DNA from: Paenibacillus polymyxa
Lineage (GTDB): Bacteria > Bacillota > Bacilli > Paenibacillales > Paenibacillaceae
NCBI RefSeq assembly: GCF_015710975.1
Contig: NZ_CP049783.1
Location: 4,755,501-4,819,500 of the forward strand
DNA: 64,000 nucleotides
Direction: 5' to 3'
Shown: positions 1 to 64,000 of the stretch, piece after piece
How the letters are laid out: every line of letters starts with the position of its first letter
Numbering within the stretch: the first letter of the stretch is position 1
Notes under the pieces: model-generated
What the model saw: only the letters and a program-made list of their open reading frames with translations
Told to the model about the DNA's origin: nothing
The model's database searches: none
Translations under genes and position numbers: made by a program

Positions 1-1
1 G

Positions 2-634
2 AAAATTCGAAACAGTAATACATATATGCTGGCTTCTCAAATTAGAGAGGCAGGAGGAGAGCCGTTCATTCTGCAAGCCATTCATGATGATTTGAACCTT
101 GCTCGAGCTTCTGTCCGAGAAGCGATAGCTGCCTATGATATTGTGGTTACGAGTGGTGGAGTGTCGGTGGGTGATTTTGATATTATGGGTGATCTCGTAC
201 GACAGGAAGATGTGAATATGCTGTTCAACAAGGTTACGATGCGTCCAGGTAGTGTAACCACAGCCGCAGTGATAGACGGTAAGCTGTTATTTGCGCTCTC
301 TGGCAATCCCGGTGCATGCTTTGTAGGCTGTGAGCTGTTTGTACGACCAACTATTCAAATGATGTTATCTTCGGCACATCCGTATTTGCAAACCTGGACG
401 GCGAAGCTAGGAGCAGATTATACGAAGGTAAACAACTATACCCGCTTTGTACGCAGTTCTCTGGAGTTACGTAGTGGGCAAGTATATGCGATTCCTGCGC
501 GAGTAGATAAATCCAGTGCTATGGTTACGATTAAGGACAGCGATTGTCTGATCGTAGTTCCTCCCACAACAGAAGGCTTGCACGAAGGTGAAGAGGTGCA
601 TGTACTGGTGCTTCAAGGCGGACAGGTGACGTGA
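2..634 (+). CDS. moeA: Molybdopterin molybdotransferase MoeA, C-terminal part (5' end outside window)
   Basis: MoeA inserts molybdate into adenylylated molybdopterin in the last step of molybdenum cofactor synthesis. The reading frame is open from the first bases of the window, so the ATG at 26 is internal and the gene begins upstream. About 210 residues are visible: the end of the MPT-binding (MoCF) domain with GGVSVGDFD and LSGNPGACFVG, then the beta-rich C-terminal domain. The stop overlaps the GTG start of mobB by four bases, so the two are translationally coupled. The family call is secure; only the truncated N-terminus is unseen. Confidence 0.93.
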   Translation, partial: KIRNSNTYMLASQIREAGGEPFILQAIHDDLNLARASVREAIAAYDIVVTSGGVSVGDFDIMGDLVRQEDVNMLFNKVTMRPGSVTTAAVIDGKLLFALSGNPGACFVGCELFVRPTIQMMLSSAHPYLQTWTAKLGADYTKVNNYTRFVRSSLELRSGQVYAIPARVDKSSAMVTIKDSDCLIVVPPTTEGLHEGEEVHVLVLQGGQVT

Positions 635-1182
635 AAACGAAATATCCATTTGTATGTCAAATCGTCGGATTCAAAAATACAGGAAAAACAACCTTCCTCG
701 GAGGTTTGATTCGTTATGCGCAGCAGTCAGGACTGCGTGTAGCTGTGATCAAGCATGATGGTCATGAATTTGAGATGGATCATGAGGGGACAGATACGTA
801 TAAGCACCGACAGGCGGGTGCCAAAGGCGTAGCGATTGTTTCGGCAGGAAGAACTGCCATTTTAGAGGAACATAGTCGGCCTGTGATCGGACTCATCCGG
901 CATTTTCAGACCTATGACTGTGTGTTGCTGGAAGGTTTCAAGCAGGAAAAATATCCGAAGCTGATCATGGTGCGGGAACAATCGGATGCGCAGCTTGTTC
1001 AGGAACTGACAAATGTACAGGGAGTAGTAGTTTGGGAGTACCACATGGATTGGGCTCAGGACTACTACTCAGTTGAACAAACGGTGCAAATATTTCCTGC
1101 CGATGCCAGTGAACCGGCAGGCTGCTGGCTACTCGAACAGATTCAGAGGCACAAAATGGGATTCCAGACAGAGCAGGGATGA
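631..1182 (+). CDS. mobB: Molybdopterin-guanine dinucleotide biosynthesis adapter MobB
   Basis: MobB is a P-loop GTP-binding protein that assists MobA in attaching GMP to the molybdenum cofactor. The 183-residue product starts with a GTG overlapping the moeA stop. Near the N-terminus it has the Walker A motif GFKNTGKTT (about residues 13-21), followed by KHDGHEFEMDHEGTDTYKHRQAGA, split here as KHDGHEFE and DTYKHRQAGA, which is typical of the family, and VLLEGFK later on. Length is normal for MobB. It is the last gene of the visible molybdenum cofactor operon and converges on xerS with an 8-base gap and no obvious terminator between them. Confidence 0.92.
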   Translation: MKTKYPFVCQIVGFKNTGKTTFLGGLIRYAQQSGLRVAVIKHDGHEFEMDHEGTDTYKHRQAGAKGVAIVSAGRTAILEEHSRPVIGLIRHFQTYDCVLLEGFKQEKYPKLIMVREQSDAQLVQELTNVQGVVVWEYHMDWAQDYYSVEQTVQIFPADASEPAGCWLLEQIQRHKMGFQTEQG

Positions 1183-1190
1183 GAGGGCTA

Positions 1191-2291
1191 CTAATTAGCG
1201 GAGTCAGTCTGAGTCTCTATCCGTCGTTCGATCGCCTGAGACATCGTTTTGTCAGTCAGGTGGGCATAGACTTCCGTTGTTTCTGTCGAAGCGTGACCCA
1301 GCTGTTCCTTGGTTTTGTAAATATCATTTTGTAAATAATAGTCTGTAGCAAAGGAATGACGGAGCTTGTGAACGGTCAAATAGGGCTTGCCGAACCGCTT
1401 GGCGTATTTGATGATCATTGCTTGAATCGCTCTTTTAGTCATCCGTTTGCCCTCAGCACTACCGTTGGGTCGCGCGACAAAAAAAGCTTTTTCTTTTTTT
1501 GGAGCGCGATAACGGGTATGTCTTAAGGATAAATAAAGTGCGAGATCATCTTTGGATTGCTCGCGGAAATATACTGGCGTTTTAAAAGTTTCATCGTTAT
1601 TTCCTTTACGGTACACATACAGCAATTTATTGTTTATATCGAGATCGTCCATGTTCAAGTTGACGATTTCGGATACACGCAGTCCCGAGTTCAGAATAAG
1701 ACTTGCGATACAGGCATCTCGCTCCTTGTTCAATTCATAAGAGTATAGGGCTTGCTTGTTATCAGCCAAATCTTGTCCATAGCCTTCATAAATATAGCCG
1801 ATAAATTCAAGCAGTTCTTCCTCTTCCAGTATTTTTCCTTTGAGCTTGGCGGCCGTATCCTTGGGTTTATGTACGCGCTTAATTTCGACTTTGGCCATAA
1901 TATTGCGCTTGAGCAACGGATAAAAGTTTTCATCCTCAGCGATTTGGCTCAAATAATGAAAGAGTGAACGCAAGGACGATAGCTTACGTGAAATGGTGAT
2001 GCGGGAATTGGAGCCTTCGCGTTTGGTAGACAGGAACAAACGAAAACCTGTAATGCTATCCATATGGAGTGTCTCTAATTCTTCCAGTGTCACTTGGGCA
2101 TTCGTTTCTCCGGCAGACAAGCCTTCCGAGCGAAGCCATGAAAAAAAAGCTTCGTAATCCCGCACATATTCCAGCAAAGTAGAGGGGGATAGGTCGGGAA
2201 GCTTGTAATCCATAAATTGCTGTACGTACCATGGCAAATCCGGCAACTTTTCATCCAGTTTGCGCCGGTCGATGATCTTTTGTATGTTCAT
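1191..2291 (-). CDS. xerS: Tyrosine recombinase XerS
   Basis: Site-specific tyrosine recombinase of the single-recombinase XerS type, used in some Firmicutes for chromosome dimer resolution. The 366-residue product has an N-terminal SAM-like DNA-binding domain and a C-terminal catalytic domain with the expected residues: Arg in SGLRVSEIV, His and Arg in HKLRHSFATDY, His in LGHAS and Tyr in EVYAHL. The open frame extends to a GTG at 2300, but that GTG lies inside the ribosome site GAGGTGA; the ATG at 2291 has proper spacing and is preferred. It differs clearly from the second Xer-like protein at 26185. The XerS rather than XerC/D call rests on overall length and N-terminal style. Confidence 0.78.
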   Translation of the reverse strand: MNIQKIIDRRKLDEKLPDLPWYVQQFMDYKLPDLSPSTLLEYVRDYEAFFSWLRSEGLSAGETNAQVTLEELETLHMDSITGFRLFLSTKREGSNSRITISRKLSSLRSLFHYLSQIAEDENFYPLLKRNIMAKVEIKRVHKPKDTAAKLKGKILEEEELLEFIGYIYEGYGQDLADNKQALYSYELNKERDACIASLILNSGLRVSEIVNLNMDDLDINNKLLYVYRKGNNDETFKTPVYFREQSKDDLALYLSLRHTRYRAPKKEKAFFVARPNGSAEGKRMTKRAIQAMIIKYAKRFGKPYLTVHKLRHSFATDYYLQNDIYKTKEQLGHASTETTEVYAHLTDKTMSQAIERRIETQTDSAN

Positions 2292-2400
2292 AGGGTTCAC
2301 CTCGTCCGGTCATAATACATGTATTTTAGCATATTTTGAACAGCACTGGATGGGAGTAATCAAAGTAAAGAACAAGCTGACCGCCAAGAGAGGTGAAAGT

Positions 2401-2910
2401 ATGGGATATAATATCAAAACAGAATTGAAGCTGTCCATAAAGAGTGTACCAGAGTCGCAGAAGGACATTATTGTCCAGCTCATGCAATTTTACTTATACG
2501 ATTTTACAGCCTATCTGCGAATTGATGTCACTGAGAAGGGGACATTCCCGGCTTATCCAGACTTGTATCAATACTGGACGAGCGGCGAACAAAAGCTGCC
2601 TTTTTTGATCTGGAGACAGGATATTCCTGTGGGCTTTGCACTCGTTGACCGAATGTCTAGCAATCGAGAAGCTGACTATTACATGGCTGAGTTCTTTGTA
2701 CTTCGTCCTTATCGACACAATGGCGTGGGCACTTGGGCGGCTCATGAGCTGTTTGGACGTTTTAATGGGCGATGGAAGGTGACTCAGATGAGCACGAATA
2801 GACCAGCCCAATCCTTTTGGCGCAAGGTCATTGGAAGCTATACGAATGGTGAGTATAGGGAGCAAACACATCCAGTACGAGGGAATATAAGTCAGTTTTT
2901 CAATACATGA
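2401..2910 (+). CDS. GNAT family N-acetyltransferase
   Basis: Predicted acetyl-CoA-dependent N-acetyltransferase of 169 residues; substrate unknown. The central part (LPFLIWRQDIPVGFALVDR) and EFFVLRPYRHNGVGTWAAHELF match the GNAT core, where the RxxGxG-type loop binds acetyl-CoA; here it reads RHNGVGTWA. The ATG at 2401 follows GAGAGGTGAAAGT and is preferred over in-frame ATGs upstream, which lie in the xerS promoter region. It is transcribed divergently from xerS and ends in its own terminator. The stop codon lies inside a short palindromic repeat seen three times in the first 8 kb. Confidence 0.8.
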   Translation: MGYNIKTELKLSIKSVPESQKDIIVQLMQFYLYDFTAYLRIDVTEKGTFPAYPDLYQYWTSGEQKLPFLIWRQDIPVGFALVDRMSSNREADYYMAEFFVLRPYRHNGVGTWAAHELFGRFNGRWKVTQMSTNRPAQSFWRKVIGSYTNGEYREQTHPVRGNISQFFNT

Positions 2911-2928
2911 AAAATTCATAATAGAAAA
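2907..2928. repeat. Short palindromic repeat, copy 1
   Basis: A 22-base stretch with dyad core ATGAA-AAA-TTCAT that covers the acetyltransferase stop codon. It is identical over all 22 bases to the copy at 7943, and 17 of its first 18 bases match the copy at 4439. Function unknown. Confidence 0.6.
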
Positions 2929-2936
2929 CCACCAGA

Positions 2937-2970
2937 AAAAAGCCGAGGAGAATATTTTGTCGGCTTTTTT
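2937..2970 (+). terminator. Intrinsic terminator after acetyltransferase gene
   Basis: Stem AAAAAGCCGA with TCGGCTTTTT, 13-base loop, ending in a run of T. Confidence 0.8.
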
Positions 2971-3138
2971 GTTGTCATTTCAAGCCTTCTGTTCATGGAT
3001 CGTTCCAATTAGAACTTGCATTGACATTGGTAAAAACGCAGGTATACAGTTATTTGGTAATTCATATATAACTTATTGGAATCATTTATGGTAAGATAAG
3101 GATAGAAGTATATAAATTCAATAGGAAAAGAGGGTAAT

Positions 3139-4311
3139 ATGCTGGAGAAATGGGTTCAGGAACTAAAAGATGGTGAACAAGAACTGATTGCGTGGAGAAG
3201 ATATTTGCATCAGCATCCAGAGCTTTCTTTTGAGGAAACGAATACATCTGCATTTATCGCAGACCAATTACGCTCTTTTGGTATTGAAGTAAGAACGAAT
3301 GTCGGTGGTAACGGTGTGCTCGGTTTTTTAGAAGGCGGGCAGCCAGGTAGAACGATTGCATTTCGTGCTGATTTTGATGCACTTCCTATTCAGGATGAAA
3401 AGGATGCGCCTTATAAATCGACCGTTCCCGGTGTTATGCATGCTTGTGGACATGATGGTCATACCGCTGCGTTGCTAGGAGTGGCACGAGTGTTAAGCCA
3501 TCACCGTGAGACACTGAAGGGGAAGCTTGTGTTTATTTTTCAACATGCCGAAGAAAAACCGCCTGGTGGAGCCAAATTCATGATTGAGGATGGTTGTCTG
3601 GATGGGGTGGAAGCAGTATATGGTATTCACCTTTCCTCGGAAATTCCACTGGGCAAAATCGGTTTAAAGAGTGGGCCGGCAATGGCTGCTGCCGATGCCT
3701 TTTCAATTCAAATCAACGGCAAGGGCGGACATGGCGCCAGACCGCATCAGACAGTGGATTCCATTGTTATTGGAAGTCAAATTGTGAACGGACTACAACA
3801 GGTCGTGAGTCGCAGAGTGGACCCTACGGAATCAGCAGTGTTAACGATTGGGGTATTTCAAGCAGGAACTGCCTTTAATGTAATTGCAGATAAAGCCAAA
3901 ATTGAAGGGACCGTACGTACGTTTAATAAGGATATACGCAAGGAAGTCGAAAACGAAATTCGTAGTATCGTAAAAGGTCTAACGGATGCTTATCATGCGG
4001 GATACGAAATTGATTATTTGAATGGTTATCCTGCTCTGGTGAATGCCGAGGCCGAAACAGAACGGGTACGTGAGCTAGTCAGTAGGCTGTATGGAGCAGA
4101 TGCTTTTATGGACTTAAAACCGGCCATGGGAGCAGAGGATTTTGCCTATTATCTAGAACAACGACCTGGAGCTTTTATTATTGTGGGCGCTCGTAATGAG
4201 GATGAACGAACCCATTTTGCTCACCACCATCCTCGCTTTGATTTTGATGAGCGTGCGTTACTCATCTCAGGACATATTTTTTTAGCGCTGGCGCTTGAAT
4301 ATTTGCAGTAA
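3139..4311 (+). CDS. M20 family metallo-amidohydrolase (N-acyl-amino-acid / hippurate hydrolase type)
   Basis: Predicted cytoplasmic dinuclear metal amidohydrolase of the M20/M40 family, cleaving N-acyl or amide bonds of amino acid derivatives; the exact substrate is not readable from sequence. The 390 residues carry the metal-site motifs HACGHDGHTAALLG (about residue 100), HAEEKPPGGA with its paired glutamates, the dimerisation-domain motif GGHGARPHQTVDS, and MGAEDFAYYLE near the end. Length is normal. The start ATG follows AAAAGAGGGTAAT. It is a single-gene unit with a strong terminator. Confidence 0.88.
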   Translation: MLEKWVQELKDGEQELIAWRRYLHQHPELSFEETNTSAFIADQLRSFGIEVRTNVGGNGVLGFLEGGQPGRTIAFRADFDALPIQDEKDAPYKSTVPGVMHACGHDGHTAALLGVARVLSHHRETLKGKLVFIFQHAEEKPPGGAKFMIEDGCLDGVEAVYGIHLSSEIPLGKIGLKSGPAMAAADAFSIQINGKGGHGARPHQTVDSIVIGSQIVNGLQQVVSRRVDPTESAVLTIGVFQAGTAFNVIADKAKIEGTVRTFNKDIRKEVENEIRSIVKGLTDAYHAGYEIDYLNGYPALVNAEAETERVRELVSRLYGADAFMDLKPAMGAEDFAYYLEQRPGAFIIVGARNEDERTHFAHHHPRFDFDERALLISGHIFLALALEYLQ

Positions 4312-4353
4312 TTTCAACCTATTAATGAATAGCCATAGCATTACGGAAGCCCG

Positions 4354-4376
4354 AACCGCGCATAGCGCGGTTTTTT
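4354..4376 (+). terminator. Intrinsic terminator after amidohydrolase gene
   Basis: AACCGCGC, loop ATA, GCGCGGTT followed by T6; compact and GC-rich. Confidence 0.9.
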
Positions 4377-4438
4377 GCTGTAAATCAAAGTATTTTGGTA
4401 CCTCGTTCGAATGAAATTTAAAGAAAATAATTCATTAT

Positions 4439-4456
4439 ATGAAAAATTCATATTAG
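4439..4456. repeat. Short palindromic repeat, copy 2
   Basis: TATGAA-AAA-TTCATA dyad, extended by one base on each side, flanked by an additional TTCAT just upstream. It shares 17 of 18 bases with the copies at 2907 and 7943. It lies about 310 bases upstream of the xyloglucanase start. Confidence 0.55.
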
Positions 4457-4585
4457 TAATTTATAAGAGGAATCAACTGTAAGTGGAAGCCAACTCGTTA
4501 TCAAGCAGAAGATACTATTACATTATCTTGATTTTTCACACAAGGAAATGAGAAAAAGATGACGAATCTTTTGAGCAGACACCGA

Positions 4586-4599
4586 TGTAAGCGCTAACA
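4586..4599 (+). promoter_or_regulatory. Catabolite response element (cre) for the xyloglucanase gene
   Basis: TGTAAGCGCTAACA matches the CcpA consensus TGWAANCGNTNWCA at every position. Placed about 170 bases upstream of the start, it predicts repression by CcpA when preferred sugars are present, as is usual for plant polysaccharide enzymes. Confidence 0.8.
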
Positions 4600-4767
4600 A
4601 AAAAGAGGTTGCAAATCTATTGGATTACTGGAGGTGAGCTTGAGAGAACGCTTGTTTGATTGATGAATGGAATAATAACGATAGGAACGAATCCGCAATT
4701 GACTGCTTACTTTTAGCTCGAAATGACTTGCATTTTTAAATGATTACGGAGAAGGAGGTTGAATTCA

Positions 4768-7700
4768 TTGACTAAGGCAAAAAGCAGGTTGAGAATTGTA
4801 TGTTTGGCGCTTATAGTAGCGGGTGCTTCCTGGACAGGCATGATAGCACCCACCCATGCTGCTCCAAGTGACGATTATACTTGGAAAAGTGTCGTTACAG
4901 GCGGTGGAGGTGGTTTTGTACCTGGTATTATTTTTAATGAAACGGAAAAAGATCTGATCTATGCCCGTACAGATATTGGAGGAGCTTACCGCTGGAATCC
5001 TGCGAGTGAAAGCTGGATTCCGCTGACGGATTCTGTGGGCTGGGAGGATTGGAACAAAAATGGTGTCGATGCACTAGCCACCGACCCTGTGGATCCGAAT
5101 CGTGTATATATAGCTACAGGCACGTATACTAATTCCTGGGATAAACAAAACGGGCAAATTATGCGCTCTACCGACAAGGGGAATACGTGGCAAACTACAA
5201 AGCTTCCCTTTAAGGTAGGAGGCAATATGCCGGGACGCTCGATGGGTGAACGTCTGACAATTGATCCGAATAAAAACAATATATTATTCTTCGGAGCTCG
5301 AAGTGGTAATGGGTTGTGGAAAAGCTCCGATTACGGGGCGACCTGGAGCAAGGTGAGTAGTTTTCCGAATCCGGGGACGTATGTACAGGACCCTTCCAAT
5401 GAATACACCAGTGATATTGTCGGTTTAACCTGGATCACTTTTGACAAAAAAACGGGCTCTTCCAGTAAAGCAACACAGACCATCTATGTGGGTGTCGCAG
5501 ATAAAAAGCAAAGTGTCTATCGCAGTACAGATGGCGGGACAACCTGGTCTGCTATAGCGGGCCAGCCTACAGGCTATTTGCCACATCACGGCGTTTTATC
5601 GCCAGATGGCGACCTGTATATTTCTTACAGCGATGGAGCTGGACCGTATGATGGAACAAAGGGTGAGCTGTGGAAACTGAATACAGCCAGTGGACAGTGG
5701 ACTAACATTAGCCCCGTTGCCAGCAGCAGCGCAGACAATCATTTTGGATATGGTGGACTGACAGTGGACGCCCAGAAGCCAGGTACACTTATGGTTGCAA
5801 CGTTGAATGCCTGGTGGCCGGATGAAACGATTTACCGCAGTACTGATCGTGGGGCAACTTGGAGCCCTATTTGGGAATTTGATGGTTATCCAGCTCGTAA
5901 GCTGAAGTACAATTTGGATATATCCGGTGCGCCTTGGCTGACTTTCAATGCCAATCCTGCACCGCCGGAAGTATCGCCCAAGCTGGGTTGGATGATTGGA
6001 GATCTGGAAATAGATCCATTTAATTCAGATCATATGCTGTACGGCACAGGAGCTACGATATACGGCTCTAAAAATCTGACCAATTGGGACAAGGGAGGTA
6101 AGCTGGACATTTCGGTAGCCGCTAAAGGGGTAGAGGAAACGGCGATTTTGGATTTGGTGAGCCCTCCAACTGGAGCTCCTCTGGTGAGTGCAGTGGGTGA
6201 TGTCTCCGGATTCAGACATGATGACCTGTTCAAGGCTCCTGCTAAAATGCTGGATAATCCAACCTTTACAAGCAGCGAAAGCATTGATTATGCCGAGTTG
6301 AACCCTTCTTTTATGGCTCGGGTAGGTAAAGCGGACTATAAAAAAGATCCAAACGCCAAATCTATCGGATTATCCAATGATGGCGGAGCGAACTGGTACA
6401 AAGCTAATAGCGAGCCTTCCGGTACAGCAGGAGGAGGCGGCATCGCTGTAGCGGCAAATGGTAATGGATTGCTGTGGAGTACATCGGACAAAGGTGTATT
6501 TTATTCCAAAACCGGAGGAAACTCATGGACAGCAAGCACGGGAGTTCCAGCTAATGCAAAGATCGCCTCTGACCGAGTAAATCCTAACAAATACTACGCG
6601 TTTGCTGCTGGGAAAATATATGTAAGTGTTGATGGAGGCGCATCCTTCACACCATCCACAGTTACTGGTTTGCCAAGTGTAGGGAATGCAGATATTGGTG
6701 CTGTACGAGGAGCGGAAGGAGATGTGTGGTTTGCTGGAGGCTCCGAGGACGGAGGGCCATACGGCTTATGGCATTCCAAGGATTCAGGTATTACATTCAC
6801 CAAGCTTGATCATGTGCAGGAGGCGGATTTTGTAGGCTTTGGCAAAGCAGCACCCAATCGTACGAATGCAGCAGTGTTTATCGTTGGTAAGATTGACGGA
6901 ACTCGTGGATTTTATCGTTCGGACGATGCTGGCGCAAACTGGGTGCGCATTAATGATGACAAGCATCAATATGCTCGAGTGACCACCATTATTGGGGACC
7001 CTCGGGTTTACGGACGTGCTTATCTGGGAACGAATGGCCGAGGCATTCTGGTGGCAGATCGTGTGGGTGGTGACCAGCCATCTACCGGGCAAGCAAGTAT
7101 TACGCCGACGGCTGCAACCTATGAAGTGGCTAACAGTAATACCGATATTACTGTCAAGCTTACTCTTAACGGTAACACACTAGAAGCGATCAAGCAGGGG
7201 AGTGTGGCACTGAACAAAGGTGAAGATTATATGGTTAGTGAAGAAACAGTTATTCTTACCAACAAGTATTTATCTAAACTTCCTAAAGGAGAGACAACGC
7301 TCAACTTCCATTTTAGTACAGGCAATGATGCGTTGTTCACGATTACGGTGAAAGGGGATACGCCAAGTGAGCCGGGAACAGGCGAGGGTGCTCTGAAGGT
7401 GCAATCCTTCAATGGGAATGTATCTGCAACAAGTAATACGATCAGTTCCAAGTTTAAAATAACCAATACAGGAAGCTCACCCGTTTCCCTAGCAGATGTG
7501 ACATTGCGTTATTATTACACCGTTAACGGGGAGAAATCACAAAACTTCTTTACGGATTGGTCTAGCATCGGTACAGAGAATGTCATTGCTAACTTCAAAA
7601 CATTAACTAATACGAAGCCAGGTGCAGATTCTTATGCAGAAATTGGTTTTAAGTCGGCAGCAGGTTTTTTAGAGCCTGGTCAGAGTGTTGAGCTACAAAC

Positions 7701-7839
7701 CCGGATATCCAAAGCGGATTGGAGCAATTATACACAAACTGATGATTATTCCTTTAATCCCACAGCAAATAGCTTACAAGATTCCACTAAAATAACCGCT
7801 TACCTGTCTGGGATCAAGCAATGGGGAATTGAGCCTTAA
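4768..7839 (+). CDS. Secreted xyloglucanase, GH74-X2-CBM3
   Basis: Extracellular endo-xyloglucanase of glycoside hydrolase family 74, cutting the beta-1,4-glucan backbone of plant xyloglucan. The product (about 1023 residues) has a signal peptide ending near THAAPSD. The GH74 double beta-propeller runs from about residue 35 to 770, with the ARTDIGGAYRW motif holding the predicted catalytic Asp, GDVSGF with the second Asp, and many DGGxTW repeats. It is followed by an X2-type immunoglobulin-like module (about 775-865) and a C-terminal CBM3 cellulose-binding module. The TTG at 4768 is preferred: AGGAGG at 4753 leaves 9 bases to it, but none to the in-frame TTG at 4759. A perfect cre lies upstream and a terminator downstream. 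Confidence 0.93.
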   Translation: MTKAKSRLRIVCLALIVAGASWTGMIAPTHAAPSDDYTWKSVVTGGGGGFVPGIIFNETEKDLIYARTDIGGAYRWNPASESWIPLTDSVGWEDWNKNGVDALATDPVDPNRVYIATGTYTNSWDKQNGQIMRSTDKGNTWQTTKLPFKVGGNMPGRSMGERLTIDPNKNNILFFGARSGNGLWKSSDYGATWSKVSSFPNPGTYVQDPSNEYTSDIVGLTWITFDKKTGSSSKATQTIYVGVADKKQSVYRSTDGGTTWSAIAGQPTGYLPHHGVLSPDGDLYISYSDGAGPYDGTKGELWKLNTASGQWTNISPVASSSADNHFGYGGLTVDAQKPGTLMVATLNAWWPDETIYRSTDRGATWSPIWEFDGYPARKLKYNLDISGAPWLTFNANPAPPEVSPKLGWMIGDLEIDPFNSDHMLYGTGATIYGSKNLTNWDKGGKLDISVAAKGVEETAILDLVSPPTGAPLVSAVGDVSGFRHDDLFKAPAKMLDNPTFTSSESIDYAELNPSFMARVGKADYKKDPNAKSIGLSNDGGANWYKANSEPSGTAGGGGIAVAANGNGLLWSTSDKGVFYSKTGGNSWTASTGVPANAKIASDRVNPNKYYAFAAGKIYVSVDGGASFTPSTVTGLPSVGNADIGAVRGAEGDVWFAGGSEDGGPYGLWHSKDSGITFTKLDHVQEADFVGFGKAAPNRTNAAVFIVGKIDGTRGFYRSDDAGANWVRINDDKHQYARVTTIIGDPRVYGRAYLGTNGRGILVADRVGGDQPSTGQASITPTAATYEVANSNTDITVKLTLNGNTLEAIKQGSVALNKGEDYMVSEETVILTNKYLSKLPKGETTLNFHFSTGNDALFTITVKGDTPSEPGTGEGALKVQSFNGNVSATSNTISSKFKITNTGSSPVSLADVTLRYYYTVNGEKSQNFFTDWSSIGTENVIANFKTLTNTKPGADSYAEIGFKSAAGFLEPGQSVELQTRISKADWSNYTQTDDYSFNPTANSLQDSTKITAYLSGIKQWGIEP

Positions 7840-7859
7840 ATCTTCAAAAAAATAATTTT

Positions 7860-7899
7860 AAGTCAGCCACTCTAATGAGCGAGCTGGCTTTATTTTTGG
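7860..7899 (+). terminator. Intrinsic terminator after xyloglucanase gene
   Basis: AAGTCAGC paired with GCTGGCTT (one G-U), followed by TATTTTT. Confidence 0.7.
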
Positions 7900-7942
7900 A
7901 GGAATCAGAGGTTTAAATTCAAAAATATAACTATTTCACTAT

Positions 7943-7964
7943 ATGAAAAATTCATAATAGAAAA
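7943..7964. repeat. Short palindromic repeat, copy 3
   Basis: Identical over 22 bases to 2907-2928, same orientation. The two identical copies bracket the amidohydrolase and xyloglucanase genes. Confidence 0.6.
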
Positions 7965-8055
7965 AATTCCTTCTCGCATACCATCATCGTCAAACAAACA
8001 CACCACTATAAACAGAAAAAGAGGTACAATAACGAACATGTGTTCCTATTTTAAT

Positions 8056-8093
8056 TGAAAAAGAAACGCTCCTGTCGTCAGACAAAAAGCGTT
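8056..8093 (-). terminator. Terminator of the AEC permease gene (minus strand)
   Basis: On the minus strand AACGCT pairs with AGCGTT, with an inner TGTC/GACA stem, followed by a T-rich stretch. Confidence 0.55.
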
Positions 8094-8123
8094 ACAAATC
8101 AAGCTTTATATTTATCATACACC

Positions 8124-9041
8124 TCAAGTAAGATGACGGGATATTGAAATTAATAAGGTCATCGTAATGACATTCACAATCGTAGAAAGTAATACTGTCT
8201 GTGCCGCAAAGTCAGGTTCATTTTTATATTCTTCTGCCAAAATACTCGTGTTAACACCGGTAGGCATACCTGATGCAATGAGCAATGCTTGAGCGGGAAT
8301 CCCCTTAAGATCTAGAAAAAACACGAGCATAAAGCCAACTATTGGACCTGCAATTAGGCGTAATACCATACTGATATACACGGCTGTCCGGCGCAAATGA
8401 AAAGGATACTGCACAATTTGTGCTCCCAAAGTAAGCAGAGCCACTGCGACCATCGAATGGCTAATATAATTTAGAGGCTCAGCCAGCAAATTAGGCAATG
8501 GACTGTGCAGTAGATTCAGGAGCAGGCCCAGCACAAGCGCGTAGGGGACAGGCATTTTTAAAAAATTAATTAAAATTTTTCGTGTATTGGCCTTACCGTT
8601 CTGTACAACAAAAGTACCATATGTAAATGTAACAAAGCTTTGAAAAGTCATAATCAGAGCTTGGACAGAAATAGCCAGCGGATCACCTTTAAACACCAAC
8701 TGATTAATTGGTAAACCATAGTTCCCTGAATTATCTAGCATTACACTGTTTGTAAAAGCTCCACGCATTCCGGGGCTGTATTTCAGAGATCTGGCAACGG
8801 TAGTGCTGATTACGTACAAAATAGCTATGTACAGGGCATAAAAAAGTGAAACCTCACCCATGAGAATTAAAGAAATTTCAGAGTTATAAAGACCGGTAAA
8901 CACAACTGCAGGGGTGATATAATAAAAATTAATTTTAGCTAGGGTATACAAATCCAATCGAAAATAATATTGCATGATACAGCCAAAACCGATAAGGACA
9001 AAGATAGGTAAAACAACGTCTAAAAGAATGGTGCCGAACAT
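8124..9041 (-). CDS. AEC (auxin efflux carrier) family permease
   Basis: Integral membrane transporter of 305 residues in the auxin efflux carrier/malate permease family; bacterial members export or import small organic acids, and the substrate here is unknown. About ten hydrophobic segments are visible, starting with LLDVVLPIFVLIGFGCIMQ, and the family signature NSVMLDNSGNYGLPINQLVF lies near residue 95. The C-terminal half has the usual PTGVNTSILAEEY motif. Ribosome site AGAGGAGACAG precedes the ATG. The promoter contains a cre-like sequence, suggesting sugar control. It is a single-gene unit. Confidence 0.85.
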   Translation of the reverse strand: MFGTILLDVVLPIFVLIGFGCIMQYYFRLDLYTLAKINFYYITPAVVFTGLYNSEISLILMGEVSLFYALYIAILYVISTTVARSLKYSPGMRGAFTNSVMLDNSGNYGLPINQLVFKGDPLAISVQALIMTFQSFVTFTYGTFVVQNGKANTRKILINFLKMPVPYALVLGLLLNLLHSPLPNLLAEPLNYISHSMVAVALLTLGAQIVQYPFHLRRTAVYISMVLRLIAGPIVGFMLVFFLDLKGIPAQALLIASGMPTGVNTSILAEEYKNEPDFAAQTVLLSTIVNVITMTLLISISRHLT

Positions 9042-9061
9042 GTCTGTCTCCTCTTCTTTTT

Positions 9062-9085
9062 ATTATACGAATGTAAACGTTAATC
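9062..9085 (-). promoter_or_regulatory. Promoter -10 with overlapping cre-like site for the AEC permease
   Basis: A TATAAT -10 box lies on the minus strand at 9062-9067. Just upstream of it, TGTAAACGTTAATC (plus-strand reading, 9072-9085) matches 12 of 14 cre positions, including the central CG. The -35 box is weak. CcpA control is a guess. Confidence 0.35.
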
Positions 9086-9281
9086 CTAAAATTGCATGTG
9101 CATTTCCCATTATACTGTGGAAATAGGTTGACGCATAATAAAATTTATTATAATGATTCTGCCATCAGCCCCTACAAATGCAGCACTAGTAAAAAAGGGC
9201 TTCATATTCAGCTTATAGTAGCCGTTAATATATGTAGGTTACATTTAAACCTGGTCTTTTACTATAAGGAGGAAGCGCATC

Positions 9282-10193
9282 ATGAGAAACACTTGGACAG
9301 CATTATTAGCGTGTATACTGGTCTTGGGACTGGCAGCAGGAACAGCCGAAGCCAAACAGGGGCGCGGAAATGGTCAGGAGAACAAACAGGAAGCAAAGGC
9401 GTCTGATAAAGACCGGAATGAAAAGAGCAGCAAAAAAGATAAACACGACGAAATCAAAAAGAACACCCCTGTTGCAGTAACGGATGATACATACGGGGAG
9501 TCCAAAGACCATAAAGGTCACAAGGGACACAACGGGTACAATGGTCTGCTTCAAGCAGTAGAAAATACAAAAGATAAGCCGGCAGGAGCGGTTATTGCGA
9601 ATCTGCTGCTTACAAAATACCCGGATCGTTTGACCTCGGAGCAGGTAGCTGAACTTGAATTGATCCGAAATTCTGACAAAGCACTAACTAAGGCTGCTGA
9701 GCTACTGGATAAAAACGGAAATGTAACAGATGCCGTTTACATGCAGGAGGAGGCAGTTTTGGCTGATGTGTCCAATCTGGATAGCTACAAAAAGCTGGAT
9801 GTATTCTCAAGGAAGGCTGGAAGGTCATCAGGTATGAAGCTGTTCGTGAATGGTGAAAAATATGATGCCGAACCGATTAACCGCAATGGCACCACACTTG
9901 TTCCTTTTAGAACAGCTTCCGAAGCCCTGAATGCCAAAGTTTCCTGGGATCCGAAAGAAAAGGCTGTTACTGTCAGTCGCAACGGCGTGTCCGTCAAATT
10001 ATTCGTGAATAGCGCCAAAGCATATATTAACGGCCAGCCGTATTCTATCGAGCAGCCAGCATCCATAGTGGATGGAACTACAATGGTACCTGTAAGGGTA
10101 ATCGGAGAGGCTTTGGGAGCAAATGTTAAATGGGAGCCTGAGAGCCAGTCTGTTGTTGTATATGAGCAGCCAACAACATCTGAAGCATTATAA
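9282..10193 (+). CDS. Secreted stalk-domain (copper amine oxidase N-terminal-like) protein
   Basis: Exported protein of 303 residues with unknown activity. It has a signal peptide (LLACILVLGLAAGTAEA), then a charged Lys/Glu/Gln-rich linker (about 25-85), a helical middle part, and a C-terminal pair of copper-amine-oxidase-N1/stalk repeats (about 180-295) with the diagnostic NGTTLVPFRTASEALNAKVSWD and DGTTMVPVRVIGEALGANVKWE, here read as NGTTLVPFR and DGTTMVPVR cores. Such domains are abundant in Paenibacillus cell-surface proteins and have no oxidase activity of their own. The start follows AAGGAGGAAGCGCATC. It is a single gene with its own terminator. Confidence 0.85.
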   Translation: MRNTWTALLACILVLGLAAGTAEAKQGRGNGQENKQEAKASDKDRNEKSSKKDKHDEIKKNTPVAVTDDTYGESKDHKGHKGHNGYNGLLQAVENTKDKPAGAVIANLLLTKYPDRLTSEQVAELELIRNSDKALTKAAELLDKNGNVTDAVYMQEEAVLADVSNLDSYKKLDVFSRKAGRSSGMKLFVNGEKYDAEPINRNGTTLVPFRTASEALNAKVSWDPKEKAVTVSRNGVSVKLFVNSAKAYINGQPYSIEQPASIVDGTTMVPVRVIGEALGANVKWEPESQSVVVYEQPTTSEAL

Positions 10194-10223
10194 CGTGCTG
10201 TCAACAAAAAATGGTGTATACAG

Positions 10224-10257
10224 AAAGGGCGCCTGACTGAATGTCAGGCCCTTTTTT
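10224..10257 (+). terminator. Intrinsic terminator after stalk-domain gene
   Basis: AAGGGC-GCCTGAC / GTCAGGC-CCTT with one bulged base and T6. Confidence 0.88.
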
Positions 10258-10351
10258 GTGTTGCCTTGCTACTGCGTACCGAACTATTCGCATTATGTAG
10301 TGGTCATGTGTACAATTAAATAGAGAAATCTCAGAAAAGGGAGTGTCATAG

Positions 10352-11140
10352 ATGGATTTAGGATTAACAGGAAAAGTAGCCTTTGTTGCAGGCTCCAGTA
10401 AAGGCCTTGGCAAAGCAAGTGCACGCGAATTGGCACGTGAGGGTGCGAATGTTGTTATTTCTGGACGAAATGAAGCAGAGCTTCAGCGGACTCAGGCCGA
10501 ATTACAGGAAACAGCGAGTGGTCGCGTTGAATATGTAGTTTGTGATGTAACCAAACCTGAACATATCTCCCAGGCCATCCGCCGTACAGTTGATTGGTTT
10601 GGCACCGTCGATATTTTGGTTAACAATGCGGGCGGCCCTCCTGCGGGCACCTTTGATGATTTTACAGATGAAGTATGGATGCAGGCCTTTGAGCAAAATT
10701 TACTTAGTCATATCCGGTTGATCCGTGAGGCGTTACCCTATATGAAAAAACAACAAAGTGGTAGAATTTTAAATATCGCCTCATCATCAGTGAAGCAGCC
10801 GATTCCGGGCCTGATTATTTCCAATACACTACGTACTGGAGTTGCCGGATTGGCGAAAACATTGTCCATGGAATTAGCCCCATATAATATTCTGGTACAT
10901 ACTGTAGCACCAGGGAGAATTGCAACCGATCGCGTACGTAGCTTGGACGAGCATCGAGCCGAAAAATCCCACCAAACGACGGATCAAGTTCGCAAACAAG
11001 CAGAAGAGGGCATTCCGTTAGGACGGTACGGTGAGCCTGAAGAGTTCGGTAAAGTCGTTGCTTTTCTGGCGTCATCGGCTTCATCCTATTTGACCGGCAG
11101 CACCATTCTTGTGGATGGCGGAATGATTAAATCATTATAA
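10352..11140 (+). CDS. SDR family protein with a non-canonical active site
   Basis: Short-chain dehydrogenase/reductase fold protein of 262 residues. The cofactor-binding loop GSSKGLGKAS and NNAGG are present, and the C-terminus SSYLTGSTILVDGGM is typical. Where SDRs have YxxxK, this protein reads SNTLR (about residues 155-159), so both catalytic Tyr and Lys are missing. I recall that a FabG-like subgroup (CDD BKR_like_SDR_like) lacks the full tetrad, and this looks like a member. Whether it is an active reductase is open. RBS AAAAGGGAGTG precedes the ATG. It is a single gene. Confidence 0.85.
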   Translation: MDLGLTGKVAFVAGSSKGLGKASARELAREGANVVISGRNEAELQRTQAELQETASGRVEYVVCDVTKPEHISQAIRRTVDWFGTVDILVNNAGGPPAGTFDDFTDEVWMQAFEQNLLSHIRLIREALPYMKKQQSGRILNIASSSVKQPIPGLIISNTLRTGVAGLAKTLSMELAPYNILVHTVAPGRIATDRVRSLDEHRAEKSHQTTDQVRKQAEEGIPLGRYGEPEEFGKVVAFLASSASSYLTGSTILVDGGMIKSL

Positions 11141-11150
11141 AAAATTAAAG

Positions 11151-11192
11151 AAGCGTGCCGCATCAGGCTTAATTGCTGCTGGCACGCTTTTT
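11151..11192 (+). terminator. Intrinsic terminator between convergent SDR and FrnE-like genes
   Basis: AAGCGTGCC / GGCACGCTT with T5 on the plus side; on the minus side the stem is followed by CTTTAATTTTT, so it may work in both directions. Confidence 0.85.
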
Positions 11193-11230
11193 CATAAGTT
11201 ATCTAAAGAGAGGTTTAGTTCATTGGCTGA

Positions 11231-11959
11231 TCAGCTCTCGCGGCTTGGAAGCTCACAACCATCATCAGTACATACACCAGCTGCATCCTGTTTGGACGAA
11301 CTGCCGCTAATCATAGTGAAAGGAGAACGTTCATCCCATGCTTTTTGAAGCGCATCGTGAAATACCTCCTCAGGCTGAGCACCAGAAACAGCAAATTTTC
11401 GATCAAATACAAAGAATGGAACACCCTGAACGCCTAACTTAGCACCTTCAGTTTCATCAGCTCTAACTTCGTCGGTAAAGCGGTCACCGGCTAATATGGC
11501 AGCGGCTTCGTTATGATCCAAACCAACTTCGGCTGCCAACGCTGCCAGTACTTCATGATCCCCAGTATGCTTGCCTTCCATGAAGACAGCCTGAAATAAA
11601 CGCTCGCTCAATTCCAGCATTTTGCCTTGTGTGTGAGCCCAATGCGTTAGACGGTGAGCATCGAAAGAGTTGGTCGGCACCATGGCATGAATATTGTACT
11701 CCAGACCTGTAGAACGTGCGTTTTCGGTCATGCGATCATTCATGGCATGAGCCTCTTGCAGACTAACGCCATATTTTGCTGATAGTTCTTCATTAATCGT
11801 CTTACCACTATCTTTCACAGCATTCGGATTCAATTCAAAACTCTTGAATGTCAATTGAACCTCATCGCGATGTGGGAACTGCTGCAAGACTTGCTCCAAA
11901 CGGCGTTTGCCAATATAACAGAACGGACACATATAATCAGACCAAACTTCGATATTCAT
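11231..11959 (-). CDS. DsbA family (FrnE-like) thioredoxin-fold oxidoreductase
   Basis: Cytoplasmic thioredoxin-fold protein of the DsbA/FrnE group (242 residues), predicted to be a disulfide oxidoreductase or isomerase. The N-terminal beta strand leads to the active-site CPFC (residues 11-14), followed by a helical insertion and the cis-Pro region GVQGVPFFVFDRKFAVSGAQ, seen as VQGVPFF. No signal peptide. The frame is open to 11995, but the ATG at 11959 has GGAGG at a spacing of 9 bases and gives the normal family N-terminus (MNIEVWSDYMCPFC). A Cys pair near the C-terminus (CTDDGC) is an extra feature of unknown use. Confidence 0.88.
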   Translation of the reverse strand: MNIEVWSDYMCPFCYIGKRRLEQVLQQFPHRDEVQLTFKSFELNPNAVKDSGKTINEELSAKYGVSLQEAHAMNDRMTENARSTGLEYNIHAMVPTNSFDAHRLTHWAHTQGKMLELSERLFQAVFMEGKHTGDHEVLAALAAEVGLDHNEAAAILAGDRFTDEVRADETEGAKLGVQGVPFFVFDRKFAVSGAQPEEVFHDALQKAWDERSPFTMISGSSSKQDAAGVCTDDGCELPSRES

Positions 11960-12098
11960 CAGGAAATGCCTCCATATATATATTTTATTAAGCAACTGAG
12001 AGTGAATCTGCCTACTTTAGTGTAAGTGAAAGGTGAAACTTCACCAGTTACAAAAAGAATTATACGGCTAATGCTTTCGACGTGCAAATATTTAATGC

Positions 12099-12127
12099 TT
12101 GTCAAAAAATAAATGCTATGATATTTT
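12099..12127 (+). promoter_or_regulatory. Promoter of the ribose operon
   Basis: TTGTCA (12099-12104), a 17-base spacer and TATTTT (12122-12127). The predicted start of transcription (about 12134) falls inside the adjacent operator. Confidence 0.6.
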
Positions 12128-12132
12128 ATATC

Positions 12133-12146
12133 TGTAACCGGTTACA
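12133..12146 (+). promoter_or_regulatory. RbsR operator, also a perfect cre match
   Basis: TGTAACCGGTTACA is a perfect 14-base palindrome of LacI-family type, at the predicted transcription start of the rbs operon, 22 bases before rbsR. It also fits the CcpA consensus TGWAANCGNTNWCA at every position, so RbsR and CcpA could both bind. Confidence 0.8.
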
Positions 12147-12168
12147 CAATTGGAGTTGAACCTACATT

Positions 12169-13197
12169 ATGACAACAATTAAGCAAGTAGCAAGTTTTGC
12201 AGGTGTTTCCGTGGCGACCGTATCCCGAGTTATTAATGAAACCGGCTATGTCCACGAGGATACACGGCGAAAAGTTGAAGCTGCGGTGAAGCAGCTAAAT
12301 TACAAGCCTAATGAAGTTGCGCGTTCTCTGTATAAAAAGAAATCCAGATTAATCGGCCTGCTGCTGCCGGATATTACAAACCCTTACTTTCCCTTGTTGG
12401 CTCGTGGGGTGGAGGATCGAATGCAGGAAAATGATTTTCGTATTATTTTCGGTAATAGTGATGAGGATCGCCAAAAAGAATTAGATTACATGGATACTTT
12501 TGTTCAGAATAATGTTGTTGGGGTTATTTCATCTACCAATGACCCTGCTGCCGACTGTTACGCCAAACTGAAAATACCAGTCGTTTTTCTCGATCGGACT
12601 TCCAGTGACAGTCTCTCCGTTTATGCGGATGGAGCTCATGGCGGTCGCTTGGCTGCACAAGCTATGGTTGCCCGTGGCAGCAGACAAATTACAGTCATGC
12701 AGGGTCCTGCTCATATTCGTCCAGCACAAGATCGTTTTCGCGGGGCAGTGGAAGAGCTTCAGCATTCTGGTATTGCTTACCATATCGTCGAGACAACGTC
12801 CTTTTCATTTGAGGAGGCAGAGTCGTGGGCCAAAGAGCTATTCAGCAAATATCCGGATACAGACGGAGTTATTGCCAGTAACGATATTGTAGCTACCGCG
12901 GTGATGCATGAGGCACATAGATTAGGAAAGAAAATCCCGGAAGATGTTCAAATTATCGGGTTTGATGATATACCATTAAGCAGCTTGTTATTTCCGCCAT
13001 TATCAACAATCCGGCAGCCTGCTTATGAAATGGGCTGGGAAGCGGCAGGTCTGCTCATTCAATTGATTGAGCAGTCGCAAGCAACGAAGTCAAGTGTACC
13101 TAATCTTCATTCGAAAGTACTTACCTATTCAAGCATACAATTGCCCGTCAAATTTATCGAACGGGAAACAACGAGAAAGGTGGATTATCATGGCTAA
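12169..13197 (+). CDS. rbsR: Ribose operon repressor RbsR (LacI family)
   Basis: DNA-binding repressor of 342 residues that controls the ribose operon and responds to ribose. The N-terminal helix-turn-helix (IKQVASFAGVSVATVSRVIN, residues 3-22) and hinge helix (YKPNEVARSL) are canonical LacI-family; the rest is a periplasmic-binding-protein-like sensor domain containing GLLLPDITNPYFP. It is the first gene of rbsRKDACB, with a palindromic operator at its promoter, so it is autoregulated. Its end overlaps the rbsK start by 8 bases. The symbol is based on operon position and family. Confidence 0.93.
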   Translation: MTTIKQVASFAGVSVATVSRVINETGYVHEDTRRKVEAAVKQLNYKPNEVARSLYKKKSRLIGLLLPDITNPYFPLLARGVEDRMQENDFRIIFGNSDEDRQKELDYMDTFVQNNVVGVISSTNDPAADCYAKLKIPVVFLDRTSSDSLSVYADGAHGGRLAAQAMVARGSRQITVMQGPAHIRPAQDRFRGAVEELQHSGIAYHIVETTSFSFEEAESWAKELFSKYPDTDGVIASNDIVATAVMHEAHRLGKKIPEDVQIIGFDDIPLSSLLFPPLSTIRQPAYEMGWEAAGLLIQLIEQSQATKSSVPNLHSKVLTYSSIQLPVKFIERETTRKVDYHG

Positions 13198-14068
13198 AAT
13201 TTCGGTTATCGGAAGCAGTTCGATGGACCTCGTAGTTACTTCTTCCAAACGCCCTGGTGCTGGTGAAACGGTATTGGGAGAAAGCTTTACAACCGTACCT
13301 GGCGGTAAAGGAGCCAATCAGGCAGTAGCTGCAGCACGACTCGGGGCGGACGTTACGATGATTGGACGTGTAGGAGACGACCATTTGGGACAACAGATTT
13401 TCCGCAATTTTGAAGAAAATCATGTTCATATTAACTATGTGAAACCGGTTACACACATGGAAAGCGGTACAGCACACATTGTACTAGCCGAGGGTGATAA
13501 CAGTATTGTCGTGGTAAAAGCAGCGAATAATGAAGTTACACCCGCTTACGTGGAAGAAGCGCTTGATGTTATTCGAAGTTCGGATATTGTATTAATTCAA
13601 CAGGAAATACCGGCGGAGACGATTGTTTATGTAAGCGAAATTTGTGCGAAGTATCAGGTACCCTTGCTGCTGAATCCAGCCCCGGCTCGTGAGGTGGAAG
13701 AAAGCGTAATTGCCAATGCAGCCTACATTACGCCAAATGAGCATGAAGCCGCCATCATGTTTAAGGATATGAGTCTTCAAGAAGCGCTGCGCAAATATCC
13801 GAACAAGTTGTTTGTAACGGAAGGCAGCAACGGTGTACGGTTTTTCGACGGAGAACAGGAAGTTGTAGTTCCTACTTACAAGGTCGAAGCCGTGGATACA
13901 ACAGGTGCAGGAGATACGTTCAACGCTGCTTTTGCGGTGGCACTGGCTGAAGGAAAATCGCTGGCAGACAGTGTGAAATTTGCTAATCGTGCTGCGTCAT
14001 TGTCTGTTACCAAATTTGGAGCGCAAGGTGGAATGCCAACCCGTCGTGAAGTGGAGGAGCAATTATAA
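13190..14068 (+). CDS. rbsK: Ribokinase
   Basis: Phosphorylates D-ribose to ribose 5-phosphate. The 292-residue PfkB-family protein has the N-terminal signature [16 protein letters not shown] and the C-terminal [13 protein letters not shown], where the GAGD Asp is the catalytic base. The open frame reaches back to 13067, but the ATG at 13190 has ribosome site GAAAGGTGG and gives the standard start [15 protein letters not shown]. The gene overlaps rbsR by 8 bases and rbsD by one base (TAATG). A second LacI/cre-type operator lies within the coding sequence at 13440. Confidence 0.95.
13440..13453 (+). promoter_or_regulatory. Auxiliary RbsR/cre-type operator inside rbsK
   Basis: TGAAACCGGTTACA differs from the promoter operator by one base out of 14 and still fits the full cre consensus. 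It lies about 1.3 kb downstream of the first site, within codons for Val-Lys-Pro-Val-Thr. Confidence 0.55.
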
Positions 14069-14502
14069 TGAAGAAACATGGAATTCTAAACAGTCATATA
14101 TCCAAAATACTAACGGATCTCGGCCACACGGACTTTATTGTCGTGGCTGATGCTGGCTTACCTGTTCCTGAAGGCGTTACCAAAATTGATTTGGCGCTAA
14201 AACTGGGTGTTCCGTCCTTTCAAGACGTTGTTGATGTTATTGCTTCGGATATGGTGATTGAAAAAGTAACACTGGCCGAAGAAATCAAACAAGAAAATGA
14301 ACAAGCACTCCAGTATATTATGCGCACCTTTGCAGGAGAGCAACTAGAGCATTCGCAGATTATTCAGCCGACTGCCGTCATTGAATTTTGCTCACATGAA
14401 CAATTTAAGACATTAACTCGGCAAGCGAAAGCTGTCATCCGTACAGGAGAGGCTACGCCGTTTGCCAATTGTATCTTACAGGCAGGAGTTCTTTTTGGAT
14501 AA
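14068..14502 (+). CDS. rbsD: D-ribose pyranase RbsD
   Basis: Catalyses interconversion of ribopyranose and ribofuranose so that ribokinase receives its substrate. The 144-residue protein has the family start [20 protein letters not shown], split as MKKHGILNS and [12 protein letters not shown], the Asp-containing [10 protein letters not shown] and the C-terminal [16 protein letters not shown]. It is slightly longer than the roughly 131 residues I expect. The start codon overlaps the rbsK stop. Fourth position order rbsRKDACB follows the Bacillus layout. Confidence 0.94.
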
Positions 14503-14533
14503 ATTAGTGTTGAATAAAAAAGGGGGGAACAGC

Positions 14534-16015
14534 ATGCAGATTCAAATGAAAGGAATTCACAAAGCATTTGGAACCAATCAGGTACTAAGTGGTGTTGACT
14601 TTGATCTCCGTGAAGGAGAAGTACATGCCCTCATGGGTGAAAATGGTGCAGGCAAATCAACGCTGATGAATATTTTAATCGGACTGCATCGACGCGATGA
14701 GGGAACGGTCATCATTGACGGTCAGGAAACCTATTTTGCCAACCCCAAGGAAGCGGAGCAAAAAGGAATTGCTTTTATTCACCAGGAACTGAATGTATGG
14801 CCAGAGATGACGGTACTGGAAAATCTATTTATCGGCAAGGAAATGACTTCCAAGTGGGGATTACTAGATAGCTCTAAAATGAAAGCGCTAGCAAATGAGC
14901 AATTTAGCAAGCTTTCAGTAAACCTTCCTTTGAACGGTGAAGCAGGCGAGTGTTCAGTGGGTCAACAACAAATGATTGAAATAGCCAAAGCACTCATGAC
15001 GGATGCCAAAGTGATCGTAATGGATGAGCCGACAGCAGCCTTAACCGAACGGGAAATACAAAAGCTGTTTGAGGTTATTACTTCATTGAAAAAAGATGGT
15101 GTTTCAATTGTGTATATTTCTCACCGGATGGAGGAGATATTCGCGATCTGTGATCGGATTACCATTATGCGTGACGGGAAAACTGTAGATACTCAAGCGA
15201 TCCCCGATACGAATTTTGACGAGGTTGTACGGAAAATGGTTGGCAGAGAGCTGACTGAACGCTACCCGGTAAGAACGCCTGCTTTGGGAGAAGTGGTGCT
15301 AGAGGTCAAAAACGCATCACATAAAGGTCTATTTGAAAATGTGAATTTTACAGTGCGCTCTGGGGAAATTGTAGGTTTTTCGGGCTTGATGGGCTCGGGA
15401 CGGACCGAGATCATGCGGTCGTTATTTGGACTGGATACTTTGGATCGTGGTGAGATACACGTACGTGGGAAAAAGGTGTCTATTCGCAAGCCGGATGATG
15501 CAGTGAAACTAGGGATTGGCTTCATTACAGAAGATCGAAAAGATGAGGGCTTAGTGCTGGATTTCTCCATTCGGGAAAACATGGTGCTGACGAATCTGTT
15601 CAGTTTTACATCAAAAGGATTTATATCAGGCAAAAAAGAGATGGATTTTGTTAATACATTAATTAAGCGCTTACAAATCAAAACCCAATCAGCCGAAGCG
15701 ACGGTTGGCAGTTTGTCAGGTGGCAATCAGCAAAAGGTGGTTATTGCCAAATGGGTAGGTATCGGTCCCAATGTGCTCATTCTTGACGAACCGACGAGAG
15801 GCGTGGATGTAGGAGCCAAACGGGAAATCTACCAGTTGATGAACGAACTGACCGAACGTGGAGTCGCAATTATCATGGTATCCTCAGAGCTTCCCGAGGT
15901 ACTTGGCATGAGTGATCGTATTGTCGTGGTGCACGAGGGAAAGATCAGCGGAGAGCTAAGCAGGGAAGAAGCCACACAAGAAAATATTATGACGCTAGCT
16001 ACAGGAGGACAGTAA
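14534..16015 (+). CDS. rbsA: Ribose ABC transporter ATP-binding protein RbsA
   Basis: Energises ribose uptake; 493 residues with two fused ATP-binding cassettes. The first has Walker [10 protein letters not shown], signature SVGQQQM and Walker [11 protein letters not shown]; the second has a degenerate Walker A (GLMGSGRTE), signature LSGGNQQKV and Walker [10 protein letters not shown], the usual asymmetry of sugar-type CUT2 ATPases. An open frame extends upstream to 14462, but the ATG at 14534 follows AGGGGGGAACAGC and gives the standard N-terminus. One base separates it from rbsC. Confidence 0.95.
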
Positions 16016-16016
16016 T

Positions 16017-16985
16017 ATGACAACTATGAATGAAGCAAAAGGTAGCAAAGGCATCCAAATATCACAAATCACACAGAAGCTTGGCCCATTGTTGGGGCTC
16101 ATTATTTTGGTGATCATTGTATCGGCCTTAAATCCCAGCTTTTTGGAACCGCTTAATATTTTGAATTTGTTGCGCCAGGTATCTATTAATGCGTTGATTG
16201 CGTTTGGTATGACCTTCGTTATTCTTACAGGCGGAATCGATTTGTCCGTTGGCTCTATATTAGCACTATCCAGTGCGTTTGTCGCAAATATGATGTTGGC
16301 CGGCTTCGATCCGATTTTGGCGATTATCATTGGCTGTGCATTGGGTGGCGTGATGGGAATGGTCAACGGCTTGATGATTACGAAAGGTAAAATGGCTCCG
16401 TTTATCGCCACACTCGCAACCATGACTATTTTTAGAGGATTAACATTAGTTTATACCAACGGTAACCCTATTACGGGGCTCGGAGATAGTCTGGTATTTC
16501 AATTATTCGGTCGTGGTTATCAGTTTGGTATTCCGGTCCCGGCGATTACGATGCTCATTACCTTTGCTGCTCTTTGGATCATTCTGCATAAAACACCTTT
16601 CGGACGCAAAACGTATGCCATCGGCGGCAACGAGAAAGCTTCGATTGTTTCAGGTATTAAAGTACCACGTGTAAAAATCTGGATTTACTCTTTGGCGGGA
16701 ATGCTTTCCGCATTGGCGGGTGCTATCTTGACCTCACGCTTGAATTCAGCGCAGCCGACAGCAGGTGCTTCTTATGAACTGGATGCCATTGCGGCTGTCG
16801 TACTAGGTGGAACAAGCCTTTCGGGAGGACGCGGACGGATTGTAGGTACATTAATTGGTGTGCTAATCATCGGGACACTAAACAACGGCTTGAATTTGCT
16901 GGGGGTTAACTCTTTTTACCAAATGGTCGTAAAAGGGATCGTCATTGCTATTGCTGTATTGATTGATCGTAAAAAATCCGCATAA
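16017..16985 (+). CDS. rbsC: Ribose ABC transporter permease RbsC
   Basis: Membrane channel of the ribose transporter, 322 residues, with about nine hydrophobic segments and the family motifs TGGIDLSVGSILALSS and LGGTSLSGGRGRIVGTLIG (given here as TGGIDLSVGS and LSGGRGRIVGT). The start ATG follows AGGAGGACAGTAAT, which lies within the end of rbsA. It works with RbsA in the membrane and with the lipoprotein RbsB outside. Confidence 0.95.
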   Translation: MTTMNEAKGSKGIQISQITQKLGPLLGLIILVIIVSALNPSFLEPLNILNLLRQVSINALIAFGMTFVILTGGIDLSVGSILALSSAFVANMMLAGFDPILAIIIGCALGGVMGMVNGLMITKGKMAPFIATLATMTIFRGLTLVYTNGNPITGLGDSLVFQLFGRGYQFGIPVPAITMLITFAALWIILHKTPFGRKTYAIGGNEKASIVSGIKVPRVKIWIYSLAGMLSALAGAILTSRLNSAQPTAGASYELDAIAAVVLGGTSLSGGRGRIVGTLIGVLIIGTLNNGLNLLGVNSFYQMVVKGIVIAIAVLIDRKKSA

Positions 16986-17020
16986 TACATCTAATCTTGC
17001 ATAGAAGGAGACACACAAAT

Positions 17021-17941
17021 ATGAAAAAGCTTACATTAATCATGACGGCCTTGCTGCTCCTGCTCATGACAGGGTGTTCCCTGGAACCGCCTGAATGGGC
17101 GAAGCCTAAAGCGGCCGCAGACCTGAAGGACATAAAAATCGGCTTGTCGATCTCAACATTGAATAATCCATTCTTCGTTTCCCTCAAAGACGGAGTTGTT
17201 GCAGAGGCCAAAAAACAAGGATTGCAGGTTATTGTGGTCGATGCACAAAATGATTCTGCGAAGCAAAGTAATGATGTGGATGATCTGATCCAACAGGGAG
17301 TAAATGCGTTACTCATTAATCCAACAGATTCGTCGGCTATCTCCACTGTGGTGCAGTCAGCGAATGCTTTGAACATTCCTGTAATTACGCTGGACCGTTC
17401 CGCTGACAAAGGTGATGTGAAAGCGCTAGTCGCTTCAGACAACGTCGAGGGAGGACGGATGGCTGCCAGATACGTGATTGATCAAGTCGGAAAAGGCGCC
17501 AAGGTTATTGAGTTGGAAGGCGTTCCAGGCGCATCGGCTACCCGTGAACGTGGGAAAGGCTTCCATGAAGTGGCAGATAAGGACCTGAAGGTCATCGCCA
17601 AGCAGTCGGCTGATTTTGATCGGACCAAAGGTTTGAATGTGATGGAAAATCTACTGCAAGGCAACCCGGATGTTCAGGCGGTATTTGCCCACAATGATGA
17701 AATGGCGTTGGGAGCGATTGAAGCCATTCAAAGCTCTGGTAAGAATATTCCAGTCATCGGCTTTGATGGTAATGAGGATGCGCTTAAATCAATTAAGGAA
17801 GGGAAGCTGACAGCTACTGTGGCTCAGCAGCCTGAGTTGATTGGACAATTGGCAGTGCAAGCAGCCAAGGATGTACTTCAAGGTAAAACCGTGAAAACAT
17901 CGATTCCCGCCAAACTGGAGTTAGTGGATCAATCCAAATAG
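17021..17941 (+). CDS. rbsB: Ribose-binding lipoprotein RbsB
   Basis: Extracellular membrane-anchored ribose receptor, 306 residues. The signal peptide ends in lipobox LMTGC (Cys about residue 18), followed by a sugar-binding fold with IGLSISTLNNPFFVSLKDG near the start, VITLDRSAD in the middle and AHNDEMALGAIEA, VIGFDGNEDA later, all RbsB hallmarks. The frame is open to 16997, but the ATG at 17021 follows GAAGGAGACACACAAAT. Last gene of the operon, closed by a strong terminator. Confidence 0.95.
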   Translation: MKKLTLIMTALLLLLMTGCSLEPPEWAKPKAAADLKDIKIGLSISTLNNPFFVSLKDGVVAEAKKQGLQVIVVDAQNDSAKQSNDVDDLIQQGVNALLINPTDSSAISTVVQSANALNIPVITLDRSADKGDVKALVASDNVEGGRMAARYVIDQVGKGAKVIELEGVPGASATRERGKGFHEVADKDLKVIAKQSADFDRTKGLNVMENLLQGNPDVQAVFAHNDEMALGAIEAIQSSGKNIPVIGFDGNEDALKSIKEGKLTATVAQQPELIGQLAVQAAKDVLQGKTVKTSIPAKLELVDQSK

Positions 17942-17974
17942 GAATGGGCATGTGAACCAACCTATGAAGCTTTC

Positions 17975-18011
17975 GAACTGATGCAAAGAATACGCATCAG
18001 TTCTTTTTTTT
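17975..18011 (+). terminator. Intrinsic terminator of the ribose operon
   Basis: GAACTGATGC / GCATCAGTTC, 10 perfect pairs, then T8. Confidence 0.93.
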
Positions 18012-18065
18012 GGATATTTTCCCAAGACGATATATACACATAAATGGAAGTTTTTAATTTTTGTA

Positions 18066-18124
18066 TTGTAAGAAGAGACGGTAAAAGATAGAATAACACT
18101 TGTATGATAATGAGAATCACTATC
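18066..18124 (+). promoter_or_regulatory. Fur-controlled promoter of the siderophore uptake locus
   Basis: TTGTAA (18066-18071), 17-base spacer, TAGAAT (18089-18094). Just downstream at 18106-18124 is a Fur box with halves GATAATGAG and TCACTATC, close to the 19-base consensus. Predicts induction under iron limitation. Confidence 0.75.
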
Positions 18125-18161
18125 ATTTCATGAAGGCATATATCTAAGGAGGACGTATATT

Positions 18162-19169
18162 GTGCAACAAAAGAACAGATTAAAAAGAGGAATTATGCTT
18201 GGTTTTGCCGTTTTTTTGATGGTTGTATTGGCTGCATGCGGAAATGCAGCAAGTAGTAACCAGACCAATGACAAGAGTGGAACGGATGCCCTTAACGGGC
18301 AATCCAAATCAGTTGCCACGCGCGAATATGTTGATGCCACTGGCAAAAAGATCAGTATCCCTGCAAATCCACAGCGGGTTGTCACGACACAATATTTGGA
18401 TGCGATGCTGGCTTTAGGTGTTAAACCAGTAGGGGCTGCTTCTCATGTGTTAGAAGGCGACTATTTGAAAGGAAAGATTGACGGGATTGCTGATATTGGG
18501 AACCCAACGAATGTGGAAAAGGTACTAGAGCTACAACCTGATCTGATTATAGCAACAGAAGATACCTCGCCAGAAGTGAAGGAGCAGCTGGAGAAGATTG
18601 CTCCAACCGTAGCCGTTTCTTTTGGAGATGGAGATGTATTTAAGCAACTGCGGGATGTCGCAGCCGTACTGGGTAAGGACAAGGAAGCCGATCAGTGGAT
18701 TGCTAGTTTTGACAAAAAGGCTGAAGAAGGTCGAAAAAAGATGGCTGGAAAATTCAAGAAAGATGAAACGATTACCATTTATATGACCTACGGTAAGGAC
18801 GTGCTGAGAGTGTATGGGGCGCGAAATGTAGGACATGTCATCTACCGTTCACTGGAATTGAATCCTCCAGAGTACATACGTCAGAAGCTCGCAAAGGATC
18901 CGAAGTATAACTTTGTATACGATAGCATTTCGATGGAAAAACTGCCTGAACTGTCAGGAGATCGTATTATTATGCTGGTTTACGATGAAGCGACTAAGGA
19001 CGGAATGTTGAAGGAAATTGAACAAAGTGCGCTGTGGAGAAATCTCCCGGCTGTCAAAAACCACAAAGTGTATTTCATCAAGGCCGATCCTTGGTTTACC
19101 TACTCACCACTGGCTATCGATCAATCACTGGATGAGGCCGTTAACATGTTTTCCGTCGAACCTAAATAA
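18162..19169 (+). CDS. Siderophore-binding lipoprotein (FecB/FhuD-like)
   Basis: Cell-surface receptor for an iron-siderophore complex, 335 residues. Signal peptide with lipobox LAAC (Cys about residue 26) followed by a periplasmic-binding fold of the vitamin B12/siderophore class; NPQRVVTTQYLDAMLALGVKPVG and LELQPDLIIATE are typical. Starts with GTG after GGAGGACGTATATT. First gene of a Fur-controlled set with an exporter-type ABC protein and a second binding protein. The ligand cannot be told from sequence. Confidence 0.88.
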   Translation: MQQKNRLKRGIMLGFAVFLMVVLAACGNAASSNQTNDKSGTDALNGQSKSVATREYVDATGKKISIPANPQRVVTTQYLDAMLALGVKPVGAASHVLEGDYLKGKIDGIADIGNPTNVEKVLELQPDLIIATEDTSPEVKEQLEKIAPTVAVSFGDGDVFKQLRDVAAVLGKDKEADQWIASFDKKAEEGRKKMAGKFKKDETITIYMTYGKDVLRVYGARNVGHVIYRSLELNPPEYIRQKLAKDPKYNFVYDSISMEKLPELSGDRIIMLVYDEATKDGMLKEIEQSALWRNLPAVKNHKVYFIKADPWFTYSPLAIDQSLDEAVNMFSVEPK

Positions 19170-19201
19170 TCAGCTCATTTAAATAGGAAGGGAGAAGTCT
19201 T

Positions 19202-20917
19202 ATGCTAAGACGATTTTTTGAATATTACCGTCCCTACCGGACTTTGTTTATCATTGATTTTACTTGCGCCATACTAGCTGCACTGCTGGAGTTAGCTTTT
19301 CCGCTTGCAGTCAATCGGGTAGTTGATGATTTGCTACCCAGTGGAAATTGGAAATGGATTTTATTTGCCTGTTTATCTTTGCTTGGGATTTATGTCGTAA
19401 GCGCCGGATTGAACTATGTCGTTACCTATTGGGGACACAAGCTGGGGATAAACATTGAGTCAGATATGCGTAAAAAGCTGTTTGATCGAGTACAAAAGCA
19501 ATCCTTTCGCTTTTTTGACAATAACAAAACAGGCCATCTAGTCTCCCGTATGACCAACGATCTGATGGATATCGGAGAGATTGCCCACCACGGACCTGAA
19601 GATTTGTTCATCGCACTGATGACCCTGGGCGGGGCTTTCGGTATCATGCTCAGCATTAACTGGAAACTAGCAGTTCTGACGTTTATTATCGTTCCACTAA
19701 TGATTTACCTGTCCTTGTACTTTAGTCGTAAAATGAATGCCGCCTTCCATCGTATGTTTTCTGATATTGCGGACTACAACGCCCGGATTGAAAATAACGT
19801 TAGTGGTATCCGTGTTGTTCAAGCATTCTCCAACGAAGCACATGAAATGGAGCGTTTTGCTGAAAATAATGGACGGTTTCGTAAAACAAAGCTGATCGCA
19901 TATCGCATTATGGCATGGAATTCTTCAATTAGCTTTATTCTGATGAAGCTGGTCTCGTTGTTTGTGCTTGTATGTGGAACATGGTTTGTTATTAAGGGGC
20001 AGATGTCCTATGGGGAATTTATCGCATTTGTAATGCTGTCCAATGTATTCCTCGCACCCATCAAACAAATTAACTCTGTCATTGAAACGTATCCCAAAGG
20101 AATTGCCGGCTTCCGACGTTACTTGGATTTGCTGGAAAGTGAATCTGACGTAGAGGATCTTCCAGGTGCGAAGACCGTTAAGCATCTCAACGGAGATATT
20201 CAATTTGAAGGTGTAACGTTTGGCTATGAAAACAAAGACAAGGTACTGCGCAAAGTGGACCTTGCTATTCATGCGGGAGAAACTGTAGCTCTTGTGGGTC
20301 CTTCAGGAGCAGGCAAAACGACACTTTGCAGCTTGCTGCCACGCTTCTATGATGTCGAGGAAGGCAGCATTAAGATTGATGGTATGGATATCCGTGAACT
20401 GAAGCTGGATTCGCTGCGGTCCATGATTGGAATCGTACAGCAGGATGTATTCCTTTTTGATGGAACGATTCGTGAAAATATCGCTTACGGCAAACTTGAT
20501 GCTTCAGAAGATGAGATCTGGGATGCTGCCCGTCGAGCCCAGATTGAAGAACTTGTTCGATCCTATCCAGAAGGGCTGGATACGATGATCGGTGAGCGAG
20601 GCGTAAAGCTGTCAGGTGGTCAAAAGCAACGTTTATCCATTGCCCGGATGTTTCTGAAAAATCCTCCAATTCTCATTTTGGATGAAGCAACATCAGCATT
20701 GGATACAGAGACAGAAGCTGCAATTCAGCAAGCTCTGACAGAGCTATCTCAAGGTCGCACGACACTCGTGATTGCCCATCGTCTGGCAACGATCAAAAAT
20801 GCTGACCGAATTATTGTAGTTGCAGATCAAGGGATCGCCGAGCAAGGAAAACATGAAGAATTAATGGCTGTAAAAGGTGCATATAGCCGCCTACACCAAG
20901 CTCAGTATGGAACGTAA
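19202..20917 (+). CDS. ABC transporter, exporter fold (fused membrane and ATPase domains)
   Basis: 571-residue half-transporter expected to work as a homodimer. Residues 1-320 hold six membrane helices; the ATPase domain has Walker A GPSGAGKTT, signature LSGGQKQRL, Walker B ILILDEATSALD and the H-loop AHRLAT, all intact. It sits between two siderophore-binding lipoproteins under one Fur box. It could export a siderophore, or, like IrtAB and YbtPQ, import an iron-siderophore despite the exporter fold. The neighbourhood favours a siderophore role; the direction is open. Confidence 0.87.
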   Translation: MLRRFFEYYRPYRTLFIIDFTCAILAALLELAFPLAVNRVVDDLLPSGNWKWILFACLSLLGIYVVSAGLNYVVTYWGHKLGINIESDMRKKLFDRVQKQSFRFFDNNKTGHLVSRMTNDLMDIGEIAHHGPEDLFIALMTLGGAFGIMLSINWKLAVLTFIIVPLMIYLSLYFSRKMNAAFHRMFSDIADYNARIENNVSGIRVVQAFSNEAHEMERFAENNGRFRKTKLIAYRIMAWNSSISFILMKLVSLFVLVCGTWFVIKGQMSYGEFIAFVMLSNVFLAPIKQINSVIETYPKGIAGFRRYLDLLESESDVEDLPGAKTVKHLNGDIQFEGVTFGYENKDKVLRKVDLAIHAGETVALVGPSGAGKTTLCSLLPRFYDVEEGSIKIDGMDIRELKLDSLRSMIGIVQQDVFLFDGTIRENIAYGKLDASEDEIWDAARRAQIEELVRSYPEGLDTMIGERGVKLSGGQKQRLSIARMFLKNPPILILDEATSALDTETEAAIQQALTELSQGRTTLVIAHRLATIKNADRIIVVADQGIAEQGKHEELMAVKGAYSRLHQAQYGT

Positions 20918-20954
20918 GAGTCAATTGCGACTTCGTAAATCGAGAGAGGAATGA

Positions 20955-21935
20955 ATGAGTTTGACAAAGAAAATGTGGATTGTGACGATGCTTTTGTCAG
21001 TCATTGTCATTCTTAGCGCCTGTGGTGGAAAGGTAAATCTGCCAGACGAAAAGCAAAATCAAGCTTCTGGTGAATCAAAGTTAGCTGCAACGAAAACAGT
21101 TAAGACGATTCATGGAGACATTCAGATTCCGGTTCACCCTCAGCGGATTGTAGTAGATATGTACCAGAATGATTTATTAGCCCTGGGTATTAAACCTGTG
21201 GGAAGTGTCAAATATTATCTGGATAATCCGTTTTCGAAGGATCTTGTACAAGGCATTGCAAGCATTGGAGACCGTGGTAATGTATCCATCGAAAAAGTAT
21301 TGGCTCTACAGCCGGATATGATTCTGATTGGTTCCAAAGATGCTTCTGAATATGAAAAATATAGTAAAATTGCTCCGACCATAGTCATCCCTTATGGAAC
21401 ATACAAGAATGTGCATGAGGAACTGACAGCGTTTGGTCAGCTGCTGGGAAAAGAACAGGAAGCCAAAACGTGGCTAGCCCAATATAATCAGCGGATGCAG
21501 GCTGCACGTGACAAGTTGAAGGGAATTGTTCAACCCGGAGATACCTTCACGGTAATGGAAGCCTCGGAAAAGGAGTACTATGTATACGGTGATAATTTTG
21601 GCAGAGGAGGACAGGCGGTTTACAGAGGATTGAATTTGACACCTCCACCGCTTGTCCAAAAAGAACTATTAGGCGAGACACAATGGAAGTCAATTTCCAA
21701 GGAAGTTATTAATCAATATGCTGGCTCTTACATTTTTCTGACGGTTAACAAGGATTTGAGCGGTTATGAAGGAGACAGCATATGGAAATCACTAAGTGCA
21801 GTCCGGAATGGGAAGGTTTTTGAGCTTCAGGAGGATCGATACTGGTACTTTGATCCTATCGCTATTGTGGGGCAAGCTGAAGAATTGGCAAATATGATCG
21901 TCCAGCGGAATAAAGAAAACGCCTCACAGAAGTAA
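20955..21935 (+). CDS. Second siderophore-binding lipoprotein
   Basis: 326-residue FecB-like binding protein with signal peptide and lipobox LSAC (Cys about residue 23). Family motifs: HPQRIVVDMYQNDLLALGIKPVGS (opening HPQRIVV) and VLALQPDMILIG. It resembles the protein at 18162 only in general family features, so the locus may handle two ligands or two forms of one. The start ATG follows AGAGAGGAATGA. A terminator separates it from the permease pair, which has its own Fur box. Confidence 0.87.
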   Translation: MSLTKKMWIVTMLLSVIVILSACGGKVNLPDEKQNQASGESKLAATKTVKTIHGDIQIPVHPQRIVVDMYQNDLLALGIKPVGSVKYYLDNPFSKDLVQGIASIGDRGNVSIEKVLALQPDMILIGSKDASEYEKYSKIAPTIVIPYGTYKNVHEELTAFGQLLGKEQEAKTWLAQYNQRMQAARDKLKGIVQPGDTFTVMEASEKEYYVYGDNFGRGGQAVYRGLNLTPPPLVQKELLGETQWKSISKEVINQYAGSYIFLTVNKDLSGYEGDSIWKSLSAVRNGKVFELQEDRYWYFDPIAIVGQAEELANMIVQRNKENASQK

Positions 21936-21954
21936 TGGTTTCGGTAATGTTGGC

Positions 21955-21992
21955 AGCCCTTTGGTATTTATGCCAGAGGGCTTTATTTTTTC
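21955..21992 (+). terminator. Terminator after second binding-protein gene
   Basis: AGCCCT / AGGGCT with a 16-base loop and TTATTTTTT. Confidence 0.75.
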
Positions 21993-22076
21993 ACAAAATA
22001 GCAGGGCATTAGAGAATCGTCGAAATTTTGCTATTGAAGCCGTTGCCACATTAATTTACAATAGTAAAGATTGCAT

Positions 22077-22095
22077 GATAATAATTCTCATTATC
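22077..22095 (+). promoter_or_regulatory. Fur box upstream of the permease pair
   Basis: Nineteen bases with halves GATAATAAT and TCATTATC, close to the Fur consensus, 70 bases before the first permease gene. The permeases therefore seem to have their own iron-responsive promoter. Confidence 0.75.
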
Positions 22096-22165
22096 AAACA
22101 TCATCTCCACTACAGGTTTTCGTGATAGCCTACATACTATTCAACAGTAAGGGTGAACCATAGTT

Positions 22166-23230
22166 ATGAAATTATCAGAATCTTCGGATAGTCCTGCTCA
22201 AAGTAATCACAATCAGCCGCCGACTCAATTTCACTCGCGGCCATGGGCGGCTTCGCTTATCCTGACAGCCGGATTAGCACTGTTAGCGTTCGGTATCGCT
22301 CTTTCTTTATCATTTGGTGCAGCCTCAATCAAATTGGAGGAGGTCTGGAACGCCGTCTTTCATTTTAATCCTGAGCTGCAAAACCATCAAATTATATGGG
22401 AAATCCGTCTACCTCGAATTCTGGGTGGTGTGTTAATCGGAGTTTGTTTTGCCGTAGCAGGGGCCATTATGCAGGGAATGACCCGCAATCCGCTTGCAGA
22501 CTCTGGCTTGCTTGGGCTGAATTCGGGCGCCAGCTTGACGATGGCGATTTGCTTTGCTCTTTTTCCGGGTACTTCCTTTTTGCAGTTAATGCTGTATTCT
22601 TTTGTAGGTGCAGCCTTGGCGGTTGTGATGGTCTATGGTACAAGCGCTATTTCCAAATCAGGTATTACGCCAGTTCGTCTTGTATTGGCAGGTGCAGCTG
22701 TCACGGCGTTGCTGTCTGCCTTAGGAGATACGATCAGTTTATATTTTAATGTTGGACAGGATTTGGCCTTTTGGTATGCTGGAGGACTTAGTGGGACCAA
22801 GTGGGTTCAGCTAGGCATTGTTGTTCCATGGGTTGTGGCAGCTTTTATCGGTGCTCTCATGTTATCACGCTCCATTACGTTACTTAGCCTAGGAGACGAA
22901 ATTGCATTGAGTCTTGGTCAGCGAACTGGGATGGTAAAGGTCGCCGGTATGATTCTCGTATTGATCTTGGCGGGTGCCGCGGTATCGTTGGTTGGTTCTA
23001 TAGGGTTCGTAGGGTTGATTATTCCACATATCACGCGCAAACTGGTTGGGGTCGATTATCGCTGGATTATTCCTTGTTCGGCTATTATGGGAGCTTTACT
23101 TATCGTTTTTGCCGATCTGGCGGCCCGTATGATTAACGCACCTGAGGAAACACCAGTGGGCGTACTTATTGCCTTAATTGGTGTTCCATTCTTCCTTTAT
23201 CTGGCACGTAAAGAAAGGAGGGCACTGTAA
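22166..23230 (+). CDS. Iron-siderophore ABC permease (FecCD family), first subunit
   Basis: Membrane subunit of an iron-siderophore importer, 354 residues, with about ten membrane helices. Hallmarks are IRLPRILGGVLIGVCFAVAGAIMQG (core RLPRILGG), NPLADSGLLGLNSGA and GSIGFVGLIIPHITRKLVG (core GFVGLIIPH). A hydrophilic Ser/Gln-rich tail of about 25 residues precedes the first helix. One base separates its stop from the next permease. No partner ATPase gene is present in this locus. Confidence 0.92.
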   Translation: MKLSESSDSPAQSNHNQPPTQFHSRPWAASLILTAGLALLAFGIALSLSFGAASIKLEEVWNAVFHFNPELQNHQIIWEIRLPRILGGVLIGVCFAVAGAIMQGMTRNPLADSGLLGLNSGASLTMAICFALFPGTSFLQLMLYSFVGAALAVVMVYGTSAISKSGITPVRLVLAGAAVTALLSALGDTISLYFNVGQDLAFWYAGGLSGTKWVQLGIVVPWVVAAFIGALMLSRSITLLSLGDEIALSLGQRTGMVKVAGMILVLILAGAAVSLVGSIGFVGLIIPHITRKLVGVDYRWIIPCSAIMGALLIVFADLAARMINAPEETPVGVLIALIGVPFFLYLARKERRAL

Positions 23231-23231
23231 G

Positions 23232-24278
23232 ATGAGTAACGTTACGAATGGCGCTATTGCCAAAGCAAGTCACCGTAAAAAAATCCATGATTGGGTCGTT
23301 GTTATCATTTTGCTTGTATTGCTCGTTGCTGCATTCACCATAAGCGCGAATACGGGAACGATCCGGCTTTCGCCAATGGAGCTTTTTAGTACCTTGTTTG
23401 GACAAGGGACTCCACAGCAGGAATTAATTCTCTTTGAATTCCGGTTGCCGCGAATGGTTATTTCCATTCTGATTGGCGCAGGTTTGGCTGTTTCCGGTTG
23501 CATTATGCAGGGGGTATCGCGTAACAGCCTAGCGGACCCTGGTATTCTGGGGATTAATGCAGGTGCCGGACTGATGGTTATGCTGTTTGTACTGCTTTTC
23601 CCATCGATGCAAACGATGAATTCATTATTTTTACTTCCCGCTCTTGCACTCATTGGATCGGGAGCGGCTGCTATTCTGATTTATGCTCTTTCTTACAAAA
23701 AAGGCGAAGGTATTTCTCCGACAAGGCTATTGCTGAGCGGAATTGGGGTAGCGGCGGGTATCAGTGCTGCCATGATCATTATGACTCTTAAGTTAACACC
23801 TGAAAGCTACACGTTTGTAGCTAATTGGTTAGCAGGAAGCATATGGGGTTCAAATTGGAAATTCGTAATGGCTCTGCTGCCTTGGCTAATTGTATTGCTT
23901 CCTTTCGCATACTATAAAGCAAATGTTATGAATGTGCTTAATTTGGGGGATCAGACGGCATCCGGGTTAGGTACACCTATCGAAAAGGAACGTATTCTTC
24001 TCCTCGCGGCTGCGGTCGGACTGGCTAGTTCAAGTGTGTCGGTTAGTGGTGGGATCGGTTTTGTCGGTTTGGTAGCTCCACATTTGGCAAGAAAGCTGGT
24101 GGGTCCGAAGCATAAAATGTTGCTTGTAACGTGTGCTTTAGTCGGAGCACTTCTGGTACTCGTAGCGGATACGATCACACGAGCCTTACCTTTACAGAAA
24201 GAAATTCCGACAGGATTAATTGTTGCCATCATAGGTGCGCCATACTTCTTATATCTGCTGAGTCGCTCAAAAGGATAA
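23232..24278 (+). CDS. Iron-siderophore ABC permease (FecCD family), second subunit
   Basis: 348-residue partner of the preceding permease, likely forming the heterodimeric channel. FRLPRMVISILIGAGLAVSGCIMQG (core FRLPRMV), NSLADPGILGINAGAG and GGIGFVGLVAPHLARKLVG (core GFVGLVAPH) mark the family. The frame is open to 23178, but the ATG at 23232 follows AAAGGAGGGCACTGTAAG. Ends in a terminator; the usual FhuC-type ATPase gene is absent, so an ATPase encoded elsewhere must serve it. Confidence 0.92.
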   Translation: MSNVTNGAIAKASHRKKIHDWVVVIILLVLLVAAFTISANTGTIRLSPMELFSTLFGQGTPQQELILFEFRLPRMVISILIGAGLAVSGCIMQGVSRNSLADPGILGINAGAGLMVMLFVLLFPSMQTMNSLFLLPALALIGSGAAAILIYALSYKKGEGISPTRLLLSGIGVAAGISAAMIIMTLKLTPESYTFVANWLAGSIWGSNWKFVMALLPWLIVLLPFAYYKANVMNVLNLGDQTASGLGTPIEKERILLLAAAVGLASSSVSVSGGIGFVGLVAPHLARKLVGPKHKMLLVTCALVGALLVLVADTITRALPLQKEIPTGLIVAIIGAPYFLYLLSRSKG

Positions 24279-24288
24279 AAAATAAAAA

Positions 24289-24337
24289 ATAACCTTCAAC
24301 ACCACTAGGCAAGTGGAACTGAAGGTTATTTTTTTAT
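24289..24337 (+). terminator. Intrinsic terminator of the siderophore permease unit
   Basis: ATAACCTTCA / TGAAGGTTAT with inner CCAC/GTGG and a T7 run; the A-rich 5' flank lets it act on both strands. Confidence 0.88.
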
Positions 24338-24358
24338 TTTTTGTAGCAGCCTTTCATC

Positions 24359-24526
24359 TCAACGGGAAGTATTCAAGGCATGAGAGGTTTGATGTAACTC
24401 TCTGATCATTTTATGCAACGTGTAATTTTCCTGCCGTGTCACACCGTGTTGATTTTCCTGAACCAGCAGCTGATGAATGTTTCGTTTTAAAATCTCACTT
24501 CGACGTTCCAGCATTTCGGTACTCAT
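24359..24526 (-). CDS. Hypothetical small helical protein (55 residues)
   Basis: A short frame not long enough for most gene callers: ATG at 24526, stop at 24359. The product starts MSTEMLERRSEILKRN and is rich in Arg, His, Gln and Leu, with heptad-like spacing that suggests a helix. A possible ribosome site GGGAG lies about 12 bases upstream; a second Met at residue 5 is an alternative start. It sits just before the bidirectional-looking terminator at 24289. No family recognised. Existence is plausible, not proven. Confidence 0.4.
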   Translation of the reverse strand: MSTEMLERRSEILKRNIHQLLVQENQHGVTRQENYTLHKMIRELHQTSHALNTSR

Positions 24527-24961
24527 AAATAAATGAACACTCCCTTTGTCATGAATAAATCTACATTTTAGAAATAAGCATAGACTGAATATAAGGTTGC
24601 CTTTCGACTTCTTTAAGTATATCGTGCTGGATGATCAAGGGAAAACGGAACGAGACAGCAAAATACTTATCCTCATCATCCATACCGTGTCGACAGCTAC
24701 TCACCCATGAGTTCTTAGATATACTTCCTTATGCTGGCGATAACAGGAGATTAGGGACAATTAGCTTCATATATATGGAATCACTTATCAATTTGCTGGA
24801 AGCTGTGGTGAGGAGCAACGAGAACAGCAAAGGTTATTCAATGCAATCATTGGTTTATTCCATATCAGCGATCTCAGGTGACCAAACTTTGCAGCCCTAA
24901 TGTCGGAGTCGTTACAACTACCTAATGAAAAGAAAAGAATAAGAGGCTATAACATTTATCA
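24527..24961. other. Intergenic region without supported gene
   Basis: About 435 bases. An 89-codon frame (24631-24900, plus) is present but has no ribosome site and no recognisable family or codon pattern. No repeats, tRNA or structured RNA seen. Confidence 0.5.
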
Positions 24962-25717
24962 TTATTTGTATTGTGGATATACCGGCTGAACGGCTACCTG
25001 CTCAGGATCATGACCGAAGAACAACAGACTCGGCTTGACCTCCTGCACAATCTGCTGAATGCGGGCAATTGACTGGCGTGTCTGTTCACGGTCAAAACCG
25101 TCAAATGGCACGTCGTTTGCGTAATTCTCCTGCGTGTAGGCAACATCAATCGTCAGCATGATCGGACCCGATTCCTTTGTTGTGATCAGCGCGGACTGAT
25201 GACCCGGCGAATGACCCGGAGTATAGAGCAGTTGCAAGCCCGGAACCAGCTCATGGTCCCCTTGGAGCAGTCGGTAATTCAAGTTCGTCTGCACGCATTC
25301 CGGCGGCGCATACTCCAGATTACCGATTGCAGCGTCTGCTTCGGTCTGCTGCACATAAATCGGTGTATTCGGAAAATGCGGATTGCCTCCGGCATGATCC
25401 ATATGCATATGGGAGATAACGATGGCATGAATATCGTCTGGTTGATAGCCGATCCGATCCAGTACTGCCACGATACTATCATCGGCTGTCATACGGGGGA
25501 TGAAGCGTCCTTCAAACGGTGTACTTTTAAAATAATCTGGGTTGTCGATAAACGAATCTGGCATACCGGTATCTATGAGGATCGGACCGTGATCTGTCTC
25601 CAGCAGATACGACCAGATTTGCAGACGCACCAGTTCACCGGGCTGTGCATGATGGTTGAGTGAGGAGCGATCAATATCAAGCTGACCGACCGGCAACCAG
25701 TGCAATTTGTTAATCAT
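24962..25717 (-). CDS. N-acyl homoserine lactonase family metallohydrolase (AiiA-like)
   Basis: Metallo-beta-lactamase-fold enzyme of 251 residues, resembling Bacillus AiiA, which opens the lactone ring of acyl-homoserine lactone signals. The dinuclear zinc motif is SHMHMDHAGG (about residues 103-112), preceded by LIDTGMPDSF; later ligands lie in TPGHSPGHQS, TIDVAY and FFGHDPEQ. Length equals the roughly 250 residues of AiiA. Ribosome site GGAGG has 8-base spacing. A dif-like site (25737-25764) begins only 20 bases upstream of the start codon, so its promoter must overlap or lie beyond that site. Quorum quenching is the likely role; another lactone is possible. Confidence 0.83.
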   Translation of the reverse strand: MINKLHWLPVGQLDIDRSSLNHHAQPGELVRLQIWSYLLETDHGPILIDTGMPDSFIDNPDYFKSTPFEGRFIPRMTADDSIVAVLDRIGYQPDDIHAIVISHMHMDHAGGNPHFPNTPIYVQQTEADAAIGNLEYAPPECVQTNLNYRLLQGDHELVPGLQLLYTPGHSPGHQSALITTKESGPIMLTIDVAYTQENYANDVPFDGFDREQTRQSIARIQQIVQEVKPSLLFFGHDPEQVAVQPVYPQYK

Positions 25718-25736
25718 ACAATCATCCTCCAGTATT

Positions 25737-25764
25737 AGTTTACATAATAATTATTATGTAGTAT
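25737..25764. repeat. dif-like Xer site 1
   Basis: Left arm AGTTTACATAA, 6-base centre TAATTA, right arm TTATGTAGTAT. The inner 20 bases (25741-25760) are a perfect palindrome. Same 11+6+11 layout as four other sites at 27181, 31956, 34533 and 40914. Left boundary of the cassette region. Confidence 0.65.
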
Positions 25765-26184
25765 ATAAACGAAATTATAGCTGGCAGAAAATGATGCTTG
25801 TACTTCATTGTAAGATGGGGCGATGGAGCCCCATGTTTTCGCTGTAATGCCGCTCTTTCAAAAATTAATTTTTAATAGTTTAAATGATAAGACATGTAGG
25901 CGTCCAGCAGAAATTTGTCATCAGGCAGACCAGTTCGGCCTGCTGTATAATCGGATGAATAAAAAAGGGTAACTACATAGACTGGACAAGAGAGACACGC
26001 TTTATTTATACTTAAAAAGAGCTCAAAAAAACTGCGTATAACATAAATTATACGCAGTTTAGGTTTAAAACGACTTTTAGATGCTCTCCTGCATAAGATG
26101 TCGATTGGATTGTCGATAAAAATCAGACGAAAATGATTGTTTTACAGCATTTTTCGGATTTTGAACTGAATGGAGGCAAGCACG
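25765..26184. other. Region upstream of the tyrosine recombinase gene
   Basis: About 420 bases with no supported gene. It holds a hairpin ATGGGGC/GCCCCAT (25815-25834), a TATAAT box (25946-25951), a minus-strand terminator-like hairpin (26021-26060) and the recombinase ribosome site GGAGG (26172). Confidence 0.5.
26021..26060 (-). terminator. Orphan terminator on the minus strand
   Basis: AAACTGCGTATA / TATACGCAGTTT, 12 perfect pairs, followed on the minus strand by T7. No minus-strand gene lies upstream of it, so it has no visible client. Confidence 0.6.
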
Positions 26185-27141
26185 ATGAAAAAAGAACTGC
26201 GTCATATGAATCTGGATACTATAGACGAAATTGATGAAGTGTATAATGAGGAGCTGGAAGCATTTTTGATCTGGATGAAGGATGCCGGATATACGATACA
26301 TACGCAAAAGAATTACACAGGGGATGTAAAACAGTTTTTACGTACATTGCGTGATAAACCACTCGACCAGGTGAAAAAGATTCATGTGATGTCATATTTA
26401 TCTAAAGCGCGGGAGGGAGGCGCCGGAGATAGTACGCGGAACCGCAAGCATGCTGCGGTGAATAGTTTTTTTAGAGCGCTACAGGAATTTGAATTATGCA
26501 GCACCAATCCGGCAGCGGGAATCAAAAAAGCAAAGACTGAAAAGAATCGTATGCCCGTTTATCTGGACGAGAAGGACATTCAGCCATTTTTGCTTGCGGT
26601 GGAAGGGAAATATGCAAATCGTAATATGGCTATTTTTCTGCTCATGGTCTACATGGGATTGCGGGTGGGGGAGGTTCATTCTTTGAATGTCTCGGATTAC
26701 AGCCGAGAAAGACGCACATTAGATGTGTTCGGTAAAGGGCGTAAATGGCGTACCCTGCCAGTACCAACGGCTGTATGTGATTTTATAGAGCAAGCGTTGG
26801 AGGAAAGATTGACGCCGTGGAGAGGTAAAGAAGACGCGATGTTCGTATCCCAAAAAGGCCGACGTCTGGCAGTGCGTTCTATTCAACAGATTGCTACAGA
26901 AACGTTTGAACGATTCCAGCAAGAAAAGGGTATAGAACGTCGAGAGGCTTATTCCAGTCATAAGCTGCGGCATACATTTGCGACGATGCTATTACGTAAG
27001 GGAGCAGATCTACGTACCGTACAGGAGCTACTAGGGCACTCATCCATCCAAACGACCACGGTATATACTCATGTTACAGATCGAGAAAAAGAAAAAGCGA
27101 TGGATAAGCTGGATATTCAGATCCCAATAACGGGATTGTAA
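26185..27141 (+). CDS. Tyrosine recombinase, XerC/XerD-like
   Basis: Site-specific recombinase of 318 residues. N-terminal SAM-like core-binding domain (LEAFLIWMKDAGYTIHTQKNY, opening LEAFLIWMK) and catalytic domain with Arg in GLRVGEVHSL, Lys in FGKGRKWRTLP, HKLRHTFATML, LGHSSIQTT and the nucleophile Tyr in TVYTHV, so the active site is complete. The ATG at 26185 is chosen because GGAGG has an 8-base gap to it; the ATG at 26170 lies on top of the ribosome site. The gene is the only one between two dif-like sites (25737 and 27181), which makes it the natural candidate to act on them. It is unlike the xerS product at 1191. Confidence 0.9.
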   Translation: MKKELRHMNLDTIDEIDEVYNEELEAFLIWMKDAGYTIHTQKNYTGDVKQFLRTLRDKPLDQVKKIHVMSYLSKAREGGAGDSTRNRKHAAVNSFFRALQEFELCSTNPAAGIKKAKTEKNRMPVYLDEKDIQPFLLAVEGKYANRNMAIFLLMVYMGLRVGEVHSLNVSDYSRERRTLDVFGKGRKWRTLPVPTAVCDFIEQALEERLTPWRGKEDAMFVSQKGRRLAVRSIQQIATETFERFQQEKGIERREAYSSHKLRHTFATMLLRKGADLRTVQELLGHSSIQTTTVYTHVTDREKEKAMDKLDIQIPITGL

Positions 27142-27180
27142 GTATGTTCCACGAGTGTATTGTATATTGAAATAAATTTA

Positions 27181-27208
27181 GGTTTACATAAATATTATTA
27201 TGTAAACA
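27181..27208. repeat. dif-like Xer site 2
   Basis: Left arm GGTTTACATAA, centre ATATTA, right arm TTATGTAAACA; the inner ten bases of the arms are perfect inverted repeats. It lies 39 bases after the recombinase stop. Confidence 0.7.
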
Positions 27209-27310
27209 AATTAAAAGAATTAAAACTTGAATTGCAAATTTTAACCATGATTTTACGTTCTTATTTAATAGCCAGTATCCTATGGTCTTGACAAAGGTAA
27301 TATTTTGCTA

Positions 27311-27367
27311 CAAGATTAGTGAGATCACTTTATAAATATGGTTTATGAAGTGGTCTTACTAATTTTG
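27311..27367 (+). promoter_or_regulatory. Large inverted repeat before the ROK regulator gene
   Basis: Two 20-base arms (27311-27330 and 27348-27367) separated by 17 bases. The three arm mismatches would all be G-U pairs in RNA. Inside it is a smaller dyad, CACTTTATAAA / TTTATGAAGTG. It ends 18 bases before the ATG and covers the expected promoter or leader, so it is either the regulator's operator or an RNA hairpin, or both. Confidence 0.55.
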
Positions 27368-27385
27368 TAAACAAAGGAGCACTGT

Positions 27386-28387
27386 ATGGAAAAAGCCAAT
27401 ACAAATTTAATTAAAGAAATAAACTTGAATCTGGTTCGCAAAGTATTGAAGCAGGTTAGCAAGGCCACAAAGCCCCAACTGGCCGCATTGACTGATTTAA
27501 GCGTGGTGACTATCAACACTCTTATGCAGGAATTGCTTAATAATGGAGAAATTTTTGAAGATGAAATCGTTCCTTCAAATGGTGGTAGACATGCGTTAAC
27601 CTATCGTTTTAATTATGAGTATAGTCTGGCACTGATTATACACATTAATGAAAAACAAGGAATGGATGTAGTATCGACCACGGTAGTTAATTTAAACGAG
27701 GACGTCCTCATGAAAGAAGAACATCCCTTTCAAATTTTTGATGCTACACAATTTTATTCCATAATTCAAAATATCATTTCTCTTTATCCCTCCATTAAAG
27801 TTATTGGTATTGGAATCCCGGGACAATCTGTAGATGGAGAGATTACAGTCAGCAGTCATGAAAGGTTGAATGGAATTCGGCTGGCAGAGGATGTGCAGAG
27901 CCAATTTGGTTTGCCAGTTATTGTGGAGAATGATGTAAATGCGGCTGTATGTGGATACGTTTACAGAGAACAGATCGATGAAGATCAATGTGTGCTAGCT
28001 GTCTATTTTCCTGAAAATTCACCACCGGGGATGGGAATTTATTTGCGTAATGGGGTTTTAAAGGGCAAGCATGGATTGGCTGGTGAAATCAAATTCCTTC
28101 CGTCTATAGTTTGGAATGAAAGCAAGGGAAGAGAAGTTTTTTTCAAAAGTGTATGTGAAATTATTCAAATATTACAGTCTGTATTCGATCCTAATCAAAT
28201 TGTGATCTATAGAGAGAATATAGAAGAAGAGGCTTTCTATCATTTTTTGGAAGCCTACAAAGCTAAGCATGAGATGCCTTTGTATCCTGACATTGTTCTC
28301 TCAGATTTATTTTATGAAGATTTTAAAACAGGGTTGAGAGGGTTAACTCTAAAAGAATTAGAACGTCCTATTATTGTCTTTAAATAA
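27386..28387 (+). CDS. ROK family transcriptional regulator (NagC/XylR-like)
   Basis: Sugar-responsive DNA-binding regulator of 333 residues. Residues 1-65 form a winged helix-turn-helix (LNLVRKVLKQVSKATKPQLA, then DLSVVTINTLMQELL); the rest is a ROK domain with IGIGIPGQSVDGE and VENDVNAAVCGY. The C-terminal part is short and lacks the Cys-rich zinc motif of the kinases, as is common in diverged regulators. It heads the sugar block 27386-31895 and probably binds the inverted repeats before itself and at 29850-29914. The gene is AT-rich compared with the flanking chromosome. Confidence 0.85.
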   Translation: MEKANTNLIKEINLNLVRKVLKQVSKATKPQLAALTDLSVVTINTLMQELLNNGEIFEDEIVPSNGGRHALTYRFNYEYSLALIIHINEKQGMDVVSTTVVNLNEDVLMKEEHPFQIFDATQFYSIIQNIISLYPSIKVIGIGIPGQSVDGEITVSSHERLNGIRLAEDVQSQFGLPVIVENDVNAAVCGYVYREQIDEDQCVLAVYFPENSPPGMGIYLRNGVLKGKHGLAGEIKFLPSIVWNESKGREVFFKSVCEIIQILQSVFDPNQIVIYRENIEEEAFYHFLEAYKAKHEMPLYPDIVLSDLFYEDFKTGLRGLTLKELERPIIVFK

Positions 28388-28420
28388 TGACATCATCGTA
28401 TTGAGCAGAGGAGGAAAGGA

Positions 28421-29641
28421 ATGTTGGCAACCTGGTTTCTGATTATTATTTATCTAGCGTTTATTAGCTTGGGAATCCCGGATTCCCTGTTTGGGGCAGC
28501 ATGGCCTGTGATGTGGCCGGAACTTGGGGCAGCTTTTGGGTCAGCTGGAATAGTATCCATGGTCGTTGCAGGCGGAACCATTGTATCAAGTCTAGCTAGC
28601 GGAAGTATCATTGAAAAAATAGGTACAGGTAAGATTACTCTATTGAGCTGCTTTTTGACTGCAGGAGCGTTACTTGGATTTTCTTTTGCGCCTTCATTAT
28701 TTTGGCTTGTACTATTAGCAATCCCTCTTGGACTTGGCGGGGGAGCTGTTGATGCAGCACTCAATCAGTATGTGGCTACTCATTATAAGGCACATCATAT
28801 GAGTTGGCTGCATTGCTTTTGGGGAGTTGGAGCTACGATGGGGCCGATAATTATGTCTTTCTACATTTCGAACTACAATTCATGGAGAAGTGGTTACACA
28901 GCCGTATCCATGATTCAGTGGGGCCTTGTTATTATTTTGCTCATTACACTGCCATTATGGAAACGTGTTACCGCGATACAAAATCCCATTATTTCTGAAT
29001 CCCCATCAGACTACTCACAGATGGATGACAATATCGTACATGTTGAGAACATACCCAAACAAAATCCAATTCGAATGAAAGGAGTTAAGAACACGCTCAT
29101 TGCTTTTTTGTTTTATTGTGGTGTGGAAGCCACGGTGGGCTTATGGGGAGCCAGCTATTTGGTAGGCGCAAGGAACATCACAGCCGACACTGCTGCTGGT
29201 TGGATATCTTTATACTATGGTGGAATCACGGTTGGCAGGCTTATTACGGGGTTTGTAACTATAAAAATAAATAATGGTATGTTAATCCGAATTGGCCAAC
29301 TTACTGCTGTTGCAGGAGGACTCATTTTGTTGCTTCCTTTGCCTGTTGCCTTTTTATTACCCGGTTTTATTCTTATTGGTTTAGGGCTTGCGCCGATTTA
29401 CCCTGGACTTCTTCATGAAACACCAACACGGTTTGGTAAGGAAAATTCCGCTAAACTCATGGGGTATCAAATGGCAGTTGCTTATACAGGAACGACTTTG
29501 CTCCCGCCCATTTTTGGGATTATAGCTTCACAGGTAAGTATTCATTTTTTTCCAGTTGCAGTCGTTGTGTTCCTTCTTTTTATGCTGCTCAGTTCAGAAC
29601 AAGTGAATCGGATACTGAAGAAGAAAATTTTGAAGAGTTAA
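28421..29641 (+). CDS. MFS sugar transporter (FucP-like)
   Basis: Major facilitator permease of 406 residues with about twelve membrane helices. The first loop has IIEKIGTGKITLLSC, equivalent to the MFS loop-2 motif, and GLGGGAVDAALNQYVATHY is typical of sugar:proton symporters of the FucP/YfkF kind. Starts with ATG after GAGGAGGAAAGGA, 33 bases after the ROK regulator, so probably one transcript. Its location between a ROK repressor and a ROK kinase suggests uptake of a mono- or disaccharide; the sugar is unknown. Confidence 0.87.
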   Translation: MLATWFLIIIYLAFISLGIPDSLFGAAWPVMWPELGAAFGSAGIVSMVVAGGTIVSSLASGSIIEKIGTGKITLLSCFLTAGALLGFSFAPSLFWLVLLAIPLGLGGGAVDAALNQYVATHYKAHHMSWLHCFWGVGATMGPIIMSFYISNYNSWRSGYTAVSMIQWGLVIILLITLPLWKRVTAIQNPIISESPSDYSQMDDNIVHVENIPKQNPIRMKGVKNTLIAFLFYCGVEATVGLWGASYLVGARNITADTAAGWISLYYGGITVGRLITGFVTIKINNGMLIRIGQLTAVAGGLILLLPLPVAFLLPGFILIGLGLAPIYPGLLHETPTRFGKENSAKLMGYQMAVAYTGTTLLPPIFGIIASQVSIHFFPVAVVVFLLFMLLSSEQVNRILKKKILKS

Positions 29642-29654
29642 GACAAATTACAAC

Positions 29655-29674
29655 TTGACCTGAAACGCGTTTCA
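29655..29674 (+). promoter_or_regulatory. Palindromic operator-like site before the 39-residue peptide gene
   Basis: TTGACC (possible -35) is followed directly by the perfect palindrome TGAAACGCGTTTCA (29661-29674). The palindrome is of LacI-family style, but its centre is GC rather than CG, so it does not fit cre. Confidence 0.45.
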
Positions 29675-29720
29675 TCGGCTAAAGTAAATATATAACCTAA
29701 AAGAGAAAGGAGAGTACCCT

Positions 29721-29840
29721 ATGATCTCACTCATTTTATTGTGTTTAGTTATATGGGGGGGAACGTATTGTTGTTTAGTGTTATCAAGAGATCCTATAGA
29801 AGTAAAGCCTTACCGCTCCATCGATGATTTTTTCGAGTAG
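29721..29840 (+). CDS. Small single-pass membrane protein (39 residues)
   Basis: A 40-codon frame starting with ATG after a strong ribosome site (AAGGAGAGTACCCT). The product begins MISLILLCLVIWGGTYCC, one membrane helix, then a short acidic tail ending DDFFE. It is preceded by a promoter-like TTGACC and a 14-base palindrome. No family recognised. It lies between the sugar transporter and the HAD phosphatase genes and may be a small partner or regulator of one of them; that is a guess. Confidence 0.5.
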   Translation: MISLILLCLVIWGGTYCCLVLSRDPIEVKPYRSIDDFFE

Positions 29841-29849
29841 CTTTGTATC

Positions 29850-29914
29850 CACTTAATAAAGATGCTTTTTTTACTCACTTTATTAACATGTTTAATTAAG
29901 TGATTTATGAAGTG
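29850..29914 (+). promoter_or_regulatory. Cluster of half-sites resembling the ROK regulator operator
   Basis: CACTTAATAAA (29850), CACTTTATTAA (29876), TTTAATTAAGTG (29891) and TTTATGAAGTG (29904) repeat the motif CACTTNATAAA and its complement found in the dyad before the ROK regulator (27326-27352). This is consistent with the regulator also controlling the downstream HAD and ROK kinase genes. Confidence 0.45.
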
Positions 29915-29915
29915 A

Positions 29916-30066
29916 ACCGAATCTGTTTCGAGCCCATTACATTGGATAGGTTTTGCTAAAGGTCGAGATACGAATACAAGGGAGTGGGACAATGTGGGGA
30001 TTGAAAATGTCTTAGGTTAATAGAGACTTTGATATTGATCCCTGGAAAGAACATAAAAAACCGTAA
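29916..30066 (+). pseudogene. Possible remnant of a degraded coding sequence
   Basis: A 34-codon stretch (29916-30020) ending RDTNTREWDNVGIENVLG and a 16-codon stretch in another frame (30016-30066) ending RDFDIDPWKEHKKP read like natural protein. They overlap at the point where a single frameshift would join them. Neither has a start. No family recognised; chance is possible. Confidence 0.25.
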
Positions 30067-30114
30067 GTATGAACTGACAGGTAGGAAACTCTAACAATTA
30101 AGGGAGGCTTATTT

Positions 30115-30921
30115 ATGTTTAAACTGGTAGTAAGTGATTTGGATGGTACTTTTCTGAACAATAGTGGTACTTTTGATGTTGAATTATTTAATCAGGTGTA
30201 CGGAGAGATGAAAGAAAATAATATCGCCTTTGTTGCTTGTACAGGTAAGCAATGTGAAAGAGTAGAAGAGTTGTTTGATGAGCACGGAAAAGGAATCTGG
30301 ATTTTGGGAGACAGTGTTACTCGTATTAAAAGGGATGGAGTTGTTGTAAAAGAGTTTACAATTGAACGTAATTTGGCATTACAAGCGATCAGTCAAATTG
30401 AAGCTTTCGCTAAGGATTTTATTATCATCGCATGTACAACTGAAGCAGCCTATGTCCACTCTCAAATTCAAGAGGAATATTACAAGATTGTGAAGGGCTC
30501 CTACAAGGAAGTGCTGAAGATTGATTCGTTTGATCAAATAAATAGCAACTTTCTTAAAATAACTGTTTACGATCCATCAGGGAGAAGTTCCATTTTAAGA
30601 AAACATGTTGAAAAGACGCTGCTAGACCAAATTTATATTGTAGATTCTGAAGCAAATTGGCTGGATATTACAGCCCTTCATACCCATAAAGGGGAGACGG
30701 TAAGAAAACTCCAAGAGATATTGGGTGTTACTATGGACGAAACCATGTCTTTTGGAGATGGTGAAAATGACGTGGAGCTTATGAGTATTGCCAAATACAG
30801 TTTTGCTGTAAAAAATGCTTGTGAGAATACTAAAAATGCAGCAAGTTTTATCACCAAATCCAATGAAGAGAACGGTGTGTTATTAACGATAAAGAAAATG
30901 ATGGATTTACAAAAGCATTAA
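30115..30921 (+). CDS. HAD superfamily Cof-type sugar phosphatase
   Basis: Predicted cytoplasmic phosphatase of 268 residues. HAD motif I is DLDGTFLNN (residues 8-16), motif II ACTGK, and motifs III/IV are in KGETVRKLQEILG and SFGDGENDVELM. The C2-type cap in the middle makes it Cof-like, acting on sugar phosphates or similar. The start follows AAGGGAGGCTTATTT. It is followed by the ROK kinase gene and probably co-transcribed, so a role in handling the same sugar as the MFS transporter is likely. Confidence 0.88.
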   Translation: MFKLVVSDLDGTFLNNSGTFDVELFNQVYGEMKENNIAFVACTGKQCERVEELFDEHGKGIWILGDSVTRIKRDGVVVKEFTIERNLALQAISQIEAFAKDFIIIACTTEAAYVHSQIQEEYYKIVKGSYKEVLKIDSFDQINSNFLKITVYDPSGRSSILRKHVEKTLLDQIYIVDSEANWLDITALHTHKGETVRKLQEILGVTMDETMSFGDGENDVELMSIAKYSFAVKNACENTKNAASFITKSNEENGVLLTIKKMMDLQKH

Positions 30922-30989
30922 TATTAATTATCGTTATTAAGAGATACACTCCAGATTTCACATTACCCAATGAGAGGACTATAAGCAGC

Positions 30990-31895
30990 ATGAAAAATAA
31001 AATACTGGTTTTTGATATTGGTGGCTCTTTTATTAAATTCAGTTTATATTTTCAAGATAAATTTATGACGAAAGGTAAAGTTGCTACACCATTAGATTCA
31101 CTAGAGAATCTGCTTATAGTCTTGAAGCAAATTCATAATCAGTTTATAGATGAATGTGAAGGAGTAGCCGTCAGCATGCCAGGTATTGTGGACTCGGTCA
31201 CTGGTCATATGGTGCATGGTGGTTCGTTAAGGTATATAAACGATATCAATATGATCGAAGTTTTCAAGAAAGCGTTTCATTTGCCTGTAGCTATTGAAAA
31301 TGATGGGAAGTGTGCAGCTCTTGGAGAAGTATGGCGCGGCTCACTACAGGGGATCGCTGATGGTGTTGTTTTGGTAGTTGGAACAGGAATGGGCGGTGGA
31401 ATCATCTCTCAAGGAAAATTGCTGAAAGGTCATCATTTATCGGCTGGGGAATTCTCCTTCATCAGAACTAACAATGAGCATGCAGACAATGTTGATTATC
31501 TGCTTGGTATGCAAGGGAGTAGTTCTGTTTTAGCTAAAACTGTTGCCAAGGCTAAAGGACTTCCTGAAGATGCTATAACAGGTGAAAGAGTATTCAAGCT
31601 TATTGAAGAAGGTGATCACACGGTACAAAAGATTTTTCAAGAATACTGTAGGAACATCGCAACACAAATTATTAATTTACAAACAATTCTTGACCCTCAA
31701 AAGTTTGTGATCGGGGGAGGCATATCTGCCAATCCTTTGCTGGTTGCTACCATTAAAGAAGAATTAGAGAAGCTTTACCTGCATTCGATCTTAAATTTTG
31801 TGCGTGCAGATATTGAACAAAGTAAGTTAGGCAATGAAGCGAATTTGCTAGGTGCTATATACAACTACATGCAGTCACACCATCTTGAGGTATAA
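30990..31895 (+). CDS. ROK family sugar kinase
   Basis: Sugar kinase of 301 residues. N-terminal phosphate-binding FDIGGSFIKFSLY, VSMPGIVDSVTG, the catalytic Asp in IENDGKCAALGE and ATP loop VGTGMGGGII are all present; FVIGGGISANPLL is in the C-terminal half. The CxCGxxGC zinc motif of most ROK glucokinases is absent, as in beta-glucoside kinases such as BglK, so a disaccharide could be the substrate. Last gene of the sugar block, followed by a terminator and dif-like site 3. Confidence 0.87.
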   Translation: MKNKILVFDIGGSFIKFSLYFQDKFMTKGKVATPLDSLENLLIVLKQIHNQFIDECEGVAVSMPGIVDSVTGHMVHGGSLRYINDINMIEVFKKAFHLPVAIENDGKCAALGEVWRGSLQGIADGVVLVVGTGMGGGIISQGKLLKGHHLSAGEFSFIRTNNEHADNVDYLLGMQGSSSVLAKTVAKAKGLPEDAITGERVFKLIEEGDHTVQKIFQEYCRNIATQIINLQTILDPQKFVIGGGISANPLLVATIKEELEKLYLHSILNFVRADIEQSKLGNEANLLGAIYNYMQSHHLEV

Positions 31896-31903
31896 GATAA
31901 AAT

Positions 31904-31952
31904 AAAAGCAAAAGAGCGTGCCTTGATACTTAAGACACGCCTTTTTGCTTTT
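31904..31952 (+). terminator. Terminator at the end of the sugar block
   Basis: GCGTG/CACGC core with outer AAAAGCAAAAG / CTTTTTGCTTTT, T-rich on the plus strand. It ends 4 bases before dif-like site 3. Confidence 0.8.
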
Positions 31953-31955
31953 GTT

Positions 31956-31983
31956 AGTTTACATAATATATATTATTTTTATT
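31956..31983. repeat. dif-like Xer site 3
   Basis: Left arm AGTTTACATAA, centre TATATA, right arm TTATTTTTATT (decayed after four bases). It lies between the 3' ends of two convergent genes, where an operator would have no purpose. Confidence 0.6.
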
Positions 31984-32013
31984 TGTTTAATACGTATAAC
32001 ATTTCAAAGCAAC

Positions 32014-33975
32014 TTATTTTTCATTTTCCGGGGGAGATTCAATTATCAGCCCCTGAACATGCTTGCGCGTTAGAAGCTTCCGTTTTTTGCGGTTTTCCTT
32101 TGTTTCTAACACAATATCCAAATCATAGTCGTCAGGATACAATTCTGTTGCAGCGATGTGAAGAGTGAGCCTCTTTTTGTTTATGATCAGTTTTTGTCCT
32201 TGAATCAAAATTCCAACATTGCCTCGTTCATCCTCGGTTTTGTAAACAATACCGGTTCGATCTAGGTAGCTGGCATAAACACTATCTCCAAGAGCAAATG
32301 GCTTGGTTATGAGCGGGTGCTCTTGTTTTCCCTGTTTTGCGACTGTGCGGTCTGTAGATGCTTTTTTAGAGGCAGGTTTAAATACATCGTCAGACTTTTT
32401 ATCATCAAAAGAAGGGGGAATAACCAAAAACTCCTGTGCATCCTGAGACGTTCTTCCAGCAGAAATGGCCTCAGAACGCTCGATAATGCGAGTCCACATG
32501 CCTAGCTTCAAAGCAATTGCGTATGCGTAGCTTTCCCCGGCCTCGCCGATGCGAAGTCGGTACAAGGGTTGCAACGTTTCGGTATCAAACTCCATACGAG
32601 CATTTTGGAACCCCGGTGTGTTTTCAGCAAAATGCTTGATTTCGCTAAAGTGCGTGGTAGCCACTACTGTCGCACGGCGACGATGAAATTCTTCCAGCAA
32701 CGCGATAGATAGGCCTACGCCTTCTCCCGGATCAGTACCAGAGGCCATTTCGTCGATCAGGATCAGAGTAGAGCTGCCTGCCGTTTCCAAAATGCCAATC
32801 ATATTGCGAATATGAGCAGAAAAGGTGCTCAAAGCATGTTCAATGCTTTGGCCATCCCCGATGTCTACCACAATGTCCTCGAATACAGCCATTCGGCTAC
32901 CTTGCAAAACAGGTACCAGCAGGCCGGATTGCACCATGAGTGTTAACAAACCTACGCTTTTGAGAGCCATCGTTTTTCCGCCTGTATTCGGCCCGGTAAT
33001 AATAAGTGAAGAATAACCTTCACCAATTGAGAAATCAAGCGGCACCATAGTATGGGCCATCAATGGGTGACGTGCACCATAGATATCTATTATCCCATCA
33101 TCGTTAAGCTCGACAGAGACAGCATCCAGAGTCATAGCGTATTTGGCTTTAGCTAATAAAAAATCCAGTATGCCTACCGTCTCTGTATTAATGCTTAGTT
33201 CACGGTTGTATGACTCAGCCATTGCGGTCAGGTCTCCTAGCACTTTCATTTCCTCTTTTGATTCTTCTGCCATATTTGCGCTCTGTTCGAATTGCAGATT
33301 TATGATCTCGGCAGGTTCCACATAGACGGTCTGACCGCTACCTGACTCATCCAGTACATTGCCTTTCACCTGTTTGCGGAATTCTTTTTTGATCGGAAGG
33401 ACGTAACGGCCATTGCGCTGACTGATCATATTTTCCTGCATGATGGATCGGTGACGGCTGATAAGAGAATCTAGTTTCCTCTTGATACGTTCTTCAGTAA
33501 CTGCAATTTTTTTGCGAATTTTAGCTAGTTCTTTACTGGCATTATCCGTTACTCGACCCGAATAAATGCATCTCTCGATTTCGGATAGGAGTGACTCCAT
33601 GCCATACATGGAAGAGGCATAAGCACTGACGGTTGGAGCTGAATCCGCCTTGGCATGCATATATTTCATCAGCTGCATGCAGCTTCTGATGAATTGGGCC
33701 AAATGAGAAAAATCACGCTCGCTGAACATATAGCCAGTTCCCAAGAGGTGCAGAATGTGCTCCATTCCTTCCAATGAAGGAACAGGTACGCTAGCTCCGT
33801 GGCGAATGAGCTGTAAAGCTTCGCTCGTTTCGTTAAGACGAATTTTGATTGTACGGATATCTGTAATTGGCTGCATGGAAGCGGCATGCTGCTTACCTAG
33901 GTATGAAAAAGCACATTCAGACACTCTTGTTTTAATCTGGTCATATTCCAAACGCAACATTGTAGTTTCATTCAT
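32014..33975 (-). CDS. MutS2-like ATPase without Smr domain
   Basis: 653-residue relative of MutS2 (RqcU), whose family members sense or split stalled or collided ribosomes and were formerly linked to recombination. Order: clamp and lever helices with a coiled coil (about 140-260), ATPase domain with Walker A GPNTGGKT (328-335), Walker B LILIDEMASGTDP (about 404-416) and THFSE, then a Lys-rich linker and a KOW-like domain (about 560-606, GDSVYASYLDRTGIVY). Normal MutS2 (about 785 residues) ends in an Smr nuclease domain; here the protein stops after a basic tail. It is the sole gene between dif-like sites 3 and 4 and has a long attenuator leader. Likely a ribosome-acting paralogue; the role is inferred. 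Confidence 0.85.
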   Translation of the reverse strand: MNETTMLRLEYDQIKTRVSECAFSYLGKQHAASMQPITDIRTIKIRLNETSEALQLIRHGASVPVPSLEGMEHILHLLGTGYMFSERDFSHLAQFIRSCMQLMKYMHAKADSAPTVSAYASSMYGMESLLSEIERCIYSGRVTDNASKELAKIRKKIAVTEERIKRKLDSLISRHRSIMQENMISQRNGRYVLPIKKEFRKQVKGNVLDESGSGQTVYVEPAEIINLQFEQSANMAEESKEEMKVLGDLTAMAESYNRELSINTETVGILDFLLAKAKYAMTLDAVSVELNDDGIIDIYGARHPLMAHTMVPLDFSIGEGYSSLIITGPNTGGKTMALKSVGLLTLMVQSGLLVPVLQGSRMAVFEDIVVDIGDGQSIEHALSTFSAHIRNMIGILETAGSSTLILIDEMASGTDPGEGVGLSIALLEEFHRRRATVVATTHFSEIKHFAENTPGFQNARMEFDTETLQPLYRLRIGEAGESYAYAIALKLGMWTRIIERSEAISAGRTSQDAQEFLVIPPSFDDKKSDDVFKPASKKASTDRTVAKQGKQEHPLITKPFALGDSVYASYLDRTGIVYKTEDERGNVGILIQGQKLIINKKRLTLHIAATELYPDDYDLDIVLETKENRKKRKLLTRKHVQGLIIESPPENEK

Positions 33976-34033
33976 GGATAAATCTCTCCTTTAGTTGTGT
34001 ATTGACAGGATTTTTTAAAACCTTTCTGAAAAA

Positions 34034-34079
34034 CAAAAAAAGGGCGGAGAATGAACAAAACGTTCATTCTCCGCCCTTT
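34034..34079 (-). terminator. Leader terminator T2 before the MutS2-like gene
   Basis: Eighteen perfect pairs (34039-34056 with 34062-34079), 5-base loop, T7 on the minus strand. It sits 58 bases upstream of the start codon, so transcription must read through it for the gene to be expressed. Confidence 0.88.
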
Positions 34080-34228
34080 AAGGGAGAGGGAGTGTATCAT
34101 CAAATAAGCCTATAATCCAGCATGTGCTCTCATCAATTCTGCGTTTTAATCCACAGGCCAACCAACATATCAGTTCATTGGCTTATGAATAGAAAAACGT
34201 GTAAAAGGAGTTCACAAAAGTTGGAAAC

Positions 34229-34255
34229 AAAAAAACCGTGCTGAACACAGCACGG
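34229..34255 (-). terminator. Leader terminator T1 before the MutS2-like gene
   Basis: CCGTGCTG / CAGCACGG with a 4-base loop, then T7 on the minus strand. Confidence 0.88.
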
Positions 34256-34400
34256 AATAAGGCCTAGATGAAAATAATCCCTAAGGCGATTTATGATATC
34301 CGCATGTTCTTAACTAATACCAGGGTAAAAACTCAGCAAGAAACAAACCTGTCCCTAAAGGGTACAAGCGCCTGATGGTCTTCCCTGAATATGCAATTGC

Positions 34401-34424
34401 TTAGTTAAGAACGTTCACCGACAT
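34401..34424 (-). CDS. Leader peptide MSVNVLN
   Basis: ATG, six codons and TAA, with ribosome site AAGGGAGAG six bases upstream. The product is the heptapeptide MSVNVLN. Codons 4 to stop form one arm of the perfect 12-base inverted repeat with 34306-34317. It is probably a sensor of ribosome stalling rather than a functional peptide. Confidence 0.65.
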   Translation of the reverse strand: MSVNVLN

Positions 34425-34457
34425 TAAAATCTCTCCCTTAATTGAAGATCTATCCAT

Positions 34458-34487
34458 AATATACGATCAGACAGGTAATGAAGTCAA
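34458..34487 (-). promoter_or_regulatory. Promoter of the MutS2-like gene leader
   Basis: On the minus strand TTGACT (34482-34487), 18-base spacer, TATATT (34458-34463). It lies 46 bases inside dif-like site 4, so the cassette carries its own promoter. Confidence 0.65.
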
Positions 34488-34532
34488 GGGCAACTTCTTC
34501 AATTCGATGTAAAAGTGACCATGAGGATAATG

Positions 34533-34560
34533 GGTTTATGTAATATATATTATGTAAACC
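34533..34560. repeat. dif-like Xer site 4
   Basis: Left arm GGTTTATGTAA, centre TATATA, right arm TTATGTAAACC. Centre plus right arm match the Bacillus subtilis dif site (as I recall it: TATATA then TTATGTAAACT) in 16 of 17 bases. Confidence 0.7.
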
Positions 34561-34572
34561 CATTACTCAACG

Positions 34573-34611
34573 AATGATTATCATCTTTTAATTGAGAATG
34601 ATAATCATTAT
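34573..34611 (+). promoter_or_regulatory. Double Fur box before the AraC regulator gene
   Basis: AATGATTATCATC (34573-34585) and TGAGAATGATAATCATTAT (34593-34611) both fit the Fur core TGATAAT-N-ATTATCA closely. Predicts iron control of the regulator and probably of the ABC genes behind it. Confidence 0.8.
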
Positions 34612-34677
34612 AATTGTAATGGTGAATGAAACTCGTATGTCCTGCGAATCCAGCTATAAGAAGGAAGTGATGACAAG

Positions 34678-35667
34678 ATGAAGACACAAACTTCACCGTC
34701 TACTTTTAATGAATATTTTAATCAGATAATCGATTCCAACTTAATGATTCATGAAAATAGCTCCACTCCAGCAGGAATACAGCACGAACATTTTTATCAG
34801 ATACCCGAAAAGTGGGGAGACGGAATACATCGAACACATTTTTTACGCAATGGCCTTGAGCTATCACAAAGCAAAATGTTATTTCATGAGCCAGTCCAGA
34901 TATCAAGAAGAATTGATAAGCCTTATCTGGAGTTGGCACTAAACATCGATTATTCCGCCACTTGGTCTGTGGATGATTTTCGTTCAGATCGTGAGCACGG
35001 GGGACATGTACAGCTCGTCTACATGAATGATGTGAAGATTCACGCAGAGATAGCAGCTAGTAATGTGATGAATCATCTAGAGCTGCGTTTTAATCCATTG
35101 CTATGGCAAGAGTTACTACAGGAACTGGGTATTCGTTTGGAGCAATCTTTTGCTTGCATAGAAGCGTTGATTACTCCTGATATGCGGGCTATTGCTCAGG
35201 AATTGTCGTCTCATTCTTATGAGGGCATAACCCGTCAGCTTTTCTTGGAGAGCAAGACGCTGGAATTGATGGCTCTGTTTTTGCAAGAAATACGCACTTC
35301 TCCACCTAAACTTTCTATGACAATTAAACCCACTGATGTGCAATGTATTCACGAGGCGCGAGACATTTTACTCCGTACACTGGTGCAGCCTCCCAGTCTG
35401 ATTCGGTTGGCACAGATGGTACATATTAATGAGCAAAAACTGAAAAATGGCTTTAAAGAGCTATTCGGCACAACAGTATTTGGCTTTGTGCGCCAGCAGA
35501 GACTGGAAAAAGCCAAGCAACTGCTAGAACAGGAGCAGATTTCAGTCAGTGAAGCGTCAGCGATAGTCGGCTATAGTAACTTTAGTCATTTTGCCGCACT
35601 ATTCCGTAAAACATATGGCTACAATCCAAGTGCCTACCGAAAAAATAAGAATTTATGCTCCTTATAA
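34678..35667 (+). CDS. AraC family regulator (YbtA/PchR-like)
   Basis: Transcription activator of 329 residues. The N-terminal two thirds is a ligand-binding region without a clear motif; the C-terminal 100 residues are an AraC double helix-turn-helix (LIRLAQMVHINEQKLKNGFKELFG, core LAQMVHINEQKLKNGF; then VSEASAIVGYSNFSHFAALFRKTYGYNPSAYR, core GYSNFSHFAALFRK). PchR/YbtA-type regulators sense an iron-siderophore and switch on its transporter. A double Fur box lies upstream and two ABC genes downstream, which supports that role. Start ATG after GAAGGAAGTGATGACAAG. Confidence 0.88.
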   Translation: MKTQTSPSTFNEYFNQIIDSNLMIHENSSTPAGIQHEHFYQIPEKWGDGIHRTHFLRNGLELSQSKMLFHEPVQISRRIDKPYLELALNIDYSATWSVDDFRSDREHGGHVQLVYMNDVKIHAEIAASNVMNHLELRFNPLLWQELLQELGIRLEQSFACIEALITPDMRAIAQELSSHSYEGITRQLFLESKTLELMALFLQEIRTSPPKLSMTIKPTDVQCIHEARDILLRTLVQPPSLIRLAQMVHINEQKLKNGFKELFGTTVFGFVRQQRLEKAKQLLEQEQISVSEASAIVGYSNFSHFAALFRKTYGYNPSAYRKNKNLCSL

Positions 35668-35805
35668 AACCTTCATCTTTATAAAACTCTCCTTCCAGTG
35701 GTGATGTTTCTCCCGGAATTGGCGGTAGGAAGCAGAATGTGGGCCTACAATAGACACAGGCTCAAGCATTCTGCAACTGCCGTATTTGGAAAGGAGAAAT
35801 GATTC

Positions 35806-37644
35806 ATGCAACCAAAAACGGGCATTGCCCGATTACTTCAAATCGCTGGGGAAAAACGCGGATTACTTGCTGTTTCCGCTTTATTTTCCGGTTTAAGTGC
35901 CATTTTCATGCTGGTGCCTTATGCTTCAGTTTATTTTGTACTCAAGGAGCTACTTGAGCACGCTGCACAACCTACAACAGCAGACGGGCCATTGATGATT
36001 CAATGGGGACTGATTGCTTTAGCAGGTTTATTAGCCAGCCTTATTACAATGTACATCGGCGGGCTTATCTCACATATTGCGGCTTTCCGTATTTTATACG
36101 GCTTACGCGTCAAGCTGTCTGCGCACATCGGTAAGCTCCCCTTAGGATGGCTTAATGGCACTTCCACGGGGGCTGTCAAAAAGACCTTGGAGCAAAATGT
36201 GGAAAAAGTAGAGACGTTTGTCGCTCACCAATTACCGGATCTGGTGCAGGTTATCGTGACAGCAGTAGTGATGATTGTTGCCATGTTTAGCTTGAATATA
36301 TGGTTGGCGTTCGCTTGTATCGTGCCGATTCTGCTTGCTTTCACCGTTCAAATGAGGCTGATCGGTGGCTCCAAAACACAGGATAACATCAAGGAATATT
36401 ACAACTCACTGGAACGTCTAAACGGATCGGCTGTGCAGTATGTCCGTGGTATACCCGCAATCAAGGTGTTTGGACAGACGGTGCATTCGTTTCGTAAGTT
36501 TTATTCCGATATGGTGCATTATCGTGAATATTGCATGAGATTCACTGACCAATTTGAAACTGGTTTTCTCGTCTTTAAGGTAATTATTGGCTCATTCGCT
36601 GCTTTTGTACTTCCTGTCGGTGTATACCTGTTGAGTGGTAACCCGCAGAATGTTGCATTTGCCTCGGTGTTACTATTTTTTCTGGTAATGGCCCCCGGGG
36701 TGTCAGCACCCATGTTTAAAATTATGCATCTCATGTCTTCAATGCGTGATATTAATGAAGGCGTTGATCGGATTGACCGTATTTTTAAAGAACCTGCAAT
36801 ACAAGAGCCAGCACATCCGCAAAAGCCGACTACTTATGATGTGCAGTTCGAGCAAGTTTTCTTTTCCTATGGAAACACAGAAGAGGTTAACAAGCATGAG
36901 GACGGAGATGACAATCCATCGACCTATGTGCTGTCTAATATCACTTTTACGGCAAGACAAGGGAAAATGACCGCTTTAGTCGGCCCGTCTGGTTCCGGTA
37001 AATCGACGATCGCCAATTTGGTGCCGCGTTTTTGGGATGTACAGGAAGGTGCAGTCCGCATTGGTGGGGCCGATATCCGCCTGATGAGCACATCTAACCT
37101 GATGGATACGGTTGCTTTTGTATTTCAGGAAACTTTTTTGTTTTATGACTCCGTATTTAACAATATTGCCGTAGGTGATGCGAAGGCTTCTATGGAGCAG
37201 GTTATAGCGGCTGCAAAGGCAGCACAGTGTCATGAGTTCATTTGTAAGCTGCCGAACGGCTATGATACGCTCATCGGAGCTGGAGGGGTATACCTATCGG
37301 GCGGAGAAGAGCAGCGACTTGCGGTAGCACGTGCCATTCTCAAAAATGCACCTATTCTCGTATTGGATGAAGCTACGGCATTTGCTGATCCTGAAAATGA
37401 ATATGAAATGCAGCTGGCATTAAAAGAACTAATGAAAAACAAGACGGTTATTGTTATTGCACACCGTTTGTCTACTATTCAGCATGCGGATCAGATTCTG
37501 GTGCTTCAGGAAGGACGTATTGCTGAACGGTGTCAGCACAGTGAGTTGCTGGAAGTAAACGGCCTGTATGCCCACTTATGGCAGGCCTACACGGATGTCG
37601 GACAATGGCAGATTGGGGCACGGGAAGAGGAGGCGGCTCAATGA
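35806..37644 (+). CDS. Exporter-fold ABC siderophore transporter, first half (YbtP/IrtA-like)
   Basis: 612-residue fused membrane-ATPase protein. Six helices in residues 1-320; ATPase with Walker A GPSGSGKST, signature LSGGEEQRLAVAR and Walker B LVLDEATAFADPENEYE. The DEATAFADPENE variant is, as I know it, typical of the iron-siderophore importers YbtP and IrtA, which have an exporter fold but import. An insertion of about 20 acidic residues (around 360-380) precedes Walker A. Its stop overlaps the next ABC gene, so the two are coupled and presumably form a heterodimer. Confidence 0.88.
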   Translation: MQPKTGIARLLQIAGEKRGLLAVSALFSGLSAIFMLVPYASVYFVLKELLEHAAQPTTADGPLMIQWGLIALAGLLASLITMYIGGLISHIAAFRILYGLRVKLSAHIGKLPLGWLNGTSTGAVKKTLEQNVEKVETFVAHQLPDLVQVIVTAVVMIVAMFSLNIWLAFACIVPILLAFTVQMRLIGGSKTQDNIKEYYNSLERLNGSAVQYVRGIPAIKVFGQTVHSFRKFYSDMVHYREYCMRFTDQFETGFLVFKVIIGSFAAFVLPVGVYLLSGNPQNVAFASVLLFFLVMAPGVSAPMFKIMHLMSSMRDINEGVDRIDRIFKEPAIQEPAHPQKPTTYDVQFEQVFFSYGNTEEVNKHEDGDDNPSTYVLSNITFTARQGKMTALVGPSGSGKSTIANLVPRFWDVQEGAVRIGGADIRLMSTSNLMDTVAFVFQETFLFYDSVFNNIAVGDAKASMEQVIAAAKAAQCHEFICKLPNGYDTLIGAGGVYLSGGEEQRLAVARAILKNAPILVLDEATAFADPENEYEMQLALKELMKNKTVIVIAHRLSTIQHADQILVLQEGRIAERCQHSELLEVNGLYAHLWQAYTDVGQWQIGAREEEAAQ

Positions 37645-39365
37645 TGAGAATGTTGCAAAGTATCACGGCTGGAAATCCAAGGGTACTGTTAAAACCGGTA
37701 TTATACACAACCTTAGCCAATATCGCAGGGTTGGTTCCTTTTGCCTTGCTGGTAGGGGCGGCCCGTCTGATTTTCGAGCCTTTCATCCATCCGGGAGCTT
37801 CGCTCCAATCTGCTGGCTTATGGTGGATTAGTGGAGGTCTGCTCCTGTCGCTACTTCTGCTGTTTCTGTGTGAGATTCCGGCTTATCGTTCCCAATACCG
37901 TGGAGCCTATGATGCCTCGGTAACCGGGAGGTCGCGTCTAGCTGAGCATTTGCGTAGACTATCTCTGGGATTTCTGAACAAACGCGATCCCGGTGACCTA
38001 GCCAATATGATGATGGGTGATTTTACAATGGTGGAACATGGGATTTCCCATTTGGTGCCGCAGATGATCGGGGCGGTGACGATGCCGCTTTTGGCATTAA
38101 TTGGATTATCCTTTTTAGATTGGCGGATGGCGCTGGCATTGTTTGCTGCTTTTCCGGTGGCCATTTTGTTGGTATTGCTTACTTCCCGTATCCAGCGGCG
38201 GCTGGGGGCCAATCATATGCGTGCCAAAATCAATGCTGCGAATCGTCTACAGGAGTATTTAAATGGTATTCGGGTGATTAAAGCCTACCAGCTAACTGGT
38301 GAGCGTTTTGTCCGGCTGGAGCTTGCGTTTAGAGAACTGATGCGGCACAGCATCCGTATTGAAGGGTTGTTAGGACCGATTGTATTGGCTGCTATTGCTT
38401 TCATGCGGTCTGGCTTGACGTGGATGGTTATGATCGGTGTATATCTACTGCTGGCGGGTCAGATGGATGTTATTGTGTTTGTTTCTTTTCTGATTGTAGG
38501 AACACGTATTTATGATCCCCTAACCACTGCACTTGTAAACTTCGCTGAATTTAGATACCACGAGCAGGCAGGTGAACGTATCGTCCAATTGCTGAACGAG
38601 CCAGTGATGCCGGGTGACCAGTTGCCTTCGGAGAGACACGATATTGAACTAAGAAACGTAAGTTTTGGATATGGTGATCAGCCAGTATTGCGGAATGTGA
38701 GTATGTCTATGCCGTTTCGTTCTTTCACAGCACTAGTAGGACCCTCCGGCAGCGGAAAAAGTACGGTATTGCGGATGATTGCCCGCTTTTACGACCCGGA
38801 TCAGGGCAGCGTGCTATTAGGTGGAAACAACATACAACAGATGAATACGGAAGCGCTATTGCGCAAGATATCTATGGTGTTCCAGGATGTATATCTGTTT
38901 CAAGATACCATTGCGAACAATATTCGATTTGGCAAAAGCGATGCTACACAGGAAGAAATCGAAGCTGCTGCTCGCCAAGCTTGTTGCCATGATTTTATAT
39001 CCAGGCTACCCAAGGGATATGATACCCGGGTAGGTGAGGGAGGCAGTACGTTATCGGGCGGCGAGAAACAGAGGATATCCATTGCCCGCGCTATACTTAA
39101 AAATTCGCCGATTGTTTTGCTAGATGAAGCTACGTCTTCGCTGGACCCTGAGAATGAAAGGGATATTCAGCAGGCTATTAATCGTCTTGTACAAGGTCGA
39201 ACAGTTATTGCGATTGCTCATCGGCTCAAAACGATTCGAAACGCAGACCGTATTGTAGTGTTGGACAAAGGAAGGGTCGTGGAGCAGGGAAGACATGATG
39301 AACTGTTGGATAACAACGGCCTATATGCACGATTGTGGAACAGACAGCATGAGGTAAGAGAGTAA
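37641..39365 (+). CDS. Exporter-fold ABC siderophore transporter, second half (YbtQ/IrtB-like)
   Basis: 574-residue partner of the preceding protein. Membrane domain residues 1-320; Walker A GPSGSGKST, signature LSGGEKQRISIAR, Walker B IVLLDEATSSLDPENERD, H-loop IAHRLKT. An open frame reaches back to 37578, but the ATG at 37641 overlaps the upstream stop (ATGATGA) and has GAGGAGG in front. Gene order AraC-ABC-ABC matches ybtA-P-Q. Confidence 0.88.
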   Translation: MMRMLQSITAGNPRVLLKPVLYTTLANIAGLVPFALLVGAARLIFEPFIHPGASLQSAGLWWISGGLLLSLLLLFLCEIPAYRSQYRGAYDASVTGRSRLAEHLRRLSLGFLNKRDPGDLANMMMGDFTMVEHGISHLVPQMIGAVTMPLLALIGLSFLDWRMALALFAAFPVAILLVLLTSRIQRRLGANHMRAKINAANRLQEYLNGIRVIKAYQLTGERFVRLELAFRELMRHSIRIEGLLGPIVLAAIAFMRSGLTWMVMIGVYLLLAGQMDVIVFVSFLIVGTRIYDPLTTALVNFAEFRYHEQAGERIVQLLNEPVMPGDQLPSERHDIELRNVSFGYGDQPVLRNVSMSMPFRSFTALVGPSGSGKSTVLRMIARFYDPDQGSVLLGGNNIQQMNTEALLRKISMVFQDVYLFQDTIANNIRFGKSDATQEEIEAAARQACCHDFISRLPKGYDTRVGEGGSTLSGGEKQRISIARAILKNSPIVLLDEATSSLDPENERDIQQAINRLVQGRTVIAIAHRLKTIRNADRIVVLDKGRVVEQGRHDELLDNNGLYARLWNRQHEVRE

Positions 39366-39395
39366 TAGTCTGTATGAACTCAGGATACAAACATT

Positions 39396-39441
39396 AAGAA
39401 ACCGCCCCGGGAGATGTCATATCTACCAAGGGCGGTTTCTT
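39396..39441. terminator. Bidirectional terminator between ABC and MFS genes
   Basis: AAGAAACCGCCC / GGGCGGTTTCTT, 12 perfect pairs between convergent genes. Confidence 0.75.
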
Positions 39442-39447
39442 GTGGTG

Positions 39448-40668
39448 TTATTCAGAATCATCGGCTATGACAGCTTGTACAGGCTGCCTGTCACGTAGCA
39501 ATGGTAACAACAGCATCGCTCCCAGTAAAAATAAACCGGCACTCACGGTATATACGGTGTTCAGGGAGGATTCGCGTTTGAGTGTACCGCCGATGCTCAT
39601 ACCCACGACCATCATCCCCGAGAACAGGGGAGAGAGGGCACCACCAACGCGGCCGATAAAAGCAGCTTCGGCATTTTTCATCATCATCGTGTTGATACCA
39701 ATATGAATGCAAGGATAAAATAGACCGCTGAGTACTTGCAATGCCATTGTCAGCACAATATTGTGCGACCATCCGACTCCAAAGGTTGTCAGTGTGCTGA
39801 CCAGAAGTCCAGTCGCCAGCAGCAATTGCGGCTGGACTTTTTTGGCAACCCCCATAATCAGACCGCCGCCCAACAGCATAGCCGCTCCGTTCGCCATTAA
39901 TGGCCATTGAAGAAATTCCTTGTTTTGCCCAAGGTTCTCGATAGCTACAAAAACCATTAATGGTTGAATAAGTCCGACCGCCAGCCCAATTATGGTAAAT
40001 GTTCCTCCAAGCGTGCGAAGTGTACGGTTATTCCATACATAACGTATTCCTTCTTTAAGCTCTTCAATGAAATGAGTTGGTCGATCTATCTCAATTACTT
40101 GCTCATCTTGTGGGATACGAGTTAGAACAAGCGCAGAGATAAGAAACAACATTCCTGTTATAGACAATGAAGAGAAAATTCCAAAGTGTTGATAAATAAA
40201 TGTACCGACGACAGGACCGATAACCATAAATAATGCCATGAGAGACTGAAAAAGAGCCATCACTCCCTGAAGCTGTTCTGGTGCTACATGCTGCTTTAAT
40301 ATTTTCATCGCAGATGGCTGAGAAAATTGAGATAGAATGGCCGAGAAGAAAGTGGATAGCAAGAGCACCTGCCATGACCCGTACCATAATGCGAGCAACA
40401 CGATAAAAATAGACGCGGCCGACAGCAGATCGCAACTAACCATTGTCCGTTTAGGCCGCCAACGATCTGCAAATGTACCTCCAATGATGGCAAACAGAAA
40501 GATAGGCGCAAATTCAGCAACCGAAATGAGCGATACGTATACAGGATCATTATGGGTCAGATCTGTTACATACAACAGTATGGCAAAGTTCCGCACCCAG
40601 ATGCCAAAATTTAGCAACGCATTGGAGGCGATAATGGTCCTTATATATGGATTTTTAAACAACAACAA
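39448..40668 (-). CDS. MFS transporter (siderophore-associated)
   Basis: Major facilitator of 406 residues with about twelve membrane helices and the loop-2 motif GGTFADRWRPKRTM. It resembles the EntS/multidrug group. It converges on the ABC pair within the same dif-bounded block, where the yersiniabactin system has the MFS protein YbtX, so a siderophore-related job is likely. The start lies among three consecutive TTG codons (40668, 40665, 40662); the third has the best spacing to AAAGGAGAG, so the true protein may be two residues shorter. Confidence 0.83.
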   Translation of the reverse strand: MLLFKNPYIRTIIASNALLNFGIWVRNFAILLYVTDLTHNDPVYVSLISVAEFAPIFLFAIIGGTFADRWRPKRTMVSCDLLSAASIFIVLLALWYGSWQVLLLSTFFSAILSQFSQPSAMKILKQHVAPEQLQGVMALFQSLMALFMVIGPVVGTFIYQHFGIFSSLSITGMLFLISALVLTRIPQDEQVIEIDRPTHFIEELKEGIRYVWNNRTLRTLGGTFTIIGLAVGLIQPLMVFVAIENLGQNKEFLQWPLMANGAAMLLGGGLIMGVAKKVQPQLLLATGLLVSTLTTFGVGWSHNIVLTMALQVLSGLFYPCIHIGINTMMMKNAEAAFIGRVGGALSPLFSGMMVVGMSIGGTLKRESSLNTVYTVSAGLFLLGAMLLLPLLRDRQPVQAVIADDSE

Positions 40669-41044
40669 ACTCTCCTTTCCAGTTTTCAGAATATTTACTT
40701 GAATATTTTTATAAACAAAATTAGAATTTGTCTATATAATAATAGATAATATAATAAATATACTGTTATTTAGTCAAATGTTTTTTGTAATCCCTGAATA
40801 AAATAGAGAATAGAAAAGGAAATAGTCAATCATGCAAAAAAGCGGATTAGAATAGAAGAGGGGTGGATCACTACATATTTACAAATTGGATGGTATATCC
40901 AAATAAAAAAACAAAATTACATAATAAATATTATGTTAACTATTGCGTGTCTATTATCTATCAGAATCTGAATCCGATGTACCTTTTAAAATCATAGTGA
41001 TATAATTACGCGTACATGCCTGAAAAGGAGCGTATAGAACGTAA
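40669..41044. other. AT-rich intergenic region with dif-like site 5
   Basis: 376 bases between divergent genes. Apart from the Xer-like site at 40914-40941 it is very AT-rich (40700-40790 especially). No Fur box of good quality, no short ORF with a ribosome site. Confidence 0.5.
40914..40941. repeat. dif-like Xer site 5
   Basis: Left arm AAATTACATAA, centre TAAATA, right arm TTATGTTAACT. The right arm differs by one base from TTATGTAAACT. Right boundary of the cassette region. Confidence 0.6.
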
Positions 41045-42148
41045 ATGAACTTTCAAGTGGACTTTTTATCTTTTTTTGTGATTCAGGTAGACGGTAAAGA
41101 AGGACAAGGCGGTAAGTCCTACAAGCATTATGCTACAATGGATGACTATGATTACGATGAGAGTGATGTCAAAAAATTTTTGGACGGGGAATTTGCTCGC
41201 ATTAGCAAGCGAAAGGTTGAAAAAAATCCCAGCACAGAGCAGGCACCGACCAAAATCGGCCGCTTTATCGTCGAACCGGAACATGAGCTGAGCAGTAATC
41301 CGAATTTCAATATGTTCGCTCGACTACGAGCAGCAGAGGATAAGGAAGATTTTAAAAATGCATGTGATGACCTGGTGCGGATGTATCTGGATACAAGCGC
41401 GGTACGAGGTGGAGCACTGATCATTGTACAGGCTACATTAAATACCCACTCTGACGACCCGTTTATTTTTGTACTCAAATGTGATTTTGAACCTAAAATT
41501 GCACGAATTACTGAAAGCAGCCTGGTCAGTGAGGTCGAAATGGCCATTTCAGCCCGTAATATGAAATCCATCATGTATCCATACATGATGGAGGAGGGTA
41601 TGAACGATGAGTGGGAGCTTAAAATACATCAGTCTTCGCATGCGCGGTATTTTGAAGACTTTTTGAAATTCGTCACTTATGAGCAATCCATGCCGGAAAT
41701 TGTTAATGAACATGTCATGGGCTTTGTTCAGAACTATGTAGAAACCAAATGGCCGGATGCATCTAATGAGGAAAGACAGCAGGAAGAGCGCGATCTGGAA
41801 CTGTGGGCGGCCAGCGAAAAACGGGATCTACAAGGAAAATGGGAGCCTCTTCAGGTCGTAGAAGCTGCGCAGCATATTGTCGAGCTAAAACCGGAAATTG
41901 AAGTTCGTTTCAAACTGGATGATACGGCTGTGCGTGGGTTACTATCCGACTTTGGTGCCAAGCTGCATATCACGAAACTTCATGATAGATATGCACTTAT
42001 TATTGAAGGTGATGCATTTACGTTTGAAAAGGGATTTTCTCCGATTGAGCTGCTACAACCTGAATCCTTTGAAACGGTGGCTGAGCGACTCAAAGAGAAA
42101 CGGCAACATGAAAATGAGGGTATGGATGGCGATACACCACCTTGGTAA
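41045..42148 (+). CDS. DUF3900 domain protein
   Basis: Conserved 367-residue cytoplasmic protein of unknown function found in Bacillales; the call rests on remembered family sequence such as RISKRKVEKNP, TKIGRFIVEPE and VRGGALIIVQA. No membrane helix or enzyme motif is apparent; it is rich in acidic residues with a charged C-terminus. The ATG follows AAAAGGAGC at a rather long 13-base distance. First gene beyond dif-like site 5 and likely part of the ordinary chromosome. Own terminator. Confidence 0.8.
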   Translation: MNFQVDFLSFFVIQVDGKEGQGGKSYKHYATMDDYDYDESDVKKFLDGEFARISKRKVEKNPSTEQAPTKIGRFIVEPEHELSSNPNFNMFARLRAAEDKEDFKNACDDLVRMYLDTSAVRGGALIIVQATLNTHSDDPFIFVLKCDFEPKIARITESSLVSEVEMAISARNMKSIMYPYMMEEGMNDEWELKIHQSSHARYFEDFLKFVTYEQSMPEIVNEHVMGFVQNYVETKWPDASNEERQQEERDLELWAASEKRDLQGKWEPLQVVEAAQHIVELKPEIEVRFKLDDTAVRGLLSDFGAKLHITKLHDRYALIIEGDAFTFEKGFSPIELLQPESFETVAERLKEKRQHENEGMDGDTPPW

Positions 42149-42190
42149 TTTGGAACGTATAGCAGGGCGACAAACTGAATTTTATTATCA

Positions 42191-42237
42191 AAAAACGGAC
42201 CTCACAACGGATGTATCCGCTGTGGAGGCCCGTTTTT
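42191..42237 (+). terminator. Terminator after DUF3900 gene
   Basis: AAAAACGGnCCTC / GAGGnCCGTTTTT with an inner CGGAT/ATCCG stem. Confidence 0.85.
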
Positions 42238-42267
42238 GTTTAGCTTTTATGTTCCTAACTTACTGAA

Positions 42268-43197
42268 TTACATATGCACTTTACTAATTTGATCTCTTAG
42301 CTTGTCCGCAGATTGAATCAACCTTGCACGTTCCTCGTCATTGAGTGGAAGATCCAAAATTTCACGTACTCCATTGTGATCGACGATACTTGGTACACCT
42401 AAATAAACATCAGATACACCGTTATAATCTTCCAGCAGGGTGGACACATTAAGTACCGACCCCTCATCTCCAAGAATAGCGGCTACGATACGGTCGAGAG
42501 CCAGTCCGATGGCATATGATGTTGCGCCTTTGGCATCTATAATTTCATAGGCAGCATTTTTGGTGTTTTCAAAAATTTCATTTTTCGTTTCTTCGCCCAG
42601 TTCCAGAGGTGTTCCAGCAACGTTAGCTGTGCTCCATACAGGTAATTCAGAGTCACCATGTTCACCAATAATATGGGCGTGGATGCTTCGTGGGTCGATA
42701 CCCTTTTGCTTCCCGATCAGATAGCGGAAACGTGCGCTGTCCAGCAACGTTCCTGATCCAATGACTCTGCTTGAAGGCCAACCACTGCGTTTCCAAGAGA
42801 TGTAGGAGAGAATGTCCACAGGATTGGTTGCGATCAGCAAAATGCCATGTGTATTGACCTTGACGATATTATCAATGATACTTTCAAAAATTTCGGCATT
42901 ACGCTTGAGAAGATCAATACGTGTTTCTCCCGGCTTTTGTGAAGCTCCCGCTGCAACAATGATGATATCTGCATTACGGCAGTCTTCATAATCACCCGCC
43001 CATACTTTGACACCGCCGAGAAAAGGAAGCCCATGATTCATATCGAGCATTTCCCCCTTCGCCTTTTTGACGTTGACATCAATAAAGACAAGTTCTTGCA
43101 TGCGTTGGCGCAGCAGTAGGGTATAGCCAGTTGTTGTACCGACCGCTCCCATGCCGACAATAGCCACTCTACTTCGTTTGTAAGGTTTTAAGCTCAT
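42268..43197 (-). CDS. ldh: L-lactate dehydrogenase
   Basis: Reduces pyruvate to L-lactate with NADH during fermentation. The 309-residue protein has the Rossmann motif VAIVGMGAVGTTTGY, the active-site IIGEHGDSELPVWS with catalytic His, and the substrate Arg in GETRIDLLKRN. TNPVDI is present as expected. The frame is open to 43236, but the ATG at 43197 follows GAAGGAGATGAGGATTTA and gives the usual N-terminus. The active-site loop residue pattern favours LDH over malate dehydrogenase. Confidence 0.9.
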   Translation of the reverse strand: MSLKPYKRSRVAIVGMGAVGTTTGYTLLLRQRMQELVFIDVNVKKAKGEMLDMNHGLPFLGGVKVWAGDYEDCRNADIIIVAAGASQKPGETRIDLLKRNAEIFESIIDNIVKVNTHGILLIATNPVDILSYISWKRSGWPSSRVIGSGTLLDSARFRYLIGKQKGIDPRSIHAHIIGEHGDSELPVWSTANVAGTPLELGEETKNEIFENTKNAAYEIIDAKGATSYAIGLALDRIVAAILGDEGSVLNVSTLLEDYNGVSDVYLGVPSIVDHNGVREILDLPLNDEERARLIQSADKLRDQISKVHM

Positions 43198-43429
43198 TAA
43201 ATCCTCATCTCCTTCTCGGGTTGTATACCTTTTCATTTTGGGGTATTTCTTTAAAATTTATGTTTCTAACTCAGTGTACCGTATATATTTACCCACCGTA
43301 AAGAATTATGACATTTTTCCTTGACTTCAAAGGCGAGCTCGCTAATAATTAATCGAACGATAGGAACATGCACTAAAGCGTTGCAGCACCGATATTGACG
43401 TAAGAAATTATGGAAAGAGGATTAGGAAT

Positions 43430-44821
43430 ATGGACTTATTTCGAAAAAAAACAGGACTGCTCTCGCACGAGGAAAGCAGATCTACAGGTCGCTTAAAGAG
43501 AACAATGGGGCCTTTTGATCTCACCATGCTAGGAGTAGGATGCATCATCGGGACAGGGATTTTTGTTATTACTGGCAAGGCAGCAGCAGAAAATGCAGGT
43601 CCCGGCTTGATGCTTTCTTTTGTTATTGCAGGGATTGCCTGCGTATTGGCAGCCTTGTGCTATGCAGAGCTTTCATCTACAGTTCCCGCGGCTGGGAGCG
43701 CTTATGCATATAGTTATATTGTTTTTGGAGAAGTTCTGGCCTGGGTACTAGGTTGGGACTTGATTCTGGAATATGGAGTGGCGGCCGCCTCTGTGAGTAG
43801 TGGCTGGTCTGCTTACTTTCAAGGCTTGCTGGCCGGATTTGATATACATCTACCGTTAGCTTTAACCGCAGCCTTCGATTCGACCAAGGGGACCATTATT
43901 GATCTGCCAGCGGTGTGCATCATCATGCTCATCACACTGTTGCTTAGTCTCGGAGCCAAGGAAACGGTCCGATTCAATTTCATTATGGTTTGTGTCAAAG
44001 TCGGGGTCGTACTGCTATTTATTGGAATTGGAATCTTTTATGTTAAGCCTGCCAACTGGACACCGTTCTTGCCTTATGGATTTTCTGGTGTATTGAGTGC
44101 TGCGGCAATCGTATTTTTTGCTTATCTAGGCTTTGATGCTATCTCAACTGCTGCTGAAGAGGTACGCAATCCGCAACGGAACATGCCCATCGGCATTATT
44201 TCCTCTTTAGCGATCTGCACGATATTGTATATTGCCGTTTCAGTTGTGTTAACGGGAATGGTACCTTATACGCAGTTGGGCGTTAGTGATCCGGTTGCGT
44301 TTGCTCTCCGCTTTATTCATCAGGATTTTGTAGCTGGATTAATTTCAGTTGGTGCGATTGCAGGGATGACGACCGTTTTGCTGGTGCTGTTGTACGGCCA
44401 GACACGATTAATTTTTTCTATGTCACGAGATGGTCTTTTACCCGTTTTTCTTTCTAAGATAAATGCCAAAACTCAAACACCGATTCGAAGCACATGGCTG
44501 GTGGGTAGCATTATCGCATTGGCAAGTGGTTTGTTCCCGTTACATGCACTGACCAACTTGACGAGTATTGGAACCCTGTTCGCTTTTGCTGTAGTTTCGG
44601 TTGGGGTCATCGTTTTGCGGAAGACACGACCAGATTTAAAAAGAGGGTTTACCGTACCATGGGTTCCGTTACTTCCGCTACTGAGTGCTTTGGTTTGCAT
44701 CGGTCTGATGCTTCAGCTTCATATCAGCACCTGGATCGGATTTATCGTGTGGCTACTGCTTGGATTACTGATTTATTTCTTTTATGGATATCACAAAAGT
44801 TTGTTGAATCATAAATCCTAA
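43430..44821 (+). CDS. Amino acid permease (APC superfamily, YfnA-like)
   Basis: Membrane amino acid transporter of 463 residues with about twelve helices. The first helix has GVGCIIGTGIFVITGKAA, the APC substrate-binding break, and FFAYLGFDAISTAAEEVRNPQRNMP (core GFDAISTAAEEV) is the cationic amino acid transporter hallmark. The substrate is unknown. Single gene; ATG follows AAAGAGGATTAGGAAT. Confidence 0.9.
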   Translation: MDLFRKKTGLLSHEESRSTGRLKRTMGPFDLTMLGVGCIIGTGIFVITGKAAAENAGPGLMLSFVIAGIACVLAALCYAELSSTVPAAGSAYAYSYIVFGEVLAWVLGWDLILEYGVAAASVSSGWSAYFQGLLAGFDIHLPLALTAAFDSTKGTIIDLPAVCIIMLITLLLSLGAKETVRFNFIMVCVKVGVVLLFIGIGIFYVKPANWTPFLPYGFSGVLSAAAIVFFAYLGFDAISTAAEEVRNPQRNMPIGIISSLAICTILYIAVSVVLTGMVPYTQLGVSDPVAFALRFIHQDFVAGLISVGAIAGMTTVLLVLLYGQTRLIFSMSRDGLLPVFLSKINAKTQTPIRSTWLVGSIIALASGLFPLHALTNLTSIGTLFAFAVVSVGVIVLRKTRPDLKRGFTVPWVPLLPLLSALVCIGLMLQLHISTWIGFIVWLLLGLLIYFFYGYHKSLLNHKS

Positions 44822-44833
44822 ACAATATTAGTA

Positions 44834-44880
44834 TGAAAAAAGCCGGCATTCTTCAATTTGTGAAGGAGCCGGTTTTTTTT
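44834..44880 (+). terminator. Terminator after amino acid permease gene
   Basis: AAAGCCGGC / GCCGGTTTT with inner CTTCA/TGAAG and T8. Confidence 0.9.
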
Positions 44881-44984
44881 GTCATTACGCGAAAAGTGTC
44901 ACATAGGGGTGTTTATGGTATAATTCTGTTTCAGATAAGCTTTTGGCACGTGATTACCGCATGCCATCGAGGGAGGATTTTGAT

Positions 44985-46235
44985 ATGAAACTGCGCTGGC
45001 GTGCGCTCTTGGGAGGAGTAATGCTATTGACGGGCATCCTGCTAACTGCCTGTTCTGCTGAACCCCCAAAAACTGTAACTAAACCTCCGATTGAGGAACC
45101 AGATGACCAGGGACAAACGATAACTATTAATCCGCCGGGAACCCCAAAGGCTGGCGATCCAAACGCCAAATATGTAGTACAGACACGAATCGCGGATTTT
45201 CATTTAATCGATAACAATAAAGGGTTGGTTTGGGGAGTTACCCATAATGAGCTTCGACTTTATGATACCCATGATGGTGGGAAAACATGGAATAATATTT
45301 CTCCTTCTGAAAACGTCCAATTTCAAGACAAGCTTGAATATGGCAAGGATATCAGTTTCACAGATTCACGTCACGGTTGGGTCGTCCGCCAAAATTTGGA
45401 CCAAACAGCAACAGTCATTCTAAGAACGGCAGATGGAGGGCAGAGCTGGGATGTTTCAGCGCTACCTAGCGGAGACCATGTAAGCTCGATTCAATATGTA
45501 AATCCAACCATAGGCTGGATCATGGCTTATACAAAACTGAATGAGCAGGATCAACAAAAAATGTTGTATCACACCACGGACGGAGGAGCCACGTGGAATA
45601 AAGTTGCGCAAAGTTCTGGTATGACTTCCAACAAATCAGGCTCAGGTTTACCCGATCAAGGCAGTATGGCGGGAATGAGCTTTTCTTCCAACAATCAGGG
45701 TTTTGTGGCGATTAACGTGGACAATAGCGTGAAGTTGTATAAAACTTCGAATCAAGGGAAAACGTGGACTCCAGTCGCTAACAGCATGCAAGGGTGCCCT
45801 CAGGCTAAGGCAGAAGCTCAGCAGTCTCTTAAAGGTAACAGTTCCTCATACTGGATTCCGGTTTTCTGCTATGGGGATAACGGTACCAAATATAACGGGC
45901 TGTTTACGAATAATACAGGAACACAATGGAATGATGTGCCATTGGGTCTGAGTAGCAATAATAATTCTATAACTCCTGGGCGTACCTTTCTAAGCGATAA
46001 AGAAGGATGGGTTATAACCATAAACGGAATGAGCCGTACAATAGATGGAGGCAAGACGTGGACAAGTCTCAAAGGCAACAAGGTGCTGCCTTCGAAGCTA
46101 AAAGACTACCCACGATCAGTCAAGCTGCGTTTTGCTTCTTCATCGGTAGGTTGGCTGCTTTTGGAACGACTCGACGACAAGAAATCACTGCTGTTAAAAA
46201 CAACAGATGGTGGTGCAAACTGGAGAATTTTATAA
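44985..46235 (+). CDS. YCF48/BNR-repeat lipoprotein
   Basis: Extracellular lipoprotein of 416 residues predicted to fold as a beta-propeller. Signal peptide with lipobox LLTAC (Cys about residue 24). At least six repeats of the form DGGxTW (DGGKTWN, DGGQSWD, DGGATWN, NQGKTWT, DGGKTWT, DGGANWR) separated by SxxxGW motifs such as SRHGWVV and NPTIGWIM. Relatives include the photosystem factor YCF48 and BNR sialidase-like proteins, but no catalytic residues are recognised. The ATG at 44985 is preferred for its GGGAGGATTTTGAT ribosome site. Function unknown. Confidence 0.85.
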   Translation: MKLRWRALLGGVMLLTGILLTACSAEPPKTVTKPPIEEPDDQGQTITINPPGTPKAGDPNAKYVVQTRIADFHLIDNNKGLVWGVTHNELRLYDTHDGGKTWNNISPSENVQFQDKLEYGKDISFTDSRHGWVVRQNLDQTATVILRTADGGQSWDVSALPSGDHVSSIQYVNPTIGWIMAYTKLNEQDQQKMLYHTTDGGATWNKVAQSSGMTSNKSGSGLPDQGSMAGMSFSSNNQGFVAINVDNSVKLYKTSNQGKTWTPVANSMQGCPQAKAEAQQSLKGNSSSYWIPVFCYGDNGTKYNGLFTNNTGTQWNDVPLGLSSNNNSITPGRTFLSDKEGWVITINGMSRTIDGGKTWTSLKGNKVLPSKLKDYPRSVKLRFASSSVGWLLLERLDDKKSLLLKTTDGGANWRIL

Positions 46236-46252
46236 TCACGATAAAGGTGATT

Positions 46253-46286
46253 GCCCTGGGATGTCTTCCCAGGGCGTTTTATTTTT
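46253..46286 (+). terminator. Terminator after YCF48-like gene
   Basis: GCCCTGGGA / TCCCAGGGC, 9 pairs, then GTTTTATTTTT. Confidence 0.9.
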
Positions 46287-46387
46287 AAAAAATTTAAATT
46301 TTATACGACGACATGTGAAAAAAATCACAAACTAACAAATGAGCCACTGTTATACTAAACCTGTAAACAACGATAGGAGTGATAATC

Positions 46388-46570
46388 ATGAGAGCGAATC
46401 AGGATCATATGTTAACCCAATACTACCTTCAATTTTGCTACACTTGTCAGGATGCCTACGGTTGCACGACGGAAGAGGACTGCAAGCAATGCGCAGAGCG
46501 TTACGCCGAAGAAGAAGATCATGAAGTTCTGGATGAAACACAACGTTATCTCCAGCTTGTACATGTGTAA
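46388..46570 (+). CDS. Small cysteine-rich protein (60 residues)
   Basis: Short conserved-looking protein with CYTC (residues 17-20 approximately), a further Cys, then CKQC, a spacing compatible with a small zinc site; the C-terminal half is acidic. The ATG follows TAGGAGTGATAATC at good spacing; a GTG nine bases earlier is less likely. No known family recognised. A hairpin follows at 46603. Function unknown. Confidence 0.65.
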   Translation: MRANQDHMLTQYYLQFCYTCQDAYGCTTEEDCKQCAERYAEEEDHEVLDETQRYLQLVHV

Positions 46571-46602
46571 ATCGATGAGCCATTCTGATATCGCCATATC
46601 TT

Positions 46603-46631
46603 GAGCCTCCCGGATTAATCCGTGGAGGCTC
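46603..46631. terminator. Hairpin after the Cys-rich protein gene
   Basis: GAGCCTCC / GGAGGCTC with inner palindrome CGGATTAATCCG; only a weak T-rich tail, so terminator function is uncertain. Confidence 0.45.
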
Positions 46632-46758
46632 TTGGCGTTCTTGAGGGTTGCTATCAAATTTGGGCAGCAACATACATATACTGTTATAGAAGGCTTGAGG
46701 CAGGTCAGGATGCCCAGTGGTTTCCCTGTGGAATGCCTGGCGGAGAGGAGTGCGGTGC

Positions 46759-47154
46759 ATGGGATTTGAGTCATTATGGATGTTCGATTGGCTGGGTACG
46801 GTATTGCCCGTATTTTTCGTAGTTGTGTTGGGTATTGTCGTGTTGTCTGCGGGCAGGGAAGTCATGGAATGGAGCCGGAACAAGCGGCAGCCTGTGTTGA
46901 CGGTGGGTTCCCGCATTACGGCCAGAAGGATACATCTCCAACAGAGGCGCCAAGAGGAACAAGGGAGTCGTACCTATACTTTCTATTATGTAACCTTTGA
47001 AGTGGAGAGTGGCGACCGGATGGAGTTCAAGGTATCAGGGGAAGAATATGGTCAATGTGCTGAAGGGGATGAGGGACGGCTTACTTTTCAAGGTACAAGG
47101 TATATCGGGTTTCAGCGTCTTAATCGTTATAGCTTGGAGCAGGTTAAAATGTAG
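46759..47154 (+). CDS. DUF2500 family membrane protein
   Basis: 131-residue protein with one N-terminal membrane helix (VLPVFFVVVLGIVVLS) followed by NKRQPVLTV and the soluble domain YYVTFEVESGDRMEF, VSGEEYG, LTFQGTRYIGF, which is the DUF2500 pattern as I know it. Function unknown; predicted to be anchored with the domain facing one side of the membrane. The ATG at 46759 follows GGAGAGGAGTGCGGTGC; an earlier in-frame ATG at 46717 has no ribosome site. Confidence 0.8.
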   Translation: MGFESLWMFDWLGTVLPVFFVVVLGIVVLSAGREVMEWSRNKRQPVLTVGSRITARRIHLQQRRQEEQGSRTYTFYYVTFEVESGDRMEFKVSGEEYGQCAEGDEGRLTFQGTRYIGFQRLNRYSLEQVKM

Positions 47155-47166
47155 GATTCAGTCAAA

Positions 47167-47230
47167 AACATTCATGCTCATTTACAGCCTTCTGCGAGGA
47201 GCCAGGGTAGGGGGCTGTGAATGTTTCTTG
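47167..47230 (+). terminator. Possible terminator after DUF2500 gene
   Basis: AACATTCA...ACAGCC pairs with GGCTGT..GAATGTT, with a large loop, followed by TTTCTTG. Confidence 0.45.
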
Positions 47231-47288
47231 TACGGCACATTTTGGTACATATATACTAAAACAGAGTAGTTCAGAGGAGGAATAAGTC

Positions 47289-48040
47289 GTGTCATTTGAA
47301 GGACAAGTTGTTATTGTAACAGGAGCGGCGCATGGCATCGGGAAAGAGGTCGCTTTTGCCTATGCTGCTCAGGGTGCCAAAGTTGTATTTGCTGACTACA
47401 ATGAGGAAGAGGGCGCCGCAGCCGCTGCAGCAGCCCGGAACGAGGGTCATCAGGCTATTTTTATTCCTTGTGATGTGTGCGTAAGGAAGCAGATATTGTA
47501 GCGCTGATCCGTGCCACGGAAGAAGAATACGGTACAATTCATACGTTGATTAACAATGCAGGCGTATCCAGATGGAAATCTCCATATGAGTTAACCGTAG
47601 CAGAATGGGATGACATTCTGAATACAAACGTACGCAGTTGTTTTATTGCAACCAGAGAAGCGGCTAAGGTAATGAAGCGAAACGCAGAAGGGGGCTCAGT
47701 GGTTAATATGACCTCTACACGAGCTTTCATGTCAGAGCCGGATACAGAAGCCTACGCAGCATCCAAAGGAGCCATAGCAGCCCTTACACACGCGATGGCC
47801 ATATCGCTAGGAAAGGATAGGATTCAGGTCAATTGTATTAGTCCAGGATGGATTGAAACCGGGGATTACGAGCAATTGCGTGCGGAAGACCATCAACGGC
47901 ATCCGGCTGGGCGAGTAGGGACCCCTAAAGACATCGCACGAGCCTGTCTGTATTTAACACAACCCGGCAATGATTTTGTAACAGGCACGAATCTAGTGGT
48001 CGATGGTGGCATGACGCGTAAGATGATCTACGAGCCATGA
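47289..48040 (+). pseudogene. SDR family oxidoreductase, frameshifted
   Basis: A short-chain dehydrogenase of the 3-oxoacyl-ACP-reductase kind, split in two frames. Part 1 (47289-47501) has VTGAAHGIGKE and the strand VVFADYN; part 2 (47477-48040) has INNAGVSRW, catalytic YAASK and CISPGW with the normal C-terminus VTGTNLVVDGGM. The break lies at TGTGTG (47474-47479): removing one TG restores CDVRKEAD in a single frame of about 250 residues. Start GTG 47289 follows AGAGGAGGAATAAGTC. It is either a real slippage mutation or a sequence error; everything else in the gene is intact. Confidence 0.85.
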
Positions 48041-48159
48041 TAAAAGCCTAAATGAGTAGTCCCATTCATGGGGCTATTTTTTTATTTTCTGGACTGTCAC
48101 CTATTGGGCATTTGTACCATAGGATAGGGTATGTGAAGGAGAAGCAAGGAGGGGACGCG

Positions 48160-48582
48160 GTGGCTGTAATCAAGACCAACTCAGAGGATGTGAGGACCCT
48201 CGCCCGGCTGATGCGGGCTGAGGCTGAAGGTGAAGGCGAGTCTGGAATGCTCATGGTTGGCAATGTCGGTGTGAACCGAATTTTAGCCAATTGCCTAGAT
48301 TTCCAAGGGATACGCCTCATGAATGACATGGTGTTTCAAAGCCCCGGAGGTTTTGAAGCTACTCAGAAGGGGTATTTTTATCAGAGGGCCCGTGATCGGG
48401 ACATTCGACTTGCCCAGCGTGTAATCAATGGTGAAAAAATACGTCCAGCATCCAATGCATTATGGTTTTTCAGACCGGCTGGAGACTGCCCGGGTACCTG
48501 GTATAACCAGACCAATACCGGACGCTTTAAAGCCCATTGCTTTTTTAGCCCGACTGCACAGGACTGTCCTAATGTATATTAG
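48160..48582 (+). CDS. cwlJ: Spore cortex-lytic cell wall hydrolase CwlJ
   Basis: Degrades spore cortex peptidoglycan during germination. The 140-residue product (SleB/CwlJ hydrolase_2 family) begins MAVIKTNSEDVRTLARLM and has RAEAEGEGESGMLMVGNV with the catalytic Glu, FEATQKGYFYQRA, LWFFRP and CPGTWYNQ, matching Bacillus CwlJ along its length. The GTG at 48160 with AAGGAGGGGACGCG in front is the right start; the open frame upstream has no family similarity. Followed 58 bases later by gerQ, its partner in the spore coat. Confidence 0.93.
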   Translation: MAVIKTNSEDVRTLARLMRAEAEGEGESGMLMVGNVGVNRILANCLDFQGIRLMNDMVFQSPGGFEATQKGYFYQRARDRDIRLAQRVINGEKIRPASNALWFFRPAGDCPGTWYNQTNTGRFKAHCFFSPTAQDCPNVY

Positions 48583-48640
48583 ACACCTTTCAGGATGGCT
48601 TGAAGAATTAAAAATTAAAACCATTTTAGGAGGAATTTAA

Positions 48641-49096
48641 ATGATTTCACAGCAAGCTTACCGTCCCGTATCTTATGCTTCCGGCAATGGATATCCCGAA
48701 TGGCCAAGAGGAATGGCTCCAGCCGGAACCATGCAACCTATGACTGGCTTTCCACCTCAAGTAAGTAGTGGCAGCCCTATGACACCAACGGGTACGGTAG
48801 TGCAGGTTCAGACTCCTCAATACGAGCAATCATACATCGAGAATATTTTACGCTTGAACTTGGGCAAAACGGGAACTTTTTATATGACCTATGAAAATAA
48901 CCGAGAATGGAATGCTAAAATATTCAAAGGCATTCTGGAAGCAGCAGGTCGGGACCACATTATTATTAGTGATCCGGCGACAGGCAAACGGACCATTCTG
49001 CTGATGTTAAATCTGGATTATGCAACTTTTGATGAGCCATTGTTGTACCAATATCCCGGCGTCATCGGGAACCCGGGCGGATCTCCGGTTCGCTGA
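48641..49096 (+). CDS. gerQ: Spore coat protein GerQ
   Basis: Coat protein needed for CwlJ localisation and calcium-dipicolinate germination. 151 residues: a Pro/Gly/Gln/Met-rich N-terminal half and a conserved C-terminal domain YIENILRLNLGK, FYMTYENNREW, FKGILEAAGRDHIIISDP (core EAAGRDHIII), YLLMLNLDY-like ILLMLNLDYATFDE. The pair cwlJ-gerQ is the same as in Bacillus. ATG after AGGAGGAATTTAA. Transcription is expected in the mother cell, but no SigE promoter was identified with confidence. Confidence 0.92.
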   Translation: MISQQAYRPVSYASGNGYPEWPRGMAPAGTMQPMTGFPPQVSSGSPMTPTGTVVQVQTPQYEQSYIENILRLNLGKTGTFYMTYENNREWNAKIFKGILEAAGRDHIIISDPATGKRTILLMLNLDYATFDEPLLYQYPGVIGNPGGSPVR

Positions 49097-49116
49097 TGCC
49101 TTCATATATATGAGTT

Positions 49117-49150
49117 TACATCCTCTGCCAGACGGCAGGGGATGTATTTT
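49117..49150 (+). terminator. Terminator after gerQ
   Basis: TACATCC-CTGCC / GGCAG-GGATGTA with GACA-like loop, then TTTTG. Confidence 0.75.
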
Positions 49151-49452
49151 GTTTATATTCTTTCTCAAATATAGTTGCTTTCTTGGTGGTAAGAGGCGAA
49201 AATGAGAGCTTTTCGACCTAAATGATAGAGGGATTGATTTTTCTGACATTGCTTGTAGTTTGACTGTATAGAGTATAGTTATATAATTAAATATAAGCTG
49301 ATGAATGATTTAAACATTTATGCGGAATATGGCTTATGGAAGCCGGAAGGGGTGAATGTGTTGGGAAGTTGACGCTGCTTATGATGTGTTATCGTTCTGT
49401 CTATGATGAAAATATCCGAAGGAGGTGCGCCTGTCTGCCGTAATGACGGCTG
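49151..49452. other. Intergenic region before the CNNM/CBS protein gene
   Basis: About 300 bases, AT-rich in 49250-49320. No magnesium or manganese riboswitch motif recognised and no short gene supported. An AGGAGG at 49421 has no usable start in the frame of the downstream gene. Confidence 0.4.
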
Positions 49453-50787
49453 ATGGGGAGCATATTGAGTGACCCTTTACCGAGTATGTTTAACTTAATT
49501 ATTGTTTTTGCATTAGTATTATTGAATGGATTTTTTGTATCTGCGGAATTTGCCATGGTGAAGGTCAGGGGCAGCCGTATCGAAACCTTGGTGGAGGCGG
49601 GCAATAAAAAGGCCGTATACGCCGCCAATATGATACACAATTTGGACGCTTATTTGTCTGCCTGCCAATTGGGTATTACCTTAGCATCGTTGGGACTGGG
49701 ATGGATCGGAGAGCCGGCCATCGCACATTTGATTGAGCCTATATTTACTGCCGTTGGCTTGGGAGCGGTATACGTACACGGTACTGCCGTGGTGATTGCA
49801 TTTATTGTCATTACGATTCTGCATATTGTGTTGGGTGAATTGGCACCCAAAACGATAGCTATTCGTAAATCTGAGACTATTACACTGTATTCGGCCATGC
49901 TGATGACTTGGTTTTACAAGTTGATGTATCCATTCATATGGGCGTTGAATGGAATGGCGAACAGCCTGTTGCGTTTATTCCGTCTGGAGCCGGTATCCGA
50001 ATATGATGATTCCGCGCATACGGGGGATGAAATACGCATTCTGATGAAAGAAAGCAATAAGAGCGGACTAATTGATAATACGGAATTGGCGCTTGTTGAT
50101 AATATATTTGATTTTGCCGACACGACCGCCAGGGAAATCATGATTCCGCGCACGGAGATGATCTGTTTATACAGTAATGAGTCCACAGAAGAAAATCTCG
50201 CGATTGCAACGGAAAGCATGAGAACCCGTTATCCAATCTGCGCCGAAGATAAGGACCATATTATCGGCTTTATCCATATTAAAGATCTTCTACGTGCGAA
50301 CACGCTGGATACCCGTACGATGATTCGCCCGATTCTTGCTGTTCCTGAATCAACGCAAATTAGTGATCTGCTCAAACGCATGCAGCGTAGCAAGACGCAA
50401 ATTGCAATTTTGATTGATGAATACGGTGGCACATCGGGTATGGTAACATTGGAAGATATTATGGAAGAAATCGTCGGTGAAATTCAGGATGAGTTCGACC
50501 AAGAACGTCCGAGTTGTGAGCAGATTAATGACGAGGAATTTTCCATTGACGGTATGTTATTAATTGATGAAGTGAACGATCGTTTCGGGCTGGATCTTGA
50601 TCATGAGGATTATGATACAGTAGGGGGCTGGCTCTACTCACATGTAGAGGTTATCCCTCCACAGCCAGGTCAGTCTGTAGTGTTTGAAGGATGTATGTTC
50701 ATTGTAGAAGAAGTTGAAAACAAGCGGATTTCACGTATTCGGCTAATCAAACAGCCTATCATCGTGGAGGAAGCAGGAGTTTCATAA
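49453..50787 (+). CDS. Hemolysin C/CorC-like membrane protein (CNNM, CBS pair, CorC domain)
   Basis: 444-residue membrane protein of the CNNM/UPF0053 family, relatives of which transport or sense magnesium. N-terminal CNNM domain with four hydrophobic segments (LIIVFALVLLNGFFVSAEFA first), two CBS domains (MIPRTEMICLY and later RYPICAED; TQIAILIDEYGGTSGMVTLEDIMEEIVGEIQDE, core DEYGGTSGMV), and a C-terminal CorC_HlyC domain. The exact start is unclear: the ATG at 49453 has no ribosome site, while a TTG at 49465 has GGGGAG close upstream. Confidence 0.88.
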   Translation: MGSILSDPLPSMFNLIIVFALVLLNGFFVSAEFAMVKVRGSRIETLVEAGNKKAVYAANMIHNLDAYLSACQLGITLASLGLGWIGEPAIAHLIEPIFTAVGLGAVYVHGTAVVIAFIVITILHIVLGELAPKTIAIRKSETITLYSAMLMTWFYKLMYPFIWALNGMANSLLRLFRLEPVSEYDDSAHTGDEIRILMKESNKSGLIDNTELALVDNIFDFADTTAREIMIPRTEMICLYSNESTEENLAIATESMRTRYPICAEDKDHIIGFIHIKDLLRANTLDTRTMIRPILAVPESTQISDLLKRMQRSKTQIAILIDEYGGTSGMVTLEDIMEEIVGEIQDEFDQERPSCEQINDEEFSIDGMLLIDEVNDRFGLDLDHEDYDTVGGWLYSHVEVIPPQPGQSVVFEGCMFIVEEVENKRISRIRLIKQPIIVEEAGVS

Positions 50788-50801
50788 TGGAATAAATATG
50801 G

Positions 50802-50836
50802 AAAGCGACCTTTAATGATGTGGGGTCGCTTTTTAA
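50802..50836 (+). terminator. Terminator after CNNM/CBS gene
   Basis: AAAGCGACC / GGTCGCTTT, then T run. Confidence 0.88.
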
Positions 50837-50884
50837 TTTGTCTTCTTTACATAAAGGATGTGAATTGATATGATATCTGTGTTA

Positions 50885-50918
50885 TTGTCAACCTATTATA
50901 TAATTATTAAGTTGACAA
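50885..50918 (+). promoter_or_regulatory. BirA operator of bioB
   Basis: TTGTCAAC and GTTGACAA, perfect inverted repeats with an 18-base AT-rich spacer, the geometry of the biotin operator bound by BirA. It lies 70 bases before bioB, so biotin should repress it. Confidence 0.85.
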
Positions 50919-50987
50919 TAAAGTGGATTTCCTTACGGTAAAAATCTCATCTGCTTACATAACCATCTAAATGAGGGAGGATGAAGT

Positions 50988-51995
50988 ATGAATTTATTCA
51001 ATAAGGCTGTAAATTGGGACTCATTAGCTGAAAAAGCGATACATTTCAGCAATCTGACGCTGGAAGAAGGCACGGCGGTACTGGAAGCGGACGATGTGGA
51101 AATATTACCGATTATGCAAGCTGCATTTCAGGTAAGGCATCATTTTTACGGAAAAAAAGTAAAGCTCAATATGATCATGAACGCCAAAAGTGGTCTGTGC
51201 CCGGAGGATTGTGGTTATTGCTCACAATCCATCGTTTCTACGGCACCTGTCAGCAAGTATAGTATGCTAGATAAGGAATCATTGTTGGCTGGGGCAAGGG
51301 AAGCCCTAGCACGAAAAGCGGGGACATATTGCATTGTAGCTTCCGGCAAAGGTCCGACAGATCGGGAGCTGGATCAGGTGATTGATGCTGTACAAGAAAT
51401 TAGTCGTACCATGCCGCTCAAAATTTGCGCTTGCTTGGGGATTCTCAAGGGAGATCAAGCACAGCGATTGGCAGATGCTGGGGTACACCGTTACAATCAT
51501 AATTTAAATACAAGCAAAGCCAACTATCCCTCGATTACGACCACACATACATATGACCAACGCATCGAAACTGTGAAAATGGCTCAATCACACGGAATGT
51601 CTCCATGCTCTGGCGTTATTATCGGTATGGGGGAGACGAATGAGGAAATCGTTCACATGGCTTATGCCTTACGAGAGTTGGATGCCGACTCTATTCCGAT
51701 TAATTTCCTGAATCCAATCCCCGGAACCCCTTTGGGAGAAGCACAGCGGATCTCGCCGATCCAAGCTTTAAAGGTGTTGGCACTGTTTCGGTTCATCTGT
51801 CCATCCAAAGAAATACGCGTCGCAGGCGGAAGGGAATTGAATTTACGCTCATTACAACCGCTATCCCTTTATGCAGCAAATTCGATTTTTGTAGGAGATT
51901 ATTTAACGACAGCAGGCCAAGAAGTTACCGCTGATCATCAAATGATAGAAGATTTTGGCTTTGAAATTGAGATGTGTGCCCTTTCAGCCGTATAA
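50988..51995 (+). CDS. bioB: Biotin synthase BioB
   Basis: Radical SAM enzyme that inserts sulfur into dethiobiotin. The 335-residue protein has the 4Fe-4S motif CPEDCGYC (residues about 70-77), KICACLGIL, YNHNLNTS and GVIIGMGETNEE, all family marks. No other biotin gene is nearby, so it stands alone. The upstream BirA operator fits a biotin-repressed unit. The start follows GAGGGAGGATGAAGT. Ends 33 bases before gldA with no terminator, so some read-through is possible. Confidence 0.95.
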   Translation: MNLFNKAVNWDSLAEKAIHFSNLTLEEGTAVLEADDVEILPIMQAAFQVRHHFYGKKVKLNMIMNAKSGLCPEDCGYCSQSIVSTAPVSKYSMLDKESLLAGAREALARKAGTYCIVASGKGPTDRELDQVIDAVQEISRTMPLKICACLGILKGDQAQRLADAGVHRYNHNLNTSKANYPSITTTHTYDQRIETVKMAQSHGMSPCSGVIIGMGETNEEIVHMAYALRELDADSIPINFLNPIPGTPLGEAQRISPIQALKVLALFRFICPSKEIRVAGGRELNLRSLQPLSLYAANSIFVGDYLTTAGQEVTADHQMIEDFGFEIEMCALSAV

Positions 51996-52028
51996 TAGAG
52001 ATTGTACAAACATGGAAGGGAGAGTTGA

Positions 52029-53150
52029 ATGATGAGCGAAAAAGTATTTATTAGTCCAGGTAAATATGTGCAAGGGAAAAATGTGATTGATAAAACAGGT
52101 GAATATGTTAAGCCTTTAGGCCATACGGCTTTGGTTATTGCGGACAAGCTGGTTTGGGAGATTGCAGCCGATCGAGTGGTCAAAAGTCTGGAGCAGGCTG
52201 ATATCACTGCTATAAAGGTTGAGTTTCAAGGAGAAGCATCCAAAAATGAAGTAAACCGTATTGCTGATGAGGGACGAAGCGGCCAGGTCGATATTGTCAT
52301 TGGTGTAGGTGGCGGTAAAACACTGGATACCGCCAAAGCCGTTAATGAGCTACTCGGTTCCTCGGTGGTGATTGTTCCAACAACCGCCTCTACAGATGCC
52401 CCTACCAGTGCTCTATCTGTTTTGTACACGGATGAGGGTGCATTTGATACGTACACCTTTTTCAGTAAAAATCCGAGCTTAATCCTGGTTGACACGAAGG
52501 TCATATCTCAGGCACCGCCTTTGTTCCTCTCCTCAGGTATTGCGGATGCCATGGCAACGTGGATTGAAGCCCGTGCAGTCATTGAAGCTCGTGCTACAAC
52601 TATGGCTGGCGGCTTGCCAACCTTGGCGGCAGAAGCCATTGCGTCCAAGTGCGAGGAGGTTCTTTTCGATTACGGACTGCAAGCTTATGAATCTGTGAAG
52701 CGCAAAGTCGTTACACCAGCGCTTGAAGCGGTGGTAGAAGCCAATACATTGCTAAGCGGTTTGGGCTTTGAAAGTGGCGGCTTGGCAGGTGCACATGCCA
52801 TTCACAATGGTTTTACCGTACTCGAAGGAGACATTCATCACCTGACGCATGGCCAAAAAGTAGCTTTTGGCACCTTAGTACAGCTTGCCTTGGAAAAAAG
52901 ACCTTTAACTGAGGTGGAGCGGTATATTGATTTTTACCTAAAACTGGATCTACCGGTTACGCTGGAAGACATTAAGCTGCAGGAAGCTTCCCGAGAGGAT
53001 TTATACCGGGTAGCTCAGGCTGCTACCAAAGAAGGCGAAACCGCTCACAATTTACCATTTGCTGTTACAGCGGATGATGTGCTTGATGCGATTTTAGCGG
53101 CTGATCAGTATTCAGTTGCCTACAAGACTAAAATTGGACATAGAAACTAA
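52029..53150 (+). CDS. gldA: Glycerol dehydrogenase
   Basis: NAD-dependent, metal-containing oxidation of glycerol to dihydroxyacetone. 373 residues of the iron-type alcohol dehydrogenase class III group: [33 protein letters not shown], metal ligands Asp in GIADAMATW and His in [13 protein letters not shown] and THGQKVAFG. Length is right for GldA. Starts at ATGATG after AAGGGAGAGTTGA; the second ATG is equally possible. Confidence 0.93.
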
Positions 53151-53173
53151 TCGCATACGAAATAAGTAGATTC

Positions 53174-53200
53174 AAAGGTCGCTGATAAGCGGCCTTTTTC
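53174..53200 (+). terminator. Terminator after gldA
   Basis: AAAGGTCGCT / AGCGGCCTTT (one G-U), loop GATA, T5. Confidence 0.85.
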
Positions 53201-53281
53201 CATTATTTAACTTGCGGCTTATGGTATGATTTTCATGGTACATAATTAGAAAATTACCTAAAATTTGAGAGGGGTTTAGCG

Positions 53282-53773
53282 ATGGCCAAATGGAATGTAG
53301 AAGACCAAGGTATTCAATATAGTATTGAGTACAAGCGTGGCTTTACCGGAGGAAAAATTATTGTGAATGGTAGCGAGCAGAAGGTGAAAAGCCAGAACGC
53401 ATTTTTGAACTTGATTGATTTTCCAATTCGATTGAAGGAGAAAGCTGTGAATGTTGTGGTCATTGGCAACAAAGCAGATTTAGCTGTGGACGGTATTTAT
53501 CTTGGGTCCAATCAACCTTATGTTCCAGTAAGTAAGGCTCCGGGCTGGAGCTGGGCTTTTGTCGTGGTCAGCTTGGTTATAGGGTGGCTATTTGCAGGTA
53601 TCTTTGGTCTGTGTTTAGGGATATTAGGCAGCATGTTTTATGTGAAATCATCTTTATCCTTACATCAAACCATTAATCGAAGAGTTGTAAGCTGCTTTAT
53701 TGTCTTTTTCATCATCAGCATAGTACAAATCGTATTTGGACTTGCAGCGAATTATTGGATTAATACACTGTAA
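53282..53773 (+). CDS. Hypothetical membrane protein (163 residues)
   Basis: No family recognised. The N-terminal 75 residues form a soluble beta-rich part resembling a small membrane-anchored sensor or scaffold; then come about three to four hydrophobic segments (WSWAFVVVSLVIGWLFAG and IVFFIISIVQIVFGLAA among them). The start ATG follows GAGAGGGGTTTAGCG. Single gene between two terminators. Membrane location is well supported; function is not. Confidence 0.7.
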   Translation: MAKWNVEDQGIQYSIEYKRGFTGGKIIVNGSEQKVKSQNAFLNLIDFPIRLKEKAVNVVVIGNKADLAVDGIYLGSNQPYVPVSKAPGWSWAFVVVSLVIGWLFAGIFGLCLGILGSMFYVKSSLSLHQTINRRVVSCFIVFFIISIVQIVFGLAANYWINTL

Positions 53774-53803
53774 ATGTATGTAACATAACTTAAAGATGAA
53801 GCA

Positions 53804-53842
53804 AGAAGGCTCTCTCGCATGAAGCGGTGAGAGCCTTTTTTA
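53804..53842. terminator. Terminator between convergent genes
   Basis: AAGGCTCTC / GAGAGCCTT with T6 on the plus side; it ends six bases before the convergent aminopeptidase stop. Confidence 0.88.
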
Positions 53843-53847
53843 CCATG

Positions 53848-55080
53848 TTAAATCGCCCAATTTCCTTTACGGAAGATCGGTTCCTCAGTACCGTCTTCGG
53901 TAACGCCGTTGATATCCATTTCACCTGAACCAATCATAAAATCGACGTGAGTCAGACTGGAGTTCAGACCGTTGGCAGCCAACTCCTCTTGAGTCATATC
54001 CTTACCGCCTTTAAGATTGAATGCATAAGCATTACCGATAGCCAGATGGTTAGAGGCATTTTCATCAAACAATGTATTGTAGAATAAAATATTTTTATCA
54101 GAGATCGGTGACTTATGAGGCACGAGCGCAACCTCGCCCAGGTAGTGTGAACCTTCGTCCATTTCTACGAGATGCTGGAGAGTCTCCAGACCAGTCTCGG
54201 CCTGTACATCGACAATACGACCATTTTCAAAGGTCAGTGAGAAGTTGTCGATGATATTGCCACTGTAGCTGAGTGGCTTGGTGCTGCTGACTTTACCGTT
54301 TACTCCCGTTTTAAGTGGAGCAGTAAATACCTCTTCAGTAGGCATGTTGGCTACAAAAGTATGTCCCTGTTGGTTGACGCTTTCGGCTGCTACCCATAGA
54401 TGGTCTTTTGCCAGTTCGATAGTGAGGTCTGTACCTGGCGCCAGATAATGCAGCTTTTTATAGCGTTTGGAATTTAAAATATCAGCTTTGCTGGAGAGGG
54501 TTTTCAAATGCTCATTCCACGCCTCCACAGGGTTGTCCAGATCCACACGTACAGTGCTGAAAATGGCTTCCCACAGTTTATCCATTTGCTCGGAAGCTGG
54601 CAGATCAGGAAATACTTTGGCTGCCCATTCTGCTGAAGGATAAGCAATCAGAGACCAGCTAAACTTGTCAGCCATTTGGTATTCACGGTATTGACGTAAC
54701 TCATGGGATCGCACACGCTGAGCAGCGGTAATTCTGCTGGACGGAATCCCTTGAAGCAAATCAGGATTCTCGGCAATGACATGGAGCACTGCAGCGCCAT
54801 TTTCGACTTCTTCAGTCATTTCGGCTGCGTACCATTTGGGAGCAATATTAAAAGTTTCATCAGGAGCTAGTTCATACTGTAATCGGGTAACCGTCTCATC
54901 ACTCCATTTTACTTTTACCAGCTTAGCTCCGACAGTATATGCTGATTTAACGATAAGTCGTACGAGTTCGGCGGACAAGATTGGCGCATGAACGATAAGT
55001 GTCTGCCCAGGTTGGACATTGGCGCCCACTCGAACGGCTAATTCCGCATATTTCTGCAATTTTTGTTGAAAATCTGACAT
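53848..55080 (-). CDS. M29 family aminopeptidase (AmpS/PepS-like)
   Basis: Cytoplasmic metal-dependent aminopeptidase of 410 residues. N-terminal YAELAVRVGANVQPGQTLIV, IAENPDLL and APGTDLTIEL with metal-binding Glu/His further on: TEEVFTAP, GSHYLGEVALV, NTLFDENASNHLAIGNAY (core FDENASNHLA) and THVDFMIGS. These are the M29 signatures. The frame is open to 55155, but the ATG at 55080 has GGAGG at 8-base spacing and gives the normal family start MSDFQQKLQKYAEL. Confidence 0.92.
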   Translation of the reverse strand: MSDFQQKLQKYAELAVRVGANVQPGQTLIVHAPILSAELVRLIVKSAYTVGAKLVKVKWSDETVTRLQYELAPDETFNIAPKWYAAEMTEEVENGAAVLHVIAENPDLLQGIPSSRITAAQRVRSHELRQYREYQMADKFSWSLIAYPSAEWAAKVFPDLPASEQMDKLWEAIFSTVRVDLDNPVEAWNEHLKTLSSKADILNSKRYKKLHYLAPGTDLTIELAKDHLWVAAESVNQQGHTFVANMPTEEVFTAPLKTGVNGKVSSTKPLSYSGNIIDNFSLTFENGRIVDVQAETGLETLQHLVEMDEGSHYLGEVALVPHKSPISDKNILFYNTLFDENASNHLAIGNAYAFNLKGGKDMTQEELAANGLNSSLTHVDFMIGSGEMDINGVTEDGTEEPIFRKGNWAI

Positions 55081-55243
55081 GTAACTTTCCTCCATTTCAC
55101 GAAAAAGCCTCAAATAAGAATAGGGTAATTCGCACAGTTTTTTTGCAAATTCCACACATAGCTTATATATTGTACAATGTAACGAAAAGGTTCACAAATC
55201 AGTTTTGGTACTTTTTAGTGAAAATGAAAGGGCGGATAAATAA

Positions 55244-55540
55244 ATGACGGAGCAAAATTCTTCTCAGGAATTGAAAGAAGTACATATTCAGCAGGCGCAA
55301 ATGACTAGAGATGAGAACGGTGCATATTTAGGCCAAGTGGTATTTGGAGTAGACGGACAGAGTTCTATATATGAAATCACCTTCCACAGTAAAAAGGGAA
55401 AGGAGTGGGATTATAGTCTCCATTTTGCAGGAGAGCCACGCTTGGAGGAAGAGATGCTACAGATGGATAGCTGGATTGAAGAGAACGATGATCTTTTCGA
55501 CTATTTGCTGGATGCGGCATGGAGTAAATTACCCGAGTAA
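55244..55540 (+). CDS. Hypothetical protein (98 residues)
   Basis: Small acidic cytoplasmic protein without recognised family. The middle reads like a short beta sheet (GAYLGQVVFGVDGQSSIYEI is split by a Gly-rich turn) and the C-terminal 30 residues form an acidic helix. Good codon usage and the ATG after AAAGGGCGGATAAATAA support a real gene. It diverges from the aminopeptidase gene. Function unknown. Confidence 0.65.
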   Translation: MTEQNSSQELKEVHIQQAQMTRDENGAYLGQVVFGVDGQSSIYEITFHSKKGKEWDYSLHFAGEPRLEEEMLQMDSWIEENDDLFDYLLDAAWSKLPE

Positions 55541-55666
55541 TGTAAACATGGTCTATTTTCGTGACAAGCGGATTATATTTAGCAGTGTCCGCATAATCTG
55601 CTGACATGGGGGAAGCCTAAAGGTCGAGTATAACAGGAAATTCCATGTGAATAGGAGGGTGAAGCT

Positions 55667-56470
55667 TTGGCAAATCATCTGTTCACCGAAGGAATGACGG
55701 CAAATGAAGAGGCTGCTCCCGATCTCCTGAGCTTACGGACGCTGTTTGTAAATGTGTGTTTTATCGGAGAGCCGGGAAGCCGATCCTGGGTGCTGGTGGA
55801 TACGGGGATGGCAGGATTCACAGACTCGATTATACGCCTAGCTGAGGAACGGTTTACGGGTCCTCCGGTTGCTATTGTGCTTACTCACGGTCATTTTGAC
55901 CATGTAGGTTCGGTTATTGAGTTGGTTCAGCATTGGGGTACACCTGTTTATGCACACCCTTTGGAATTACCTTATTTAACGGGAATGAAAGATTATCAAA
56001 AACCTGACCCTAGTGTTGGGGGAGGCTTGATGTCGGGAATTTCCTTCTTGTATCCCAATGATGCTATAGATCTCGATGATCGCATCACCTCCTTGCCCCA
56101 AGATGGCAGTGTCCCCGGCGCCCCTGGTTGGAAGTGGCTGCATACACCAGGACATACGCCTGGTCATGTATCGCTTTTTCATGAGCGGAGACGCTTAATG
56201 GTAGCTGGTGACGCTTTTATCACGGTAAAGCAGGAATCGGCCTTGGCTGTGCTTTTACAGGAAAAAGAAATCCACGGACCGCCTGCGTATTTTACAACAG
56301 ATTGGCAAGCTGCACAGCGGTCAGTGAAGATGTTAGCCGGCTTAAAGCCTGCAATCGCAGTTACAGGGCATGGACATTTCATGCAAGGTGCCGAGCTGAC
56401 TGATCAGTTGGAACAGCTGGCTGGAAATTTTGAACACATGGCAGTACCCAAACAAGGACGTTATGTGTAA
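55667..56470 (+). CDS. MBL-fold metallo-hydrolase
   Basis: Metallo-beta-lactamase-fold hydrolase of 267 residues. Zinc motif THGHFDHVGS (about residues 75-84), preceded by VLVDTGMAG; later ligands TPGHTPGHVSLF, AGDAFI and VTGHGH. Substrate unknown; the family includes glyoxalase II and lactonase-like enzymes. Start is TTG 55667 with AGGAGGGTGAAGC in front; no ATG in a reasonable place. Unlike the lactonase-like protein at 24962 it lacks the AiiA-style N-terminus. Confidence 0.85.
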   Translation: MANHLFTEGMTANEEAAPDLLSLRTLFVNVCFIGEPGSRSWVLVDTGMAGFTDSIIRLAEERFTGPPVAIVLTHGHFDHVGSVIELVQHWGTPVYAHPLELPYLTGMKDYQKPDPSVGGGLMSGISFLYPNDAIDLDDRITSLPQDGSVPGAPGWKWLHTPGHTPGHVSLFHERRRLMVAGDAFITVKQESALAVLLQEKEIHGPPAYFTTDWQAAQRSVKMLAGLKPAIAVTGHGHFMQGAELTDQLEQLAGNFEHMAVPKQGRYV

Positions 56471-56482
56471 TATGTGTGAAGG

Positions 56483-56510
56483 ACGATGCCTTGCGGGGCA
56501 TCGTTTTTTT
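56483..56510 (+). terminator. Terminator after MBL hydrolase gene
   Basis: ACGATGCC / GGCATCGT, short loop, T7. Confidence 0.9.
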
Positions 56511-56558
56511 GCGTGGACGTGGAATTTTTTTGCTGGACATGGTATAGTCAAGCCAAAA

Positions 56559-56572
56559 GCTAAACGCTTTCA
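56559..56572 (+). promoter_or_regulatory. Probable cre before the aldose epimerase gene
   Basis: GCTAAACGCTTTCA matches 12 of 14 cre positions; only the first two bases deviate. It lies just downstream of a TATAGT -10-like box (56543), a position where CcpA would repress. Confidence 0.5.
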
Positions 56573-56606
56573 TTAAACATCGTCATTTCATCAAGGAGGA
56601 TTTTTG

Positions 56607-57626
56607 ATGACACAACAGCATACTGCAATTGGTGATCTTTATTATGGAATACCGGCGATTCGTCTTAAATTTGGACGATATGAAGCGGTTGCCCTGCCAG
56701 GAAACGGCGCAAATCTGATTTCTTTTCGTGACAATGAGACGGGATATTCTTTTTTACGTGAGCCAGATGCTGAGAGCATAGAGGCTTTTAAGCAAAGCCC
56801 ATCCGTTTACGGAATTCCTTTCTTATTCCCTCCGAATCGATATGAGGATGGAAAATTCCTGTGGAATGGTGTTACATATGAGCTGCCAATTAATGAAGAG
56901 GCTACCCATAACCATTTGCACGGCTTTTTACACACCGTTCGGTGGGAGGTTGAGGATTACGGTTCCGGGGAGCAAGGTAGTTATGTGGTAATGAATCAGC
57001 ATGTAAGGGAAGGGCATCCTATGTTCCGTTATCTACCCTTCACCTTTACGATGAAGCTGACGTACAGCCTTGACGAATTTGGCCTGCATCAGCGTTATGT
57101 GATCCATAACGAGGGGGATCAGCCGATTCCCAACTTGTTTGCCTTTCACACAGCCATTCGGGTACCGTTTGTACCTGATAGCTCGCCTGAGGATTACAAG
57201 ATTAAGGTTACGATCGGTGAGCGGCGTGAGCTGACAGATCGGTTGTTGGCCACTGGACAGTTCCAACCTTTATCCCCGGAAGAGGAACTGATGAAGACAA
57301 CAGGAGTTAGCCCTTATTTTGCCTCTATGGATAATCATTATACGGCGGCTCCGCAAAATGGACGTAACTATATGGAACTCACACACAGTAAGACAGGTGC
57401 TACCCTTGTATACGATGTAGGCACTGCTTATAAGCACTGGATGATCTGGAACAACAAAGCGAACCAGGAATTCATCTGTCCTGAACCGCAAATGAACATG
57501 ATCAATGCACCGAATCGACCAGACTTGCCTGCGGAAGACATCGGGTTAATTGCACTGGCTCCGGGACATATTTTTGAAACAACCAGCCGTCTGTATTGTG
57601 TTACTCCGAATAAAACGAAATCTTAA
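56607..57626 (+). CDS. Aldose 1-epimerase family protein
   Basis: Galactose mutarotase-fold protein of 339 residues. It has PFLFPPNRYEDGKFLWNG near residue 75, the catalytic-type His in THNHLHGFLHTVRW, HTAIRVPF and a C-terminal ICPEPQMNMINAPN with the likely catalytic Glu. These fit aldose 1-epimerases that act on free sugars. Probably interconverts alpha and beta forms of a hexose; the sugar is unknown. The ATG 56607 follows AAGGAGGATTTTTG. A probable cre lies upstream. Confidence 0.85.
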   Translation: MTQQHTAIGDLYYGIPAIRLKFGRYEAVALPGNGANLISFRDNETGYSFLREPDAESIEAFKQSPSVYGIPFLFPPNRYEDGKFLWNGVTYELPINEEATHNHLHGFLHTVRWEVEDYGSGEQGSYVVMNQHVREGHPMFRYLPFTFTMKLTYSLDEFGLHQRYVIHNEGDQPIPNLFAFHTAIRVPFVPDSSPEDYKIKVTIGERRELTDRLLATGQFQPLSPEEELMKTTGVSPYFASMDNHYTAAPQNGRNYMELTHSKTGATLVYDVGTAYKHWMIWNNKANQEFICPEPQMNMINAPNRPDLPAEDIGLIALAPGHIFETTSRLYCVTPNKTKS

Positions 57627-57644
57627 TATGTTTTTTATCCAAAT

Positions 57645-57677
57645 AAGCTTGCATCGTGGTGAACGGTGCAGGCTTTT
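57645..57677 (+). terminator. Terminator after aldose epimerase gene
   Basis: AAGCTTGCATCG / CGGTGCAGGCTT (two G-U pairs), then T5. Confidence 0.85.
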
Positions 57678-57779
57678 TCGATTGCTAAGGCTCCAGTTAC
57701 AAGACCACTAAGAAAGATTATGAAAAAGGTTGCAGAAAAGCAATGTGTCATAGTATGATACGAAACAGGAGATGATCAG

Positions 57780-58490
57780 ATGAATCATGGAATGATGCCT
57801 TTTCAAGCTGTTAAACGCAAGCAAATTGCAGATGAAGTGGCTGAGCAGTTGCAACGAAAAATTGCTGCTGGTGAATGGAATGTAGGCACTAAGATTCCAA
57901 CCGAGCCCGAGCTTATGAAGCTATTTGGAGTCGGGCGATCTACAGTTCGGGAGGCGGTTAGCGTACTGGTGCATGCCGGTCTATTAGAGAAAAAGCAAGG
58001 ACACGGGACCTTTGTCTGCCAACCGACGACTTCTCAAGAACCATTGGATTACCGACTAAGCCGTGCTGAAATTATTGAAGTTTATGAAGTGCGGAGCGTG
58101 CTGGAACTGGAGATTGCCAGATTAGCTGCATTACGTCGTAATGACGAAGATTTACGCTTGATGCGAGAGGCACTGGACCGTCGAGCTGCGACATTGGCCG
58201 CTGGAGATATGAATGGGTACTTGGATGCGGATATCACTTTTCACTTGGCTGTTGCAGCAGCTACAGGCAATAAGGTGCTTACGGACGTATACCGCAGCTT
58301 TGTAGAGGCTATTCGCAAGGCGCTGAGAAATCTGATTACCGATCCGGTGATGCCAAATCATTTTACACTTCAGCATGAAAAAATTTATGAAGCGATCTTG
58401 GATCAGGATGGTAAGGCTGCAGAGCTATATAGTATTCAGCATTTGGACGGCACCAAGCTGGAGCTGCAAAAGCATATGGGAAGTTCCTAA
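57780..58490 (+). CDS. GntR family regulator, FadR subfamily
   Basis: Transcription regulator of 236 residues. Winged helix-turn-helix (ADEVAEQLQRKIAAGEWNVGTKIPTEPEL, core VGTKIPTEPEL; GVGRSTVREAVSVL) followed by an FCD ligand-binding domain with its metal-binding Asp/His set (LDADITFHLAVAAATGN, HEKIYEAI). The effector is unknown, typically an organic acid. Located 99 bases upstream of a lone leuA, pointing the same way, so the two may be co-regulated. Confidence 0.9.
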   Translation: MNHGMMPFQAVKRKQIADEVAEQLQRKIAAGEWNVGTKIPTEPELMKLFGVGRSTVREAVSVLVHAGLLEKKQGHGTFVCQPTTSQEPLDYRLSRAEIIEVYEVRSVLELEIARLAALRRNDEDLRLMREALDRRAATLAAGDMNGYLDADITFHLAVAAATGNKVLTDVYRSFVEAIRKALRNLITDPVMPNHFTLQHEKIYEAILDQDGKAAELYSIQHLDGTKLELQKHMGSS

Positions 58491-58589
58491 TTTTTTTAAT
58501 CCTAAACATCAGATGATCGGATGAATAAAATGATGTATAAACCTTCTACTTTGAGCATCTCCTAAAATCAAACCAAAGGTGGTATCTGT

Positions 58590-60134
58590 ATGCGCAAAAT
58601 ATGGGTGTTGGACACAACGTTAAGAGATGGAGAACAATCACCAGGAGTTAGCTTAACCAGCACAGAAAAGGTGGAAATCGCTCTTCAGCTTCAAAAATTA
58701 GGCGTAGATCGGATTGAGACCGGCTTTCCGGCAACCTCACCTGGTGAGATCATCAGCATGCAGGAGATTGCCAAACAGGTCACCCAAGCAACACTGGTTG
58801 GTTTTGCACGCTCGAAAGAGCAGGATATAGATGCGGTCAGAGAAGCTCTACGGGGAGCGGAGGACGCTTGTCTTCACTTGTTCCTGGCTACCTCACCTAT
58901 TCATCGCCAGCATAAGCTACGAATGGATAAAGCGAAGGTATTAGAGACCGCTGCTGCTGCCATTCGTTATGGACGTAAGTATTTCAGCAAGGTAGAATTT
59001 TCGGCAGAGGATGCCAGTCGTACCGAGTTGGACTTTATTTGTGAAGTTGTAGATATGGCAATTCGCGCTGGAGCGACCGTCGTCAATTTACCGGATACCG
59101 TGGGTTATGCCTCGCCAGATCAGTTTGGAGAAATGTTTAGATTCGTAAAACAACAAGTACCAGGTATTGAAAAAATACAGCTTAGCACACACTGTCATGA
59201 TGATCTTGGGATGGCAACAGCTAATACGCTGGCAGCTATCCGTAACGGTGTAGATCAATTTGAAGGTACCATTAATGGCATTGGCGAGCGAGCCGGAAAT
59301 ACACCTATCGAGGAGGTCGCACTGGCCCTTGACACGAGAACCGATCTCTATGGTGCACAAACGAGTCTGGTTTTGGAGGAACTGTATGCTACCAGTCGAC
59401 TGGTAAGCAAACGTACTGGAATGTCGGTACCGGGGAACAAGGCCATTGTTGGGGCCAACGCATTTGCACATGAGTCCGGTATACACCAGGACGGAATGCT
59501 AAAGGAGCGTACAACATATGAGATCGTGTCTCCTGAGCGCATTGGTTTGAAGACCAGTAAACTTGTATTAGGCAAGCATTCGGGAAGTCATGCGTTTAAG
59601 GAAAAACTGGCGGACATGGGGTTTGATGTTTTGACAGAGGAACAACTTCAGGCTGCATTTCGCAAATTCAAAGCCTTGGCAGATAAGAAAAAACAGGTGT
59701 TGGATGAGGATTTACTTGTCCTGATGGATGAAAGCCGCAATGCCTCACCTCAAATTTACACACTAAATTCTATTCAGGTGTCCTATGGTAATCAGTCGGT
59801 TCCAGTCGCCTCTATACGGTTGAATAAGCAAGATGGCACATCAATTGATGAAGTTGCGATGGGTAATGGTTCTGTAGATGCGATTTTTCATGCGATTGAC
59901 AAGGCTAGTGGTGAAGTGGTGGAGTTGGAGGATTACTCCATCCAGTCTGTAACGTATGGCAAAGATGCGTTGGGGGAAGTTCACGCTATTTTGAGGCAAG
60001 GTGAGTACACAGCACTGGGAAGAGGTACTAGTACAGATATTTTGGAAGCTAGCGCTAAAGCTTATATCGACGCACTAAATAAGCTACTGGGCAGAAAAGT
60101 AGTGCATGCCAAAAGCAACATCACGATTAACTGA
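58590..60134 (+). CDS. leuA: 2-isopropylmalate synthase
   Basis: First committed step of leucine synthesis: acetyl-CoA plus 2-ketoisovalerate. 514 residues with the HMGL-like catalytic domain (DTTLRDGEQSPGVSLT with metal Asp; LSTHCHDDLGMATAN; NGIGERAGN), a linker with AFAHESGIHQDGMLK, and the C-terminal leucine-binding regulatory domain (from about residue 390). Long-form LeuA length is normal. No leuBCD follow. The start follows CAAAGGTGGTATCTGT. Citramalate or homocitrate synthase is less likely given the overall match. Confidence 0.92.
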   Translation: MRKIWVLDTTLRDGEQSPGVSLTSTEKVEIALQLQKLGVDRIETGFPATSPGEIISMQEIAKQVTQATLVGFARSKEQDIDAVREALRGAEDACLHLFLATSPIHRQHKLRMDKAKVLETAAAAIRYGRKYFSKVEFSAEDASRTELDFICEVVDMAIRAGATVVNLPDTVGYASPDQFGEMFRFVKQQVPGIEKIQLSTHCHDDLGMATANTLAAIRNGVDQFEGTINGIGERAGNTPIEEVALALDTRTDLYGAQTSLVLEELYATSRLVSKRTGMSVPGNKAIVGANAFAHESGIHQDGMLKERTTYEIVSPERIGLKTSKLVLGKHSGSHAFKEKLADMGFDVLTEEQLQAAFRKFKALADKKKQVLDEDLLVLMDESRNASPQIYTLNSIQVSYGNQSVPVASIRLNKQDGTSIDEVAMGNGSVDAIFHAIDKASGEVVELEDYSIQSVTYGKDALGEVHAILRQGEYTALGRGTSTDILEASAKAYIDALNKLLGRKVVHAKSNITIN

Positions 60135-60299
60135 GGCTGGTAATCAAGCTCATAGCTGAATTTTTTCTTCTATCTCCTCTAACCTTATCGTAAAAAAGCG
60201 CTTGCAAAATATATGATAACATTTGAAATTTAATGTATAATAGGCAAAGAAGATCACCATATTTTGTCTGAATTACATAGGCCAAGAGGAGGAAATGAG

Positions 60300-61688
60300 T
60301 TGAACTACCGCATTGAAAAGGATACGTTGGGCGAAATCAAAGTACCGGCAGATCGTTTGTGGGGAGCGCAAACACAGCGCAGTAAGGAAAATTTCCCGAT
60401 TGGCTCGGAGAAAATGCCATTAGAGGTCATTCAGGCGTTCGCGGTACTCAAAAAAAGTGCGGCGATCAGCAATTATAAGTTGGGTAAGCTATCTCAGGAA
60501 AAACAGGATGCCATTATTTATGCAGCGGATGAAATTCTAGCTGGACGAGTGGATGACCATTTTCCATTGGTTGTATGGCAGACAGGGAGCGGTACGCAGT
60601 CCAATATGAATGTCAATGAAGTGATTGCTCATCTGGGCAGTGAATGGTTACAAAAACAGGGAAAAGATGCGAAGCTGCATCCGAATGACGATGTGAATAT
60701 GTCGCAAAGCTCAAATGATACGTTTCCTACAGCGCTTCATGTAGCGGGTGTCATTGCGGTCGAGGACCGTTTGTTGCCTGCCATTGATAAGCTGAAAGAG
60801 ACTTTTCAACAGAAGTCAGAACAGTTCAAGGATATTATCAAAATTGGTCGAACCCATTTGCAGGATGCTACACCACTTACACTGGGTCAGGAAATTAGCG
60901 GCTGGTATGCCATGCTGGATAAAAGCAAGCGGATGATCGTCGACATGGTTCAATATATGAAGGAGCTGGCGATTGGCGGAACAGCAGTGGGCACAGGAAT
61001 TAATGCTCATCCAGAGTTTGGTTCCCGAACCTCTGCGGAAATTTCCGGCTTCACTGGCAAAACGTTCACTTCTGCACCTAATAAATTTCATGCGCTGACC
61101 AGTCACGATGAAGTGGTGGCTGTACATGGAGCAATCAAAGCGCTAGCTGCGGATTTGATGAAAATCGCCAATGATGTTCGCTGGCTGGCTAGTGGTCCGC
61201 GAAGCGGCTTGGGGGAAATCACGATTCCTGCTAACGAGCCGGGTAGCTCCATTATGCCAGGTAAGGTAAATCCTACCCAGAGTGAAGCACTGACGATGGT
61301 CGTTACGCAAGTCATGGGTAATGATGCAGCTATCGGCTTTGCAGCAAGTCAAGGTAATTTTGAACTGAATGTGTTTAAGCCAGTAATCATATACAACTTT
61401 TTGCAATCAGTTCATCTACTGGCCGATTCCATCATTGCTTTTAATGACAACTGTGCCGTTGGCATCGAGCCCGATCTCGCCAAGATTGAGCACAATTTGA
61501 ATAATTCACTAATGTTGGTGACAGCATTGAATCCACATATTGGATATGAAAATGCTGCTAAAATCGCTAAACTTGCACATGCAGAAGGGCTGTCTCTAAA
61601 GGAAGCGGCACTCCGCAGTGGACTGCTGACGGAAGAGCAGTTCGACCAATATGTTGTACCAGCACATATGATTCAGCCCAAAGCCTAA
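60300..61688 (+). CDS. fumC: Fumarate hydratase class II
   Basis: Interconverts fumarate and malate in the citric acid cycle. 462 residues with [59 protein letters not shown] (core [10 protein letters not shown]) and the class II signature [13 protein letters not shown] with the catalytic Ser. The frame is open back to a TTG at 60264, but the TTG at 60300 with AGAGGAGGAAATGAG in front gives the usual N-terminus [13 protein letters not shown]. Confidence 0.95.
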
Positions 61689-61734
61689 GCACGACGAACG
61701 GGTACAGCTTGAGAAATTTAAAAAAATGTACAAA

Positions 61735-61783
61735 CCAGCTTGTGGAGTGCGGAATTTAGCACAGACCATGAGCTGGATTTTTT
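61735..61783 (+). terminator. Terminator after fumC
   Basis: CCAGCT / AGCTGG with a long loop, followed by ATTTTTTG. Confidence 0.65.
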
Positions 61784-61891
61784 GATTTTCTCATATATTT
61801 TTTTACTTATGATTAGTATTCTGTGTGATTTGAGGGTATATAGTTAGAAGGCGAAAAAATGAACATTTATTTTCAAGATAGGAGAAGCCGT

Positions 61892-63358
61892 ATGGAACAG
61901 ACAACCGTGATTAATTTGATTGTGCTTTTGCTGTCCGGCTTGCTGCTGGTCGGTGTGCTGACTACCAAATTTTCCAGCCGTTTCGGTATGCCTGCGCTCG
62001 TTTTGTTTATTGCTGTAGGCATGGTGCTCAGTCAGTTTATTTATTTTGATAATGCCTTTATCACACAGCTGGTGGGCATTCTCGCGCTCATTGTAATCTT
62101 GTTTGAAGGCGGGATGCAGACAAAGTTTACAGATGTTAAGCCAGTAATTCGACCTGCGTTGTCATTATCAACGTTGGGGGTCATCATTACGACTGTAGTC
62201 ATTGGCGTCTGCGCCAAGTTTATTTTAGGCGTGAGCTGGATGGAATCCATGCTGTTTGGCGCTATTGTTGGTTCGACGGATGCGGCAGCTGTGTTTTCCG
62301 TTTTAGGAGGTAAAAACATCAAAAAGCGAATTACCTCGACGCTTGAAGCGGAATCCGGCAGCAATGACCCGATGGCTGTATTTCTCACAGTAACATTGAT
62401 TGAGCTGATACATCACCCTGAGCAATCCATTTGGATACATATCTTGTTGTTTTTATGGGAAATGGGTTTTGGTCTAGCCGTTGGTTTTGTACTCGGACGC
62501 TTAGGTGTATATGCGATTAATAAAATGAATTTTGATTCATCCGGTTTGTATCCTGTAATGGCATTGGCATTTGCAGTCTTGACGTATGCGGCGGCATCGT
62601 TACTGGAGGCGAGCGGATTGCTGGCGGTATATGTCATGGCCATTGTATTGGGAAATTCCGACTTGACCTACAAGCGATCCATTATTCATTTTAACAATGG
62701 CTTCGCCTGGATGGTGCAGATTATGATGTTTGTCCTGCTCGGCCTATTGGTCTTTCCCGATCAATTGCTGGGCATTGCGTGGCAAAGTTTGGCGCTCTCC
62801 TTCATCCTCATGCTGGTGGCTCGTCCAATAGGTGTGTTCCTAAGCTTGCTTTTTTCCAGGTACTCTGTTCGCGAGAAGACACTGTTATCCTGGGCAGGAC
62901 TGCGGGGAGCGGTACCCATTGTACTAGCAACTTATCCATTACTGGACGAAATGGATGTAGGACCTTTGTTTTTTAATGTCGTATTTTTCGTTGTGCTCAC
63001 CTCTGCGATTATTCAAGGTACCACGATCTCGTGGCTAGCGGTGAAGCTTGGCTTGATGGACCCTAACGAGACATCGTCGCCTTCACTGTTGGAATTAGTT
63101 TCTTTGGGAAAAACCACTTCCGAAATCAACCACATTCAGGTACAAAAGGGGATGTCGATAGCCGGCAAGGCGATTCAGGATATACAGCTGCCTGAAGACA
63201 TCTTATTCACAGCCATTATTCGGAACGAGCAAATTATTGCCCCGAGAGGTACAACTGTGATTGAACCGGGCGATACTTTGTATGTGCTTAGTCCCAAACT
63301 TAAGCGACAGCAGATGAAAGAGCTGTTCATGCTACTCGAACCGGAGGCTGCTCCGTAA
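61892..63358 (+). CDS. Potassium/proton antiporter with RCK_C domain (CvrA/NhaP2-like)
   Basis: CPA1-type cation/proton antiporter of 488 residues. About twelve membrane helices; GAIVGSTDAAAVFSVL holds the ion-binding Asp and LEAESGSNDPMAVFL the ND pair typical of CPA1. The C-terminus (about 400-480) is an RCK_C domain (GMSIAGKAIQDIQLP, GTTVIEPGDTLYVLSP) that in relatives binds a nucleotide and gates the protein. ATG 61892 follows AGGAGAAGCCGT; an upstream ATG at 61859 lacks a ribosome site. No c-di-AMP riboswitch recognised in the leader. Confidence 0.9.
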   Translation: MEQTTVINLIVLLLSGLLLVGVLTTKFSSRFGMPALVLFIAVGMVLSQFIYFDNAFITQLVGILALIVILFEGGMQTKFTDVKPVIRPALSLSTLGVIITTVVIGVCAKFILGVSWMESMLFGAIVGSTDAAAVFSVLGGKNIKKRITSTLEAESGSNDPMAVFLTVTLIELIHHPEQSIWIHILLFLWEMGFGLAVGFVLGRLGVYAINKMNFDSSGLYPVMALAFAVLTYAAASLLEASGLLAVYVMAIVLGNSDLTYKRSIIHFNNGFAWMVQIMMFVLLGLLVFPDQLLGIAWQSLALSFILMLVARPIGVFLSLLFSRYSVREKTLLSWAGLRGAVPIVLATYPLLDEMDVGPLFFNVVFFVVLTSAIIQGTTISWLAVKLGLMDPNETSSPSLLELVSLGKTTSEINHIQVQKGMSIAGKAIQDIQLPEDILFTAIIRNEQIIAPRGTTVIEPGDTLYVLSPKLKRQQMKELFMLLEPEAAP

Positions 63359-63380
63359 ATAGGATATCCCCCCTATTTAC

Positions 63381-63410
63381 AGTCCTTCACATTTATGTGA
63401 AGGGCTTTTT
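63381..63410 (+). terminator. Terminator after antiporter gene
   Basis: AGTCCTTCACA / TGTGAAGGGCT, loop of four, T5. Confidence 0.9.
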
Positions 63411-63577
63411 GCTGTATTCTTTTTCAGAGTGGATGAATCTGTTAAAAAATTGACACTATCATTCTACAAAATTAGTTTATGATATTGTCGTTAGATGTCG
63501 CAGCCTATCGCTACTGATCATTTGATGGGCAATAGTGAAGAAATACGATAGAAGTCACCAAACAGGAGAGATGATGA

Positions 63578-64000
63578 ATGAAACCGGAAGTCTTGCCACA
63601 GCGTGCAGCAGCTCGCAGGCAGAAAAATAAGAAAAAGAAACGAAAAGGAAAATTTGGTCGCTTTATGTTGCGACTTTTTATTGTATTCCTGTTAGCAGGA
63701 ATTGGGGGCGGTGCATGGTTGTTTTTAACCCCTTCTGGCAAGGAGATGCGCTATTTGGCTGCGGATACGCTGATTACGACTCAGCATCGTCACTGGGCGA
63801 AATATTTTATCGGCGAAGCAGAGGCGAAGAAGCGCGTGGCTGAATATTCGGCCCGGTTCGAAGAGATGGGAGAGGAAAAGGATAGACATACAATCAATCT
63901 GCCTGATCTGATACCTACTAAAGTACAACAGACGCCGTTGGTTGAAGTGGAAGAGGTATCGGGTCGTAACTATCATGGCTATGTTATGACGGTGCATGAC
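63578..64000 (+). CDS. Membrane-anchored phosphodiester glycosidase-like protein, N-terminal part (cut by window end)
   Basis: 141 residues are visible. A very basic N-terminus (AAARRQKNKKKKRKGKFGRF) is followed by one membrane helix (LFIVFLLAGIGGGAWLFL), then an extracellular part ending VEEVSGRNYHGYVMTVHD. That last stretch is like the beginning of NAGPA/phosphodiester glycosidase domains in Bacillales exopolysaccharide-related proteins, from memory. Start ATG after AGGAGAGATGA. The frame is open at the window edge. The domain call is tentative because the catalytic part is missing. Confidence 0.6.
   Translation, partial: MKPEVLPQRAAARRQKNKKKKRKGKFGRFMLRLFIVFLLAGIGGGAWLFLTPSGKEMRYLAADTLITTQHRHWAKYFIGEAEAKKRVAEYSARFEEMGEEKDRHTINLPDLIPTKVQQTPLVEVEEVSGRNYHGYVMTVHD

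Follow-up and report, generated by a model that had tools for sequence, protein, structure and literature searches.

Xer-type sites near the Paenibacillus polymyxa replication terminus: a probable fixed XerD array beside a candidate single-recombinase dimer-resolution module

To our knowledge, chromosome dimer resolution by XerCD at dif is held to be nearly universal; for Paenibacillus, a literature search by title returned no study of the process (subscription journals lay mostly outside the search). The window analyzed here, a 64-kb stretch of the Paenibacillus polymyxa chromosome, carries five successive dif-like sites separated by genes, which raises the question whether such sites are edges of mobile cassettes, as proposed by the first-pass annotation, partners of a recombinase, or fixed elements bound by an Xer protein. 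The overall best explanation (probability roughly 0.65) is a fixed array near the replication terminus with XerD as its bound protein, accompanied by a recombinase (hereafter REC) that would resolve chromosome dimers at a palindrome of its own.

The five sites were scored as 26-mers with a 6-bp centre against the arms GTTTACATAA / TTATGTAAAC (mismatches given as left/right arm). Site 1 (25738..25763, minus strand; 0/3) is located beside aiiA, 432 bp upstream of REC, and is found together with aiiA in two of the seven close relatives (G014 and G015); site 2 (27182..27207, no strand assigned; 0/0), 43 bp after REC, is a perfect palindrome of the XerD arm and the sole one among the five; site 3 (31957..31982, minus; 0/4) has one arm well off consensus; and sites 4 (34534..34559, plus) and 5 (40915..40940, plus) show 2/0 and 2/1 mismatches respectively. 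With a cut-off of ≤3 mismatches, or one perfect arm and ≤5 in all, the scan returned no further array-type site in the window and none in 10 Markov-1 sequences of the same make-up. Over the whole 5.96-Mb genome there were five places at ≤3 mismatches, four of them inside the cluster (site 3, with four mismatches, was uncounted), and the reversed pattern used as control gave no match; over 36 own-genus genomes, the array pattern matched 127 times against 16 for the reversed control. Thus the positions, 6-bp centres and above-chance occurrence of the five sites, and their isolation within the 64 kb at this cut-off, were borne out. The inventory was correct for these five; it had missed a sixth palindrome of other sequence (26032-26057) and a xerS gene.

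The sites were also correctly recognized as Xer-type: ~28-bp elements with a 6-bp centre do bound the gene blocks, and the array arm does not differ from the XerD arm of the canonical dif that several XerC-bearing relatives carry. Across the 71 named loci around REC, exact TTATGTAAAC arms numbered 79 against 4.3 expected, and a second arm (≤4 mismatches) stood at 6 bp beside all 79 (perfect palindromes being counted twice). The spacing was strict, with 108 sites at 6 and only 0-2 at spacings of 2-5 and 7-11. Among viral contigs, the array palindrome was present in one contig.

The 5.916-Mb contig has dnaA at 1.867 Mb and REC at 4.782 Mb, which places the window near the replication terminus. 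In the 15 own-genus genomes whose main contig is nearly complete, the way from dnaA to REC amounts to 0.427-0.577 of the circle. Similar arrays occur near the terminus in related genomes: in these 15 genomes plus G036, 47 of 53 array-type places (≤3 mismatches) were no more than about 110 kb away from REC, and the remaining six have one off-terminus sequence in common. Such grouping of XerD-arm sites is expected of sites at which XerD unloads SMC. The GC skew changes sign near 4.89 Mb, some 110 kb away from the cluster, which counts against the best reading.

REC (26170..27141, plus strand; 323 aa) was assigned as an Xer-type tyrosine recombinase by model scores, tree position and catalytic residues. 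Its scores were 205.6 bits under the XerC model (cut-off 335) and 180.5 bits under the XerD model (cut-off 329.6), and the catalytic R, K, H, R, H and Y were all intact in the three sequences checked. In the tree REC forms a clade of its own that includes megaplasmid relatives (support 100/99) and stands outside the XerS clade; its position outside the XerC+XerD clade led us to reject a diverged XerC. Upstream of REC is the sixth palindrome (26032..26057, plus strand), CTGCGTATAA-cataaa-TTATACGCAG, a perfect 10-6-10 element which has the same build as the array sites and a different sequence, and which we provisionally regard as the dif of the REC system. It was found as a single copy (≤4 mismatches) in 69 of 71 named Paenibacillus loci, always upstream of REC (-127 to -9909), with 69 arm pairs at a spacing of 6 and 0-3 at others; the 984 kb examined, about 17% of the own genome, contained no second copy (≤4 mismatches). 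REC itself was present in 36/36 genomes.

All five of the more distant chromosomal REC genes (G036, G040, G047, G055 and G058) have another 10-6-10 palindrome upstream (≤1 mismatch), and 7 of 11 plasmid REC relatives have an exact one at -60 to -62. In G036, XerC, XerD and REC occur together with three separate site classes, i.e., canonical dif, two perfect XerD-arm palindromes and the REC palindrome. Among viral contigs there was one exact match to the REC palindrome (L307) and, by the patterns used, no REC relative; BLAST of the palindrome 30-mer against phages gave weak matches only. As RNA the palindrome would form a stable hairpin (z -4.07), which would also suit a terminator in this window and was counted against the best reading. 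An intact Xer-type recombinase with its own linked site near the terminus is one feature expected of a single-recombinase Xer/dif system, and REC shows it. We consider it probable, judging from sequence, that REC recombines at the palindrome and resolves chromosome dimers, a module that would replace XerC/XerD at canonical dif.

The canonical system itself appears incomplete in Paenibacillus. XerC, which canonical XerCD/dif requires, was above the model cut-off in 0/36 own-genus genomes (12 of 59 genomes reached it); in the own genome trmFO adjoins hslV, and xerC sits between these two genes in 7/7 relatives tested, consistent with a loss of canonical XerC. Of the 59 genomes, 6 matched the canonical-dif pattern, all of them with XerC-like genes; the lack of a match in the own genus (0/36) is weak evidence, since fewer genomes matched the pattern than had XerC over cut-off (six against 12). 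No B. subtilis-like dif was matched in the own genome at up to 3 mismatches. XerD is present with an altered active site: K172 is replaced in 22/22 own-genus sequences, R148 in four and H270 in one, these residues being kept in G036, G038, G053 and G040. The nucleophilic tyrosine (Y279), H244 and R247 are kept in 22/22, and some of the aligned sequences have gaps in the hairpin that surrounds K172; own-genus XerD may therefore retain some activity. Nevertheless, the decay of the active site suggests that XerD on the array is most likely a binder rather than a recombinase. XerD binding to the array is likely. The five sites would then be fixed XerD-type binding elements (TTATGTAAAC arms, 6-bp centre) at the terminus.

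Could the array sites instead be recombination sites of a REC-XerD pair, i.e., several dif sites with the main one next to REC? Several features suit this reading: i) one arm is strict and the other looser, with the 6-bp centre fixed; ii) arm inequality was above chance (206 against 169 +- 12) and most sites pointed in the same direction (72 plus, 23 minus, 25 equal), as would suit a two-protein site, e.g., XerD plus REC, which is a point against the best reading; iii) a site (≤4 mismatches) lies ≤350 bp from the REC 3' end in 26 of 41 REC genomes examined, all 26 own-genus; iv) in the 18 genomes without REC, the array pattern matched 11 times against eight for the control, which is near background, so the array tracks REC and not XerD alone. 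On the other hand, all 22 own-genus XerD sequences read have lost K172, a conserved palindrome of its own accompanies REC, no array site is near the REC 3' end in the five chromosomal REC relatives from outside the genus, and the seven relatives compared showed no deletion running cleanly from one site to another. Moreover, the site centres differ without being kept distinct inside any one genome (4 equal pairs of 73 against 3.9 expected), so that, were the sites recombined, direct repeats would delete the terminus; the idea that private centres block such deletion was unsupported by the same count. A REC-XerD pair is thus unlikely.

Another Xer recombinase gene, xerS (1191..2300, minus strand; NF003462, 382 bits, cut-off 267), is also near the terminus, a point against the best reading. 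It could be argued that XerS resolves dimers and that REC is a megaplasmid leftover: xerS is over cut-off in 36/36 own-genus genomes, often 15-30 kb from REC, and in G043, G054 and G057 it is the sole XerC/D/S-type match to pass the cut-offs applied. However, a scan of 30 xerS loci showed no strong palindrome in common next to the gene, a regular-expression search was also empty, and the retention of REC in every genome and of its palindrome in nearly every locus is not the pattern of a leftover. We therefore regard resolution by XerS as quite improbable.

The idea that the sites bound mobile cassettes, with blocks moving at site centres, was examined in the seven close relatives. The blocks comprise a sugar unit (ROK regulator, MFS transporter, HAD phosphatase and ROK kinase; 27386..31895, plus strand), variably decayed in relatives; a MutS2-like gene (32014..33975, minus), present in all seven; and a set of an AraC regulator and two ABC transporter genes (plus) with an MFS transporter (minus; 34678..40668), lost piecemeal. 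Gene content between sites indeed differs among relatives under constant flanks, and some alignments resume at most a few bases from a site (e.g., site 5 in G035, G007 and G006); but such a restart is equally expected from a conserved site in a diverged spacer. Site 2 is fixed at the REC 3' end in 7/7 relatives with collinear flanking genes, and sites 1, 3, 4 and 5 are kept in 2, 5, 4 and 6 of 7 respectively at the cut-off used, so conservation in place holds in full for site 2 and in part for the others. Remnants are common: 42 bp of araC in G014, pieces of an ABC gene in G033 and G007, and pieces of the ROK regulator in G033 with both bounding sites still present. Genes of one block are lost independently, the MFS gene staying where the AraC-ABC-ABC genes are lost (G014, G033, G032 and G015), and in G015 one deletion takes out site 4 itself. 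Breakpoints thus fall in part away from the site centres; this and conservation in place are two outcomes that the first-pass annotation itself had named as refuting its reading, and both are seen in part. Whole-block gain, loss or reordering at the centres was absent among these seven relatives.

A candidate excised circle, pHD01 (NZ_CP013204.1, 115.5 kb, a "plasmid" record carrying REC, XerS, MutS2 and terminus genes), was rejected: its start falls within the gene to the left of xerS, its ends do not join at a site, and it is more probably a chromosomal contig deposited under the name of a plasmid. The remnants, kept bounding sites and off-centre ends argue for decay by deletion and not cassette movement; genes between the sites would come and go by ordinary deletion with the sites kept. 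It is very probable that the sites are not cassette edges, and the cassette reading, which we consider very unlikely, is already largely refuted. An array of dif-like sites alone is thus no evidence of mobile cassettes. Weakest is the suggestion that the array sites are transcription-factor operators and the REC palindrome a terminator or REC operator: sites 1 and 4 are just upstream of aiiA and araC and the palindrome can form its hairpin, but it is highly improbable given that the array is confined to the terminus genome-wide and not scattered at promoters, that site 3 lies between convergent genes, and that the palindrome keeps sequence and centre although its distance upstream of REC varies between 127 and 9909 bp.

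For the preferred reading, a fixed array bound by XerD, the task of XerD has to be considered. In B. subtilis, as Karaboja and colleagues are said to have reported in 2021, XerD unloads SMC at sites around the terminus with no recombination needed. Unloading SMC complexes at the terminus, like B. subtilis XerD (RipX), is our best guess for XerD on the array, offered tentatively at somewhat less than even odds. A Paenibacillus-wide split of the two jobs of XerD, with a megaplasmid-type recombinase and palindromic site for dimers, XerC lost, and a recombination-dead XerD unloading SMC on a widened palindromic array, is conceivable, though a little less likely than not. If true, this would be a genus in which XerC seems replaced by a single megaplasmid-type recombinase and XerD persists with a damaged active site and many sites at the terminus. 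Nature would there have split what XerD does in recombination from what it does at the terminus, in a setting outside B. subtilis where the SMC-unloading idea can be tested.

Several known systems resemble the locus in part. Like the Acinetobacter dif modules, as described in PMC12907356, the array strings together several dif-like sites that are separated by genes; unlike them, its sites stay put and its blocks decay by deletion. Like XerC/XerD (CodV/RipX) with canonical dif, it has XerD and the XerD arm of relatives' dif; unlike that system, it lacks XerC over cut-off and a canonical-dif match in all 36 genomes, and the XerD active site is altered. In XerS/difSL of streptococci and lactococci and XerH/difH of Helicobacter and Campylobacter, the recombinase gene is linked to a site at the terminus, as is REC; the arms of difSL are uneven and lie 11 bp apart (PMC5357621), unlike the perfect 10-bp arms and 6-bp centre of the REC site, and REC is outside the XerS clade. 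According to PMC9765430, XerL/dif of Legionellales is a single tyrosine recombinase, of demonstrated activity, with perfect 10-bp dyad arms near the terminus in L. pneumophila, where dif and xerL are >400 kb apart, and with xerL on a plasmid in Coxiella. The REC system, of predicted activity, resembles it in the single recombinase, perfect 10-bp arms, terminus location and plasmid connection; it differs in having its palindrome linked (up to about 10 kb). Finally, the array resembles the B. subtilis system of XerD-dependent SMC unloading at the terminus (PMC13220808 and PMC12322038) in its XerD-type sites grouped around the terminus, and differs in its many palindromes of the XerD arm and absent XerC, XerD binding and unloading here being putative.

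The five dif-like sites proposed by the first-pass annotation were all recovered as 10-6-10 sites at 25738, 27182, 31957, 34534 and 40915, with arm mismatches (left/right) of 0/3, 0/0, 0/4, 2/0 and 2/1 for sites 1 to 5 respectively. The 5.96-Mb genome held five places with up to three mismatches, four of them within the cluster, versus none for the reversed control. The window spans contig positions 4755501-4819500. Since dnaA lies at 1.867 Mb of the 5.916-Mb contig, the Xer-type tyrosine recombinase beside the array (REC; 26170-27141, +) sits 0.493 of the circle away, and in 15 Paenibacillus genomes whose main contig is near-complete REC lay at 0.427-0.577. GC skew changed sign at ~4.89 Mb, ~110 kb (~1.9% of the contig) right of the cluster; one survey gives 3% as the largest offset between dif and the skew shift (PMC3025954).

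Array matches were present in 49 of 59 genomes (own included): the 36 Paenibacillus genomes gave 127 matches vs 16 for the control, and the 18 genomes without REC gave 11 vs 8. Among 16 near-complete genomes (the 15 plus G036, from outside the genus), 47 of 53 array places lay within ~110 kb of REC, while the remaining six were one common sequence type located off the terminus. Across 71 named REC loci (1.44 Mb), exact arms numbered 79 vs 4.3 expected (palindromes counting twice), all 79 with a partner arm at 6 bp; sites numbered 108 at spacing 6 vs 0-2 at other tried spacings, and 61 loci held at least one at the cut-off used. After site 4 and ahead of the AraC-ABC genes, 34534-34620 carries two stretches resembling a Fur box.

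In Paenibacillus, XerC is gone and XerD altered. Twelve of the 59 genomes scored above the cut-off of the XerC model, none of them among the 36 from Paenibacillus; trmFO adjoins hslV in this genome, and xerC stands between them in 7/7 relatives tested. XerD (361 bits; cut-off 330) is encoded between a fur-like gene (before it) and a purine-nucleoside-phosphorylase-like gene (after it). By E. coli numbering, all 22 Paenibacillus XerD sequences carried A, E, D, N, S or T at K172, with R148 replaced by K in four, H270 by N in one and a one-residue gap ahead of the tyrosine in 11; H244, R247 and Y279 were retained in all. Elsewhere the lysine was kept in G036, G038, G053 and G040, and not in G047. 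Canonical dif in XerC-bearing relatives reads ACGTCCGATAA-TATATA-TTATGTAAAC or close; this pattern, typed from B. subtilis dif, matched six of 59 genomes and none of the 36 Paenibacillus genomes. The array arm is the right arm of canonical dif. G036 combines XerC and XerD with a REC relative; its one canonical dif is flanked by perfect array palindromes at distances of 81 kb and 44 kb, and its REC relative has a further, different palindrome.

A xerS gene (1191-2300, -; NF003462, 382 bits) is also present, as in 51/59 genomes at E<=1e-50, frequently close to the terminus; the G038 and G039 copies are within ~0.7-2.4 kb of a canonical-dif match. Three genomes of one family (G043, G054, G057) have XerS, with REC and any XerC/XerD-type match at E<=1e-50 absent; in G050, from the same genus, a single such match was seen, and it was weak (195 bits).

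REC formed a separate clade (support 100/99) outside XerC+XerD and XerS, and retained all six catalytic residues in three sequences checked; the closest named protein is from P. ottowii (95%). A separate palindrome (26032-26057 here), CTGCGyATAA-N6-TTATACGCAG or close, occurred once per locus at up to four mismatches in 69/71 named REC loci, the two exceptions being contigs of 12 and 8 kb. It was always upstream of REC (-127 to -9909), gave 69 matches at spacing 6 and 0-3 at others, had a polarised centre (tataaa or cataaa) in 54/69, and was single at that threshold within 984 kb of this genome. Because only 20/71 loci have it within 900 bp of REC, the palindrome is not simply REC's operator. 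All five chromosomal REC relatives outside the genus had another palindrome instead, located between -81 and -227 (5/5, at most one mismatch). The background was 0.24 exact palindromes per kb. REC relatives also occur on large plasmids (12 records, including pHD01): in 7/11 records an exact palindrome, with three distinct arm sequences among them, lay at -60 to -62, and one record had a single mismatch at -64, while pART37 and pY5S7-1 had only two-mismatch palindromes and the Rossellomorea one was unlike. These relatives (L273-L278, L282-L286) come from Paenibacillus, Rossellomorea and Niallia plasmids, most with a palindrome closely upstream. The 115.5-kb pHD01 (L279-L281, NZ_CP013204.1), labelled plasmid, carries genes of the chromosomal terminus and probably represents part of a chromosome under a wrong label.

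Linkage, position, the polarised centre and the intact active site suggest that REC acts at its own palindrome to resolve chromosome dimers, while the identity of the arms, their confinement to the terminus and the loss of the active site suggest that XerD would bind the array without recombining. Our literature search, with most subscription journals outside its scope, turned up no article about Paenibacillus dimer resolution. Several observations count against this two-part reading. Array sites fell in fetched xerS flanks at 8/30 loci, and the REC palindrome can fold into a hairpin. The array tracks REC more closely than XerD, its arms are more unequal than chance predicts (206 vs 169 +- 12) with mostly one orientation, and XerD keeps its tyrosine. 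The array site could be a heterotypic REC-XerD site.

The first-pass view of mobile cassettes with breakpoints at site centres did not hold among seven close relatives, where remnants, kept bounding sites and differing deletion ends were found: site-to-site recombination would be expected to leave a single site without scraps. At the cut-off used, sites 2, 5, 3, 4 and 1 were retained in seven, six, five, four and two relatives respectively. Between sites 4 and 5, deletions whose ends differ have removed AraC-ABC-ABC from G014, G033, G032 and G015 but spared the MFS gene, and the G015 deletion also removed site 4; G007 has lost these genes too apart from a piece of the ABC gene, and in G033 scraps of the ROK regulator persist between two retained sites. 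Alignments restarted at the edge of site 5 in G035, G007 and G006, which a conserved site within a diverged spacer would also explain. Adjoining site 1 is an aiiA-type quorum-quenching lactonase gene (24962-25717, -; 405 bits, cut-off 375); gene and site were both present in two relatives and both absent in five. The 653-aa MutS2-like protein (32014-33975, -) seems to lack the C-terminal family part, because it matches the 790-position model only as far as position 517.

Under the fixed-terminus reading, array-bound XerD may unload SMC at the terminus, a role carried over by analogy from B. subtilis, in which SMC unloading at ter requires RipX according to a review (PMC13220808).
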